Part shown: piece by piece, positions 1 to 64,000 of the stretch
Position numbering within the stretch: position 1 is the stretch's first letter
Layout: every line of letters begins with the position of its first letter
DNA from: Gyromitra esculenta
Lineage: Eukaryota > Ascomycota > Pezizomycetes > Pezizales > Discinaceae
Length of the DNA stretch: 64,000 nucleotides
Direction of reading: 5' to 3'
Assembly: GCA_038503075.1 (NCBI GenBank)
Contig: JBCAML010000009.1
Coordinates: 372,001-436,000, forward strand
Translations under genes and position numbers: made by a program
Notes under the pieces: generated by a model
Databases searched by the model: none
What the model was told of the DNA's origin: nothing
The model's input: only the letters and a program-made list of their open reading frames with translations

Positions 1-3000
1 ATATGGCGATGTCACGCTCGTTGAGTAAGATGTTTGGAAGACTACGTAACGACGTAGCAAAACCCCCCCTCCTCCCCCTCCTTCACATTCCTCGTCTACT
101 CCGCGCATGCTTGAACTGGTTTGTACACGGGTAGGCACATGTAAGCACATGTGTATGTAGAGTATTCTGCTCCACTGCGCGAGGGGGTGTACATGTATGT
201 ATGTGTACTTCCCCCCTTGTCGTCTCCGCCCGAAGCCCAGGTTATGTCCACATTGCACAGCAAAGTCCTATTACCGTGTGTAAGCAGCAGCAGCAGCTCA
301 GTTTCCCGGTTGCTGCAACTTGCAAGAATAGTGCTCTACGTATATGCACGCCGGCCATTGGCCCGAGGAGGTTTTTTCCTCTCGCTGCGGAGGAAAAGAA
401 AAACAACGGAAGGCCCACGACCTGTGTTTCTACATACCTCGACCGTCATCGAGAGAGAGAGAGCGAGCGAGATAATTCCCGCACTCATGGCTTCGCTCGC
501 GTTCGCTCTGCGCCTGCGGCACGTAGTCTAGCTAGCTAGGTAATTTACCTAAAGACGCTCTTCCTTGTCGTCTGCAATGGTCGCTAGGGCCAGGCCTAGC
601 TACATGTACATAACTTATACAGAATAACCGGCTGTCTGGCCATGCCCCATCTGGCCGTGCTGAGGTAAGCCGGCGAGGGCAGTCGCGTTCAAAGCAGGTC
701 TGTCGATCCGGCTCGACCAGCGATCGCCAGGGGCTCAAGATTTGTCATCCTGGCTCCCATTTAGGGATGCTGCTGGGTTGTGTTCTTTTAATCTAAGCAT
801 TGTCTACTTTTACCTCTACCTCGAAAGAAAAAAAAACCCATGTCTCTATGTACTTTTATCAACACCCGGAGTTTCAAACGCTGTGATTGTTGCTGTTGTT
901 GTGGAGAATTAGAATGTCAGTCCGACTCAGCTCAGCCCAGCCCCCAAACTTGCCGTCGGATTCGACAAAACAACGCTGTTGGAACCGACTGAAGGCGATG
1001 GGCTCTGGCATTCCTCAATCCCCCGCGGATAGATAGAGCATGATTACGAAAGATATGGGTGGGTATCTGAAAGATTAGACGTACATACATACTGCCGCAT
1101 GGCCTGCATAGCATAACTCTGATCCCCTAGGTTCACGCAGGAACCAATTCGACCGGTTGACGTTGGGAGGTCGTCGTAAACGGGAACTATGACAGATAAC
1201 TGAAGACTGTGATTCTATTTTCCACGGACCGGTTGGAAGCCCGCGATCTACAGCGGGAATAATCCGCTCGGATGTACGTAGGGTACGTACGTACGTGGTG
1301 CTGCTGCTGCTGGACCGTCCGTTCTGAGGTTCTGAAACGATTTGTCCCAACGGATGAAGAACGGAGAGAGAAAGAAAAAAAAAGATCTTCTCAACGTTAA
1401 CTGTTCCGAACGGGAAATGATAAATGGATTGGTGATAAGGGTACATGATTGACGGTAAAGAGCTATTGCGACATTTCTAATCTCGAGGCTCTTCAGGCGA
1501 GATTATAGATAGGTACATGTAGTTACAGCTGAATGGACCCGTCCGGGCAGAAGGTGGAAAAGACTTAACTCGGACTCGAACACTTGCCGTGCCGTACCCG
1601 AGGGTGGAACTGCCATGTTGTTTGTACTGGGCCCGACTTCGGGCCCCCCCCACGCTTACTGTTCTATTTATTTATTTCTTTGCAGATCTGGGGAAGATTA
1701 TCGGGGGAGTCGGGTGGTTCTTCGAGATTGGATTTGATGTTGGGATACGTACCGTACCTGCCTGCGCGATATCGTAATTCTTCCCGAAAGTGGAAAGTAT
1801 GGCAAAGACTCACCCATTCATTGGGATAAGCCTGAAGATGGAAGAATTTCTACCAATTGGCTGTTTGTGGGAATCCTGGGCAAGACTCCTTAAAATATAT
1901 CTACCGCGTGTTTCAGAGTATAGTCTGAATAATATATATTTTTTCCAAGATTACTGTCGTTGTCAGAATAAGAGGTTCTGGATTGGAGGCATGTTACGTT
2001 ATGTTAGCCAGCACCAATGGCCGGATTCCAAATAATGGGTGACCTGGATCTAATATTTGAAGATCCGCCAGTTGTTGCTGTCACGCTTCCCTTTCCGGAC
2101 AAATCTACTATTGCTGCCAAGGACGCGCAACCCTAACCCATGTCTACTTATAGCCAAACTGCCTCCCGATTGATAGTGCCGTCGCATTATTATTTTCATC
2201 ACATATGATCGGGAAAACAGGACCCAGATCTACGGTTGTTTTTTTCCAGAATTACTTATAGCACAAGGATGAGGGAAAGCGACCCGAATCCCAGGAACGG
2301 GTTTGCGGAGGCAGTAAATTACACGAGAAACTTCCACCCACACACAGAATGTAATTTACCGTGGGGTTTATTTGTTTATATAAACCGTTCTCGACATCTA
2401 ATTTACCAAGTTCTCTTTAAAAATCTCTTTTTTTTGATGAAATATTTGGACCAGGGTGCCGGAAGATTTCCGGCTCGTATCGTTCCCCCCCCTTCCGCAG
2501 CATGTGCTGTTTTGCGTGCATTGGTGTTTCGTGGTACGAGGACGGATTCAGTCACGATGTGAACGAATTGCCTATTTCCATAAAAAAAAAACTATTGTGG
2601 GGCTTTCCCTACCTATCCGCGGCCTAGTATGGATGTATGGCATGTATGTAGCCGCTCGGACGGAAGTCTAGAGCGTAGGGTTTAAACCGTGATCAAGCAC
2701 TGCCCTGGGCTTTTCCTTTGGAATCGTCAAAAAATATGACAGTGACACAGATCGATGCGGTCGGTCTCGCGCTGATTAATTCTGCGATACGAAAAGAATG
2801 GTATAGCGGAGCCTCTCCGGTACACGGCACTTGCCACGTACGGTACGGTACGGTACGGATACATGTGGCGATTAAAATAAAAATAAGAAAGGGTTTCTGT
2901 CAGAAAAAAAAAAAAGGTACTCTCCACTCCATGCATCAGCCTTATGCATAAAACACTGTTTCTCGGCAGTTTTTTTTATTCTCCGTATTTTGTTACTCCG

Positions 3001-5866
3001 CTGAGACACACGGGTACTTGCAGCACACATCATCTGCGGGTTCTTAATAATTTAACGTATCGAAGAGGGGGTACACTAGATTCCAAGATCGTCTGCCACC
3101 ATTTCTTTCTTTTCTTTTCTTTTCTTTCCTTATTTCGTAGCGATGTTTTTTTTGTTTTTTTTGGTACGTAATGATTCAAATCCCAACAAGAATTTTTGTA
3201 GTAATTGAAAACTTCGAGGGATTGATTGTAATGTGGATTTCTCTCTACCCACTTATGACGTGGCAGGAATGCCGCGACTTATAGAGAGATCTGCAGATAT
3301 ATATGTCTACTTTTATTTCTTGTTTCTTATTGTTAACGTTTCGCCTTTTTTTTGTCTTGTTTTTTTATTGTGATGGGCCCTTTTTTTCCAACACTCTTTA
3401 AAACGTTGAATTCCCCCATCTAGCTGGATATCAGTCCGCCGGGCATAATTCTTTCTTTTTTCCTTCTTCTTCGGTTGGAATCACGGAACATTGTTTCCAG
3501 CATGAAACGGGTACAAGACAGTCTTGTTGGTTTCTACACTCCGCAGCTTTTTATAATTTCCCTACAGCAACCGCTAAGACAATCCGAACGCAGTGGCAAA
3601 AGCCTGCAAGGCCTGCAAGACACGGGTTGGGACGTACGGACGCGCAGAAAAGAAGAAACACGAGCTGAACTTTCAAACAAATGGGGGTTTTTTTTCCTTA
3701 TTCGGGTAGAAAAAGTAGACTTCCTTCCACTTCATGCGCAGCAGACTAGCTGATAGAGACGGGATTTTTTTTTAAAAAAAATTGATGAAATCGCAAGGAC
3801 AAGGTTGCATCTTTTTCAATTATTCTGTCTTGCTTTCTTAAATATTCTGCTTACTAGTTACTGTGTACGTATCTTGTGACTTGGCGTTGCTTTTTTTTGT
3901 TGTTTGGGGGCTTGTGTGGGGTGTCACGGCGTGCTTGCTGGAGCCTGGGCTCTTAATTTCCCGTTTTCGTGATGATCTGCGGGGCGTGCTATATCATTGA
4001 TGCTCGCGTGCGTGTGTCGCTGGTTACTACTACGTGCTGTCGCTATTTTTTAAAAAGTGTGAGTATATGGAGCTGAGGGTCCTGTAGCCCTGTGATTTTG
4101 TTCGCGTTATTACATAGGGGTTTTTATATGGATGGAGATTTGACAGAGTTATCGGAGGGTGCAACATGCTGGGTTTTGTTTAAGTTTTAGATTGCGTATT
4201 TAGCATTGGAGTTAGTTGAGGAGGGAGGAAGAGAGGGTGGCTGAAACCTAAGACTAGTAGGCTTATAGGAATTTAGTCATGATAGATGTGTAAGAAAATT
4301 GATTTTGACTTGCTTTCGAGGCTTGCCTTTTGCACTAGATTTATCCTAGTATTCATCCTTCTCTTCGTGGGTTCGTGTGCCCTAAGCCAAATATCATCCT
4401 TAATGTTGATAGCCTCTCCTTTGTCTTGCAACTTAACATATTGGTTCCTTCCAAGTGCCCGAAGGCTGCGTAAGGTAGCATATCTTTACTTCAGTGGTCA
4501 AAAGCATTGATACTAATCCAGAGCTCTAGTGGGTATGCCTATGACCATGGCTATCCGTTTCCGGCAAGACCTATGTCAATGGCTCTGAAATCATAGCCCC
4601 CCTGTGTAGTGTCGTGCTGTAATTCTGTAACTAATAACTACTGGCGTGGGGCGAATTGGTATGTAGCACTGCGACAGTAGCTGATTGCGCTGAGCTTGCA
4701 GTGAGGTGAAGCGTTATCTCTATGATGTGGTCTATGGGTGGTCTGGTGGTTGCGTGCCTAATCTGTGGGCACTTCTGTGTAGAAATCGGCGAGTACGAAG
4801 GGTAGTATAATAGCTTGATTGCTTTTCTCGCTCCCCTGCATGCCTGCGCACCCGGTCTATATACTTCTTGTACCTATTAGGAAACCGTTTTCAACATTCT
4901 ATTTTTGACTTTCATCGTGTGATTTTTAGTGATTCAGATTCCTTATTTACATAATTATTTATTAATGAATGGTCTGCCAATCTGAGAGTTGGTAAACCCG
5001 AAATGGTAATAGAGAGCTATATTTCTACTGACAAAGGAACCAAATATCAATGTGTATCATTAATTCATTGGGATATATTTGCGCCTGGGTTTTGCGCCTT
5101 CGTTCTTGGGGTGTAATCGGTAGATCATGCCATCAAGGCTGGGATTCTGATAAGTCCCTCTCCATTCTTGGATAGATTTTGTCGTTATTTAAGCGTAACT
5201 ATATACATCTTATGTAATTGGGATTGGAGAGACTTGGCTAGCAGTTCACGCTGTGTCCTTGAGCTCTTGTCCCTTATTTTTTAACTCGATGGAGATGTCG
5301 TTTGAGTGATGGAAGGTGCTTTGCGAAATGTGATAAATGTGAATGATAAGTGGTGCTGGAAATTGCCATGCTTGTGTGTGGGTCGATTTCGGAGTTGACG
5401 CTTGCGTCTCTCGCATAGCTTAATATCGGTTCCTACTTTTGGCTTGGCACTGATCTCATTTTTTTTATACAGAAATTCCGCAGGACTGGTGAGTGCTCTG
5501 GCCCTACACTCATAGCTCGGCACACACGTACACGCCGGGGCCGTGTTATGGGTTTATATCCTTCGCAGAATCAAATACAACTTTTCTCTACTATTCTAAT
5601 TGGGTGTGCCTTCTGGCTATGGCGGGGATGGCTCAGTACCGTTCCGATGTTTGAAGTTTTTGTGCTACCTTGATCTCTAGGGGTATGTAGACTATCAGGC
5701 TACTGTGCAGTATGAATATAAGTTTTTAGTTATAATCTAAGAAGTTTTTGAGTATATTTTCCGCCAAGCTTCATGGACAGTGGATAATTTAATTCTCTTT
5801 AAAGATTTAATGTGCACAAGTTGCGGTGGGTACAAGATTTACAGTTAAGCAAAAAAAAAAAAACCT
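1..5866. other. Gene-free left flank
   Basis: I find no supportable gene here. The open frames are short, contain low-complexity stretches and match no family I recognise. Visible features are homopolymer runs, pyrimidine-rich tracts (for example around 3105-3170 and 3330-3400), a short GGTAC tandem repeat near 2838-2858 and a GA-rich run near 450-470. No tRNA B-box or rRNA-like sequence was recognised by eye. The segment may hold non-coding transcripts or the distal 3' side of the GH43 gene, whose stop codon is at 5867. Confidence 0.5.
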
Positions 5867-7715
5867 CTATGAAACTGGCACCAAGATTCGGTCGACATCC
5901 GGAGCTATTGAAACCCGTTAGCATAAAGGGGTTTAAACCTGGTATAATTACTAAGAATGGAAGGGCAATAACGTACCATAGGCTCCATTAACACCCGCAA
6001 TCTTTATCGTATTCCCTGTTCCGCTGTTCAAGTTCGCTGTGATACTTGCCACGCCTGTAATTTGTCCACTACCAGAAGGAACGAACGCAATCCTCTGCGT
6101 CACGCCATTCACTGTGACGTCTGCGATCCTTTGAGTCGTATCTCCGTTGGTAAACCGCATACGCATCGTGGTACGGGTTGTCACTGAAGAGGAGACGCCA
6201 TTGAATTGGAGGGTCGCGCCGGAACTGCCCCCGATATAGCCAACTGCAGTGGTACCGGAACAGTCGGTGCAAGTAACGAGCTGAGTGCCGCTGCTACGAG
6301 TGTTGGTAGTAGACTCGCCTTCGTAAGAGTTGTCTGCAGGTGGGGTGGACCAGGTACCGGCTGCGGCATTGATAACCCAGTTGTAGTACCAAGTCTAGGC
6401 CGGATGGTTAGCTAGTGGTCGGAGTTATTTTGGGAGATCTATGTACTTACCATTGAAGCGGTTGTCCCGGATATCGTGAGTGGCAGCCATACGTAACTGT
6501 TGCCATAAAAATTAGCAAGGAGGATAGATCCGGATCCATGGGTAATGTGACATACGTGGAAGACATAAGGTTGCTCGAGACCCATCGATCACCCATGTAG
6601 CTAGGTCACGTTTAGTATAGATTTCTGAAAATTTAATGCTCAGCTCCCGGTTCTTACATAAAGTTATCGCCGAGTGGGAGGATGTAGGTTGTCTGAGACG
6701 TGTAGGTCTGTGATCCGGAGGGCGCAACTGAGTTCAGTCAGATTAATAACGTTCCCGTCAAGTTTTTAAGGATACTTTCTTACAATTTGCCCATGCAGAC
6801 CATGGTCCAGATAGACTTGTAGCGGTAGAATATTTGTTGTCATTCGCGTCTGCGTAACGATTAGTATATACAAAGAGAAGGGAGATCAATCCGTAGCATA
6901 CCCCATCCTGTAAGTTGACTGGCAAACATAAAGTACACTCCGTTCTTTTTGATGACGGCAGGAGCTTCATATTTCTCTGCCCATGTATATACGTTTGATT
7001 CAACACTCAGGTAATCAGCAGAAAGTTTATCGATGCGAAGCCCATTAGCTCTCTGCGCAGGAAAACAAATGCCAAATTAGCCTCCCCCAAAAACCAAGTA
7101 TCGATGGACGAAGGGATCAAGAATACTCACGTCTTCAGTCAAAAGATAACCAGTCCCATTATCGTCCTTATAAAGACCCATATCCCTGGACTGGAATCCC
7201 AACGGCTGGAAGCTGCCTCTGTAGGTATAACTTCCACAAACGCTGCTACTCGTCGCAACACCGACTTTTGCCTCCCCGTAGCTGCTAGAATCGATATGCA
7301 TGTACATAACATACTGCTGGGTATTGGAGTTGTAGATGACCTTTGGCCTTTCAACAACTCGGCTCGGCCCGAGGTCGCCCGAAGCTTGTAGGGTGAGGAG
7401 AGCACCCACATACGTCCAGTCGACGAGGTTGGTTGACGAATAACAGTTGATCGACTGAAAAGCGGAGCCGTTGAGCTTGTTCTCGCCGACTAGGTACCAT
7501 GTCGATCCAACTTTGATAACACCAGCTCCGTGGGCTTGGACGTGCAAACCAGTCGTTGGGGAAGTCCAAGTGCCACCAGAAACCTTTTATTGATTATTAT
7601 TCTTGGTTAAAGTGCTATCCACTTGAGTTCAGAGGGAGGAGCATACGATTTGTAGGGAAGCATTGACAGCGCTGGAAAACAGCACTGCCCCGAGGGCAAC
7701 CAGGTTCATCAACAT
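5867..7715 (-). CDS. Secreted GH43-type exo-beta-1,3-galactanase with CBM35-like domain
   Basis: Nine exons join in frame to a 451-residue protein: 7647-7715, 7131-7583, 6902-7052, 6784-6849, 6658-6727, 6556-6600, 6451-6496, 5977-6394 and 5867-5904. The eight introns are 52-78 bp, all GT-AG. The first 17-20 residues (MLMNLVALGAVLFSSAVNA) look like a signal peptide. Residues about 24-312 match the GH43 beta-propeller of fungal galactan 1,3-beta-galactosidases (subfamily 24 type), including GPSRVVERPK (Glu101), QSRDMGLYKDD, KYEAPAV (Glu203), SQTTYILPLGD and YMGDRWVSSNLM. Residues about 322-449 resemble a CBM35 galactan-binding module and end in APDVDRILVP. The likely role is release of galactose from beta-1,3-galactan of arabinogalactan proteins outside the cell. 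A second ATG two codons downstream (7709) could also start the protein. The family assignment is from memory of the fold and motifs; the exact GH43 subfamily is less certain. Confidence 0.88.
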
Positions 7716-8523
7716 AGCTATATCTAGTTTTCTTGATTGAAAAATAGCCAAACTACTGCAATTGAAATACTCAGAAGAGAAAAAAAGCAAATTCTGGCAT
7801 GTTGCCTCGGTTCTTATATACAAAAATCAGTACCTGAATTTCCTCGAAACAGCCAATCAGGCTAAAGTGTTTGGGGAAACAAGTATCCTAAGCCAAGTCC
7901 GTAGGCTACGATACAGCGGTACCTGTTTTCCCGGCATATTTGTGTATTAAGGTTCGAGATAATGCTTGTCTGGGGATTTGCGGGGTATCGTGACATCCAA
8001 GGTACCAGCTCCCGTCACTCCGTTGACGTCTATCATGCCTGCATCCGGGGTCTTCGCCGGCTGGCCGATCGATATAGTAGCAATATTGTATTGGAACCCT
8101 ACCACAACCCGGATATATTTGGGAATAAGGCAGCGATGACAACCAAAAAGGAGGGTATACTTGTCGGTGCTATTCGGACGAGGGGTAAGTAGTATCTTGA
8201 GAAGCCATGAAAGACGAGTTTATTCTCACGTGGAAACAGGCCCAAACGTGAACAGCCGTGATCTCGGGCAAATTAAAGACCGACGTCGAACATTAGCCCT
8301 AGTAAAACCCACATATATTACCGGAACAAGCCGAACGTGGAAAATCCCCCGCATTATTAGGATAATGTATGTAAATCAGTAATCGATATCATTTCCAACC
8401 CCACATTTCCAACCGTCTAGAAAGCTCTGAATCACGAAACAAGAAATATTCCCCAGCTAAAACGAGAAATCTGACTCTAGAATACCAAAAGAAAACAGTG
8501 CAGAACGGAACCTTCGCCGGGAC
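7716..8523. other. Intergenic: galactanase promoter and 3' flank of DUF89 gene
   Basis: This stretch separates the start of the galactanase gene from the stop codon of the DUF89 gene upstream of it. Both genes are on the minus strand. Apart from the TATA box I see no coding or RNA feature. Confidence 0.5.
7813..7820 (-). promoter_or_regulatory. TATA box of the galactanase gene
   Basis: On the minus strand this reads TATATAAG, about 98 bases upstream of the chosen ATG at 7715. It is followed by a T-rich/CT-rich stretch before the coding region, as is common in fungal core promoters. Confidence 0.5.
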
Positions 8524-10221
8524 TTACTCCTTCCCGTCCCAAAATTGCACAACAGCCCATTTCCCACCCCATGCCCATTTTCTTCCTTCACCCTTCTCGT
8601 CACCACTCCTTAATTTCTCATCCTTGCCTTCTGGAAGACCCACAACGACGTCGGCCTTGCATGTTCTAAGCGCAAGTACCCTGACACCGCTATTCGGTTC
8701 TCCCAAAGGCCCAATGGCTTCCTCGAACCTGGTCGTAGTGTCCCAATCCGCATCGCCTGTCAATTTCCGATAATTTAGATCTCCCTTGAAGATACAGAGT
8801 TCCGACTCTTTCAGGTCTTCATATAGAGCTGGAGAAACTTTCGGCAGACGCCAGTAGGACGCTGCAGTGGTCCAAAATGTATTTGGACGGAGGACAAACT
8901 GCCCCTCAGCGTGGAACTGAGCCCAGCGCTCGAAGAGAAATTCTAGATCCCCCTTTTGCGCATCGTTCAGCGGCTCTGTTTTCTCCCCATTTTTGGTATC
9001 TTCGGATGAGGCAAAGTAGGTTACAGGATCACGTAACGCGTTCAAGAGGTCTGCGAAGTCTTTGGGAAGGACGTCGCTGACGAACCAAGGGAGACTCTTG
9101 GGATGAAATACAACTTCTGTCGCTAACCCAGCGGTAAGAAGGTATCCACCCAAGATCAAATCTACGAAAAGCTCAAACCCGGAATTGTCCAGAATAATGT
9201 CTACCCGTCGTTCTTTCTTGCCCTCTTTCTGCAGCTTGCTGAGCACGTCATAAACTTTCGGAAGGTCGTTAGCTAGAATGTTCTTTTCGCTGTTCTTTCT
9301 CGCCTCGCTGCCTTGAAGCTTCTGGATATCCTCATATGAAAGGCTTGTCAACAGACTAAGATCTGTAGCGTTCCCCCACAAGCAGATTTCGCACATTTCG
9401 ATGAAAAGTAGCTTATTTTTTTCGTCGATTTGATCGGGGGTGAGTTCTTCAGTGTTCTTGGGCTCTTCGATGGCTGCGACAATTTGCCGGTATTTTGAAG
9501 CTAGCTCAAGCACCGCGGCAAGGGAGGACTTGAAAGTAGTGTTTTTTTGAAGGTGGAAGACATCGTGAGATTTCCATTTCGTGCTGAGGTTCATAGCGAC
9601 TTGTATCCGTCTAAAACAAGAAATCAACAAATCAGCTTCAATCCTTAAAGTGAATCTGGCTAAAAGAAAGTGCGGATGCTTGCCGGTAGAGATAACATTC
9701 GATGAATAACCATGGAATATCAAACCACTGAGGATTTCCGAGAGCTTCTAATTCCTCGTTATACCCCATTATATCCTCTCCGCCGTCTTCCTCCAATGGC
9801 CTATCCCCACATGAATAAGTACTTATCTCTTCAAGACACCAATACTCTAGGATTGGCCTTTACTCACGTAACCACACGGTTATGCTGCATCTCATACTTC
9901 AGCTTTGCAAGCTGTTCTACGATCCTCTTCCCCTCCTTTGTGTACTCTGGGTCGCTCGAAGTTGTAGTGTGTCGGAACACATCGTCAATAGCTTGGGTCT
10001 AGTGGGCCACTCCCCGTTTCGTTAGCCACGCGTTCTTTGAGGAAGAGGGGAAAGCTATTGAGTACCAATATGATCGGCCATCGGTCTCGCGCGGAAATAT
10101 ATGCGAATGAAGACTTATCGGAAGTCTTGTGGGGCCCTAATTTTTTTTTTTAGTATACGCTACTATGAAGAAAAAGCTTCGGATAATGGGGTCACAAACT
10201 TGTCTTAGTATCAAATTCCAT
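8524..10221 (-). CDS. DUF89 / ARMT1-like damage-control phosphatase
   Basis: Five exons give a 475-residue protein in one frame: 10200-10221, 10066-10136, 9868-9998, 9684-9800 and 8524-9610. The protein matches subfamily III of the DUF89 (ARMT1) family, related to human ARMT1 and yeast YMR027W, which are metal-dependent phosphatases acting on sugar phosphates and other damaged metabolites in the cytosol or nucleus. Family features seen are the N-terminal SFAYISARDRWPIIL segment, ECYLYRRIQ, the LWGNATDLS motif, the metal site DNSGFELFVD (Asp255, Asn256), PWFVSDVLP (Asp293) and KGDLNYRKLTGD (Asp391-Lys396). Length fits the family (about 440-480). The first 22-nt exon and its GTTTGT donor are inferred from the family N-terminus and are less certain than the rest. 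Intron 4 begins with GC rather than GT. Substrate is not predictable from sequence. Confidence 0.85.
9611..9683 (-). other. GC-AG intron in the DUF89 gene
   Basis: The exon 4/exon 5 boundary restores the family motif ECYLYRRIQ only if the intron starts GCAAGC at 9683 and ends TTTTAG at 9611. No GT donor in the vicinity gives the same frame and residues. GC-AG introns are a known minority class of spliceosomal introns. Confidence 0.7.
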
Positions 10222-11519
10222 ACTTTTTATCTTTAGAGGCCCTTTCGCGCTGGCCGTGATTAGGGAAACTGGAATTGAGTGATTGCACGATTTGGAGCTG
10301 GAGATATAGGCGCGAGAGGGGGGTTGCTGAATCGCTTGACCGAATGGTGTTGGTGGGGTTGAGAGTAGGTAAATGAGGGGCGTAATCACGGGACTTGGAG
10401 CTTGGCGAACTTGAGTTACTTCTTTTGGAGAGTTAGCACGGTATAGTGATCGTATTTCAACCTCGTCTATTAGATTCCGAAGGCAGATACATTAGTGGCC
10501 ATATAGAACCCCACACGTTATAATCGAATATTCTTCGGCTGAGAGAGGTTGCCGAACAGCGTAAGGTTACATGTATTTTCATGATGTCGGTAGGTACACA
10601 TCGTAATCAGGATCGACTACTTTTTGGATCACAAGCAAGTTATAGCAAGCAAGGCACTCCAATAAGTTTCCTCAGAACTCTGGTCCACGATAGGGGGAAT
10701 AAAGTTTGCACTTTGGCTTATATGTGGAGGCGTATTGGATTCCTGGGAAGAATATGGTACTTGCATGTGGGCGTGTCTTATTTTTACGTATGGGGGTGAG
10801 ATTGTAGATTCATCGGTAGAGTGCCACCTGTAGAGCTAGAGTTACACATAAAACTGCGACATACATGTAATTCTTCCAAGCCTTGAAGGTCGTCGAAGTC
10901 ACAATCACGAAAAATCACACCCGCTTTATTTTCTCTAAAGCACACATACGCCAGAATAGCTTCGATACGTGTATGCTTCTATAGAAATCTCTTGGGGAGG
11001 GGAGGATTGAAATATAGAGTGGTACATACATCGTTCACAGGAATACCCGAGAAAAGCATAGCAGTCCACGAAGGAATGCCATCAACTACATGTACATGTA
11101 GTGTAGCTCCACACGGGCACCTTATCACTCACGCTCTATCGTTTGTACAACTATTGTGGAAACTTCCGCTAGTTATTTACTCATTTATTCATTCAATCGA
11201 GATTTCCAGCACGTACACATTATTTTGCACATGACATATATACGCACTGAGCTTTCATACCTTTTTGCCCTACTTGCCCTAACTTTCATCGAGAACCACG
11301 CGACGGGTTTCTAGCAGTCACAGTCATGATACTGCCACACGTATATATTCTCCACGTCCACCCTTCTCCTCGTGCACCCTTCTCCTCCCCTCTTTTTCAT
11401 CCTCAAGAAATTTCCAGTTTCCATTACCCCTCTTCATCGTAACATTCCACCAACAAAATTCCTGCGAATATTAATTCTTGCATCAGGTAGCCTCAATTAA
11501 CCTAACGAAAGCGAAAACA
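10222..11519. other. Divergent upstream region of DUF89 gene and F-box/ankyrin gene
   Basis: The two flanking genes point away from each other, so this segment should hold both promoters. A pyrimidine-rich stretch at about 11355-11420 precedes the F-box/ankyrin gene. I see no further gene; an open frame at 10192-10389 overlaps the DUF89 start and is not protein-like. Confidence 0.45.
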
Positions 11520-12338
11520 ATGTCACTCTGCAGTCTACCTAGTGAGATCATTCTCCTCATTGGAGAGTACATGGAGTGGAGTGAACTATACTGTACCATT
11601 CTCGTCAACCGCAAGCTCGCGGCTGCCTTTCTTCCGAAGCTACTTCCTCTCGCCGTTAAGGATTCTGGGCCAGACCTTCTTAGGTGGGCTGCAAGAGCCA
11701 GAGACGAAAAATTCCTGAAAAAACTACTCGAGGAGCACAAGGTCAACCCTAATCCTCCGGGAGAATTTGACATCTCAGCGATGCACATCGCTGCGGAGTT
11801 CGGATACTTCGAGATTGCTACACTGCTAGTTCAGTATGGTGCCGGTGTCAGCAGGGAGTGCTCAGAGTCGGGGAATCTGAACTGGTTTTCCCATCGATAT
11901 GCAAAGGAATACTCTGAAGTGGATGAGCTTAGGAGAGAAGCAGCATGGAAGACCCACTGTGTCAAGATGCCCATACACTTGGCATCCCATGGTGGCCACA
12001 AGGGTCTCGTCGAGTTACTCCTCAATAATGGTGCCGACAAAGATGATTTAGATATCTCCGGAAGAGACGCCCTCTGCTGTGCGGTCAGTCGGCATCATTT
12101 ACCTATCGTCCGGATGCTTGTTACCGAACTGGGAGCCAAAGACTTGCGTAGTTGGGAATCTGCACTTTTCCTGGCCATGTGGCCGAGATGGAATGAGGAG
12201 CTGGTAGAGCTTTTGCTTCAGTACGCCCAGCCTGATATGGATAAGGCCCTGTTTAGGGCCAAAGAGGTCTTGGAGTTTATTGCGGATGACTACCTGAAAA
12301 TGATTCATGACAGGCTCCGCGTCCGCGGATTGATGTAA
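11520..12338 (+). CDS. F-box-like / ankyrin-repeat protein
   Basis: This is a single-exon frame of 272 residues. I chose the ATG at 11520 because it directly precedes an F-box-like segment, MSLCSLPSEIILLIGEYM, which begins the conserved part; an in-frame ATG at 11478 would add 14 unlikely residues. Residues about 45-80 are a helical linker. Ankyrin repeats follow, seen as SAMHIAAEFGYFEIATLL, MPIHLASHGGHKGLVELLL with NNGADKDD, and ALCCAVSRHHLPIVRMLV; a degenerate last repeat runs ESALFLAMWPRWNEELVELL. In fungi such proteins are common, highly expanded and probably act as substrate adaptors of SCF ubiquitin ligases or as protein scaffolds. No specific partner can be named. Confidence 0.8.
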   Translation: MSLCSLPSEIILLIGEYMEWSELYCTILVNRKLAAAFLPKLLPLAVKDSGPDLLRWAARARDEKFLKKLLEEHKVNPNPPGEFDISAMHIAAEFGYFEIATLLVQYGAGVSRECSESGNLNWFSHRYAKEYSEVDELRREAAWKTHCVKMPIHLASHGGHKGLVELLLNNGADKDDLDISGRDALCCAVSRHHLPIVRMLVTELGAKDLRSWESALFLAMWPRWNEELVELLLQYAQPDMDKALFRAKEVLEFIADDYLKMIHDRLRVRGLM

Positions 12339-13523
12339 ATCAGATTTAATCAAAGCGTCTTGCTTAAATAATATTTTTATATTCGTTATAAAGCCTGTAT
12401 AATATTCAGTAAAGTTAGGGGATTATAACGTCATGATTGTTTTTAAATGTAAGAGTAGGGCTAGCGGAGGCTCATAAATCAGGTGAATAAGAAAACCAGT
12501 TCAAATTACTTGATGGATAGTATTTTGATAAACCAGAGTGATTGGTTGGAAGTCACGCTACGTGCGTACATGTAGTTCTATCGCTCGGACTTTCTTTCTT
12601 TCCCTCTCCCCCGGGCGACTAGACCTCTCCAGCATACAACATACCCCCCCCCAGCACTCTGTTCACGACACCGAATTTATCATCAACTAGTCCGTTTAGA
12701 TCACTCTAGTACTATACACTATTACTGAGTATGCTAATTAACTGCTGGATATATTTGTTTCCGCAATCGGTGTTCCGTTTCGACTTCTCCTGGCCAAACC
12801 AACCACCATCCACCAAAGACAGTAATTTTAGTCCCACCTGGTCCCGTTATAGTTTCGCAATAGACGTTCATTCATTGAAACCAAGACCCTTGTAGAGTAC
12901 TGTGGAGACAACCAACCCATCGACATCCAATATTAGAGGATTGTAACGTGATAAGCTACGCGCGCCCTAAACCACCCCATCACACACAATCACTCGGGAT
13001 CCCAACCCACAGCAGCGTAAACCAAAGGAATAAACCCCCTAACACTACCACATCACAGCATAGATAGAACAAGAAGTAGAACAACCAACCTAATTTTTTT
13101 TTATATATTGAATACGCAAAGAACTGTACAGTGTACACCATCCTATCCCACCTCAACGCGTCCCCCGCATCAGGGTGTACTTCCCCTACGTATGCTTGCT
13201 CTCACGAATAATACTACATCCCCAACACAAAACAGTGATAATAGAAATAGTAATATATATATAAAAAAAAGCCTTGTATGACCCACGCCAGCCCTTACAC
13301 CATGACCGGGAGAAGACAAAAAAAAAAAAAGCAAACAGCAAACAGCAAAAAGCTACAAAAGAAACGGAAAAAAAAACTAAAGGAAAAAAAACCCCCGAAT
13401 GAAACTCCACTGCGAGCGTGAAAGAAAGAAGAAAAACACAGTAAAACACCCGCAAAAAGCAGTAGAACCCCACTGAATTTTTGTAACTAAACTCACACCC
13501 CCTCTACCCCATACCCCCAATCC
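12339..13523. other. Convergent intergenic region
   Basis: The 3' ends of the F-box/ankyrin gene and of CAF1 face each other here. The DNA is rich in A and T runs (13261-13400 especially) and the open frames in it are low-complexity products of those runs. It probably holds both 3' untranslated regions; I see no other feature. Confidence 0.5.
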
Positions 13524-15370
13524 CTACATACCTCCCATCTTCCCGTAAAAGCTTGGGGTCCCTGGAGTCATCCCACGAACTGTATGTGCTTCATGTCCCG
13601 GTGTAGTATTCCCCGTAGGAGTCCCGGCACCTTCCCTCCCATTTGTACCTGCGTTCGTCGGTGTCGATGGCACAGGAACACCGTCTTTATACACAACTGT
13701 TCCAGCGCCGTTGATATTCGGCGGTGAGATACCGGCGCCGTTCAAGCCCCACACTTGGCCACTGTGATAGTGTTAGTAACTGCTCCCTACGTGTGTGCTG
13801 GGGAGAAGGTGGGACAAACAGGAACTTCGAGTCATCAATCCTCCCTTCAAAAAACCGCTCCCTCATCTCAAAGAAAATATTGCCCGTCAAAAGACTATCA
13901 CTCCCAGCCTGATGCTGCGGCCCCACCCGCGCCACCCCCATGTCTTCTGCAATATCCTGTAGTCCCCCCTTCAAGCTGCGACAGCTCTTCATGAGGAACT
14001 TGATGTCGTAGAGCGCGGGGAAATATTTGCCCAGGAGGGTCCTAAACTCGCTTTCCTCCGTGGGGAGGGGTTTACAGCTCATGATTTTGACGAGGTAGCC
14101 GAAATCGTAGCCCGAGTGGAATGAGATCCATTTAACTTCGTCGAGCATGACGAGACCGGAGGAAATCAAGAGGTCGCCGAAGGCATATACGTCGATCCCA
14201 CTATTTGCGTGCTTGACAAAATCGATGCCGGATTTGGTGAGGAGGTCGATGGATTCTTGTGCATACATGTCGTCGTTGAGTGAGAATTTGAAGTTGAACT
14301 GCCAGGTGCATACCGAGCCGTCGACTTTTGCGAGCGCGCCAGTTTCATCGGCGAGGGTGATGCCCAGCTGGATTATCTTCAGCATGTCGACGTTGCAGCG
14401 GAGGGTTTGGTAATGATAGTCCGCTTTAGACTTGAATTGGCCGATGGGACGGGCGACGATGCCGGGGAATTCGGTGTCCTGGAGGGTATGGTCAGCGGAA
14501 AGCCAAGGAAGGGTGAATGGGGAGAATTTGGAGGAAAGCTGGAGGTAGGTTCAAGGCACCTTGTAGGCGTGCTGTAACTGACCATGGCAATATATGGGTA
14601 TTTATCCACCAAGCTCCTCAGCACTCCCATTTCGCGGTTCAGATCTTCTGCCCATACATCACGGATCTGGGTCTCGGCGACAGACTGCGGACCTGGTCTT
14701 CCGTCCAAGCCAGCACCCTGAGATGCACCGGGGCCAACACCAACAGCGAGACCGCCGCCAGAACGACCTACGAGACCGGCTGGGACATTTCCGGCGATGG
14801 AAGCATTACGACTAATCAGGCCGAGGAGGTTCTGGTGTTGCTGGAGGTGGTTCTGCTGGGCTTGGGCCTGCTGTTGGGCCTGCTGCTGGGCCTGAGCCTG
14901 GGCCTGGAGCTGTTGATTACCGCGCTGGACGGCGGCGGCGGCGGCAGCCTGAGCCTGGGCGTTGTAGAGCTGCTGTTGCTGGTACCTGCGCGGTGGGGGG
15001 AGTTAGCCATGGCATAGAGAAGACGGCACTGAGAGGGGGAGATTCTTATGAGAGAGGAAGAGACTCGAGATACAGAGAGCAGGAGTATACGTCGTTTGAA
15101 GGAGCAATCCGTGGCATTTTCTCCATTCTTTATTTCGTCTCTTTCCATGCCTTCGTGTATCTTTTCTCCTCTCCTCCCCCTCCCCCTCTGCCCCGCAGAC
15201 AAAGACAAAGCCACTCACCTGTTACCGTCCATCAGCTGGCTGTGCATTCCCCCCCCCCCTCCTCCCCCGCCTCCCCCGCCTGCGCCCATCGGATGTCCGC
15301 CCTGCTGCTGCTGCTGGAACGACGAGGGGACATGCATGGTTGGGCCAAAAGTGGCTCGTGTTGGAGGCAT
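13524..15370 (-). CDS. caf1: CCR4-NOT complex deadenylase subunit CAF1/POP2
   Basis: Four exons, 15219-15370, 14583-14985, 13820-14478 and 13524-13761, join in frame to 483 residues. Intron lengths are 233, 104 and 58 bp. The N-terminal 150 residues are Gln/Ala/Gly-rich, with a poly-Gly run in exon 1 and QA-rich stretches in exon 2. The catalytic domain begins at IRDVWAEDLNREM and has the DEDDh exonuclease residues: Asp186 and Glu188 in DTEFPG, Asp310 in FHSGYDFGYL, His374 and Asp379 in GPQHQAGSDSLLT. The domain ends in SKFLGQVWGLNG, which spans intron 3, and a Pro/Thr/Gly-rich tail follows. The product shortens poly(A) tails in the cytoplasm as part of CCR4-NOT. It is divergent to the decapping gene DCP1. 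Some fungi have this Q-rich N-terminal extension; yeast Pop2 does too. Confidence 0.95.
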
Positions 15371-15709
15371 TACTGGAGATCGGACTAGACTGGCGAAGAT
15401 GAATTGGTGTACTGGCAGTCAGAGAGTGCAGAGACAGCTGTGGGCGAAGTGGTGGCAGAGAGGTGGAGATGTGGTTGGGAGATTTGCATTCTCTCGTGTT
15501 GTCGGAATGCGGGAATCGTCAAGGCGTGCTCTCGCCCGTTAGAGCGGCGCCGCAGAGCCGCCCATGACTAAGCCTTTAGGCGCACAGTCTCGCCGCTTTT
15601 GCCCAGGAATCGCCGCACCCGACAGCGCATCTCTAATCCCCGGCAGTCCTCCACTCCCCCGCATCCCGCATCCCGCATCCCGCAGCTCTCCAGACGCGCC
15701 CTACACACC
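15371..15709. promoter_or_regulatory. Shared upstream region of CAF1 and DCP1
   Basis: Only 339 bp separate the two start codons, which point in opposite directions. There is no clear TATA box. C-rich and CCGCAT repeats occur at about 15650-15685. A bidirectional promoter is inferred from the spacing alone. Confidence 0.5.
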
Positions 15710-16513
15710 ATGCCCCCCCAAAACAGAACCCCGGCCGACCTCAACTATGCCGTCCTCTCCCGCTACCTCCCCCGGCTGCACCAGATCCTCACCACCGCCT
15801 CCTACGCCCACATCTACCTGTGGTCCTCGACCTCGCAAGCCTGGTCGAAGGCCGGCTTCGAAGGCTCCATCTTCGTCGTCTCGCTGCGCCCGCAGCCCCC
15901 CTCCCACGCAGAGGACTACCTCCTCTTCCTCCTGAACCGCAGCGGCCTCGACAACTTCTCCTATGCCCTCCGCGAACCCTCCTACATCGACTCGGACTGC
16001 GGCGACATCATCATGCTGCGCGCCAACGACGAAGACGCAGACTCGGAACTCGTCTACGGGCTATTTGTGTCCTGCGAGGCAGGCGCTAGCACTGCTGGGG
16101 ATCGCGAGAAGCTGCTCCGCGCTATGAAGGAATGTGCAACTACGTATCAAGCTGCCAGTGCTGCTGCTGCGGCGCCACAGCAGCAACAGCAGGGGAGACA
16201 GATCTCGTTGACGGAGCTGTTCCAGGTGGAGGGTGCAGGTGCAGGACGGATGGATGTGCAGCAGCAGCAGCATGCTGCCCCAGTGCAGCCACAGTATACA
16301 GTACCGGTGCAGCAACAGCAACAACAGCAGATGTATTATACGCAGTCTGAATATGCGGCGCCGACTCAGCAGCCGCAGGTTTATCATGGACAGTCGGTCG
16401 GACAGGGTGGTGTTGCCTTTGGCGGCGAGGGGGATATGTTGACGAATTTATTCCGACGCGCGGATGAAGCGAGGTTGAGAGGTGGCACTCCGACGCAGAG
16501 CCAGGGATATTGA
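15710..16513 (+). CDS. dcp1: mRNA decapping complex subunit DCP1
   Basis: This is a single exon of 267 residues. I start at 15710 (MPPQNRTPADLNYAVL) because the family's first helix follows at once; an upstream in-frame ATG at 15599 adds a Pro/Arg-rich stretch unlike any Dcp1. Residues about 8-145 match the Dcp1 EVH1-like domain: LNYAVLSRYLPRLHQIL, then ASYAHIYLW, AWSKAGFEGSIFVV, YLLFLLNRSGLDNF and the ELVYGLFVS strand, followed by a helix REKLLRAMKECATTYQ. The tail is Gln-rich with two short hydrophobic motifs, ISLTELFQ and DMLTNLFRR, that may be protein-binding helices. Dcp1 activates the Dcp2 decapping enzyme in the cytoplasm and P-bodies. Overall identity to known Dcp1 looks moderate, so the call rests on the domain pattern plus length. 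Confidence 0.85.
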   Translation: MPPQNRTPADLNYAVLSRYLPRLHQILTTASYAHIYLWSSTSQAWSKAGFEGSIFVVSLRPQPPSHAEDYLLFLLNRSGLDNFSYALREPSYIDSDCGDIIMLRANDEDADSELVYGLFVSCEAGASTAGDREKLLRAMKECATTYQAASAAAAAPQQQQQGRQISLTELFQVEGAGAGRMDVQQQQHAAPVQPQYTVPVQQQQQQQMYYTQSEYAAPTQQPQVYHGQSVGQGGVAFGGEGDMLTNLFRRADEARLRGGTPTQSQGY

Positions 16514-17152
16514 GATTTCTACATGCACATTGGAAGGGGGGGAGGGTGATATGGTAGATTAATGAGGTGTATGATACCATTGAAATCGTCTGTAGCTACT
16601 GCGTGGAAAATGACTGGCTGGCTATACACCACGATGATCAGATGGTTTGGGGCTATGGAATGTGGTCTATTTAATTATTGTTATAGTGTGCTGGCGCTGG
16701 CGCTGGGGATTGCTTTGCTTTGGGTTTCGGCGTGGGTATACCTTTGTATCGATACGAATTGGTTTTTTGGGGGTTTTTTTTACAAGCATATGTATCTTTA
16801 AGGATTGGCTGCCTGATGATGGCGAGTGATGGCTTGCGAAGATATGTACACCTAGAAATAGAGATTGTCCGCATCAATAACTGGTCTCGTAGAGTTTATA
16901 ATCTCGTATCCTCACCCCCCTTACACAGCTCATACTCGCAGAAATAGCAGAAAAGATACCTGCAATATATCTTCCTACACATAAGAAACATTACCCAAAC
17001 ACTCAACAACCAACCATAGCAGAAACTGATATACATCACCATCTATACCTCCTTCCTCTACAGCAACAATATCTATCCCCACAATCAATCCACAACAGAA
17101 ACTTGTAGCTTTAGGTGAACTACTTCATGTGCACCATCCCAGTTTCACGGAT
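16514..17152. other. 3' flank of DCP1
   Basis: This is AT-rich sequence following the DCP1 stop codon and ending at the first transposon insertion. I see no gene in it; it presumably includes the DCP1 3' untranslated region. Confidence 0.5.
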
Positions 17153-17550
17153 TAAGGGTTAGGTTTCGGTTCGGTGACTGTTATGGGTTTCGGGTGTTGA
17201 GTTGGGATAATGTTTTTGTATTTTCGGGTGTTATCAGCTATTTGGATTTGGACTAGGAAAGCGGGGTATTTAAGTGACGGATTTTGTTCATTCTTTGTCT
17301 TCTTCTTCTTCTTTCCTTAAACAACGTTCTCGTTACCTTCTTCTGTATTATTTTGAATACTATCTCGGTTCTACCTCAGAACCTTCGCTGTCGCTGTCCA
17401 CTTTGCTGCCTCTGTTCTCGCCTTGAGACAGAACCCCTCGTAGGACCTGTAGAAAACACTGCACTCTTTGAACGTGTTGATACCTTGTTTAAGTAGCACT
17501 GCTCACCTTCAGGGATACTGAAGGGCTTAACAAGGGACCCAACCGTGAGA
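17153..17550 (+). mobile_element. Solo LTR, family B
   Basis: The 398-bp LTR begins TTTCACGGAT and ends ACCGTGAGA. A perfect 5-bp duplication, CCCAG, lies at 17148-17152 and 17551-17555. It contains a TATTTAA box, a pyrimidine-rich tract and the leader hairpins at 17367-17383 and 17507-17523. It is the transposon insertion closest to the host genes, about 640 bp downstream of DCP1. Confidence 0.93.
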
Positions 17551-17555
17551 CCCAG

Positions 17556-18592
17556 CTGTCGTTTCAATCCTCAACCTTAAAACAGCCATGTGATTCACAA
17601 TGATTCACCATGATAGCATCACGCGACACTACATATTCCTCCCATCCTACTGCAAACCACCTACAGCCACAATATCTAGATGGTTTGTGGAGTCAGTTTG
17701 TGTTCCCGTACCCATAAGCAATAAACAATTTCTTCACCCCAAGAGGACCAACCTGATATTATCTTGAATCTGGTTTTTTTTTTTTGGGCCTAGAAGCATC
17801 TCTATCCTGGTAGAAATACTTGCAAGGATTTCTGTAAGCAATATTCATTCCAACGTTCGTTACAACCATCACATACCATGCTACATGATTATGTGCTTCA
17901 CACACACACACACTTGACCCCAAACACAATAATGTTTACAACTGATTCCCTAACAACTGCTTTCTCGCCAAGAAATTTTTTCTTTGTGGGTGCTTTTGAA
18001 TATGAACATTACAGTGACGGGCGTATAGTTTAGGGTCCAAACACGTTCTCACTACTTCGCACAGTTACCCTACCTCGGAAGTCGTGCTTGGCACAGTGGA
18101 CTGCGAAACATGTACAAAAAATGTTAATATAGTGTTATTTGTACCCGTTATAAAGAGAGAGAAAAGTTAGTTATAGTAGAGCAGTAGAGGATAGAGGACT
18201 GTGTAAAAAATCAACCTCCCACGCCTCGCCATTTCGTCTGTTCTGTGCTTTGACGCAATGAAGCGTGTTATTAGTTGGCACTGTAAAAAGCAATTAAGTC
18301 TTAGACTAGTTGACTAGCCCTCATATTATTCTACTAGAATTGGTAAACCAACTGCCAGTGTCAGACTAAGAAAGTCCGGATTGAACAAGGGTTTGAAAAA
18401 CATGTGGAGACGGAGCTCTACATACAATGTAAGAGGCATTCATCAACAAGCACACGTTTTTACCATAAATGACTATATTGCAAATATTTTTGTGGATCAA
18501 ATGGTAGAAGCAGACGGTGCAGGGGTATTTGTCTTGGGTGTACCCGTTGAAGACTGTGTACCGTCTTGTATTGGTATTGGTTTATCTATAAG
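17556..18592. other. Unassigned sequence between LTRs
   Basis: No gene family or transposon part was recognised. A small frame at 18381-18653 runs into the LTR that starts at 18598 and is not convincing. This piece was originally continuous with 24676-25335, before the LTR at 18598 and its nested element were inserted. Confidence 0.4.
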
Positions 18593-18811
18593 CTCTATTT
18601 CATGGATGGTTGTTTCGTTGATGGTACATGGGTACATGGTTGTTGTGTTTTGATGATTGTTTTTGTGTTTCCATGGATTTCCTATTACAATGAGTCATGT
18701 CTTTGTCATCGAAGGAGTTGGAATGTGATATAAGCGAAGGGCTTTCCCTCTTGTTGTACTTTTCCTTCTTCTTCCCCAAGAACGTCTTCTATTGTTCACT
18801 CTGTATCCTAC

Positions 18812-19210
18812 TCAGGGCGAAGTTTTCCTTTCAAGCTCTCAGGTATCCCCCGAGATAAGCAGTGCTACTTGAAGAAAAAACTAAGAACGAGAGTGTTACG
18901 GATTCCACAGGCTACGAAGTGTCCAAGATAGAGGACTTGAGGACGGCGACAGCGTAAGGTTATGAGCAGATAACCGAGGTTTGTATTGTAAAATACAAGA
19001 GTGTACGATAGAAGACGTTGCTTAAAGAAGAAGGGAAAAGTACAACAAGAGGAAATCCCTTCGCTTATATACCTCATTCCAACTCGTTCACGACAAAGAC
19101 TTGACTCATTGCAACGGAAACCCAAAGAAACATAAGGAATAACAACAACGTAACACAATAGCCTCAGACCCTTATACCCGACAAACCAACGAAAACAGTT
19201 ATCCATGAAA
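18812..19210 (-). repeat. 3' LTR of A1
   Basis: The 399-bp A-family LTR runs, in element sense, from TTTCATGGAT at 19210 down to 18812. The sequence before it in sense direction is a purine-rich tract (about 19211-19223). Confidence 0.9.
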
Positions 19211-19222
19211 AGTACCCCTCCC

Positions 19223-22200
19223 TTATAGCCGTGAGCTCCTGCGAACACTAACCGCACCTTCGGGTTTACTCGGATATTGTTGGTGAAAGACATCTACCGC
19301 TTTCGGTCTCTGCGTGGTAATCAGCTGGTTCCCACGTAGGTAGCGCATAACCTGTCCATTCGACCAGATATTGTAGTTTCCCGTGGCGAATACGAGAATC
19401 CGTAATACTTTCGACAAGATATTCCTCGTGATCGTTAACTTGACTGGGGGTGGTGGGATAATCTGACCCGGGAGTGGATCAACAGGAGCAGCTGATTAGT
19501 GAGACGTGAAATACCGGATGGTATTTCATAGACGTGCAGGTCTATTTCGTAGAGATACGCAGAGATTATTCGTTTCACTTTGGGCGCCACTCCACTTCCA
19601 GTCTAATTTCCTTGAATTCTAGTCGTCCTCATGTTCTTCATGGATATGAAGACACGGTCATTGACCTTGAATGAAGGGGCAAGGTACGGTGTCGATTGAC
19701 TGGTCTCAAAGGTGTCTTGTGCTGTCCTCATTTGAACTCGCAGAAGTCTCGAGTTCCTCCATCTTGTCGAAGTCATCAGCATCGAGGTCTTAACGGTCAT
19801 TAGAGACAACGGAGGTATCAAAGCGAGGATAATAACCATAATTGGCGAAGAAGGGCGTGGCTTTGGTGCTGGCTGACTCTTGGTTATTGGCGGCGAACTC
19901 TGCAATAGGTAACCATTTCGTCCAGTCGTCTTGTTGGTAAGAAACATAGCACCGAAGGTACTGTTCCATAACGGCATTAAGACGATCGGTTTGACCGTCT
20001 GTTGGATGGAAAGATGTTGACATCCGAGCAGAGATATTCAGGCGTTGACAAAGATGTTTCCAAAACTTAGCGGTAAACTGCGTTCCTCTATCTGAAGTGA
20101 TATGGGAAGGTAGTCCATGTAATTTCCAAACGTTTCGGAGGTAGAGTTCGGCTGTTTGCTCGGCGTTGACGGTTGTATTGCATGGGATAAGGTGCCGCAT
20201 CTTCGAGAGTCGATCCACCACGACCATAATAGCATCAAAGCCGTTAGATACTGGGAGACCGGTAACGAAGTCCATTGATAGCTCTTCCCAGGGGCGATTA
20301 GGGATTGGGAGTGGTTTCAAGACGCCTTGGGTACCAAGGGTGCTTGGTTTTGCTCGTCGACAGGTGTGACAATTCCGCGTATAACGGCCAATATACTCTC
20401 TCATCTTTGGCCAATAAAAATGCCTCGAGATGAGTTCGAAGGATTTTTCACGTCCCGGGTGACCAGCTGAGGGGGCGTCATGGTATCGTTGTAGGATGAG
20501 GAGGCGAAGAGGGTCATGGTCGGGGATATAGAGCTTTTGTCGGTAGAATAAACGGTTGTTGATCTCAATACAGTCGCCTAAGGTGATCTCCTTAGATTGT
20601 CGTTCACCATTTCTAAGTGCTAGAAGGATTTTTTGTGGGAACGGGTCAGCGATATATCCTTGATTCATCAATTCTTCGAGGGGGGCATCCAATTCAGCGG
20701 GTTCGTTTGCCAAAGAACCCGAAAACAAACTTAGCTTGGGGTCAAGATTCTTCTCCTTCAAGACTACCTGATGTTGGTGTTGTAGTCTTTCATCCCCTTC
20801 TTCAGGGAGATCTCCTGATCTCCGAGTCAGTGCGTCCGGCTTTCCTCCTTGTACTCCTGGTCTATATGTAATGATAAAATCAAAACGTGAGAGATATTCA
20901 GCCCATCTGACTTGTCGTCGATTAAGTTGTTTGGTGGTCATGAAGTATTCCAGGTTCTTGTGATCAGTAATAACCGAGATGGGTAATTCGGATCCTTCGA
21001 GCTCTGGTCTCCATTCCTCGAAGCAGCGTATAATCGCGAGAAGTTCCTTATCGTAAATCTCGTAGTTGCATTCGGCTGGTGAATGTTTCTTAGAGAAGAA
21101 GGCTACAGGGTGAAGTACGCCGTTTTCAAGTTGAGAGAGACACCGCCGGAAACAAAGTCGAAGCATCGGATTCCACGAAGATTTTCTTTCGAGGGTCCGA
21201 AGTGGATGAGAACCGGGGCCTTAGTAAAGGCGTCCTTTAAAGCTTCGAACGCGAGTTCGCCTTCGACGGTCCACTCGGCGTGATGCCTTTTTTTGTGAAG
21301 GCAGTGAGAGAGAGGGCACAGCGAGAAATCCTAGAATAAATCTTCGGTAGAAGTTTGCGAATCCTAGCGCTTGTACATCTTTGACGCATTTGGGTTTGCC
21401 AGTCGCGCACAAGACCGTCCTTGTCCTCGTCCATCTTGATTCCTTCGTAAAGTAAGGACAGGCCGGGTATTTTATTGACTGGACATGGAATTCACACTTC
21501 TCAGGTTTGAGAAGGATGTTGTCGCTTTGGCGCATCGGCGACTTGTCTGACGCGCACTTTATGTTCGCAGTGTATCACCATGCATCGAATATCGTCGAGA
21601 TACGCTGCGCAGAATAGGTCCGTATTCTCGATGAGTCGTTGACGGCGAAGGTTCCAGGGGCGTTGGTGAGGTCAAATGGCATCACCATGTACTCGTATGC
21701 TCCATATCGGCTCGAAAGCGCTGTTTTCCATTCTTCTCCCTCGCCGACGCTGGATCTGATGGAAACCATCGCTGAGATCGTTTCAGTACCACCGGTTGCG
21801 AGACGGTCCAGGGTTTCTTTAACCAGTGGATGTGGTATCGATCTTTAACCGCGAGAGCGTTAAGCGCCACTCGTAATCGACACAAAGCGCTGAGTGAACC
21901 ATCTAAGGCGAAGAGACGAGAGTGGCGGAAGAAGTACGCGGATGAACCCTTTCTCTAAGCTTGTCCTCGATATACTTCTTGAGAACTAGAAGTTCATCTC
22001 GAGACATACCATAGAGTGCGCCAAATGGTTTCCTTGCCTTCGTGCGATCTTACGGTCATAGTAGTCGTAGTCCTGAGCCTTACTATTAAACATATCCAGT
22101 ATTCGTGGTACTCAGCGGTATTCGTTGCTCCACTCTTTTCGTAGTCTTCATCGGGACTCTATCGATTTCATAGAGACACTTAATATACTTGAATACCCTT

Positions 22201-22765
22201 CTTTTGGCGAAGATGCTGAAACTAACCAATTGCGCCGATAAAGCGCGCGTTAACTCATTATGAATGGCTGAATGGACGACGATATTAAGACAATGGTAAC
22301 TGAATTGAATTCAACGCTTTGTTCGCAAATTGTAGATTTAATGTCAGATTCATCCAAGCTGATACCGAGATTGGTAATGGCCATTTTTAATGACGAAGTT
22401 ATGCTACAATATTGAATGGAAAGCCCTAGGTGGCAAAGATTTGTAATATCTCCCGAGGCAATTGTTCGGCCGTCAATGACTTCCAATTGGCGAGGGGTTT
22501 TTAGGGGAGATAAGGGAAGGGAATGGTGACGCACAAAGTTTTCATCAATGAAAGCGAACCCTGAGGCTCCGGTGTCAAGAAGTGCGTGTGTTTTTATGAT
22601 TTTATTTTGGTGGGAAAGGCTACAAGAAACTACAAAATGATCCCCATCCAAACTATCCTCCACACACACATCCGACACCGAAAACCCAGAAATAGAGAAC
22701 GCTGACAAAGGAGAAAAAGGAACCAGAGCAGGGTCACAAGGCGACTCTGGTTGAATTAGTTTAAA
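19223..22765 (-). pseudogene. pol: A1 pol (decayed)
   Basis: Pieces of the whole Pol are visible but in several frames. They include protease (DTGASGFAFID), fragments of reverse transcriptase between 21221 and 22240, RNase H, integrase with its HHCC zinc finger and DDE residues, and the C-terminal tail VRRSSRL. The reverse transcriptase region is the most broken, with many small deletions, and the conserved HPETDGQTERLN integrase motif has lost a residue. The chromodomain region is shifted out of frame near 19790. The product cannot be functional. Confidence 0.88.
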
Positions 22766-24003
22766 GACTCGACTGAGTCTGCTGCATCGAAGGCGGAAAA
22801 ACGAGGAGGCAAAGGCGGCGGAAAAACAGAAGGAGCCGGAGGTGCGGCGGCGACATTGGTAACGGCTCCCCTCATAGCGGGGCGCTTGGAGGCGGAAGGA
22901 CAGTTTGAAAAAATATGACCTTCTCCGGCGCAGAACAGGCAACGATTATTGGTCTGTCTCCAGGATTTTTCTTCTGGAGATAGTTTTCTTCTCCCGTTTA
23001 TCTGAACATATCGTTGTTCAGGGGCAGGGCGAGAAGTAGAGGTTCGGCCGAAGGAGAGATCCATGGGGGCGAGCCCTCCAGGAGCGAAGGAGGAGGAAGC
23101 AGGAGTATAGGCGGCGGGGGTGGCGGCAGGGGCGATGAACTGCCCCATGGTGTTGCGGGCGGCATTCTTTTTTTCTTCCCTTCTTGCTCGGATTCGGTTA
23201 TCCAGGCGGAGAAGGAAGGCGCAGAGGGAAGTAAAGGTGGTGGGAAAGTCGGCGACGGTTACTACTGCTTCTTTCAGCTCGTCCGACATGCCGTATTCCA
23301 GGGCATCGTTCTTGGCTGACTCGTCGTAGTTGAGGCGTCCCATGATTCGTTGAAAGTCGGCAAGGTAGGCGGAGAAATCTCGCTTCCCTTGTCGGAGTTG
23401 GTGCAGTTCACGGCGAGCAGTGCCGAGAGGGTCGGGATCGCCGAAGGCTGTTTCCAAGGCGGTGATCAAATCGGCAGCTGAGTTCCATGTGGTGGTTCCG
23501 TCAGGAAGGACGGAGTGGCGAACTTGTTCGAGGGCGGCTCCCTCAAGACGGCTGATAGCATACAATACCATATTGTTGCTGTTGGAAAAGCGATCGGCGT
23601 TAACCGAGAGTTTTGACCTGAGTTGTAGAACAAACCCAGGGAGCTTATCGCGAGACCCGTTGAACTTGTCCGGGTCAGGCATCTTATCCGAGCGACCTCC
23701 TTGAGTGTGAGCAGGAGGGGGCGGTGGTGATGGTGCAGGTGGTGGGGGGGCTGCGTTCTGAAGGCGGGCGATTTCCGCTTCGGCTGCTTGTAGTTGGGAC
23801 TGGCAGGTATTGAACCTTGCCGTCATGTTGTTTCGTTCCTGTACAGCTTCTTCTAGCTGTAGGTCTGCATACGTGAGGTTGTCGACCCGTTGTTGATAGT
23901 GGGATCGAATTTCCTCGTAGGCAGAGGCGAGGTCGGCGTTGGCGGCGGCTTGGAAATTCTCGAAGGTCGGGAAGGTCCAGGGGGCGGGGGCTGGGTTACT
24001 CAT
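22756..24003 (-). CDS. gag: A1 Gag, open
   Basis: This is an uninterrupted 415-residue Gag starting MSNPAPAPWTFPTFENFQ. I use the ATG at 24003 because the frame upstream of it runs into the LTR/primer-site region. It has a coiled-coil-like N-terminal half, the retrotransposon Gag core (LPGFVLQLRSKLSVN, LEGAALEQVRHSVLP, RRELHQLRQGKRDFSAYLAD), a Pro-rich linker and a CCHC zinc knuckle CLFCAGEGHIFSNC. It ends ESLN at the slippery site; the stop is TAA here rather than TAG. Because its pol is dead, A1 could only supply Gag in trans. Confidence 0.88.
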   Translation of the reverse strand: MSNPAPAPWTFPTFENFQAAANADLASAYEEIRSHYQQRVDNLTYADLQLEEAVQERNNMTARFNTCQSQLQAAEAEIARLQNAAPPPPAPSPPPPPAHTQGGRSDKMPDPDKFNGSRDKLPGFVLQLRSKLSVNADRFSNSNNMVLYAISRLEGAALEQVRHSVLPDGTTTWNSAADLITALETAFGDPDPLGTARRELHQLRQGKRDFSAYLADFQRIMGRLNYDESAKNDALEYGMSDELKEAVVTVADFPTTFTSLCAFLLRLDNRIRARREEKKNAARNTMGQFIAPAATPAAYTPASSSFAPGGLAPMDLSFGRTSTSRPAPEQRYVQINGRRKLSPEEKSWRQTNNRCLFCAGEGHIFSNCPSASKRPAMRGAVTNVAAAPPAPSVFPPPLPPRFSAFDAADSVESLN

Positions 24004-24072
24004 GGCGGCGTTGGGTTTTATGTGACAGCGTAAAAAAGCGGGGTAGAGGGTGTGGATGAGGAAGCAACGTAA

Positions 24073-24483
24073 TCTCAAGGGGCGAAGTTTTCCTTTCAAG
24101 CTCTCAGGTATCCCCCGAGATAAGCAGTGCTACTTGAAGAGAAAACTAAGCAACGAGAGTGTTTACGGGATTCCACAGGCTCTACGAAGTGTCCAAGTAT
24201 AGAGGACTTGAGGACGGCGACAGCGTAAGGTTATGAGGTATAACCGAGGTTTGTATTGTAAAATACAAGAGTGTACGATAGAAGACGTTGCTTAAAGAAA
24301 GAAGAAGGAAAAGTACAACAAGAGGGGAAATCCCTTCGCTTATATACCTCATTCCAACTCGTTCGATGACAAAGACTTGACTCATTGCAACGGAAACCCA
24401 AAGAAACATAAGGAACAACAACGTAACACAATAGTCTCGTACCCTTGTACCCGACGAACCAACGAAAACAGTTATCCATGAAA
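24073..24483 (-). repeat. 5' LTR of A1
   Basis: This is a 411-bp A LTR in minus orientation. It is followed in sense direction by the sequence TTACGTTGCTT, the presumed primer-binding site. Confidence 0.92.
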
Positions 24484-24675
24484 CCTACAAATACAATTGT
24501 TGGTTACATCTCGTAATCCTTCGCTGTCGCCGTCTTTGGTCACCACGACTTAAACCACTTGTAGAGCCTGTAGAACCTTCGTACACTTTCTCATTGTTGG
24601 TTTCCCATTCAAGTAGCACTGCTCATCTCGAGGATACTCGAGAGCTTGACAGGAAATCCACTTCTTGAGACTCTA

Positions 24676-25335
24676 TCGTGAGTACAAACCTACGAAACTT
24701 TGCTTTTTTGGGAGCGCAATTTGGACCCAGAAACAATTTAGATTTACTATGTGAAATTGTCTTCTTAACAATAGGGAATCTCTTTCTAGAAATAATAAAA
24801 CTAGTTTGCGTTGAGTGTAGAGATAAAGGAAGCTGCTATGGCCCGCCTTCTGCTTGAAGTAGAAGAAAAAAAGAAGCTAACACTAGTATTGGGTGACTTC
24901 AGGCTTATGTCTTTAGCCAAAGACCGTTTAACATTGTGGATATCCTCCATGGCGACAAAATTTTGAACCAACACAATGAAAACTTTCAGCCACTCCATAG
25001 CAGTAATATAACTGTCGGTTTTAGAGGCAGGCTCACAAGAGGTTTTTCATCTTGGATTGCGAGACACTCGGTCGCTCCTCTTAGTATTCCAGTCACTGAA
25101 GTATTATCTTAATTTTGTTATAGACGATCGCAATTCTACTATTTATAAGGTACTGCATATGCGTGCAATATTCCATTATGTATACCCAACAGGAGATGCG
25201 AAAATTCGAAAATGTCTTGGCAATTTGGGCTTGGCGTAACCTATAAATTGGCTGCTTTTAGCACTACACCCTTCACCAAATAAACATAATGAATAGTGCC
25301 GCGAAAATGGACTCAACTACAAGATACAGTATTGA
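24676..25335. other. Unassigned sequence between transposons
   Basis: It continues the pre-insertion sequence of 17556-18592. Two small frames (24801-24998 minus, 25057-25239 plus) show no recognisable domain. It might be a remnant of an old gene or repeat, but nothing supports a call. Confidence 0.4.
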
Positions 25336-25745
25336 TTTCATGGATGGTTGTTTCATTTGTCGGATAGGTATCTGGATATTTGGTTGTTGTGTCCTATTGT
25401 TGTTCTCCGTGTTTCTTTAGGTTTCTGTTACTATGAGTCATGTTTTTGTCATTGAAAGAGTCGGAACGAGGTATATAAGCGAAAGGATTTCCCCTCTTGT
25501 TGTACTTTTCCTTCTTCTTTCCTTAAGCAACGTCTTCTATTGTACACTCACTGTATCTCACGAATACAACCTCGGATTACACCTTGTAATCTTTCGCTGT
25601 CGCCGTCTTCAAGTCACCATAACTTGAACCACTAGTAGAGCCTGTAGAATCTTCGTACACTCTCTTGTCGTTAGTTTCTCGTTCAAGTAGCACTGCTTAT
25701 CTCGGGGGATACCTGAGAGCTTGACGTGGATCTCACTCCTTGAGA
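25336..25745 (+). repeat. 5' LTR of A2, family A
   Basis: The 410-bp LTR starts TTTCATGGAT and ends CTCCTTGAGA. It is followed by TTATGTTGCTT (a one-base variant of the primer site) and by a gag start at 25804 (MSNPAPA). Its left flank is ATTGA, which does not match the flank of the presumed 3' LTR. Confidence 0.85.
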
Positions 25746-25803
25746 TTATGTTGCTTCCTAATCTACACCCTCTACCCCACCCCCCCCAACTAAAAAAGTC
25801 ACC

Positions 25804-25824
25804 ATGAGCAACCCTGCCCCTGCC
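25804..25824 (+). pseudogene. gag: First seven codons of A2 gag
   Basis: ATG and six codons of A-family Gag (MSNPAPA) are cut off by the B1 insertion. The rest of a plus-strand A gag resumes at 42081. Confidence 0.75.
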
Positions 25825-26652
25825 TTTCACGGATAGAATCGGGTTTTCATGGATGGTTGTTATGTTGATCGGCTAGGTACATGGGTACACGGTTGTTAGG
25901 TTTTGTTGTTGTTCTTTGTGTTTCTATGGGTTTTTTCGTTACAATGAGTCATGTCTTTGTCATCGAAAGAGTTGGAACGTGGTATATAAGCGAAGGGATT
26001 TCCCCTCATCTTGTACTTTTCCTTCTTTTCTCTTTAAGCAACGTCTTCTCTTGTACACTCACTGTATTTTACAAATACACCCTCAGATTACACCTCGTAA
26101 TCTTTTGCCGTCGCCGTCTTCAAGTTATTCTACTTGAACCACTTGTAGAGCCTGTAGAATCTTCGCGCACTCTCTTGTTGTTGGTTTCTCATCCAAGTAG
26201 CACTGCTCATCTCAGGGGATACCTGAGAGCTTGACGAGAACCTCGCTCCTTGAGACGGGTAATGGGTTAGGATGATTGTGGGTAGTTACGAAGGGTTTTC
26301 TTTGGATACAAGGGCTTTGTTGTTCGGCTATGTTTCGGTTGTTGTCAGATGGTTGCTTGTGTTACGAGAAAGCAGGGTATTTAAACGGAGGATTTTGGTC
26401 GTTTTTGTTCTCTTTTCCTTTCTTCGCCGACGTTCTCGTTTAGCTTCTCTTGTAATTGTCAATACTATCTCTGTTCTACCTCAGAACCCTCACTGTTGCT
26501 GTTTACTTCACTGCACTTATCTCGCCTTGAGATAGACCCCTCATAGAACTTGTAGAAACGCCGCACTCTTCGAACGTGTTGTTATCTCGCTTAAGTAGCA
26601 CTGCTCACCTTCAGGGATACTGATGGGCTTAATGAGGGACTCAACCATAAGA
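25825..26652 (+). repeat. 5' LTR of B1, split by a solo A LTR
   Basis: The two parts are 25825-25844 and 26261-26652. The LTR ends CCATAAGA, a mutated form of CCGTGAGA, and is followed directly by the primer site TTACGTTGCTT (26653-26663). Confidence 0.9.
25845..26255 (+). mobile_element. Solo LTR, family A, inside the B1 5' LTR
   Basis: This is a 411-bp LTR with perfect 5-bp duplication CGGGT at 25840-25844 and 26256-26260. It lies only 20 bp inside the host LTR. Its leader hairpins at 26086-26102 and 26211-26227 are among the best formed in the window. Confidence 0.95.
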
Positions 26653-26725
26653 TTACGTTGCTTCCAACATCTACACCTTCTACCACCCGACCCATATAAA
26701 GCATACCTACCCCCATCAACTCCGC

Positions 26726-28004
26726 CATGGAAGGAAGCCGCCGTCACGCCGCTTCCCACTAAGCTTAGCTAAGGCTTAGATGATCCCGCAGAGCTCTACA
26801 ACGAACTCAGGGACCTCAACCAAGCCCTGGAGGACCAAATCGATGCCCTCCAAGAAAACGAGCGAGAAACTGAGGTCAAACTCAACACAGCTCGCATTCA
26901 AACCGATAACGCCCTACGCCATGCTATGGAACAAGACCAACGAGTCACCGAGGCTGCAAGCCTAATCGTTCGGTTGCGACAAGAGCGAAACGAAGCTCGA
27001 GCCGTCACACATGTTCCTCCCGCTCCACCTAATCTTACTGCCACGCCACCTCCGCCGACAAATTCTCATCGATCAGAACGGATGCCAGATCCTGAGAAAT
27101 TTGATGGATCTCGAACCAAACTCCCTGGCTTTATCCTACAACTACGCTCCAAACTCACTGTCAACCGAGACCGCTTCGCCAACGAAACCACGATGATCCT
27201 CTACACTATCAATCGTCTAGAAGGAGCAGCGTTGGAACAAGTCCGGCATACTGTTCTCCCCTCAGGCCTCACCACCTGGACCAGCGCAGAGCAACTCATC
27301 GCCGCCCTGGAAACGGCCTTTACAGATCCAGACCCAACCAGCACCGCTCGACGGGAACTCCACCAACTCCGTCAAGGGAAGCGAGATTTTCGGCTTATCT
27401 AGCCGACTTTCGAAGGATCATGGGTCAGTTAAACTTCGACGAGAACTCAAAGATGGACGCCTTGGAACATGGCATGTCGGAAGAACTCAAAGAAGCAATG
27501 GTGTTCGCCCCCATCGCCCCTGCCACACTCCAAGAGATGATTCTCACCCTCACTCGGCTGGATAATCGTATCCGAGCCCGTAAGGCTGAAAAACGAGGGA
27601 ACGCTCGCGATGGTATGGGCCAATTTAGCGCTCCGGCCGCCTTCACTCCTACCTCCTCCTTTACACCAGGAGGACTAGCCCCCATGGATCTATCTTTCGA
27701 CCGCACTAGCAATACCTCCCGCCCACCTCAGGATCAACGATACACGATGGTTAATGGAAGAAGGAAGTTGTTGGAGGAAGAAAAACAGTGGCGCCGTTCC
27801 ACTGGAAAATGCATGTTTTGCACTGCCCCGGATCACTCTTACACCAATTGCCCCTCTGCTCCCAAAAAACCCACCATGAGGGGAGCACTCACCGCACCCC
27901 CCGCCCCGCGTACCCCCCCCGCCTCCTCCTTGCCGCCACCGTCACTTCTTCCACAATTTTTTGCATTAGAATCAGCAGACTCAACCAATGAGTCTTTAAA
28001 CTAG
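26726..28004 (+). pseudogene. gag: B1 gag (decayed)
   Basis: Family-B Gag, whose N-terminus is degenerate (stop codons near 26762-26775, about 20 codons lost compared with B2). The central core reads open in 26926-27402. A frameshift near 27395 follows, and the C-terminal part 27420-28004 is open. The zinc knuckle CMFCTAPDHSYTNC and the slippery heptamer (27995-28001, followed by TAG) are kept. Confidence 0.85.
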
Positions 28005-28772
28005 TAAAACCATGGTTGATCAGTGACCCCACCTTGGTTTCAAATTTCTTACCTTTATCTGCATTTTCGATTTCTAGGTTTTCGGTTTCTGGTATAAGTG
28101 TGGAGGATTAGTTGGATGGGGAACACTTTGTAGTTTCGTGCAATATTTCCCATAGCAATAAAATCATAAAAACACACGCTTTACTAGACACCGGAGCCTC
28201 TGGATTTGCATTTATCGATCAGAAGTTCGCGAGTCACCATTCTTTACCCCTTTCCCCGTTAAAAGTACCCCGCCAACTTGAAGTTATCGATGGTCGACCC
28301 ATCGCCTCCGGAGACATTACCCACATCGCTAACCTCAACCTATCCATCCAAAATCACAGAGAACAAGCCCCCTGCTTTGTGACCCAACTGGGCCACTACC
28401 CCCTAGTGCTAGGCATACCGTGGATGAAACATCACGATGTGCACCTCCATTTCGCTAATAAACGCATTGAGTTTAATTCTAAGCTCTGCACCACGCACTG
28501 TGCCCCTCACTCCCCCATCGTCATCTCCCCATCGATTCCCGCTCCCTCTAAAATAAATATGTCCTTTATTGGCGCGGCCAGCTTTAGGACCCTTACTAGG
28601 AAACGCAGCCACCAAGCCTACGCCATGTCCCTTTATGAGATAAACAAGCTCATAGACAATAAAACCACTAAAGAAGAATGGAAGTCTAGGATCCCCGCTA
28701 AGTATCATGACTTTTTGGACATGTTCGATAAAGCAAAAGCGCAAGGACTACCCCCACGCCGCCCCTACGATC
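28005..28772 (+). pseudogene. pol: B1 pol, protease part
   Basis: The segment holds the aspartic protease (LLDTGASGFAFID) and the linker to reverse transcriptase. It is open from about 28112 but is cut at the family motif RRPYD by the LTR at 28773. An in-frame stop lies in the region just upstream of 28112. Confidence 0.82.
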
Positions 28773-29181
28773 TCTCGAGGCGAGTTTATCTTCAAGCTCT
28801 CAGGTATCCCCCGAGATGAGCAGTGCTACTTGAAGGGAAAACTAAGCGACGAGAGTGTTTACGAGATTCCACAGGCTCTACGGAGTGTTCAAGTATAGAG
28901 GACTTGAGGACGGCGACAGCGTAAGGTTATGAGGTATAACCGAGGTTTGTATTGTAAAATACAAGAGTGTACAATAGAAGACGTTGCTTAAGGAAAGAAG
29001 AAGAAAAAGTACAACAAGAGGGGAAAACCCTTCGCTTATATACCACGTTCCAACTCTTTCGATGACAAAGACGTGACTTATTGTAAATAGGAAACCCAAA
29101 GAAATACAGAGAACAAACATCAAAACGCGGCAACCAAATACCCATGTCCCTGACTCGTCAACGAAACACCCATCCATGAAA
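28773..29181 (-). mobile_element. Solo LTR, family A, inside B1 pol
   Basis: This is a minus-oriented A LTR of about 409 bp, beginning TCTCGAGG on the plus strand and ending CCATGAAA. The flanks are degenerate copies of a duplication around ACGAC; the exact 5 bp cannot be fixed. Confidence 0.87.
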
Positions 29182-29705
29182 TCGACCACAAGATACAATT
29201 AATGGAAGGAAAGGACGCACCATTCGGGCCACTCTATGGAATGTCAAGGGAGGAGCTTATTGTCCTCAAGAAATATATAGAAGACAACCTAGAGAAGGGC
29301 TTTATTCGTGCCAGTTCCTCTCCCGCCGGCTCCCCTGTACTCTTTGTAAAACAGGCAGATGGCTCCCTCCGACTATGTGTCGACTACAGAGGCCTAAACG
29401 CTATTACAGTTAAGGATCGATATACTTCTCCCCTTATACGAGAAACCCTTGATAGATTAGCGAAAGCTCAATGGTATACCAAACTCGACCTCCGCGACGG
29501 TTATCATCAGATCGGAATCGCCGAAGGGGAGGAATGGAAAACCGCTTTTCGAACTGGCTATGGCCTCTACGAATACCAGGTCATGCCCTTAGGGCTGACC
29601 AATGCCCCTGGTACCTTCCAACGTTTCCTGAATGACTGCCTCACTGAATACATAGATGTCTTTTGTACTGCATACCTAGATGACATTCTCATCTACAGTG
29701 ATACC
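29182..29705 (+). pseudogene. pol: B1 pol, reverse transcriptase part
   Basis: This is an open 171-residue stretch of reverse transcriptase with [22 protein letters not shown] and the catalytic [10 protein letters not shown]. It is cut at YSDT by a B LTR. The downstream RNase H and most of integrase are absent from this copy. Confidence 0.85.
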
Positions 29706-30123
29706 TTTCACGGATGAAACTGGGTAATGGGTTAAGGAGAAGTCGTCGGTAGTAACGAAGGGTCGTCGGGATATAATGGCTTTGTTGTTCGGTTGTTTTT
29801 CGGTTATTGTTAGGGTGTTGTTTGTGTTACAGGAATGCTGGGTATTTAAGTGAAGGATTTTGGTCGTTCAGGTTTTCCTTTCTCTTCTTTCCTTAAGCAA
29901 TGTTCTCGTTTACCTTCTCTTGCAATTATCGAATACTATCTCGGTTCTACCTCAGAACCCTCGCTGTCGCTGTCCCCTTCGCTGCACTTATCTCGCCTTG
30001 AGATAGACCCCTCGTAGAACTTGTAGAAACACTGCACTCTTCGAACGTGTTAGTACCTCGCTTAAGTAGCACTGCTCACCCTCAGGGATACTGAAGGGCT
30101 TAACGAGGGACTGAACCGTGAGA
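29706..30123 (+). mobile_element. Family-B LTR at a truncated junction
   Basis: A complete 418-bp B LTR, TTTCACGGAT to ACCGTGAGA, abuts the A3-A4 tandem with a single G between (30124). Its expected right-hand duplication (ATACC or similar) is missing, so a deletion or recombination happened here after insertion. Confidence 0.82.
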
Positions 30124-30124
30124 G

Positions 30125-30534
30125 TCTCAAGGAGCGAGGTTTATCTTCAAGCTCTCAGGTATCCCCCGAGATGAGCAGAGCTACTTGAAGGTAAAACTAA
30201 GCGACAAGAGTATTCACGATGTTCCACAGGCTCTACGAAGTGTTTCAAGTATGTATGACTTGAAGGCGGCGACAGCGAAGGTTATGAGGTATAACCGAGG
30301 TTTGTATTGTAAAATACGAGAGTGTACTATAGAAGACGTTGCTTAAAGAAAGGAGAAGGAAAAGTACAACAAGAGGGGGAATCCCTTCGCTTATATACCA
30401 AGTTCCAACTCTTTCGATGACAAAGACATGACTCACTGTAGTAGAAAACCCATAGAAACGCAAGGAACAACAGCGAAACACGACAACCATATACTCATAC
30501 AATCAATCGGTCAACAAGACTTTTATCCATGAAA
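30125..30534 (-). repeat. 3' LTR of A3
   Basis: This is a 410-bp A LTR. A purine tract (sense GAGGGGGGGCTAC) lies between the pol stop and the LTR start. It differs visibly from the middle LTR, especially in the U3 part. Confidence 0.93.
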
Positions 30535-30545
30535 GTAGCCCCCCC

Positions 30546-33500
30546 TCATAGCCGTGAGCTCCTGCGAACCTTAACCACTTCCTCCCTTGGTTTTCTCGGA
30601 TAGCGTTGGTGAAAAGAATCTACTGCTTCCGTCTCTTCATGATACTCCGCGGGTTCCCAAGTGGGCAATGCATAACCCGTCCATTCGACTAGATATTGGA
30701 GCTTTCCTCGATGGAGGCGAGAGTCCAATATACCTTCGACAAGATATTCCTCATGGTCGTTTACCTTGACAGGTGGAGGCGGTGGAATAATTTGACCGGG
30801 GAGTGGATCAGTGGGGGCTGCTTTGATTAATGAAACGTGAAATACCGGATGGTATTTCATAGACAAGGGTAAGTCTATTTCATAGGCATGCGCAGAAATT
30901 ACTCGTTTCACGGGGAAGGGACCACTCCATTTCCAGTCTAATTTCCTTGAACTCCTAGTCGTCCTCATGTTCTTCATAGATATGAAGACGCGGTCATTGA
31001 CTTTGAAGGAAGGTGCGGGGGTACGGTGCCGGTTAGTACTGGTCTCGAAAATATCTTGTGCTGTCCTCATCTGAGCTCGGAGAAAGTCTCTAAGTTCTTC
31101 CATCTTAGAAGCGAAGAGGTCGGCGTCGAGGGCTTGCGGGGATCGGTCATTGGAGATAATTGAAGTATCGAAACGGGGATGATAGCCGTAGTTGGCGAAG
31201 AAGGGTGTGGCTTTGGTACTGGCTGACTCTTGGTTATTAGCAGCAAACTCAGCAATCGGTAACCACTTTGCCCAGTCGTCTTGTTGGTATGAAACATAAC
31301 AGCGAAGGTATTGTTCCATAACGGCATTAAGACGTTCGGTTTGACCATCTGTTTCCGGGTGGAAAGACGTCGACATGCGAGCAGAGATGTTTAGACGCTG
31401 GCAAAGGTACTTCCAGAACTTAGCAGTAAATTGCGTTCCTCTATCGGACGTGATATGGGAAGGTAGTCCGTGGAGTTTCCAGACGTTTTGGAGGTAGAGC
31501 TCTGCTGTTTGTTCGGCGTTAATGGTGGTATTGCAGGGGATCAGGTGTCGCATCTTTGATAGCCTATCTACCACGACCATTATTGCATCGAAACCGTTAG
31601 AGTCTGGGAGGCCCGTAACGAAGTCCATCGATAGTTCTTCCCAAGGGCGATTTGGGACTGGGAGGGGTTTGAGAACGCCATGAGTGCCAAGGGTATTAGG
31701 TTTTGCTCGTCGGCAGGTGTGGCAGTTTCGGGTGTATCGTCCGATATACTCTCTCATTTTAGGCCAATAAAAATGCCTGGAGATGAGTTCAAAGGACTTT
31801 TCACGTCCTGGGTGACCTGCAGAAGGGGCATCATGGTATCGTTTGAGAATAGACAATCGAAGAGGGTCATGATTAGGGACGTAGAACTTTTGACGGTATA
31901 GAAGATAGCCGTTTATTTCTGTACAGTCGCCGAGGGATATTTCCTTAGACTGTCGTTCACCATTCCTGAGCGCTAGGAGGATTTTTTGTGGGAAAGGGTC
32001 AGCGATATATCCATCATTCATCAGTATTTTAAGGGGGTCATCCAATTCAGCGGGTTCATTTGACAAAGAACCCGAAAACAAACTTAGCTTGGGGTCCAAA
32101 TTCTTCTCCTTCAAGACTACTTGGTGTTGGTGTTGTAGTCTTTCATCCCCTTCTTCAGGGAGATCTCCTGATCTCCGAGTCAGAGCATCCGGCTTTCCTC
32201 CTTGCACTCCTGGTCTGTACGTAATGACAAAGTCGAAACGTGAAAGGTATTCTGCCCATCTGACCTGTCTTCGATTTAATTGCTTGGTCGTCATGAAATA
32301 TTCCAAGTTTTTATGATCTGTAATAACAGAGATGGGGAGTTCAGATCCTTCAAGTTCAGGGCGCCATTCTTCAAAACATCGGATAATGGCTAGTAGCTCT
32401 TTATCATAGATCTCATAGTTACACTCAGCGGGTGAGTGTTTCTTAGAGAAAAATGCCACAGGGTGTAATACGCCGTTATCATCGAGTTGGGAGAGGACGC
32501 CGCCGGAGACGAAGTCAGATGCATCAGATTCAACGAAGATCTTCTTTCGGGGGTCGAAGTGGATAAGTACTGGTGCTTTGGTGAAAGCATCCTTAAGGGC
32601 TTCGAATGCGAGTTCAGCTTCGACCGTCCATTCAAAGATAATACCTTTTTTTGTGAAGGCAGTAAGGGGCGCAGCAAGACGAGAGAATCCTAGAATGAAT
32701 CTTCGATAGAAGTTTGCAAAACCTAGGAAAGCCTGAACATCTTTGACGCATTTGGGTCGGTTCCATTCTCGTACCGCTTTGAGTTTGTCCTCGTCCATTT
32801 TAATTCCTTCAGGAGTAAGGATTAGGCCGAGGTACTTTATCGACTGAACGTGGAATTCACATTTCTCTGGTTTGAGGAGGATATTGTTGGCTTTCAAGGC
32901 GTCAAGGACTTGTCGAACATGTACCTTGTGTTCGGCGAGAGTATCGCTGTATATAAGGATATCGTCGAGATAAGCCGTACAGAAAAGGTCTAAATATTCT
33001 CGGAGGGAGTCGTTGACGAAGCGTTGGAAGGTACCAGGGGCGTTAGTAAGGCCGAACGGCATTACCATATACTCGTATAGGCCATACCGCGTTCGGAAGG
33101 CTGTCTTCCACTCTTCCCCTTCAGCGATACGGATTTGATGAAAGCCGTCACGGAGATCAAGCTTTGAGTACCATTGAGCCTTCGCAAGACGGTCCAGGGT
33201 TTCCTTGACTAAGGGGGAAGTGTATCGGTCTTTGACTGTAAGAGCATTGAGGCCGCGATAGTCGACACAAAGACGAAGGGAACCATCGGGTTTGGCGGCG
33301 AAGAGGACTGGTGAGCCGGCAGAGGAAGAACTAGCGCGGATAAAGCCCTTCTCCAGATTATCCTCGATATATTTTTTCAGGACCAGTAATTCATCGCGGG
33401 ACATGCCATAGAGGGGTCCGAACGGTGGTTCTTTGCCCTCTTGCAAGACGATTTTGTGGTCGTAGGGTCGGCGGGGAGGGAGTCCTTGGGCTTTAGCTTT

Positions 33501-34232
33501 GTCAAACATGTCGAGGTAATCATGGTATTCAGCGGGTATCCTTTGTCTCCACTCTTCTGTAGTAGTCTTGCTATCAAGTACTCTATTGATTTCGTAGAGG
33601 GACATGGAATAAACCTGGATTCCTTTTTTTCTAGCGAGCATGCGGAAACTAGCGGCGCCGATAAAGGCAGCATTGAGCTTGGCTGGAGGAGGGATAGCGG
33701 TAGCCGAGACGACGGGTTGCTTTGGGGCGCAGTGGGTGGTGCAGAATTCAGAATTGAATTCAATGCTTTTATTTGCGAATTGTAGATGAACATCGTGGAG
33801 GTTCATCCAGGGAATGCCGAGTACTAGGGGGTAATGGCCTAGTTTAGTGACAAAGAAGGGAGCTTTCTCTGCATGTTGCTGGATAGATAGATTTAAATGG
33901 CAGAGGTTGGTGATGTCTCCCGAGGCAATTGTTCGACCGTCAATGACTTCTAATTGACGGGGGGTTTTAAGGGGAGATAAGGGCAAGGAATGGTGACGCA
34001 CGAAGTTTTCGTCAATGAAAGCGAACCCTGAGGCTCCGGTATCAAGAAGCGCGTGTGTTTTTATAATTTTATTTTGGTGGGAAAGGCTACAAGAGACTAC
34101 AAAATGCTCCCCGTCCAAATTATCCTCCACACACACATCCGATACCGAGAACCCAGAAATAGAGAACGCTGACAAAGGAAAAAACGGAACCAGAGCAGGG
34201 TCACAAGGCGACTCTGGTTGAACTAGTTTAAA
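30546..34232 (-). CDS. pol: A3 Pol polyprotein, reached by -1 frameshift
   Basis: Translation is expected to slip at 34226-34232 and read 19 codons before the first ATG at 34175, then 1,209 residues without interruption. Numbering from that Met, domains in order are as follows. The aspartic protease has DTGAS at 45-49. Reverse transcriptase has YLDD at 402-405. RNase H has Asp551, Glu593 and Asp620. The integrase zinc finger is His781, His787, Cys818 and Cys821, and the catalytic triad is Asp851, Asp911 and Glu947. A GPY/F-type module (KLDWKWSGPFPVKR) follows, then a C-terminal chromodomain containing YLVEWTGYALPTWEP, which in related elements steers integration to chromatin. It ends VRRSSRL and stops 11 bp before the LTR. 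The Gag-Pol fusion would be about 1,640 residues. All catalytic residues are present, so the enzyme is probably active. Confidence 0.95.
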   Translation of the reverse strand, partial: FKLVQPESPCDPALVPFFPLSAFSISGFSVSDVCVEDNLDGEHFVVSCSLSHQNKIIKTHALLDTGASGFAFIDENFVRHHSLPLSPLKTPRQLEVIDGRTIASGDITNLCHLNLSIQQHAEKAPFFVTKLGHYPLVLGIPWMNLHDVHLQFANKSIEFNSEFCTTHCAPKQPVVSATAIPPPAKLNAAFIGAASFRMLARKKGIQVYSMSLYEINRVLDSKTTTEEWRQRIPAEYHDYLDMFDKAKAQGLPPRRPYDHKIVLQEGKEPPFGPLYGMSRDELLVLKKYIEDNLEKGFIRASSSSAGSPVLFAAKPDGSLRLCVDYRGLNALTVKDRYTSPLVKETLDRLAKAQWYSKLDLRDGFHQIRIAEGEEWKTAFRTRYGLYEYMVMPFGLTNAPGTFQRFVNDSLREYLDLFCTAYLDDILIYSDTLAEHKVHVRQVLDALKANNILLKPEKCEFHVQSIKYLGLILTPEGIKMDEDKLKAVREWNRPKCVKDVQAFLGFANFYRRFILGFSRLAAPLTAFTKKGIIFEWTVEAELAFEALKDAFTKAPVLIHFDPRKKIFVESDASDFVSGGVLSQLDDNGVLHPVAFFSKKHSPAECNYEIYDKELLAIIRCFEEWRPELEGSELPISVITDHKNLEYFMTTKQLNRRQVRWAEYLSRFDFVITYRPGVQGGKPDALTRRSGDLPEEGDERLQHQHQVVLKEKNLDPKLSLFSGSLSNEPAELDDPLKILMNDGYIADPFPQKILLALRNGERQSKEISLGDCTEINGYLLYRQKFYVPNHDPLRLSILKRYHDAPSAGHPGREKSFELISRHFYWPKMREYIGRYTRNCHTCRRAKPNTLGTHGVLKPLPVPNRPWEELSMDFVTGLPDSNGFDAIMVVVDRLSKMRHLIPCNTTINAEQTAELYLQNVWKLHGLPSHITSDRGTQFTAKFWKYLCQRLNISARMSTSFHPETDGQTERLNAVMEQYLRCYVSYQQDDWAKWLPIAEFAANNQESASTKATPFFANYGYHPRFDTSIISNDRSPQALDADLFASKMEELRDFLRAQMRTAQDIFETSTNRHRTPAPSFKVNDRVFISMKNMRTTRSSRKLDWKWSGPFPVKRVISAHAYEIDLPLSMKYHPVFHVSLIKAAPTDPLPGQIIPPPPPVKVNDHEEYLVEGILDSRLHRGKLQYLVEWTGYALPTWEPAEYHEETEAVDSFHQRYPRKPREEVVKVRRSSRL
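34188..34232 (-). promoter_or_regulatory. A3 gag-pol -1 frameshift signal
   Basis: In gag frame the sequence reads T TTA AAC (34226-34232) immediately followed by the gag stop TAG. After a 6-base spacer (34220-34225) an 8-bp perfect stem, AACCAGAG/CTCTGGTT, lies at 34212-34219 and 34188-34195 with a 16-base loop containing GTGACCC. Pol is in the -1 frame. The heptamer is the classical X XXY YYZ type. Confidence 0.85.
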
Positions 34233-35470
34233 GACTCAACTGAGTCTGCTGCATCGAAGGCAGGAAAACGAGGTGGCAAGGGTGGTGGAAAAACAGAGGA
34301 AGCAGGGGGAGCGGCGGGGGCGTTAACAGCAGCTCCCCTCATGGCGGGGCGTTTCGAAGCGGAGGGGCAGTTGGAGAAGATGTGTCCTTCTCCAGCACAG
34401 AACAGGCAGCGGTTGTTGGTCTGTCTCCATGCTTTTTCTTCGGGGGACAGCTTTCTTCTTCCATTGATCTGAACGTAGCGTTGTTCAGGGGCGGGGCGAG
34501 AGGTGGAGGTACGGCCGAAAGAGAGATCCATAGGGACAAGTCCTCCAGGGGCAAAGGAGGAGGAAGCGGGGGTATAGGCGGCGGGGGCGGCAGCAGGGGC
34601 GGTGAATTGTCCCATGGTGTTGCGGGCGGCATTTTTCTTTTCCTCCCTTCTTGCTCGGATTCGGTTATCGAGGCGAAGGAGGAAGGCGCAAAGGGAAGTG
34701 AAGGTGGTGGGGAAGTCGGCGACAGTTACTACCGCTTCCTTTAGCTCGTCCGACATGCCGAACTCAAGGGCATCATTCTTGGCTGACTCATCATAATTGA
34801 GGCGTCCCATGATGCGTTGAAAGTCGGCAAGGTAGGCGGAGAAATCTCGCTTCCCTTGTCGGAGCTGGTGTAATTCACGGCGGGCAGTACCGAGAGGGTC
34901 GGGATCGCCGAAGGCTGTTTCCAGGGCGGTGATCAAATCGGCGGCAGAGTTCCAAGTGGTAGTTCCGTCAGGAAGGACGGAGTGGCGAACTTGTTCGAGG
35001 GCGGCTCCCTCGAGGCGGCTGATAGCATACAATATCATATTGTTGCTGTTGGAGAAGCGGTCGGCATTGACCGAGAGTTTTGATCTGAGTTGCAAAATGA
35101 ACCCAGGGAGTTTATCGCGAGACCCATTGAACTTATCTGGGTCGGGCATCTTATCTGAGCGGCCTCCTTGAGTGTGAGCAGGAGGGGGTGGCGGTGACGG
35201 CGCAGGTGGGGGAGGAGCGGTGTTTTGGAGGCGAGCGACTTCGGCTTCAGCTGCCTGTAGTTGGGATTGGCAAGTATTGAATCTTGCCGTCATGTTGTTT
35301 CTCTCCTGCGTGACCTCTTCGAGTTGTAGGTCGGCGTAGGTGAGGTTTTCGATCCGTTGCTGGTAATGGGATCGAACCTCCTCGTAAGCGGAGGCGAGGT
35401 CTGCATTGGCGGCGGCTTGGAAGTTCTCAAAGGTAGGGAAGGTCCAGGGGGCGGGGGCGGAGGTGCTCAT
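34223..35470 (-). CDS. gag: A3 Gag
   Basis: This is an intact 415-residue Gag starting MSTSAPAPWTFPTFENFQ at 35470. The frame stays open upstream through the primer site, but that part is leader RNA. The N-terminal half is charged and helical (LASAYEEVRSHYQQRIENL). A central Pro-rich linker precedes the Gag core (LPGFILQLRSKLSVN, HQLRQGKRDFSAYLADFQR), and a CCHC knuckle sits at residues 355-368. It assembles the virus-like particle and packages RNA. It ends two codons after the slippery Ser-Leu and is overlapped there by pol. Confidence 0.93.
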   Translation of the reverse strand: MSTSAPAPWTFPTFENFQAAANADLASAYEEVRSHYQQRIENLTYADLQLEEVTQERNNMTARFNTCQSQLQAAEAEVARLQNTAPPPPAPSPPPPPAHTQGGRSDKMPDPDKFNGSRDKLPGFILQLRSKLSVNADRFSNSNNMILYAISRLEGAALEQVRHSVLPDGTTTWNSAADLITALETAFGDPDPLGTARRELHQLRQGKRDFSAYLADFQRIMGRLNYDESAKNDALEFGMSDELKEAVVTVADFPTTFTSLCAFLLRLDNRIRARREEKKNAARNTMGQFTAPAAAPAAYTPASSSFAPGGLVPMDLSFGRTSTSRPAPEQRYVQINGRRKLSPEEKAWRQTNNRCLFCAGEGHIFSNCPSASKRPAMRGAAVNAPAAPPASSVFPPPLPPRFPAFDAADSVESLN

Positions 35471-35528
35471 GGCGGCGTTGGTGGTTTTGTGGCAGCGTAA
35501 AAAGGCGGGGTAGAGAGTGTGGATGAGG

Positions 35529-35537
35529 AAGCAACGT
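35529..35537 (-). promoter_or_regulatory. A3 primer-binding site, self-complementary to the LTR
   Basis: In sense the sequence after the LTR is TT then ACGTTGCTT. The nine bases are the exact complement of AAGCAACGT at 35753-35761 inside the adjacent LTR. No TGG, as would pair with a tRNA CCA end, is present at the LTR boundary. Confidence 0.65.
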
Positions 35538-35539
35538 AA

Positions 35540-35950
35540 TCTCAAGGGGGCGAGGTTTATCTTCAAGCTCTCAGGTATCCTCCGAGATGAGCAGTGCTAC
35601 TTGGATAGAAAACTAAGCGACGAGAGTAATTTACGAGGTTCCACAGGCTCTACGAGGTGTTCAAGTATAGAGGACTTGAGAGCGGCGACAGCGTAAGGTT
35701 ATGAGGTATAACCGAGGTTTGTATTGTAAAATACAAGAGTGTACGATAGAAGACGTTGCTTAAAGAGAGAAGAAAGAAAAGTACAACAAGAGGGGGAAAC
35801 CCTTCGCTTATATACCCATAATCCATCTCTTCGATGACAAACGTATGACTCATTGTAACAAAAACCAAGGAAAACATATCAAACGACAATAAAGCAACGC
35901 GACCAAACATCCATACTATCCCTTAAATGACCTAACAACCATCCATGAAA
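35540..35950 (-). repeat. Middle LTR shared by A3 and A4
   Basis: This is a 411-bp A LTR. It serves as 5' LTR for A3 (primer site at 35529-35537) and as 3' LTR for A4 (purine tract just above 35950). By eye it differs from the A4 5' LTR at roughly 30 positions. Confidence 0.93.
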
Positions 35951-35962
35951 GTACCCCCCCCT

Positions 35963-38900
35963 TTATAACCGTGAGCTCCTGCGAACACTAGCCAGATCCT
36001 CCTTAGGTTTATTCGGGTAACGTTGGTGAAAGAGATCTACTGCCTCAGTCTCTCCGTGATATTCCACAGGTTCCCAGGTGGGCAAAGCATATCCTGTCCA
36101 TTCAACCAAATATAGAAGTTTTCCTCGGTAGAGGCGTGAGTCCAATATACTCTCGACGAGATATTCCTCATGGTCGTTAACTCGGACAGGGGGAGGTGGT
36201 GGAATAATTTGACCGGGGAGCGGGTCAGTAGGGGCTGCTTTGATCAATGAAACATGGAATACCGGGTGGTATTTCATCGATATCGGTAGATCTATTTCAT
36301 ACGCGTGCGCCGAGATTATCTTCTTCACAGGGAAGGGGCCACTCCATTTCCAATCTAACTTCCTCGAGTTTCTAGTTGTTCTCATGTTTTTCATTGATAT
36401 GAAAACCTGGTCATTAACTTTGAATGAGGGGGCAGGGGTACGGTGCTTGTTACTGCTGGTCTCGTAGATATCCTGGGCCGTTTTCATCTGTACTCGAAGG
36501 AAGTCCCTGAGTTCTTCCATCTTCAGAGCAAAGAGGTTGGCATCTAGGGTTTGTGGAGAACGATCATTGGGGACGACGGAGGTATCAAAGCGAGGGTGGT
36601 AACCATAATTGGCAAAGAAGGGGGTGGCCTTAGTGCTAGCTGATTCCTGATTATTGGCCGCAAACTCTGCAATGGGCAACCATTTTGCCCAGTCGTCTTG
36701 TTGGTACGAAACATAGCAACGAAGATACTGTTCCATAGTGGCATTGAGACGCTCCGTTTGGCCGTCAGTTTCCGGGTGAAAGGATGTTGACATGCGGGCG
36801 GAGATGTTTAGACGTTGACAAAGGTGTTTCCAAAACTTAGCGGTAAACTGCGTTCCTCTATCAGAAGTGATATAGGAAGGTAGTCCGTGGAGTTTCCAAA
36901 CGTTCTTAAGATAGAGTTCTGCCGTGTCTTCAGCATTGACAGTAGTATCGCAAGGGATTAGGTGTCGCATTTTTGACAACCTGTCTACTACGACCATTAT
37001 TGCATTAAAGCCATCGGAATCGGGGAGTCCAGTAACAAAGTCCATTGATAGCTCTTCCCAGGGGCGGTTTGGGATCGGAAGGGGCTTGAGGACGCCGTGG
37101 GTACCTAGTGTACTAGGTTTTGCTCGTCGGCAAGTATGACAGTTCCGAGTATACCGTCCAATGTACTCTCTCATTTTTGGCCAATAAAAATGTCTAGAGA
37201 TAAGTTCGAAAGATTTATCACGTCCCGGGTGGCCGGCGGATGGGGCATCGTGGTGTCTTTGCAGAATAAGAAGGCGAAGGGGGTCATGATCGGGGATATA
37301 GAGCTTTTGTCGGTAGAAAAGATGGCCATTTGATTCCGTACAATCGCCCAAGGTAATTTCTTTGGATTGCTGTTCGCCATTCTTAAGTGCTAATAGAATT
37401 TTTTGTGGGAATGGGTCAGCAATATATCCGAGGTTGATCAAGGTTTCGAGGGGGGCATCCAATTCAGCGGGTTCATTTGACAAAGAACCCGAAAACAAAC
37501 TTAGCTTGGGGTCAAGGTTCTTCTCCTTCAAGACTACCTGATGTTGGTGTTGTAGTCTTTCATCCCCTTCTTCAGGGAGATCTCCTGATCTCCGAGTCAG
37601 TGCGTCCGGCTTTCCTCCCTGTACTCCTGGTCGATAAGTGATCACGAAGTCAAAGCGCGAGAGGTATTCTGCCCATCTGACTTGTCTCCGGTTGAGCTGT
37701 TTTGTTGTCATAAAATACTCCAGGTTTTTATGATCAGTGATGACGGAGATGGGTAGTTCTGAACCTTCGAGTTCTGGTCTCCATTCCTCGAAACAACGAA
37801 TGATGGCTAGGAGTTCCTTGTCATATATTTCATAATTACACTCAGCGGGTGAATGTTTTTTCGAAAAGAATGCCACGGGGTGAAGTACGCCATTATCATC
37901 AAGTTGGGAGAGAACACCACCGGAGACGAAGTCAGATGCATCTGATTCCACAAAAATTTTCTTTCGGGGATCGAAGTGAATGAGTACTGGGGCTTTGGTA
38001 AAGGCATTCTTTAGAGCTTCGAATGCGAGTTCAGCTTCAACAGTCCATTCAAAGGTGATGCCTTTTTTTGTAAAGGCAGTGAGAGGGGCAGCAAGGCGAG
38101 AAAATCCTAGAATAAATCTTCGGTAGAAGTTTGCGAACCCTAAGAAGGCTTGTACATCTTTAATACACTTGGGTCGGTTCCAGTCGCGCACCGCTTTAAG
38201 TTTGTCTTCGTCCATCTTGATTCCTTCAGGCGTGAGGATTAGGCCGAGGTATTTTATTGATTGGACATGGAATTCACACTTCTCAGGTTTGAGAAGGATG
38301 TTATTGGCTTTCAGGGCATCGAGGACTTGTCTGACGTGCACTTTATGTTCTGCAAGGGTATCACTATAGATCAGGATATCATCGAGATACGCTGTGCAGA
38401 ATAGGTCCAAGTATTCTCGAAGGGAGTCGTTGACGAAGCGTTGGAAGGTTCCAGGGGCGTTGGTGAGGCCGAATGGCATTACCATGTATTCATACAAGCC
38501 ATATCGGGTTCGAAAGGCTGTTTTCCATTCTTCCCCTTCAGCGATACGAATCTGGTGGAAGCCGTCGCGGAGATCGAGTTTGGAGTACCACTGAGCTTTT
38601 GCAAGGCGATCCAAGGTTTCTTTGATCAGGGGGGAAGTATATCGGTCTTTAACCGTGAGAGCGTTAAGGCCACGGTAATCGACACAAAGGCGGAGGGAAC
38701 CATCGGGTTTGGCGGCGAAGAGGACTGGAGAACCGGCGGAAGATGAACTGGCACGGATAAACCCTTTTTCTAAGTTGTCTTCGATATACTTCTTGAGAAC
38801 TAGAAGTTCATCTCGTGACATACCATAGAGTGGGCCAAATGGTGGTTCCTTGCCTTCTTGCAGGGTGATCTTATGGTCATAGGGTCGTCGGGGGGGGAGT

Positions 38901-39649
38901 CCTTGGGCTTTGGCTTTGTCGAACATATCCAGGTATTCGTGGTACTCGGCGGGTATTCGTTGTCTCCACTCCTCTTTGGTAGTCTTGCTATCAAGGACTC
39001 TATTAATTTCATAGAGGGACATGGAATACACTTGAATACCCTTCTTTCTGGCGAGCATGCGGAAGCTAGCTGCGCCGATAAAGGCGGCGTTTAGTTTTGC
39101 TGGAGGGGGAATGGCGGCGGCTGAGACGACGGGTTGCTTGGGGGCACAGTGGGTGGTGCAGAATTCAGAATTGAATTCAATGCTTTTGTTCGCAAATTGT
39201 AGATGAACGTCATGGAGGTTCATCCAAGGGATACCGAGTACTAGGGGGTAATGGCCTAGCTTGGTGACAAAGAAGGGAGCTTTTTCTGTGTGTTGTTGGA
39301 TAGATAGGTCTAGGTGGCAGAGATTGACAATGTCCCCCGAGGCAATTGTTCGGCCGTCAATGACTTCTAATTGGCGAGGGGTTTTTAGGGGAGATAAAGG
39401 CAGGGAATGGTGACGCACGAAGTTTTCATCAATGAAAGCGAACCCTGAGGCTCCAGTATCAAGAAGCGCGTGTGTTTTTATAATTTTATTTTGGTGGGAA
39501 AGGCTACAAGAGACTACAAAATGTTCCCCATCCAAGTTATCCTCCACACACACATCTGATACCGAAAACCCAGAAATAGAGAACGCTGACAAAGGAGAAA
39601 AATGAACCAGAGCAGGGTCACAAGGCGACTCTGGTTGAACTAGTTTAAA
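35963..39649 (-). CDS. pol: A4 Pol polyprotein, reached by -1 frameshift
   Basis: Second intact Pol, again 1,209 residues from its first ATG (39592), with the same domain order and every catalytic residue listed for A3. It differs from A3 Pol by scattered substitutions, denser in the RNase H-integrase spacer and in the region after integrase. Examples are AEDTAELYL against AEQTAELYL and YITSDRGTQ against HITSDRGTQ. The C-terminal chromodomain (YLVEWTGYALPTWEPVEYH) is present. Two divergent yet intact copies in tandem suggest they did not arise by a very recent simple duplication. Confidence 0.95.
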   Translation of the reverse strand, partial: FKLVQPESPCDPALVHFSPLSAFSISGFSVSDVCVEDNLDGEHFVVSCSLSHQNKIIKTHALLDTGASGFAFIDENFVRHHSLPLSPLKTPRQLEVIDGRTIASGDIVNLCHLDLSIQQHTEKAPFFVTKLGHYPLVLGIPWMNLHDVHLQFANKSIEFNSEFCTTHCAPKQPVVSAAAIPPPAKLNAAFIGAASFRMLARKKGIQVYSMSLYEINRVLDSKTTKEEWRQRIPAEYHEYLDMFDKAKAQGLPPRRPYDHKITLQEGKEPPFGPLYGMSRDELLVLKKYIEDNLEKGFIRASSSSAGSPVLFAAKPDGSLRLCVDYRGLNALTVKDRYTSPLIKETLDRLAKAQWYSKLDLRDGFHQIRIAEGEEWKTAFRTRYGLYEYMVMPFGLTNAPGTFQRFVNDSLREYLDLFCTAYLDDILIYSDTLAEHKVHVRQVLDALKANNILLKPEKCEFHVQSIKYLGLILTPEGIKMDEDKLKAVRDWNRPKCIKDVQAFLGFANFYRRFILGFSRLAAPLTAFTKKGITFEWTVEAELAFEALKNAFTKAPVLIHFDPRKKIFVESDASDFVSGGVLSQLDDNGVLHPVAFFSKKHSPAECNYEIYDKELLAIIRCFEEWRPELEGSELPISVITDHKNLEYFMTTKQLNRRQVRWAEYLSRFDFVITYRPGVQGGKPDALTRRSGDLPEEGDERLQHQHQVVLKEKNLDPKLSLFSGSLSNEPAELDAPLETLINLGYIADPFPQKILLALKNGEQQSKEITLGDCTESNGHLFYRQKLYIPDHDPLRLLILQRHHDAPSAGHPGRDKSFELISRHFYWPKMREYIGRYTRNCHTCRRAKPSTLGTHGVLKPLPIPNRPWEELSMDFVTGLPDSDGFNAIMVVVDRLSKMRHLIPCDTTVNAEDTAELYLKNVWKLHGLPSYITSDRGTQFTAKFWKHLCQRLNISARMSTSFHPETDGQTERLNATMEQYLRCYVSYQQDDWAKWLPIAEFAANNQESASTKATPFFANYGYHPRFDTSVVPNDRSPQTLDANLFALKMEELRDFLRVQMKTAQDIYETSSNKHRTPAPSFKVNDQVFISMKNMRTTRNSRKLDWKWSGPFPVKKIISAHAYEIDLPISMKYHPVFHVSLIKAAPTDPLPGQIIPPPPPVRVNDHEEYLVESILDSRLYRGKLLYLVEWTGYALPTWEPVEYHGETEAVDLFHQRYPNKPKEDLASVRRSSRL
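39605..39649 (-). promoter_or_regulatory. A4 gag-pol -1 frameshift signal
   Basis: Same layout as in A3: heptamer TTTAAAC at 39643-39649, gag stop TAG at 39640-39642, and the stem AACCAGAG/CTCTGGTT at 39629-39636 and 39605-39612. Confidence 0.85.
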
Positions 39650-40887
39650 GACTCAACTGAGTCTGCTGCATCGAAGGCAGGGAAACGAGGTGGCAAAGGT
39701 GGCGGAAAAACTGAGGGGGCTGGAGGTGCGGCGGCGGCATTGGTAACAGCTCCTCTCATGGCGGGGCGCTTGGAGGCAGAAGGGCAGTTTGAGAAAATAT
39801 GACCTTCCCCGGCGCAGAACAGGCAACGATTATTGGTTTGTCTCCAGGATTTCTCTTCTGGAGATAGTTTTCTTCTCCCGTTTATTTGAACATACCGTTG
39901 TTCAGGGGCGGGGCGAGAGGTGGAGGTTCGGCCAAAAGAGAGATCCATGGGGACAAGTCCTCCAGGGGCGAAGGAGGAGGAAGCGGGAGTATAGGCGGCG
40001 GGGGCGGCGGCAGGGGCGGTGAATTGCCCCATGGTGTTGCGGGCGGCATTTTTTTTCTCTTCTCTTCTTGCTCGGATTCGGTTATCCAGGCGGAGGAGGA
40101 AGGCGCAGAGGGAAGTAAAGGTGGTGGGGAAGTCGGCAACGGTTACTACCGCTTCTTTCAGCTCGTCCGACATGCCGAATTCCAGAGCATCGTTCTTGGC
40201 TGACTCGTCGTAGTTAAGGCGTCCCATGATCCGTTGAAAGTCGGCAAGGTAGGCGGAGAAATCTCGCTTCCCTTGTCGGAGTTGGTGCAGCTCACGGCGG
40301 GCAGTGCCGAGAGGGTCGGGATCGCCGAAAGCTGTCTCCAAGGCGGTGATCAAATCGGCGGCTGAGTTCCATGTGGTAGTTCCGTCAGGAAGGACGGAGT
40401 GGCGAACTTGTTCGAGGGCGGCTCCCTCGAGGCGGCTAATAGCATACAATATCATATTGTTGCTGTTGGAGAAGCGGTCGGCGTTAACCGAGAGTTTTGA
40501 CCTGAGTTGCAGAACAAACCCAGGGAGTTTATCGCGAGACCCATTGAACTTATCCGGGTCAGGCATCTTATCCGAACGACCTCCTTGAGTGTGAGCAGGA
40601 GGGGGTGGTGGCGATGGTGCAGGTGGTGGGGGGGCGGTGTTTTGGAGGCGGGCGATTTCTGCTTCGGCTGCTTGCAACTGGGATTGGCAGGTGTTAAACC
40701 TTGCCGTCATATTATTCCTCTCTTGTGTGACTTCTTCGAGTTGGAGGTCAGCGTATGTGAGGTTTTCGATCCGTTGTTGGTAATGGGATCGAACCTCCTC
40801 GTAAGCGGAGGCGAGGTCGGTGCTGGCGGCGGCTTGGAAGTTCTCGAAAGTCGGGAAAGTCCAGGGGGCGGGAGCGGGGTTGCTCAT
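39640..40887 (-). CDS. gag: A4 Gag
   Basis: This is an intact 415-residue Gag starting MSNPAPAPWTFPTFENFQ at 40887. It is nearly the same as A3 Gag and has the same CCHC knuckle. The AA-rich segment after the knuckle differs (GAVTNAAAAPPAP against GAAVNAPAAPPAS). Confidence 0.93.
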   Translation of the reverse strand: MSNPAPAPWTFPTFENFQAAASTDLASAYEEVRSHYQQRIENLTYADLQLEEVTQERNNMTARFNTCQSQLQAAEAEIARLQNTAPPPPAPSPPPPPAHTQGGRSDKMPDPDKFNGSRDKLPGFVLQLRSKLSVNADRFSNSNNMILYAISRLEGAALEQVRHSVLPDGTTTWNSAADLITALETAFGDPDPLGTARRELHQLRQGKRDFSAYLADFQRIMGRLNYDESAKNDALEFGMSDELKEAVVTVADFPTTFTSLCAFLLRLDNRIRARREEKKNAARNTMGQFTAPAAAPAAYTPASSSFAPGGLVPMDLSFGRTSTSRPAPEQRYVQINGRRKLSPEEKSWRQTNNRCLFCAGEGHIFSNCPSASKRPAMRGAVTNAAAAPPAPSVFPPPLPPRFPAFDAADSVESLN

Positions 40888-40945
40888 GGCTGCGTTGGTG
40901 GTCTTGTGGCAGCGTGAAAAGGCGGGGTAGAGGGTGTGGATGAGG

Positions 40946-40954
40946 AAGCAACGT
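40946..40954 (-). promoter_or_regulatory. A4 primer-binding site, self-complementary to the LTR
   Basis: In sense, ACGTTGCTT follows the LTR end after two T residues. It pairs perfectly with AAGCAACGT in the LTR leader, as in A3. Confidence 0.65.
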
Positions 40955-40956
40955 AA

Positions 40957-41368
40957 TCTCAAGGGGCGAGGTTTATCTTCAAGCTCTCAGGTATCCCCCG
41001 AGATGAGCAGTGCTACTTGAAGGGAAAACTAAGCGACGAGAGTGTTTTACGAGTTTCCACAGGCTCTACGAAGTGTTCAAGTATAGAGGACTTGAGGACA
41101 GCGACAGCGTAAGGTTATGAGGTATAACCGAGGTTTGTATTGTAAAATACAAGAGTGTACGATAGAAGACGTTGCTTAAAGAGAGAAGAAAGAAAAGTAC
41201 AACAAGAGGGGAAAACCCTTCGCTTATATACCCATAATCCATCTCTTTGATGACAAACGCATGACTCATTGTAACGGAAACCAAGGGAAACATATCGAAC
41301 AAAATAACAAACCAACACGACCAAACATCCCTGCCATCCGTTAGGCCTCCTAACAACCATCCATGAAA
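40957..41368 (-). repeat. 5' LTR of A4
   Basis: This 412-bp A LTR has the TATATAAG-type promoter and leader hairpins. On its outer side lies the tail of B1 pol. Confidence 0.93.
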
Positions 41369-41684
41369 CTTTCACGTTTCCCTTCTTAAGCCTGCCAATG
41401 ATCCCCTTCCGGGACAAGTGATTCCTCCACCCTCCCCGATTATAGTTAACGATCAAGAGGAATATTTTATTGAAAAAATCCTTGAGCAGCGAATCCACCA
41501 CAGACAAAAACAGTACCTCGTCGAATGGACAGGATATGCTCACCCAACATGGGAACCTGCTGAAGACCTTCAGGATACTGCTGCTCTGGACACCTTCCTC
41601 GTTACTGTAACAACCAAAGCGCCTACGGTTCGCAGGAGCTCATGCTTGAAGGGAGGAGCTACTTTCACGGATAGAACCGGGTAA
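41369..41684 (+). pseudogene. pol: B1 pol, C-terminal chromodomain part
   Basis: The fragment resumes at FHVSLLKP and carries an intact chromodomain (YLVEWTGYAHPTWEPAEDL) and the tail RRSSCLKGGATFTD. As in other B copies the frame runs through the purine tract into the LTR that begins at 41663 before stopping. Confidence 0.85.
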
Positions 41685-42080
41685 TGGGTTAGGACGATTG
41701 CGGGTAGTTACGAAGGATTTTCTTTGAGTATAATGGCTTTGTTGTTCGGCTATGTTTCGGTTGTTGTCAGATGGTGGTTTGTGTTACGAGAAAGCGGGGT
41801 ATTTAAACGGAGGATTTTGGTCGCTTGTGTTCTCTTTCTCTTTTCTTCCTTAAGCAACGTTCTCGTTTACCTTCTCTTGTAATTGTCAAATACTATCTCG
41901 GTTCTACCTCAGAACCCTCGCTGTCGCTGTCCACTTCACTGCACTTATCTCGCCTTGAGATAGACCCCTCGTAGAACTTGTAGAAACCTTGCACTCCTCG
42001 AACGTGTTAGTACCTCGCTTAAGTAGCACTGCTCACCTTCAGGGATACTGAAGGGCTTAACGAGAGACTGAACCGTGAGA
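41663..42080 (+). repeat. 3' LTR of B1
   Basis: This 418-bp B LTR shares its opening (TTTCACGGATAGAA) and several private variants with the split LTR at 25825-26652, which supports their pairing. The hairpin at 41946-41962 has the TATCTC/GAGATA stem. Confidence 0.92.
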
Positions 42081-42965
42081 CCCTGCCCCCGTCCCCTGGA
42101 CCTTCCCCACATTTGAGAACTTCCAGACCGCCGCCAACGCCGATCTCACCTCCGCCTATAAGGAAATTCGTTCCCACTACCAACAGCGGGTCGACAACCT
42201 CACTTACGCAGACCTACAACTTGAGGAAGCCACTCAAGAAAGGAATAACATGACAGCGAGATTCAACACTTGCCAGTCCCAACTACAAGCGGCTGAAGCA
42301 GAAGTCGCCCGCCTTCGCAACGCTGCCCCTCCACCACCTGCGCCCTTGCCACAACCGCCTCCCGCCCACACACAGGGAGGCGGATCAGACAAGATGCCTG
42401 ACCCAGATAAATTCAATGGGTCCCGTGATAAACTCCCTGGGTTCGTCCTGCAACTTCGGTCAAAACTCTCGGTTAACACCGACCGCTTCTCCAGTAGCAA
42501 CAATATGATATTGTATGCTATCAGCCGCCTTGAGGGAGCCGCCCTCGAGCAGATCCGCCACTCTGTCCTCCCTGATGGGACCACTACCTGGAACAACGCC
42601 GCCGAACTAATTACAGCCTTGGAGACCGCCTTCAGTGACCCCGATCCACTGGGAACCGCTCGCCACGAGTTGCACCAACTCTGACAAGGAAAACGGGACT
42701 TTTCCGCTTACCTCGCCGATTTCCAACGGATCATGGGACGGCTAAACTATGACGAATCGGCAAAGAACGACGCCCTGGAGTTTGGAATGTCAGACGAGCT
42801 GAAAGAAGCCGTAGTGACCGTCGCCGACTTCCCCACCACTTTTACTTCCCTCTGGGCCTTCCTCCTCCGCTTGGACAATCGCATCCGAGCAAGAAGAGAA
42901 GAGAAAAAAAATGCTGTCCATAACACCATGGGACAATTTACAGCCCCCGCCGCCGCTCCCGCTGC

Positions 42966-43390
42966 TTTCATGGATTGACTTAGGGAATGAGTCGTGGTTC
43001 GGATGGTTGTACAATTTCTTTGTTGTTCGGTTATGTTTTGGTTATTGTAATAATGTTCTTGTGTTTCGGTTGTTGCCGGGTTGTTGTTAGTGTTACCGAA
43101 AAGCGGGGTATTTAAGGAAGGATTTTGGTCGCTTTCGTTTCTCTTCTTCTTCTTTCCTTAAGCAACGTTCTCGTTTCACTTCTACCTGTATTACTTTAAA
43201 ATACTATCTTGGTTCTCTCTCAGAACCCTTGCTGTCGCTGTAAAACACCGCTGATACTTCGCCTTGAAGTATACCCACTGTAGGACCTGTAGAAAACATT
43301 GCACCCATCAAACGGATTGGTACCTCGCTTAAGTAGCACCGCTCACCTTCAGGGATACTGAAGGGCTTGACGAGGAACTCAACCGTGAGA
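42966..43390 (+). mobile_element. Solo LTR, family B, in A2 gag
   Basis: This 425-bp LTR starts TTTCATGGATTGAC and ends ACCGTGAGA. Flanks are GCTGC (42961-42965) and ACTGC (43391-43395), a 5-bp duplication with one later change; removing the LTR and one flank restores the gag frame at AAFTPASSS. Confidence 0.92.
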
Positions 43391-43664
43391 ACTGCCTTTA
43401 CCCCTGCCTCCTCTTCCTTCGCCCCAGGGGGACTTGTTCCCATGGATCTCTCCTTCGGACGAACCTCCACCTCTTGCCCCACCCCTGAACAACGCTATGT
43501 CCAGGTTAATGGAAGAAGAAAATTGTCTCCCGAAGAAAAAACCTGGAGACAAACCAATAACCGTTGCCTGTTCTGCGCTGGAGAAGGACATATCTTCTCC
43601 AACTGCCCCTCCGCCTTGAAACGCCCTGCCACGAGAGAGCCGTCACGAACGCCGCCGCCCCCGC

Positions 43665-44395
43665 TGTAACGGATCTACAATACCGTTACCTGCAGTGAAG
43701 CATAATAGCACCGGGCAAGCAGAGAGGTAGTAAGGATCAGCATGAGTGGTGTAACTACCACATGTTAGAGGATACCTGCTACCCTGCTGTTCCGATGGAG
43801 TGGAACCAGCGAGAATAACATTTGCTGACGAGCCAATGATATATCCCTGGCAATACCAAACACAGGAAGCTCCTGTGGTGGCGTTTCCAATCCATCTATG
43901 CATATACTAGCGGCCCAGAGCCACTGGTGCGGCAATAGGGAAACTATTAAGTGCAGGACACCTCACATGCAACAGTAGACTGATTAGCGCCGATTCCTAC
44001 ATCCAGCATAGGCATGACATGCAGCTGGCGGATCAAGTAGGTCTAACTGGACAGAACAACCGAGGAGTATCGGAGAGCGCCAAAGTAATCATTAGCTGAA
44101 TCCTGAGGTGTCCCACTCGCAATATATTGGCATGTTCTCAGGGTCTCGACGGGCCCCCAGCAGAGTAGAACAGAAAGAGGACGGCGAGTCAGCAGCACTA
44201 TAAAGATAGTGCATGACCCCGCCACCTGTTGCTCTTCTTCCCAGTCTCATCGTAATAATACTACCGAGTAGAAATCTAAGATTATTGAGTATCTTGCAAG
44301 AAATACTCTTAACATCTCAACCTGATTTAGTATTTGCAACGGCCGTATTCCTATACCTATTCCCACTACAGAGCAGTAGGACTACCCCCGTTACA
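43665..44395. mobile_element. 731-bp LTR-like insertion of a third type
   Basis: The insertion begins TGTAACGG and ends CCGTTACA (8-bp inverted ends, TG...CA) and is flanked by a perfect duplication CCCGC (43660-43664 and 44396-44400). Removing it restores the A2 gag frame. A TATAAAGA motif lies near 44199 on the plus strand. No coding capacity is seen, so a solo LTR of another family (copia-like) is the simplest reading; a non-autonomous DNA element is an alternative. Confidence 0.75.
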
Positions 44396-46792
44396 CCCGC
44401 TCCTTCTATTTTTCCTCCGCCTCTGCCACCTCGCTTTCCTGCCTTCGATGCAGCAGACTCAGTTGAGTCTTTAAACTAGTTCAACCAGAGTCGCCTTGTG
44501 ACCCTGCTCTGGTTCATTCTTTTCCTTTGTCAGCGTTCTCTATTTCGGGATTTTCAGTGTCGGATGTGTCTATGGAGGATAATTTGGATGGGGAACATTT
44601 TGTAGTTTCATGTAGCCTTTCCCACCAAAATAAAATCATAAAAACACACGCACTTCTTGACACTGGAGCCTCAGGGTTCGCTTTCATTGATGAAAACTTT
44701 GTGCGTCACCATTCCCTACCATTATATCCCTTAAAAACCCCTCGCCAATTAGAAGTCATTGATGGCCGAACAATTGCCTCGGGAGATATCATCAACCTTT
44801 GCCACTTAGAGCTTTCCATCCAACAACACAATGAGAAGGCCCCCTTTTTTGTCACCAAACTAGGACACTACCCCCTAGTACTCGGTATTCCATGGATGAA
44901 CCTCCACGACGTTCATCTACAATTCGCCAACAAAAGCATCGAATTCAATTCTGAATTCTGCACCCCCACTGTGCCCCAAAGCAACCCATCGTCTCTGCCG
45001 CCGCAATCCCACCTCCAGCTAAGCTCAATGCCGCCTTTATCGGTGCCGCAAGCTTCTGCATGCTCGCCCGGAAAAAAGGTATTCAAGTATACTCGATGTC
45101 TCTGTATGAAATAAATAAGGTCCTAGATAGTAAAACTACTAAAGAGGAATGGAGACAACGAATACCCGCAGAATACCACGAATACCTGGACATGTTCGAC
45201 AAAACAAAAGCTCAAGGACTCCCCCCCATCACCCCTACAACCACCATATCATCCTCCAAGAAGACAAGGAACCTCCATTTGGCCCTCTCTATGGCATGTC
45301 GCGAGATGAACTTCTTGTTCTTAAGAAGTACATCGAGGACAACTTAGAAAAGGGCTTTATCCGTGCTAGTTCATCCTCCGCCAGGTCTCCCGTCCTCTTT
45401 GCCGCAAAACCCGACGGTTCTCTATGCCTCTGTGTAGACTACTGAGGCCTCAATGCTCTTGCCTTCAAAGACCGCTACACCTCCCCGCTTATCAAGGAAA
45501 CCCTTGACCGTTTCGCTAAAGCACAGTGGTATTCCAAACTAGACCTCAGGGACGGATTCCATCAAATCCGCATCACAGAAGGCGAAGAATGGAAAACCGC
45601 TTTTAGAAATCGATACGGTCTTTACGTATACATGGTAATGCCATTTGGCCTTACTAACGCCCCCGGTACCTTCCAGCGCTTTGTCAAAGACTCCCTCCGA
45701 GAATACCTGGACCTCTTTTGCACGGCCTATCTCGATGATATCCTTATTTATAGTGATACCCTCGCCGAACATAAGATCCACGTTCGACAAGTCCTCAACG
45801 CCCTGAAAGCCAACAACATACTTCTCAAACCCAAGAAATGTGAATTCCATGTCCAATCCATAAAATACCTCGGACTGATCCTTACACCTGAAGGAATCAA
45901 GATGGATGAAGACAAACTCAAAGCAGTACGAGAATGGAACCGCCCGAAGTGTATCAAAGACGTTCAAGCCTTCCTTGGTTTTGCAAACTTCTACCGACGA
46001 TTCATCCTAGGATTCTCCCGCCTCGCTGCCCCCCTTACCTCCTTTACAAAAAAAGGCATCATCTTTGAATGGACAATCGAAGCCAAACTCGCTTTCGAAG
46101 CCCTAAAAGATGCCTTTACCAAAGCCCCTGTACTTGTCCACTTCGATCCCCGAAAAAAGATCTTTGTGGAATCCAATGCTTCTGACTTCGTTTCCGGTGG
46201 CATCCTTTCCCAACTCGACGACAATAGCATACTTCATCCCATAACCTTCTTCTCCAAGAAACACTCACCAGCTGAATGTAACTACGAGATTTATGACAAG
46301 GAACTTCTAGCCATTATCCGCTGTTTCGAAGAATGGAGACCAGAACTTGAAGGCTCCGAGCTACCCATCTCCGTCATCACTGACCACAAGAACTTGGAAT
46401 ATTTTATGACCACCAAGCAACTTAACCGACGACAAGTCAGATGGGCAGAATACCTCTTACGTTTTGACTTTGTCATTACTTATAGACCAGGAGTACAAGG
46501 AGGAAAACCAGATGCACTGACTCGGAGATCGGGAGATCTCCCTGAAAAAGGGGATGAAAGACTACAACACCAACACCAGGTAGTCTTGAAAGAAAAGAAC
46601 CTTGATCCTAAGTTGAGTTTGTTTTTGGGTTCTTTATCAAACGAACCCGCTGAATTGGATGCCTCTCTTGAGACCTTAATGAATCATGGATATAATGCTG
46701 ACCCGTTCCCACAAAAAATCCTTCTAGCACTTAGAAATGGCGAACGACAATCCAAGGAGATCACCTTAGGTGATTGCACTGAAGTCAACGGC

Positions 46793-47209
46793 TTTCACGG
46801 ATAGAGTCGAGAAATAAGTTAGGATGACTGTGGATGGTCGCGAAGGATTCTTGTTGGATATAATGGCTTTGTTGTTCGGTTAAGTTTCGGTTGTTGCCGG
46901 GTTGTTGTTAGTGTCACTGAAAAGCGGGGTATTTAAGGAAGGATTTTGGTTGCTTTCGTTGTTCTTCTTCTTCTTTCCTTAAGCAACGTTCTCGTTTCAC
47001 TTCTGCTGTATCTGTTATAATTCTACTTCGATTCTGCCTTAGAATCCTCGCTGTCGCTGTGAAACATCGCCGATACTTCGCCTTTGAAGTATACTCTTCG
47101 TAGGACCTGTAGACCATACCGCACTCCTCGAACGTATTGGTTTCTCGCTTAAGTAGCACTGCTCACCTTCAGGGATACTGAAGGGCTTAACGAGAAGCCA
47201 TCCGTGAGA
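46793..47209 (+). mobile_element. Solo LTR, family B, in A2 pol
   Basis: This 417-bp LTR has perfect duplication ACGGC at 46788-46792 and 47210-47214. It carries the compensated leader stem GATTCT/AGAATC at 47030-47046. Confidence 0.95.
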
Positions 47210-47478
47210 ACGGCCGCCTATTCTATCGACAAAAGCTTTATATCCCTGACTACGACCCTCTCCGGCTCCTCATCCTACATGGACATCACGATGCCCCTTC
47301 CGCCGGCCATCCAGGACGTGAAAAATCCTTTGAACTGATTTCAAGACATTTTTACTGGCCAAAGATGAGGGAATATATCGGCCGCTATACCCGAAATTGT
47401 CACACTTGTCGACGAGCTAAACCAAGTACCCTCGGCACTCAAGGTGTTCTAAAACCACTCCCAATCCTTAATCGCCCC

Positions 47479-47888
47479 TCTCAAGGGGCGAGGTTTATCT
47501 TCAAGCTCTCAGGTATCCCCCGAGATGAGCAGTGCTACTTGAAGGGAAAACTAAGCGACGAGAGTGTTCACGAGATTCCACAGGCTCTACGAAGTGTTCA
47601 AGTATAGAGGACTTGAGGACAGCGACAGCGTAAGGTTATGAGGTATAACCGAGGGTTGTATTGTGAAATACAAGAGTGTACGATAGAAGACGTTGCTTAA
47701 AGAAAGAAGAAGGAAAAGTACAACAAGAGGGGAAATCCCTTCGCTTATATACCACATTCCAACTCGTTCGATGACAAAGACTTGACTCACTGCAACGGAA
47801 ACCTAAAGAAACATAAAGAACAACAACGTAACACAAAAACCTTGTACCCTTGTATCTAACGAACCAACGAAAACAGTTATCCATGAAA
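47479..47888 (-). mobile_element. Solo LTR, family A, in A2 integrase
   Basis: This is a 410-bp minus-oriented LTR with perfect duplication GCCCC at 47474-47478 and 47889-47893. It splits the integrase at [11 protein letters not shown]. Confidence 0.95.
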
Positions 47889-48998
47889 GCCCCTGGGAAG
47901 AGTTGTCAATGGACTTTGTCACAGGCCTCCCAGAATCTAATGGCTTTGACACTATTATGGTGGTTGTGGACCGACTTTCGAAAATGCGACACCTTATCCC
48001 TTGCAACACCACTGTCAATGCCGAACAAACCGCTGAACTGTATCTCCAAAATGTGTGGAAGCTCCATGGACTTCCTTCCCATCTAACTTCCGATAAAGGA
48101 ACACAGTTCACCGCGAAGTTTTGGAAGTACCTCTGCCAGCATTTGAATATTACCGCATGTATGTCGACTTCTTTTCATCCAGAGACCGATGGACAAACTG
48201 AGCGCCTCAATGCCGTGATGGAACAATACCTTCGCTGTTATGTATCCTATCAACAAGATGACTGGTCAAAATGGTTACCTATTGCCAAGTTTGCCGCCAA
48301 TTACCAAGAGTCTGCAAGCACTAAAGCTACACCCTTCTTTGCCAATTACGGTTATCATCCCCGGTTCGATACCTCAATTGTCTCTAATGATCGCCCCCCC
48401 CAAACCCTCGACGCCAACGACTTCACTTCCAAGATGGAAGAACTCAGAGACTTCCTACGAGTACAGATGAAGACCGCTCAAGATGTCTTCGAATCAAACA
48501 CGAACCGACATCGTACTCCTGCTCCTTTATTTAAAGTTAAGGATGAAGTATTCATTTCTATGAAAAACACGAGGACAACGAGGAACTTGAGAAAGTTGGA
48601 CTGGAAATGGAGCGGCCCATTTCCGATTAAACGAGTAGTCTCAGCATATGCCTACGAAGTAAAGTTACCAACGTCAATAAAGTACCATCCGGTATTTCAT
48701 GTTTCACTAATCAAAGCTGCCCCCTTTGACCCACTTCCTGGTAAGCTAATCCTACCACCACCCCCGGTCCAAGTCAATGATCACGAAGAATACCTTGTCG
48801 AAAGTATTCTAGATTCTCGTATTCGTCATGGGAAACTCCAGTATCTGGTTGAGTGGACAGGTTACGCCCTACCTACTTGGGAACCAGCTGATTACCATAA
48901 GGAGACGGAAGCAGTGGACACCTTCTATCAACAGTATCCGAATAAACCCAAGGAAGGTCTTGTTAGTGTTCAGAGGAGCTCAGGGCTATAAGGAGGGG

Positions 48999-49418
48999 TC
49001 TCAAGGGGCGAGGTTTATCTCCAAGCTCTCAGGTATCCCCCGAGATAAGCAGTGCTACTTGAAGGGAAAACTAAGCGACGAGAGTGTTTACGAGATTCCA
49101 CAGGCTCTACGAAGTGTTCGAATATAGAGGATTCGAGGTCGGCGACAGCGCAAGGTTATGAGGTATAACCGAGGTTTGTATTATAAAATACAAGAGTGTA
49201 CAATAGAAGACGTTGCTTAAAGAGAAAAGAAGGAAAAGTACAACAGGAGGGCTTTCCTCTCGCTTATATACCCAAAATCCGACCTTTCGATGACACATGT
49301 CTGACTCATTGTAAAAGGAAACCAAGAGAAGAAAAGAGATAACCGTGAAGCCAAGCACCCATGCACCCGAATAGAACAATGAAACATCCGTACCACAACG
49401 CGGCAACCATCCATGAAA
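48999..49418 (-). mobile_element. Solo LTR, family A, in the A2 polypurine tract
   Basis: This 420-bp minus-oriented LTR has perfect duplication AGGGG at 48994-48998 and 49419-49423. It landed in the purine tract just before the A2 3' LTR. Its leader has the stem variant TCGAAT/ATTCGA at 49118-49136. Confidence 0.93.
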
Positions 49419-49465
49419 AGGGGGTACTTTCATGGATGGCTGTTATCGTTGGTTCGTTAGGTATA

Positions 49466-49874
49466 TCTCACGGTTCAGTCTCTCGTTAAGCCCTTCAGTA
49501 TCCCTGAAGGTAAGCAGTGCTACTTAAGCGAGATCCTAACTCGTTCGAAGGGTGCAAGGTTTCTACAGGTTCTACAATGAGTATGCTTCAAGGCGAAGTA
49601 TTGACGATGTTTCACAGTGACAGCGAAGGTTCGGAGGTAGAACCGAGATAGTATTTGACGAATACAGCAGAAGTAAAACGAGAACTTTGCTTAAAGAGAG
49701 AAAAGAAGAAGAAGAACAAAAGAACGAAATCCACCGTTTAAATACCCCGCTTTTCCCAGCAAATCCAATAACCGATGACAACCGAAATACAATAACATTG
49801 TAACAAAAGACCCGAAACCCATAACAGTCGTCGCACCAAAACCTAACCGGGTCCCCAATCCTTAATCCGTGAAA
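49466..49874 (-). repeat. 3' LTR of B2
   Basis: This 409-bp B LTR overlaps the last codons of pol by 13 bp. Confidence 0.92.
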
Positions 49875-52800
49875 GTAGCTCCCCGTCTTAAGCGTGAGCT
49901 CCTGCGAGCCTTAGGGCTGGTAGTAGTTAAAAATTCGTCGAGGGCAGCAGTATTCTGAAGATCTTCCGCCGGTTCCCAGGTAGGGTGAGCATAGCCGGTC
50001 CACTCGACTAGGTACTGTTGTCGTCCGCGATGTATTCGTTGTTCGAGGATTTTCTCGATAAAATATTCCTCCTGTTCGTTGACCACAATCGGAGATGGAG
50101 GGGGTATCACTTGTCCTGGGAGAGGATCGTCGGCTGCAGGTTTAAGGAGCGAAACGTGAAAGACAGGATGATACTTGACGGAGGATGGAAGATCAATCTC
50201 ATATGCGAAGGGGGATACTATCTTTTTCACAGGGTAGGGTCCCATCCATTTCCAGTCGAGTTTCCGGGCATTACGAACCGTCCGGATATTCTTCATTGAT
50301 ACGAATATTTGGTCGTCGACTTGATAAGCAGGGGCGGGAGTTCGGTGCTTATTAGTAGAGGTTTCCTGGATGTCTTGGGCTATCCGAATTTGCATTCTGA
50401 GGTAATCGTACAAGTTTTGCATTGTAGTTGCAAAGGTGGAGGAATCTAGGCTTTGGGCAATAGTTGTTGAAGGAACAATAGAAGTATCAAAACGAGGATG
50501 ATAGCCGTAGTTCGCAAAGAAAGGCGAGACCTTGGTGCTAGCTGATTCCTGGTTATTAGCAGAGAACTCTGCCATAGGTAACCATTTACTCCAGTCTCCT
50601 TGTTGATAGGACACATAGGAGCGCAAATATTGTTCCATAACCGCGTTTAATCGTTCCGTTTGTCCATCGGTCTCCGGATGAAACGCGGTAGACATTCGGG
50701 CTTGAATTCCTAAGCGTTTGCAAAGCTCTTTCCAGAAGTGAGCTGTGAATTGCGTTCCTCGATCGGAGGTAATATGTGTTGGTAACCCATGGAGTTTCCA
50801 AACATGCTGAAGGTAGAGGTCTGCGACGTCTCGTGAGTTGACAGTGGTACTACACGGAATAAGATGTCGCATTTTTGATAGGCGATCTACTATCACCATA
50901 ATAGCATCATGACTGTCGGATTCTGGGAGGCCTGTGACAAAATCCATAGAAACTTCTTGCCATGGGCGATTGGGAATGGGTAGGGGACGGAGGACACCCT
51001 GCGTACGTTGGGTGACTGGCTTAGCCTTTTGACAGACGTGGCAGTTGCGTACATAGCGGCCGATTGTTTCTCTCATCTTTGGCCAGTAAAACCTTCTGCT
51101 TATGAGTTCAAAGGTCTTATCCCGTCCTGGGTGTCCTGCTGCAGGGGTGTCATGGTGTCTTTTGATGAGTTCCAAGCGAAGGGGGTCGAAGTCTGGTACA
51201 TAAAGATTCCCTCGGTAGTGGAGCTTTTCCTTTTCATTAGTACACTTGCTAAGGGTGATTTCCTTTGACTGTTGTTCCTTGTTCCTCAGTGCTAAGAGTA
51301 TTTTTTCGGGAAACTTGTCAGCGATATATCCTTCTAGAAAGAGTTTTTCTAGGGGAGCGTCCAATTCAGCAGCTTCATTTGACAAAGAAGCCGACAACAA
51401 ACTTAGCTTAGGATCAATATTTTCTTTCTTCAACACCACTTGGCTTTGGTGTGCCAGTCTTTCATCCCCTTTCTTGGGGAGATCTCCTGATCTCCTGGTA
51501 AGTGCATCCGGTTTTCCTCCTTGGCTTCCTGGTCAATACGTGATCACAAAGTCGAAACGGGACAGATACTCAGCCCATCTAGCTTGGCGCCGATTAAGTT
51601 GCTTGGTGCTCATAAAGTATTCAAGGTTTTTGTGGTCGCTAATCACATCGATTGGGTGCTTTGATCCTTCCAGCTCAGGGCGCCATTCTTCGAAAACATG
51701 GATAATGGCCAGCAGTTCCTTATCATAGATCTCGTAGTTGCATTCCGCAGGGGAATGTTTCTTGGAGAAGAAAGCTACTGGGTGTAGGACACCGTTATCG
51801 TCATACTGGGACAGTACTCCTCCGGACACGAAGTCTGAGGCATTTGTCTCCACGATGATTTTTTTATCAGGGTCGAAGTGGATAAGGATAGGGGCAGTGG
51901 TAAAGGCATGCCTGAGGTTTTCGAACGCTATATCAGCTTCGACGGACTATTCAAAGGGGATGCCTTTTCTGGTGAGGGCAGTAAGAGGGGCAGCAAGTTT
52001 AGAGAATCCCAGGATGAATCAACGGTAAAAATTAGCAAAGCCTAGGAAAGCTTGGACGTCTTTCACACTTCTCGGTGTTCCCCACTCCCATACGGCTTTG
52101 AGTTTCTCCTCGTCCATCATGATGCCATTAGGAGTAAGAATGAGACCGAGGTATTTAGTAGTCTGAACCTCGAACTCGCATTTCTCCGGTTTTAGCAAAA
52201 TGTCGTTATCCTTGAGGGTTTGGAGGACCTTGCGGACGTGGATCTGGTGTTTGGCGAAAGTGTCGCTGTAGATGAGAATATCGTCCAGGTAGGCGGTGCA
52301 GAAGATATCCAGGTATTCAGTGAGACAATCATTTACAAAGCGTTGGAATGTTCCGGGGGCATTAGTTAAGCCGAATGGCATAACCTGGTACTCGTAAAGG
52401 CCATACCGGGTGCGGAAGGCGGTTTTCCATTCATCTCCCTCCGCAATGCGCACTTGGTGGTATCCATCACGAAGGTCTAGTTTGGTATACCATTGGGCCT
52501 TCGCTAAGCGATCCAGTGTTTCTCGGATGAGAGGTGATGTATAGCGGTCTTTAACAGTGATTGCATTGAGGCCACGATAATCCACGCACAGTCGTAAAGA
52601 CCCATCAGCTTTTTTGACGAAGAGCACAGGGGATCCTGCTGGAGAAGAACTAGCACGAATAAATCCTTTTTCAAGGTTATCATCAATATATTTTTTTAGA
52701 ACGATGAGTTCTTCTCGAGACATTCCATAAAGAGGTCCGAAGGGGGCGTCTTTTCCTTCCTGTAGTTGTATCTGGTGGTCATAAGATCGGCGAGGGGGAA

Positions 52801-53061
52801 GTCCTTGAGCCTTACGCTTGTCAAACATATCGAGGAAACCTTGGTATTCCGCAGGAATTCTCGCTTTCCATTCCTTTTTGGTTGTCTTGTCGTCAATGAT
52901 CTTGTTAATCTCATATAGCGACATGGCGTAGGCCTGGGAGGTACGTTTTCGGGTGAGGGTCCTGAAACTAGTGGCACCGATAAAAGATAGATTTAGTTTA
53001 GAGGGAGCTGCAATCGAGGGGACGGAGACAGTGGTGGAACGGGGGGCACAGTGGGTGGTGC

Positions 53062-53481
53062 TCTCACGGTTGAGTCCCTTGTTTAAGCCCTTCGGTATCC
53101 CCGAAGGTGAGGAGTGCTACTTAAGCGAGGTATCAACACGTTCAAAGAGTGCAGGTTTGTTCTACAGGTCCTATGATGGATATACTTCAAGGCGAAGTAT
53201 CGGTTATGGTTCACGGCGACAGCGAGGATTCTGAGGGAGAATCAAAGTGGTATTAAAACTGATACAGAAGAAGTGTAACGAGAACGTTGCTTAAAGAGAA
53301 AAGGAGAAAACAACAACAACGACCAAAATCCTCCCTTTAAATACCCCGCTTTCATATGAGACCAACAACAACCCAATAACAACCAAAAAGCAACCGAACA
53401 ACAAAGCCATTATATCCCAACTATCCTTTGCTTACTACCAACAACTTCATCTTAACCCATTATCCGGTTCCATCCATGAAA
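53062..53481 (-). mobile_element. Solo LTR, family B, in B2 pol
   Basis: This is a 420-bp minus-oriented LTR. The flanks share GTGC (GGTGC left, GTGCA right), a 5-bp duplication short by one base. Its leader stem reads CTTCGG/CCGAAG, a compensated variant. Confidence 0.9.
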
Positions 53482-53933
53482 GTGCAGAGTTTAGAATTAA
53501 ACTCAATGCGTTTTTGAGCGAAGCGGAGTTGGACATCATGATAGTTCATCCATGGGATTCCTAGAACAAGAGGGTAGTGTCCTAGTTGAGTGACGAAGCA
53601 GGGGGCTTGTTCCTGGTGTTGTTGAATGGAGAGGTTAATATTGGCGATATGAGTGATGTCTCCTGACGACACTGGGCGGCCATCAATCACTTCAAGTTGT
53701 CGAGGGTTTTTTAGAGGAAGGAGAGGTAGGGAATGGTGACTCGCAAAGTCTTCATCAATGAAGGCGAATCCCGAGGCTCCAGTGTCCAGTAGTGCGTGAG
53801 TTTTAATAATTTTATTGCTATGGGAAATGTTACATGAAATAACGAAATGTTCCCCATCCAATTGGTCCTCCACACACATATCCGACACTGAAAAACCCGA
53901 GATAGAAAAAACCGACAAAGGTAAAGAAATGGG

Positions 53934-53978
53934 AACCAAGGCGGGGTCACTGGTCAGCCTTGGTTGGACTAGTTTAAA
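53934..53978 (-). promoter_or_regulatory. B2 gag-pol -1 frameshift signal
   Basis: The heptamer TTTAAAC is at 53972-53978 followed by TAG. The stem AACCAAGG/CCTTGGTT is at 53958-53965 and 53934-53941, with a 6-base spacer and a 16-base loop containing GTGACCC. Two stem pairs differ from family A with both sides changed. Confidence 0.82.
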
Positions 53979-55288
53979 GACTCGTTGGAGGAGTCTGCTG
54001 ATTCTAACGCAAAAAACTGAGGAGGAAGAGGTGGCGGTGGCAGCAAGGAGGCGGCGCGTGTACGGGTGGCTGGTGGTGCGGTAAGGGCTTCCCTCATCGT
54101 GGGTTTTTTGGGAGCGGAGGGGCAGTTGGCGTAGGAGTGATCCGGAGCAGCGCAAAACATGCATTTTCCAGTGGAACGGCGCCATTGTTTTTCTTCCTCC
54201 GACAGTTTCCTTCTTCCATTAACGATCATGTATCGTTGGTCTTGGGGGGGGCGAGAGGTGTTGCTGGTACGACCGAAAGATAGATCCATGGGGGCTAATC
54301 CTCCCGGGGTGAAGGATGAAATAGGAGTGAAGGCGGCAGGGGCGCTAAACTGGCCCATACTATCGCGAGCGTTCCCTCATTTCTCAGCTTTGCGGGCTCG
54401 GATACGATTATCCAGCCGGGTGAAGGTGAGAATCATTTCTTGGAGTGTGGCCGGGGCGATGGGAGCGAACACCATTGCTTCTTTGAGTTCTTCCGACATG
54501 CCATGCTCCAAGGCATCCATCTTTGAGTTCTCGTCGAAGTTTAGCTGGCCCATGATCCTTTGAAAGTCAGCCAAGTAGGCTGAAAAGTCGCGTTTTCCCT
54601 GACGGAGTTGATGAAGTTCTCGTCGAGCAGTGCCGGTAGGGTCTGGGTCTCCAAAGGCGGTTTCCAGAGCGGCAATAAGTTGCTCTGCACTAGTCCAGCT
54701 GGTGAGGCCCGAGGGAAGGACGGTATGGCGAACTTGTTCCAGTGCAGCTCCTTCGAGACGGTTGATTGTGTATAGGATCATGGTAGTCTCGTCAGCAAAT
54801 CGGTCGCGGTTGACAGTAAGTTTAGAACGGAGTTGGAGAATGAAGCCGGGGAGTTTAACTCTGGAGCCATCGAATTTCTCTGGATCCGGCATGCGCTCGG
54901 AGCGATGGGTGGTGGTCAACGCGGCTGGTGGCGGCGAGGGAGCAAGATCAGGGGGTATTTGGGTGACGTTGCGGGCTTCGTTTCGTTCCTGGCGTAGTCT
55001 GGCAATGAGGGTCGAGGCTTCATTGACTCGTTGGTCCTGTATGGTAGCGTGGCGGAGGGCATTTTCCAACTGTATCTGCGCTGTGCTGAGTTTGACTTCA
55101 GCATCCTTCTCGATCTCCTGGAGGGCGTCTATCTGATCTTCTAGGGCCTGATTGAGTTCCCGGAGCTGGTTGTATAGCTCAACGGGATCTTCTCTCATGG
55201 CTTGGGCGAAAACTTCCCTGGTGGGAAATCTTTGAGCGGCGACTGCAGCTCCTTCAGTGGAAGGGCCGGCGGGAGCGGGTGAGCTCAT
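53969..55288 (-). pseudogene. gag: B2 gag, one nonsense codon
   Basis: This is a family-B Gag of 439 codons starting MSSPAPAGPSTEGAAVAAQR. The N-terminal part is predicted coiled coil (LRELNQALEDQIDALQEIEK), followed by the Gag core and CCHC knuckle CMFCAAPDHSYANC. One in-frame TGA at 54377-54379 stands where the B1 copy has CGA (Arg). The rest is open and in one frame. Confidence 0.9.
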
Positions 55289-55473
55289 GATCTCGGTTTA
55301 TCGCACGGGTGAGAGTTGGTGCGTAGGTATTGTTGGTCGAGCCACTCTGGAGTGGTTTCAGTGATGGTCTGGGGTCTTCGCGGCGTCAGGCAGGGGAAAA
55401 TTTGCAAGATGGATTGATGAATCCAAGCAATGAGTTCCATAAAAGGAGGTCGAAGTAGAAGGTGTAGAGGAGG

Positions 55474-55482
55474 AAGCAACGT
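55474..55482 (-). promoter_or_regulatory. B2 primer-binding site, self-complementary to the LTR
   Basis: In sense ACGTTGCTT follows the LTR after TT and is the exact complement of AAGCAACGT in the B leader. This is the same site as in family A although the LTRs differ widely. Confidence 0.65.
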
Positions 55483-55484
55483 AA

Positions 55485-55891
55485 TCTCACGGTTCAGTCC
55501 CTCGTTAAGCCCTTCAGTATCCCTGAAGGTGAGCAGTGCTACTTAAGCGAGATACGAACTCGTTTGAAGAGTGCAGTGTTTCTACAAGTTCTACTGGAGG
55601 TATACTTCAAGGCGAAGTATCGACGATGGTTCACAGCGACAGCGAAGGTTCTGAGGTAGAACCGAGATTGTATTTGACGAATACAGCAGAAGTAAAACGA
55701 GAACGTTGCTTAAGGAAAGAAAGAGAAGAAGAACAAAAGAACGAAATCCACCGTTTAAATACCCCGCTTTTCCCAGCAAATCCAATAACCGATGACAACC
55801 GAAATACAATAACATTGTAACAAAAGACCCGAAACCCATAACAGTCGTCGCACCAAAACCTAACCGGGTCCCCAATCCTTAATTCGTGAAA
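55485..55891 (-). repeat. 5' LTR of B2
   Basis: This 407-bp B LTR has a TATTTAA-type promoter, a pyrimidine tract and leader hairpins. Confidence 0.92.
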
Positions 55892-56731
55892 GTATAGGGG
55901 TACAAGGTTGTTATGTTGTGTTGTCGTTCTTTGTGTTTCTTTGGGTTTCCGTTACAATGAGTCAAGTCTTTGTCATCGAACGAGTCGGAATGTGGTATAT
56001 AAGCGAAGGGATTCCCCCTCTTCTTGTATTCTTCCTTCTTCTTTCTATCGTACACTCTTGTATTTTACAATACAACCCTCGGTTATACCTCATAACCTTA
56101 CGCTGTCGCCGTCCTCAAGTCCTCTATACTTGAACACCTCGTAGAGCCTGTGGAACTTCGTAAAACACTCTTGTCGCTTAGTTTTCCATTCAAGTAGCAC
56201 TGCTCATCTCGGGGGATACCTGAGAGCTTGAAGGAAAACCTCGCCCCTTGAGAATGACGTTCACCTACAATTCGCCAACAAAAGCATTGAATTCAACTCT
56301 GAGTTCTGCACCACGCACTGTGCCCCCAAACAGCCCATCGTTTCTGCCAACGCTATCCCACCTCCAGCTAAGCTTAATGCCGCCTTTATTGGTGCCACAA
56401 GTTTTCGCATGCTCGCCAGAAAAAAGGGTATTCAGGTCTATTCAATGTCTTTGTACGAAATAAATAAGGTCCTTGATAGTAAAACCACTAAAGAGGAATG
56501 GAGACAAAGAATACCCGCTGAGTATCACGAATACCTGGACATGTTTGATAAAGCAAAAGCTCAAGGACTCCCCCCCCGTCGCCCCTATGATCACCGCATC
56601 ACCCTTCAAGAAGGCAAGGAACCCCCATTCGGCCCTTTCTACGGCATATCACGAGATGAACTTCTTGTTCTTAAGAAGTACATCGAGGATAATCTGGAAA
56701 AAGGCTTTATCCGTGCCAGTTCGTTGTCCGC

Positions 56732-57140
56732 TTTCACGGATTAACTAGACTGACGGGTTAGGGTTCGGGTAGTAAAGGTTGTAACGGGTGATGGGTTTTA
56801 TAATGCTTTGTTGTTCGGTTAGGTTTCGGTAATGACTTATGGGATGATAAAACGGGATATTTAAGGAAGGATTTTGGTCGCTTTCGTTTCTCTTCTTCTT
56901 CTTTCCTTAAGCAACGTTCTCGTTTCACTTCTCTTGTATCAAAGTTATAATCTCACTTCGATTCTACTTCAGAATCCTCGCTGTCACTGTGAACCACCGC
57001 TGATACTTCGCCTTGAAGTATATTCATCGTAGGACCTGTAGAAAACACTGCACTCTTTGAACGTGTTGATACCTCGCTTAAGTAGCACTGCTCACCTTCG
57101 GGGATACCGAAGGGCTTAAACAAGGAACTCAACCGTGAGA
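56732..57140 (+). mobile_element. Solo LTR, family B, in A5 pol
   Basis: This 409-bp LTR has perfect duplication TCCGC at 56727-56731 and 57141-57145. Its leader stems ATACTTC/GAAGTAT (57003-57021) and CTTCGG/CCGAAG (57096-57112) are clear. Confidence 0.95.
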
Positions 57141-57148
57141 TCCGCTGG

Positions 57149-57557
57149 TTTCATGGACGGATATTTTGTTGATTGGCTGGAAATATGGGTACATGGGTGT
57201 CGCGTCTTGTTATTGTTCTTTATGTTTCCATGGGTTTCCTGCTACAATGAGTCATGTTTTTGTCATCGAAGGAGTTGGAATGTGGTATATAAGCGAAGGG
57301 ATTTCCCCTCATCTTGTACTTTTCCTTCTTCTTTCTTTAAGCAACGTCTTCTATCGTACACTCTTGTATTTTACAATACAAACCTCGGTTATACTTCATA
57401 ACCTTACGCTGTCGCCGTCCTCGAGTCCTCTACACTCGAACACTTCGTAGAGCCTGTGGAACTTTGTAAACACTCTCGTCGCTTAGTTTTCCCTTCAAGT
57501 AGCACTGCTTATCTCGGGGGATACCTGAGAGCTTGAAGATAAACCTCGCCCTCGAGA
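57149..57557 (+). mobile_element. Solo LTR, family A, in A5 pol
   Basis: This 409-bp LTR has perfect duplication GCTGG at 57144-57148 and 57558-57562. Only eight bases separate it from the B solo LTR. It has the TATATAA box at 57286-57292, the self-priming complement AAGCAACGT at 57339-57347 and the stem TCGAGT/ACTCGA at 57421-57439. Confidence 0.95.
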
Positions 57558-57937
57558 GCTGGTTCCCCTGTCCTCTTCGCCGCCAAACCCGATGGTTCCC
57601 TCCGCCTTTGCGTTGATTATCGAGGTCTTAATGCTCTCACTGTTAAGGACCGATATCTATCCCCCCTGGTCAAAGAAACCCTAGACCGCCTCGCAAAGGC
57701 TTAATGGTACTCAAAGCTAGATCTTCGTGATAGGTTTCACCAAATCCGTATTGCCGAAGGGGAAGAGTGGAAAACTGCTTTCCGAACTCGATACGGCCTT
57801 TACGAATATATGGTAATGCCATTCAGCCTTACCAATGCCCCCGGAACCTTCCAACGCTTTGTCAATGACTCCCTCCGAGAATTCCTGGACCTCTTCTGCA
57901 CCGCTTACCTTGATGATATTCTCATCTATAGCGATAC

Positions 57938-58357
57938 TCTCACGGTTCGATCCCTTTTAAGCCCTTCTGTATCCCAGAAGGTGAGCAGAGCTACTTAGGT
58001 AGGGATCGTTACGATAAGAGTGACGAAGTATTCTACAGGTCCTACGAGGTTCTAACTCAAGGCGAGTTAAGTGTAAGGGTTTTCACAGCGACAGCGACCG
58101 CGAGGATTCTGAAATAGAACCGAGTAGTATTAAAACAATACCGTAGAAGTAAAGTAAGAATGTTGCTTAAGGAAAAGAAGAGAAAGAGAATAAAAGCGAA
58201 GCGAAATCCATCCCTTAAATACCCCGCTTTTCCCCACAAAACCCCATATCCGAAAAGAACCAAAATACAATAGCATTATCTTTTTTACCACAATTCATAA
58301 ACCATCACAACCAACAAGCCGATACCTAACCCTATACCCAATTCTCAATCCGTGAAA
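57938..58357 (-). repeat. 3' LTR of B3
   Basis: This 420-bp minus-oriented B LTR has left flank GATAC. The partner LTR is not in the window. Its leader stems are TAACTC/GAGTTA (58053-58069) and CTTCTG/CAGAAG (57964-57980). Confidence 0.88.
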
Positions 58358-60108
58358 GTAGCCCCCCGTCTTAAGTGTGAGCTCCTGCAAACTTTAGGAC
58401 CAGTAGTAGCCGTCGCAGTTAGAAATACATCGAGGACAGTAGTGTCCTGGAGATCTTCCGCAAGCTCCCAAGTAGGATGAGCGTAACCAGTCCACTCGAC
58501 GAGGTATTGTAGTCGTCCTCGATGGGTTCGTTGGTCGAGAATTCTTTTGATAAAATATTCTTCCTGATCATTTACAACAACTGGAGCCGGAGGAGGAATG
58601 ATTTGTCCTAGAAGAGCGTCGTTGGGGGCAGGTTTGAGAAGGGAAACATGGAAAACAGGGTGGTATTTAACCGAAACAGGAAAATCGATCTCATAAGCAA
58701 AAGGGAAAACAATTCTTTTTACCATATACGGGCCCATCCATTTCCAGTCTAATTTTCTCGCATTACAGGTTGTTCAAATGTTCTTCATAGATATGAAGAC
58801 CTTATCGTTGACCTGGTAAGCGGGGACAGGGGTTCGGTCTTTATTGGTAGCCGTTTCATGAATGTCTTGTGCCTTTCGGATCTGGGTGCGGAGGTAATCA
58901 CTTAGTTCTTGCATCTTGCTAGCAAAAGAAGCGGCGTCTAAGTTTTGAGGGGTAGTCTGTGTTGGGATAACGGAAGTATCGAATCGTGGATGGTAACCAT
59001 AGTTCGCAAAGAAGGGGGAGACTTTGGTACTGGCAGATTCTTGATTGTTAGTGGAGAACTCGGCCATTGGCAACCATTTACTCCAATCTTCCTGTTGATA
59101 CGATACGTAGGAACGAAGATATTGTTCCATCACGGCATTGAGTCTTTCTGTTTGTCCATCTGTTTGCAGGTGAAAGGCAGTGGACATTCTGGCTTGGATT
59201 CCGAGACGTTCACAAAGTTCCTTCCAAAAGTGGGCCGTGAATTGAGTCCCGAGGTCTGAGGTAACATAGGAGGGTAACCTGTGAAGTTTCCAGATACGTC
59301 GGAGGTATAAATCGGCCACGTCTCTAGAATTGACTGTTATATTGCAAGGGATTAGGTGTCGCATCTTTGATAAGCGATCCACCACAACCATTATTGCATC
59401 ATCACCATCCGACTCTGGGAGACCTGTGACAAAGTCCATTGAAATCTCTTGCCAAGGGCGGTTTGGGATAGGGAGAGGGCGGAGGACACCTTGGGTTCGC
59501 TGAGTAACTGGCTTTGCCTTTTGACAAGTGTGGCAGTTGCGAACGTATCTGTTGATCGAGTCCCTCATTTTTGGCCAATAATAGCTTCTAGCAAGGAGTT
59601 TGAAGGTCTTATCACGTCCGGGGTGTCCTGCTGCTGGTACGTCATGATGTCTCCAGATAAGTTCTAAACGGAGGGTATTCAGATCGGGGACGTAGATGCA
59701 ATCTCGGTAACATAGTCTTCCATTCTTCTCAGTACATTCACTTAAACTGATCTTTTTTGATTGTTGATCTTTATTCCTTAGTGCTTCGTGTATTTCTTCA
59801 GGAAACTTGTCAGCGATATATCCTTCTAGAAATAGTTTTGTTAGGGGGGCGTCCAATTCAGCGGCTTCATTTGATAAAGAAGCTGACAACAAACTTATCT
59901 TGGGATCAATGTTCTCCTTCTTTAGCACCACTTGACTCTGGTGTGCTAATCTTTCATCCCCTTCCTTGGGAAGATCTCCTGATCTCCTAGTCAAGGCGTC
60001 TGGTTTTCCTCCTTGGCTCCCTGGTCGGTATGTTATCACAAAATCGAAGCGGGATAGGTATTCAGCCCATCTGGCTTGACGACGATTAAGCTGTTTTGTA
60101 CTCATGAA
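58345..60108 (-). pseudogene. pol: B3 pol fragment (RNase H end to chromodomain)
   Basis: Integrase with HHCC and DDE motifs is open in 58774-60114, and the chromodomain part in 58345-58737. A short frame break lies between them near 58740-58770. The 5' end is cut by a B LTR at 60109. The tail RRGATFTD overlaps the LTR as in other B copies. Confidence 0.88.
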
Positions 60109-60403
60109 TTTCACGGATTAAAGATTGGGTATAGGGTTAGGTTTCGGCTCGATAGTTGTTATGGATTTTGGGCTGTTGTATAATGTTATTGTATTTTCTG
60201 TTGTCATTGGTTATGGGATTTGCTAGGAAAAGCGGGGTATTTAAACGGTGGATTTCGCTTGTGCTTTAATCTTTTCTCTTCTCTCTTTAAGCAACGTTCT
60301 CGTTTACCTTCTTTTGTACCTGTCTGAATACTATCTCGGTTCTATCTTAGAATCCTCGCTGTCGCTGTTCACTTCACTGCACTTATCTCGCCTTGAGATA
60401 GAC
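60109..60403 (+). mobile_element. Family-B LTR, split by B4
   Basis: The first 295 bp of a plus-strand B LTR (TTTCACGGATTAAAG onward) stop at the edge of the next minus-strand B element. The rest probably lies beyond the window. Confidence 0.85.
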
Positions 60404-60848
60404 TCTCACGGTTAGTCTCCCGTTAAGCCCTTCAGTATCCCTGAAGGTGAGCAGTGCTACTTAAGCGAGATTCTAACTCGTTTGAAGAGTGCTGTATTTC
60501 TACAAGTTCTACGGGGAGTATACTTCAAGGCGAAGTATCAGCGATGTTCTACAGCGACAGCGAGGGTTCTGAGATAGAACCGAGAATAGTATTAAGATAA
60601 TACAGGTAGAAGTGAACGAGAACGTTGCTTAAGGAAAGAAGAGAAAGGAAAACCTGAACGACCAAAATCCTTCACTTAAATACCCCGCTTTTACAGTAAC
60701 ACCAACCACAACCTAACAACCGAAACACAAAGACATTATCCCGATAACCCAAAATAGACTCAAACAACAAAGAACGTATACAACCGCCCAAAGCAATAAC
60801 AAAACCAGCAACCAGACCACGATTCCTTTTCTAAGTCAATCCGTGAAA
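60404..60848 (-). repeat. 3' LTR of B4
   Basis: This is a 445-bp minus-oriented B LTR with a somewhat longer U3 than its relatives. The left flank is TAGAC; the partner end is outside the window. Confidence 0.87.
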
Positions 60849-61107
60849 GTAGCTCCCCCCTTCAGGCGTGAGCTCCTGCGAACACTAGGAGTAACCAACA
60901 TTGGAATAGATAAAAACTTTTCCAGTGCCGAAGTGTCTGCAAGGTCTTCAGCGGGTTCCCAGGTAGGATGGGCATAACCCGTCCATTCAACGAGGTATTG
61001 TTGTTTCTTGCGGTATGTTCGTTGGTCCAAGATTTTCTCGATGTAATATTCTTCTTGGTCATTGACAATAACGGGCGCCGGTGGAGGAATGATTTGTCCT
61101 GGGAGAG
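60836..61107 (-). pseudogene. pol: B4 pol, C-terminal end
   Basis: This segment covers the chromodomain (YLVEWTGYAHPTWEPAEDL) and tail VRRSSRLKGGATFTD. It is cut at the LPGQII motif by the B5 LTR. The rest of B4 must lie right of B5. Confidence 0.85.
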
Positions 61108-61527
61108 TCTCACGGTTCAGTCCCTCGTTAAGCCCTTCAGTATCCCTGTAGGCGAGCAGTGCTACTTAAGCGAGGTACTAACACGTTCGAGGAGTGCAGT
61201 GTTTTCTACAAGTTCTACAAGGGGTCTATCCCGAGGTGGGATAAGTGCAGCGAAGTGGACAGCGACAGCGAGGGTTCTGAGGTAGAACCGAGATAGTATT
61301 TTAACAATGACAGGAGAAGGTAAACGAGAACGTTGCTTAAGGAAAGAAGAGAGAAAGAACACAAGCGACGAAAATCCATCTCTTAAGTACCCCGCTTTTC
61401 AACCATGATGACTCATAACTAAGAAATAACCGAAAGCAACCGAAACACAATGACATTATAATCCTGAACCGAAAGCCGCAACCCCAACAATATCCTTGAC
61501 CCGATTACTCCCTTATATCCGTGAAAG
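61108..61527 (-). repeat. 3' LTR of B5
   Basis: This 420-bp minus-oriented B LTR has left flank GAGAG. It carries the rare stem variant TATCCC/GGGATA at 61227-61243. Confidence 0.9.
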
Positions 61528-64000
61528 TAGCCCCCCTCTTTAAGCGTGAGCTCCTGCGAACCTGAGGTATTTCCGTGGGAGTTACGGTGAGAAATTGACC
61601 GAGGGCAGCAGTATCTTCGAGATCTTCGGCTGGTTCCCAGGTGGGGTGAGCATAGCCGGTCCACTCAACGAGGTACTGTTGTTTCCCATGGTATGTTCGT
61701 CGATCCAGGATTTTCTCGATATAGTATTCTTCCTGGTCATTAACAACAACAGGGGCAGGCGGAGGAATTACTTGACCCGGGAGAGCATCTTGGGCCACGG
61801 GTTTCAACAAAGAAACGTGAAAAACAGGATGGTATTTGACTGAACTCGGGAGGTCAATCTCATAGGCAAAGGGAGACACTATTCTCTTTATTGGGTATGG
61901 TCCTATCCATTTCCAATCTAATTTCCTTGCATTACGAGTCGTTCGGATGTTCTTCATTGATATGAAGACTTGGTCGTTCACTTGATACGCGGGGGCTGGT
62001 GTACGATGTTTGTTCGTAGCGATTTCCTGGATGTCTTGGGCGACTCTTATCTGCGTCCGTAGGTAATCGTAGAGTTCTTGCATCTTTTGGCTGAATGAGG
62101 CAGCGTCTAGACTTTGTGCATTGGCTTTGGTTGGAAGGAACGTTGTATCGAAGCGGGGATGGTACCCATAGTTAGCAAAGAAGGGGGAAACTTTGGTGCT
62201 AGCTGACTCCTGGTTGTTCGCCGAAAACTCAGCCATTGGTAACCACTTGTTCCAATCTCCTTGTTGATAGGATACATAGGAACGTAGGTATTGTTCCATG
62301 ACGGCATTCAATCTTTCCGTTTGTCCATCGGTCTCAGGGTGGAAGGCTGTTGACATTCGGGCTTGGATTCCAAGTCGTTGGCAGAGGTTTTTCCAGAAGT
62401 AGGCGGTAAACTGAGTTCCTCGATCGGACGTGACATACGTTGGAAGGCCGTGGAGTTTCCAGATATGTTGCAGGTAGAGATCAGCTACTTCCCGGGAATT
62501 AACAGTAGTATTACAGGGGATTAGATGTCGCATCTTTGATAAGCGATCGACGACCACCATGATAGCATCATATCCGTCTGATTCCGGGAGGCCTGTAACG
62601 AAGTCCATCGATATTTCTTGCCAGGGACGGTTTGGGATGGGTAAGGGGCGGAGGACGCCTTGGGCCCGTTGAGTTGTAGGTTTTGCTTTCTGGCAGGTAT
62701 GACAGTTACGGACATATCTACTGATTGACTCCCGCATCTTTGGCCAATAAAAGTTTCTCGAGAGAAGTTCAAAAGTCTTATCTCGTCCTGGGTGTCCTGC
62801 CGCTGGGGTATCATGATGTCTTCGGATGAGTTCAAGTCTGAGAGGATCAAAGTCGGGGACGTAGAAACATTCTCGGTAACATAATAGGCCTTGAATGTTA
62901 CTACATTCGCTCAGGGTGATCTCCTTTGACTGTTGTTCTTTGTTTTCCAGTGCTGCGAGTATCTTTTGAGGGAATTCATCAGTATCATAACCTTTTTGAA
63001 AGAGTTCTACGAGGGGGGCGTCCAATTCAGCGGCTTCATTTGATAAAGAAGCCGACAACAAACTTATCTTAGGGTCCACATTTTCCTTTTTCAATACCAC
63101 TTGGCTTTGATGTGCCAATCTTTCATCCCCTTCCTTGGGAAGATCTCCTGATCTTCTGGTCAATGCGTCTGGCTTCCCTCCTTGACTACCTGGGCGATAC
63201 GTAATTACGAAGTCAAAGCGGGAAAGATATTCAGCCCATCGTGCTTGTCGCCGGTTCAGTTGTTTTGTACTCATAAAATACTCGAGGTTTTTATGGTCGC
63301 TGATTACGTCGATAGGGTGTTTGGAACCTTCGAGTTCCGGACGCCACTCCTCAAATACTCTGATGATGGCTAGTAACTCCTTGTCGTATATCTCGTAATT
63401 ACATTCGGCAGGCGAATGTTTTTTAGAGAAAAATGCGACTGGGTGTAAAACTCCGGCGTCATCGTATTGGGAGAGTACTCCTCCGGATACGTAGTCGGAG
63501 GCGTCTGTTTCAATAATAATCTTCTTGTCTGGATCGAAGTGGATGAGAATGGGGGCAGTGGTAAAGGCGTATTTGAGGTTTTCGAAGGCTATATCGGCTT
63601 CGACGGTCCACTCAAAGGCAATGCCTTTCCTGGTGAGGGCGGTAAGCGGGGCTGCAAGTTTGGAGAATCCTAGGATGAATCGCCGGTAGAAGTTCGCAAA
63701 CCCTAAAAATGCTTGGACATCCTTGACGCTCTTTGGAGTTCCCCATTCTCGGACGGCTTTTAATTTCTCTTCGTCCATCTTAATGCCGTCGGGTGTGAGG
63801 ATTAGGCCTAGGTATTTTGTCGTCTGCACCTCAAACTCACATTTCTCGGGTTTGAGGAGGATGTTATTATCCTTCAGCGTTTGGAGAACCTTTCGAACAT
63901 GAGTTTGGTGTTCGTCGAAAGTATCACTGTAGATGAGAATATCATCTAGGTATGCGGTGCAAAAGACGTCTAGGTATTCAGTGAGGCAGTCGTTCACGAA
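61505..64000 (-). CDS. pol: B5 Pol polyprotein, partial at window edge
   Basis: The frame is open over 830 residues from the window edge to its stop. It begins inside reverse transcriptase ([14 protein letters not shown]), then has RNase H (ETDASDYVSGG), an integrase zinc finger (HHDTPAAGHPGRDK and CHTCQKAKP), the catalytic core ([29 protein letters not shown]), a GPY/F-type module and a chromodomain (YLVEWTGYAHPTWEPAEDL). The last codons RRGATFTDIRE run through the purine tract and into the LTR. It may be an intact family-B copy; gag and protease lie outside the window. Confidence 0.9.
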   Translation of the reverse strand, partial: FVNDCLTEYLDVFCTAYLDDILIYSDTFDEHQTHVRKVLQTLKDNNILLKPEKCEFEVQTTKYLGLILTPDGIKMDEEKLKAVREWGTPKSVKDVQAFLGFANFYRRFILGFSKLAAPLTALTRKGIAFEWTVEADIAFENLKYAFTTAPILIHFDPDKKIIIETDASDYVSGGVLSQYDDAGVLHPVAFFSKKHSPAECNYEIYDKELLAIIRVFEEWRPELEGSKHPIDVISDHKNLEYFMSTKQLNRRQARWAEYLSRFDFVITYRPGSQGGKPDALTRRSGDLPKEGDERLAHQSQVVLKKENVDPKISLLSASLSNEAAELDAPLVELFQKGYDTDEFPQKILAALENKEQQSKEITLSECSNIQGLLCYRECFYVPDFDPLRLELIRRHHDTPAAGHPGRDKTFELLSRNFYWPKMRESISRYVRNCHTCQKAKPTTQRAQGVLRPLPIPNRPWQEISMDFVTGLPESDGYDAIMVVVDRLSKMRHLIPCNTTVNSREVADLYLQHIWKLHGLPTYVTSDRGTQFTAYFWKNLCQRLGIQARMSTAFHPETDGQTERLNAVMEQYLRSYVSYQQGDWNKWLPMAEFSANNQESASTKVSPFFANYGYHPRFDTTFLPTKANAQSLDAASFSQKMQELYDYLRTQIRVAQDIQEIATNKHRTPAPAYQVNDQVFISMKNIRTTRNARKLDWKWIGPYPIKRIVSPFAYEIDLPSSVKYHPVFHVSLLKPVAQDALPGQVIPPPAPVVVNDQEEYYIEKILDRRTYHGKQQYLVEWTGYAHPTWEPAEDLEDTAALGQFLTVTPTEIPQVRRSSRLKRGATFTDIRE

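Follow-up and report, generated by a model that had tools for sequence, protein, structure and literature searches.

The window analysed here is a 64,000-nucleotide stretch of the Gyromitra esculenta genome (contig JBCAML010000009.1, positions 372,001 to 436,000), which holds nested copies of LTR retrotransposons whose LTRs belong to two families, A and B. The SH3_Tf2-1 domain, at the integrase end, scores above the cut-off in three pol frames, and Chromo does so in two (37.2 and 38.1 bits) and falls just under it in the full family A pol (24.0 versus 25.1). An RNase H domain is also present. Among the SH3_Tf2-1 matches listed, 150 were scored. The features discussed below are as follows (window coordinates; P1, P2 and P3 are the duplexes of the proposed fold, and PBS is the primer-binding site).

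40957..41368 (-): 5' LTR, family A, of the full-length element 35540-41368; begins TTTCATGG, ends CCTTGAGA
41169..41177 (-): self-primer AAGCAACGT, putative first bases of the RNA (P1 5' strand), exact PBS complement
41113..41129 (-): hairpin 1, loop ACCTC (A); double changes 3 in A, 6 in B
41077..41095 (-): hairpin 2, loop CCTCTAT (A); double changes 5 in A, 9 in B
41056..41069 (-): P3 leader arm GTAGAGCCTGTGGA, pseudoknot (A); P3 covariation
41016..41043 (-): P2 outer stem, 5' arm region, U5-IR-like (A); own arms pair better than swapped arms, double changes in inner pairs
40985..41015 (-): TAGCACTGCTCA and hairpin 3, loop GGATA (A); loop counts, double changes
40961..40984 (-): P2 outer stem, 3' arm region, to the last four LTR bases (A); arm-swap test
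40946..40954 (-): PBS ACGTTGCTT, two bases past the LTR end (P1 3' strand); complementary to the self-primer
40927..40940 (-): P3 far arm TCCACACCCTCTAC, downstream of the PBS (A); P3 covariation
55703..55711 (-): self-primer of the PBS-bearing B copy
55647..55663 (-): hairpin 1, same B copy
55603..55619 (-): hairpin 2, loop GCCTT, same B copy
55581..55594 (-): P3 leader arm GTAGAACTTGTAGA, same B copy
55511..55541 (-): TAGCACTGCTCA and hairpin 3, same B copy
55474..55482 (-): PBS of the B copy
55455..55468 (-): P3 far arm TCTACACCTTCTAC, same B copy
35529..35537 (-): PBS of element 30125-35950, family A
24062..24070 (-): PBS adjoining the A LTR that ends at 24073
25748..25756 (+): PBS adjoining the A LTR that ends at 25745; one change, ATGTTGCTT

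A putative self-primer complementary to the PBS

The 5' LTR is followed, after a two-base gap, by ACGTTGCTT. All nine of its bases are complementary to AAGCAACGT, which stands in the leader directly after a pyrimidine tract. In 181 of 222 leaders a TATA box precedes the primer by 50-54 nt, and from this distance we infer that AAGCAACGT forms the first bases of the element RNA. Of 112 copies, 31 have PBS-like bases after the LTR, 26 of them exact; the rest were taken as solo or 3' LTRs. Genome-wide, 540 LTR/PBS junctions occur at two mismatches or fewer, compared with 0 for the reversed pattern. Per 20,000 shuffled leaders, 55 and 82 contained a nine-base match somewhere, and 0 and 3 had it at the first base.

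Predicted folds of 30 copies chosen for having a PBS pair this site with the nine primer bases in every case, at a mean probability of 0.73-0.96. No copy in the whole-structure set (107 copies) has a double-sided change in P1, a constancy that is partly a selection artefact because most copies were gathered by their primer and PBS motifs. When elements were chosen by gag only (20 of 94 gag matches), the PBS was intact in 20/20 and the primer exact in 18/20.

Compensatory changes in the hairpins and outer stem

The sequence-only reading had described three leader hairpins with nearly fixed loops, enclosed in part by an outer stem. All 15 hairpins that it named lie where it placed them and have the arms it gave, and the loop counts bear out the near-fixed loops in both families. 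The hairpin 3 loop GGATA occurs in 136/146 B and 75/76 A leaders. Among scored leaders, the hairpin 1 loop ACCTC occurs in 76/143 B and 56/72 A, and the hairpin 2 loops are GCCTT in 113/143 B and CCTCTAT in 52/71 A; the loops of hairpins 1 and 2 were sought within a few substitutions of the loop words of that reading, which biases these counts toward those words. The description of the hairpin 1 loop at 47030 as ACCTC or close was mistaken, as the loop is GCCTT. More than two versions of the stems are present among the leaders. Recombination of only two ancestral sequences, raised as a way to explain the paired variants, fails because B alone has at least three frequent hairpin 2 stems, carried by 66, 40 and 17 leaders.

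We scored covariation in 222 leaders from the same genome (146 B, 76 A), of which 127 B and 63 A were kept for the tree-aware test once near-duplicates had been removed. The score is the number of branches along which the two partners both change yet remain paired, and the null consists of 300 simulations of independent columns on the same tree. In B, hairpins 1, 2 and 3 show 6, 9 and 9 double changes (null means 0.26, 0.24 and 0.17, maximum 2 for each). In A, hairpin 1 has 3 (p 0.003), hairpin 2 has 5 (a count reached in 0/300 simulations) and hairpin 3 has 1 (p 0.043), which together with the outer stem of A is the weakest case. The compensatory stems proposed for hairpins 1-3 thus change on both arms above the tree-aware null. 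A further hairpin suggested by folding near the leader start (GTATT/AATAC) had 0 double changes in A and B and was dropped.

The claim that the outer stem, P2, also changes on both sides holds for its inner part, weakly in A, and does not hold for the next segment in A. The inner part has 3 double changes in B (null mean 0.13, maximum 3; p 0.003) and 1 in A (p 0.05). The next segment has 5 in B (null mean 0.87, maximum 5; p 0.003), with breaks as frequent as in the null (39 versus 32), and 0 in A among the 63 leaders. Own outer arms pair better than swapped arms, at -16.24 versus -12.81 kcal/mol in B and -12.25 versus -10.80 kcal/mol in A; in this test, which ignores relatedness, the swapped arms pair better than the own arms in 20% of B and 28% of A cases.

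When every 6-bp antiparallel window was scanned de novo against 100 simulations, hairpins 2, 3 and 1 came out as the top three in B, with 11, 9 and 6 doubles and family-wise p of 0, 0 and 0.08. In A, hairpin 2 came first (6 doubles, p 0) and hairpin 1 had 3 doubles (p 0.79). Among the parallel controls of B, one window scored 7 doubles (p 0.01). Generic scans were weak. An all-pairs G-test of 54 B and 30 A sequences gave no significant canonical pair, which we read as low power rather than an absence of pairs. A helix-level G-scan ranked hairpin 2 of B first and passed no window in A; it is non-specific because unpaired windows and parallel controls passed too. In a pairing-aware scan, hairpin 2 of B alone was significant. 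The changes on both arms support the view that RNA structure was selected while the elements were active; the hairpins are genuine, and evolution has preserved them within a folded RNA leader.

A pseudoknot duplex reaching beyond the LTR

The stretch just beyond the PBS pairs with a stretch of the leader, GTAGARCYTGTRGA with TCYACANNYTCTAC, forming a pseudoknot duplex (P3). On a tree of 104/107 copies, P3 has 6 double-sided changes (null mean 0.14, maximum 2 of 1000) and its pairing, at 99.0%, exceeds the null maximum of 98.2%; breaks are not below the null (13 versus 13.0). Among the 20 gag-chosen elements, P3 is fully paired (12/12 pairs) in 19/19 that keep the leader arm. Across the whole structure in 107 copies, 98.1% of 4806 cells are paired, 22/45 pairs have changed on both sides, and the covariation score is 0.277, compared with 0.117 for shuffled and at most 0.069 for slid partners. 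Wobble G-T cells outnumber A-C cells in most helices scored (the A hairpin 2 row left out). Compensatory changes are present in hairpins 1, 2 and 3, in inner P2 and in P3, alongside the exact complementarity of primer and PBS.

A self-priming model and its relatives

These leaders are very probably the RNA 5' ends of Ty3/gypsy chromoviruses that self-prime reverse transcription as Tf1 does, through a P1-P3 fold. The genomic RNA would begin at AAGCAACGT, and its first nine bases would fold back onto the PBS two bases past the LTR (P1). P1 would be steadied by two more duplexes. One is P2, the long outer stem, which extends to the edge of the LTR and has TAGCACTGCTCA and hairpin 3 as its cap; the other is the pseudoknot P3, in which the leader would pair with the bases that follow the PBS. 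Hairpins 1 and 2 would be branches between the primer and P3. By analogy with Tf1, the element RNase H would cut after the ninth base, and the freed end would be extended into the LTR, starting minus-strand DNA. The primer for copying into DNA would probably be the element's own RNA start and not a borrowed tRNA. Reverse transcription was among the roles that the sequence-only reading had entertained, and it is the best-supported one. That reading recognised no known cis element, whereas the hairpins would be branches of a 5' leader of the Tf1/sushi kind; it missed the self-primer, PBS and P3 since two of the strands involved are located past the end of the LTR.

Priming by a tRNA or tRNA fragment, with the match to the RNA start arising by chance, is scarcely credible. 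TGG is expected opposite the CCA end of a tRNA and does not occur in the 13 bases after the LTR, PBS included (TTACGTTGCTTCC); shuffling seldom places a nine-base match at the leader's first base, and 20/20 gag-chosen copies retain the PBS. For host tRNA gene positions, at least 62 matches are among those listed. It is also very unlikely that the inverted repeats act in DNA, through protein binding or recombination, or reflect gene conversion rather than RNA selection. The copies are dense and nested, which makes LTR recombination, a process outside the single-tree model, likely; against this, antiparallel pairing is kept while slid and parallel partners are not, with one exception, P3 joins the leader arm to a strand outside the LTR, and G-T wobbles exceed A-C cells in most helices.

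A role of the hairpins mainly as a Gag-bound, putative packaging or dimerisation signal, with the primer/PBS match a separate leader feature, appears improbable, though packaging and self-priming do not exclude each other. The loops are more fixed than the stems, as contacts with protein or between loops would predict, and primer and PBS can meet in nested folds without hairpins 1 and 2, but the outer stem and P3 are immediate neighbours of the PBS and the P3 covariation extends to bases outside the LTR. Along with self-priming, we tentatively suggest that hairpins 1 and 2, with their near-fixed loops, and the junction of TAGCACTGCTCA with the GGATA hairpin might form a further conserved RNA domain beyond the pretzel, a putative Gag or reverse-transcriptase platform that would link packaging with self-priming and would have persisted in two LTR families as the stems drifted.

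Pretzel-like self-priming leaders are described for Tf1, Tf2, Tj1, Tosmo1-3 and Tcry1 (PMC10085805, PMC4600332, PMC7175516). The present leader fits the three-duplex pretzel of Tf1/sushi chromoviruses, plus extra conserved hairpins. Both have a chromodomain element, and in both the PBS lies close behind the LTR and complements a putative RNA start. A central primer-PBS duplex is accompanied by two others that join PBS-adjacent bases to the leader, here P3 and P2, the latter with covarying inner pairs in B. The primer match is 9 bases here and 11 in Tf1 (PMC7175516), a 2-base gap separates LTR and PBS match here, and the LTRs end in GAGA rather than the CA of fission yeast elements (PMC10085805), an ending reported for those members and not for the whole Tf1/sushi group. 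Direct repeats of at least 5 bases occur at the GAGA edge in 36/75 copies. Hairpins 1 and 2 and the capped TAGCACTGCTCA junction may be additional to the Tf1 pretzel.

As in the retroviral U5-IR stem, after which Tf1's own structure is reportedly named, a stem reaches the LTR edge beside the PBS; here it would act with no tRNA primer, and the conserved motif and hairpin 3 form its cap. No Rfam family matched at gathering score in the 64 kb. In viral contigs, 31 stretches carry an exact 15-mer and 1 carries the core with GGATA (loose pattern), matches that we take as chance. A literature search of limited reach found no joint report of self-priming, LTR retrotransposons and covariation.

According to PMC10085805, the pretzels of the fission yeast relatives were found by eye in predicted folds. 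In the one genome studied here the core motif matches about 2,500 times; 222 leaders among these were examined, and the copies amount to a natural mutation experiment that backs the pseudoknot duplex and the hairpins by compensatory change. They give a testable base-by-base model of an RNA that would bring its own 5' end to the priming site, and flag the extra hairpins beyond the pretzel as additional leader parts. Compared at the protein level, Ty3/gypsy elements of Morchella sextelata have the same domains, with identities to the queried part of pol of up to 76% at 86% coverage and 71% at 100% coverage.

Hairpins of the LTR leader

In the two LTR families, A and B, the leader runs from the putative self-primer behind the pyrimidine tract to the LTR end, and a sequence-only reading had proposed that it carries hairpins (H1–H3) with compensatory stems. 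All 15 hairpins listed there are present where it placed them. The window and 220 loci supplied 295 LTR cores; removal of 36 without a primer-like start, 7 without a clear LTR end, and identical leaders left 222 (146 B and 76 A), and trees were built from 127 B and 63 A leaders. A branch was scored as a double change when the two bases of a pair were both substituted yet still paired; the null came from simulations on the same tree in which each column had as many changes as observed. In B, double changes numbered 6 in H1, 9 in H2 and 9 in H3, with 3 in the inner part of the outer stem and 5 in its next segment (null means for B helices, 0.13–0.87). In A there were 3 in H1, 5 in H2, and 1 each in H3 and the inner outer stem (null means, 0.04–0.25), and none in the next outer-stem segment among the 63 leaders.

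A scan of every 6-bp antiparallel window, with no helix preselected, ranked H2, H3 and H1 as the top three in B and H2 first in A; among the parallel control windows, one in B had 7 doubles. Two helix-level scans recovered H2 of B alone, one of them being non-specific. On the trees, double changes in H1–H3 exceed the null, most weakly for H3 in A. The all-pairs covariation test found no canonical pair. A fold-predicted hairpin nearer the leader start was dropped, having no double change in A or B. The variant TAGCTCTGCTCA (L141, L143, L146, L147, L150, L189 and L193) occurs mostly with the H3 stem CCTTCTG/CAGAAGG, the exceptions being L152 and L170.

Probable self-primer, outer stem and pseudoknot

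The bases ACGTTGCTT are the exact complement of AAGCAACGT, which lies directly after the pyrimidine tract; a TATA box stands 50–54 nt upstream of this primer in 181 of 222 leaders. Bases like TTACGTTGCTTCC (at most 3 changes) follow the LTR in 31 of the 112 copies of a first set, exactly in 26, and the other copies, with varied flanks, were regarded as solo LTRs or 3' LTRs. Genome-wide, 540 junctions of LTR and primer-binding site (PBS) were found at up to 2 mismatches, and a search for exact A-type junctions gave 83. Pairing of the nine primer bases with the PBS (duplex P1) has a mean probability of 0.73–0.96 in 30 of 30 copies, which were chosen for their PBS. Shuffled leaders gave any nine-base match in 55 and 82 per 20,000; for a match at the first base the counts were 0 and 3. 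One copy, L260, has an intact PBS and a leader swapped for unrelated sequence upstream of TAGCACTGC.

The outer stem (P2), with bulges allowed, extends from H3 as far as the edge of the LTR. Pairing was stronger with own than with swapped arms, at −16.24 versus −12.81 kcal/mol in B and −12.25 versus −10.80 in A; the own mean was reached in 0 of 2000 permutations, which carry no correction for relatedness, and swapped partners were better than own in 20% (B) and 28% (A).

A third duplex, the pseudoknot P3, is invisible to nested folding. It joins GTAGARCYTGTRGA of the leader to TCYACANNYTCTAC, which lies a few bases beyond the PBS, most frequently as GTAGAA..TGTAGA with TCTACA..TTCTAC, GTAGGA..TGTAGA with TCTACA..TCCTAC, or GTAGAG..TGTGGA with TCCACA..CTCTAC. 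When 104 of the 107 copies were placed on a tree (one lacking the leader arm and two the far arm were dropped), P3 underwent 6 double-sided changes against a null mean of 0.14 and a maximum of 2 in 1000 simulations; its pair-breaking changes on that tree were not below the null (13 versus 13.0). Over the 107-copy alignment of the whole structure, 98.1% of 4806 cells are paired and both partners vary in 22 of 45 pairs; the score for covariation is 0.277, versus 0.117 when shuffled and at most 0.069 with slid partners. No P1 pair changed on both sides in these 107 copies from one genome.

Because choosing by PBS was to be avoided, 20 copies were selected through gag, from 94 matches, as plus-strand matches starting at residue 5–7 (two more qualifying matches were left out). 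The PBS is intact in 20/20 and the primer exact in 18/20, and all 12 P3 pairs form in 19/19 copies with a leader arm. All 20 are relatives of the family A gag; the remaining leaders were gathered via motif filters.

Likeness to Tf1/sushi elements

Passages on Tf1/sushi elements describe a three-duplex 'pretzel' in which primer–PBS pairing is joined by two further duplexes that link leader bases with bases next to the PBS (PMC10085805). In Tf1, the first 11 bases are described as pairing with the PBS, with RNase H cutting between bases 11 and 12 (PMC7175516), and the same mechanism is proposed in what is described for Tj1 (PMC4600332). P1, P2 and P3 fit the three duplexes so described, and we infer that P2 is the second; RNase H cleavage after base 9 and self-priming are predicted. 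Compared with those passages on Tf1 relatives, H1, H2 and the capped junction look extra, though Tf1 may have counterparts of H1 and H2. Loops that stay fixed while the stems drift could mean that these parts bind a partner, perhaps Gag. The structure is drawn from sequence data of a single genome, and the pol relationships from protein matches.

Elements and their surroundings

The genome spans 47.1 Mb in 23 contigs and contains 1224 + 1262 matches to a 28-base H3-core pattern at up to 2 mismatches; the reversed pattern has none at that threshold. The region is dense in Ty3/gypsy chromoviruses (RT, RNase H, integrase, Tf2-1-like SH3 and chromodomain), with LTRs of A and B mostly 400–430 bp long. 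Relatives of pol in Morchella sextelata reach 76% identity over 86%, and others lie outside Morchella, among them a protein named 'Transposon Tf2-9' from Podosphaera aphanis (73% over 91%). The LTRs end in TTTCA..TGAGA, not TG..CA, at 17157–17550 and in 75 LTR copies. Among the 75 PBS-less copies, direct repeats of at least 5 bases flank exactly these ends in 36, repeats of 4 bases in 4, and none in 35.

At 30125–41368, two family A elements have the LTR at 35540–35950 in common (LTR–internal–LTR–internal–LTR); the units, at ~85% identity, are not the product of a recent duplication. In the element at 35540–41368, the gag-like open frame shares 13 bases with the pol-like one, which is read in another frame (35963–40986), in contrast to the single frame of Tf1. 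An internal region holds, at 56743–57557, one LTR of each family (B and A) separated by a few bases, and their direct repeats overlap. End-to-end contact is seen between several LTRs of the window, hinting at preferred insertion beside LTR ends. Beside the element cluster, 8524–16513 holds host-like open frames for an ARMT1-like phosphatase, ankyrin repeats, a CAF1-like ribonuclease and a DCP1-like decapping protein; a host gene matches an M. sextelata protein at 78% identity over 90%, which makes a host close to the morels probable; this protein is the closest named relative among the matches listed.
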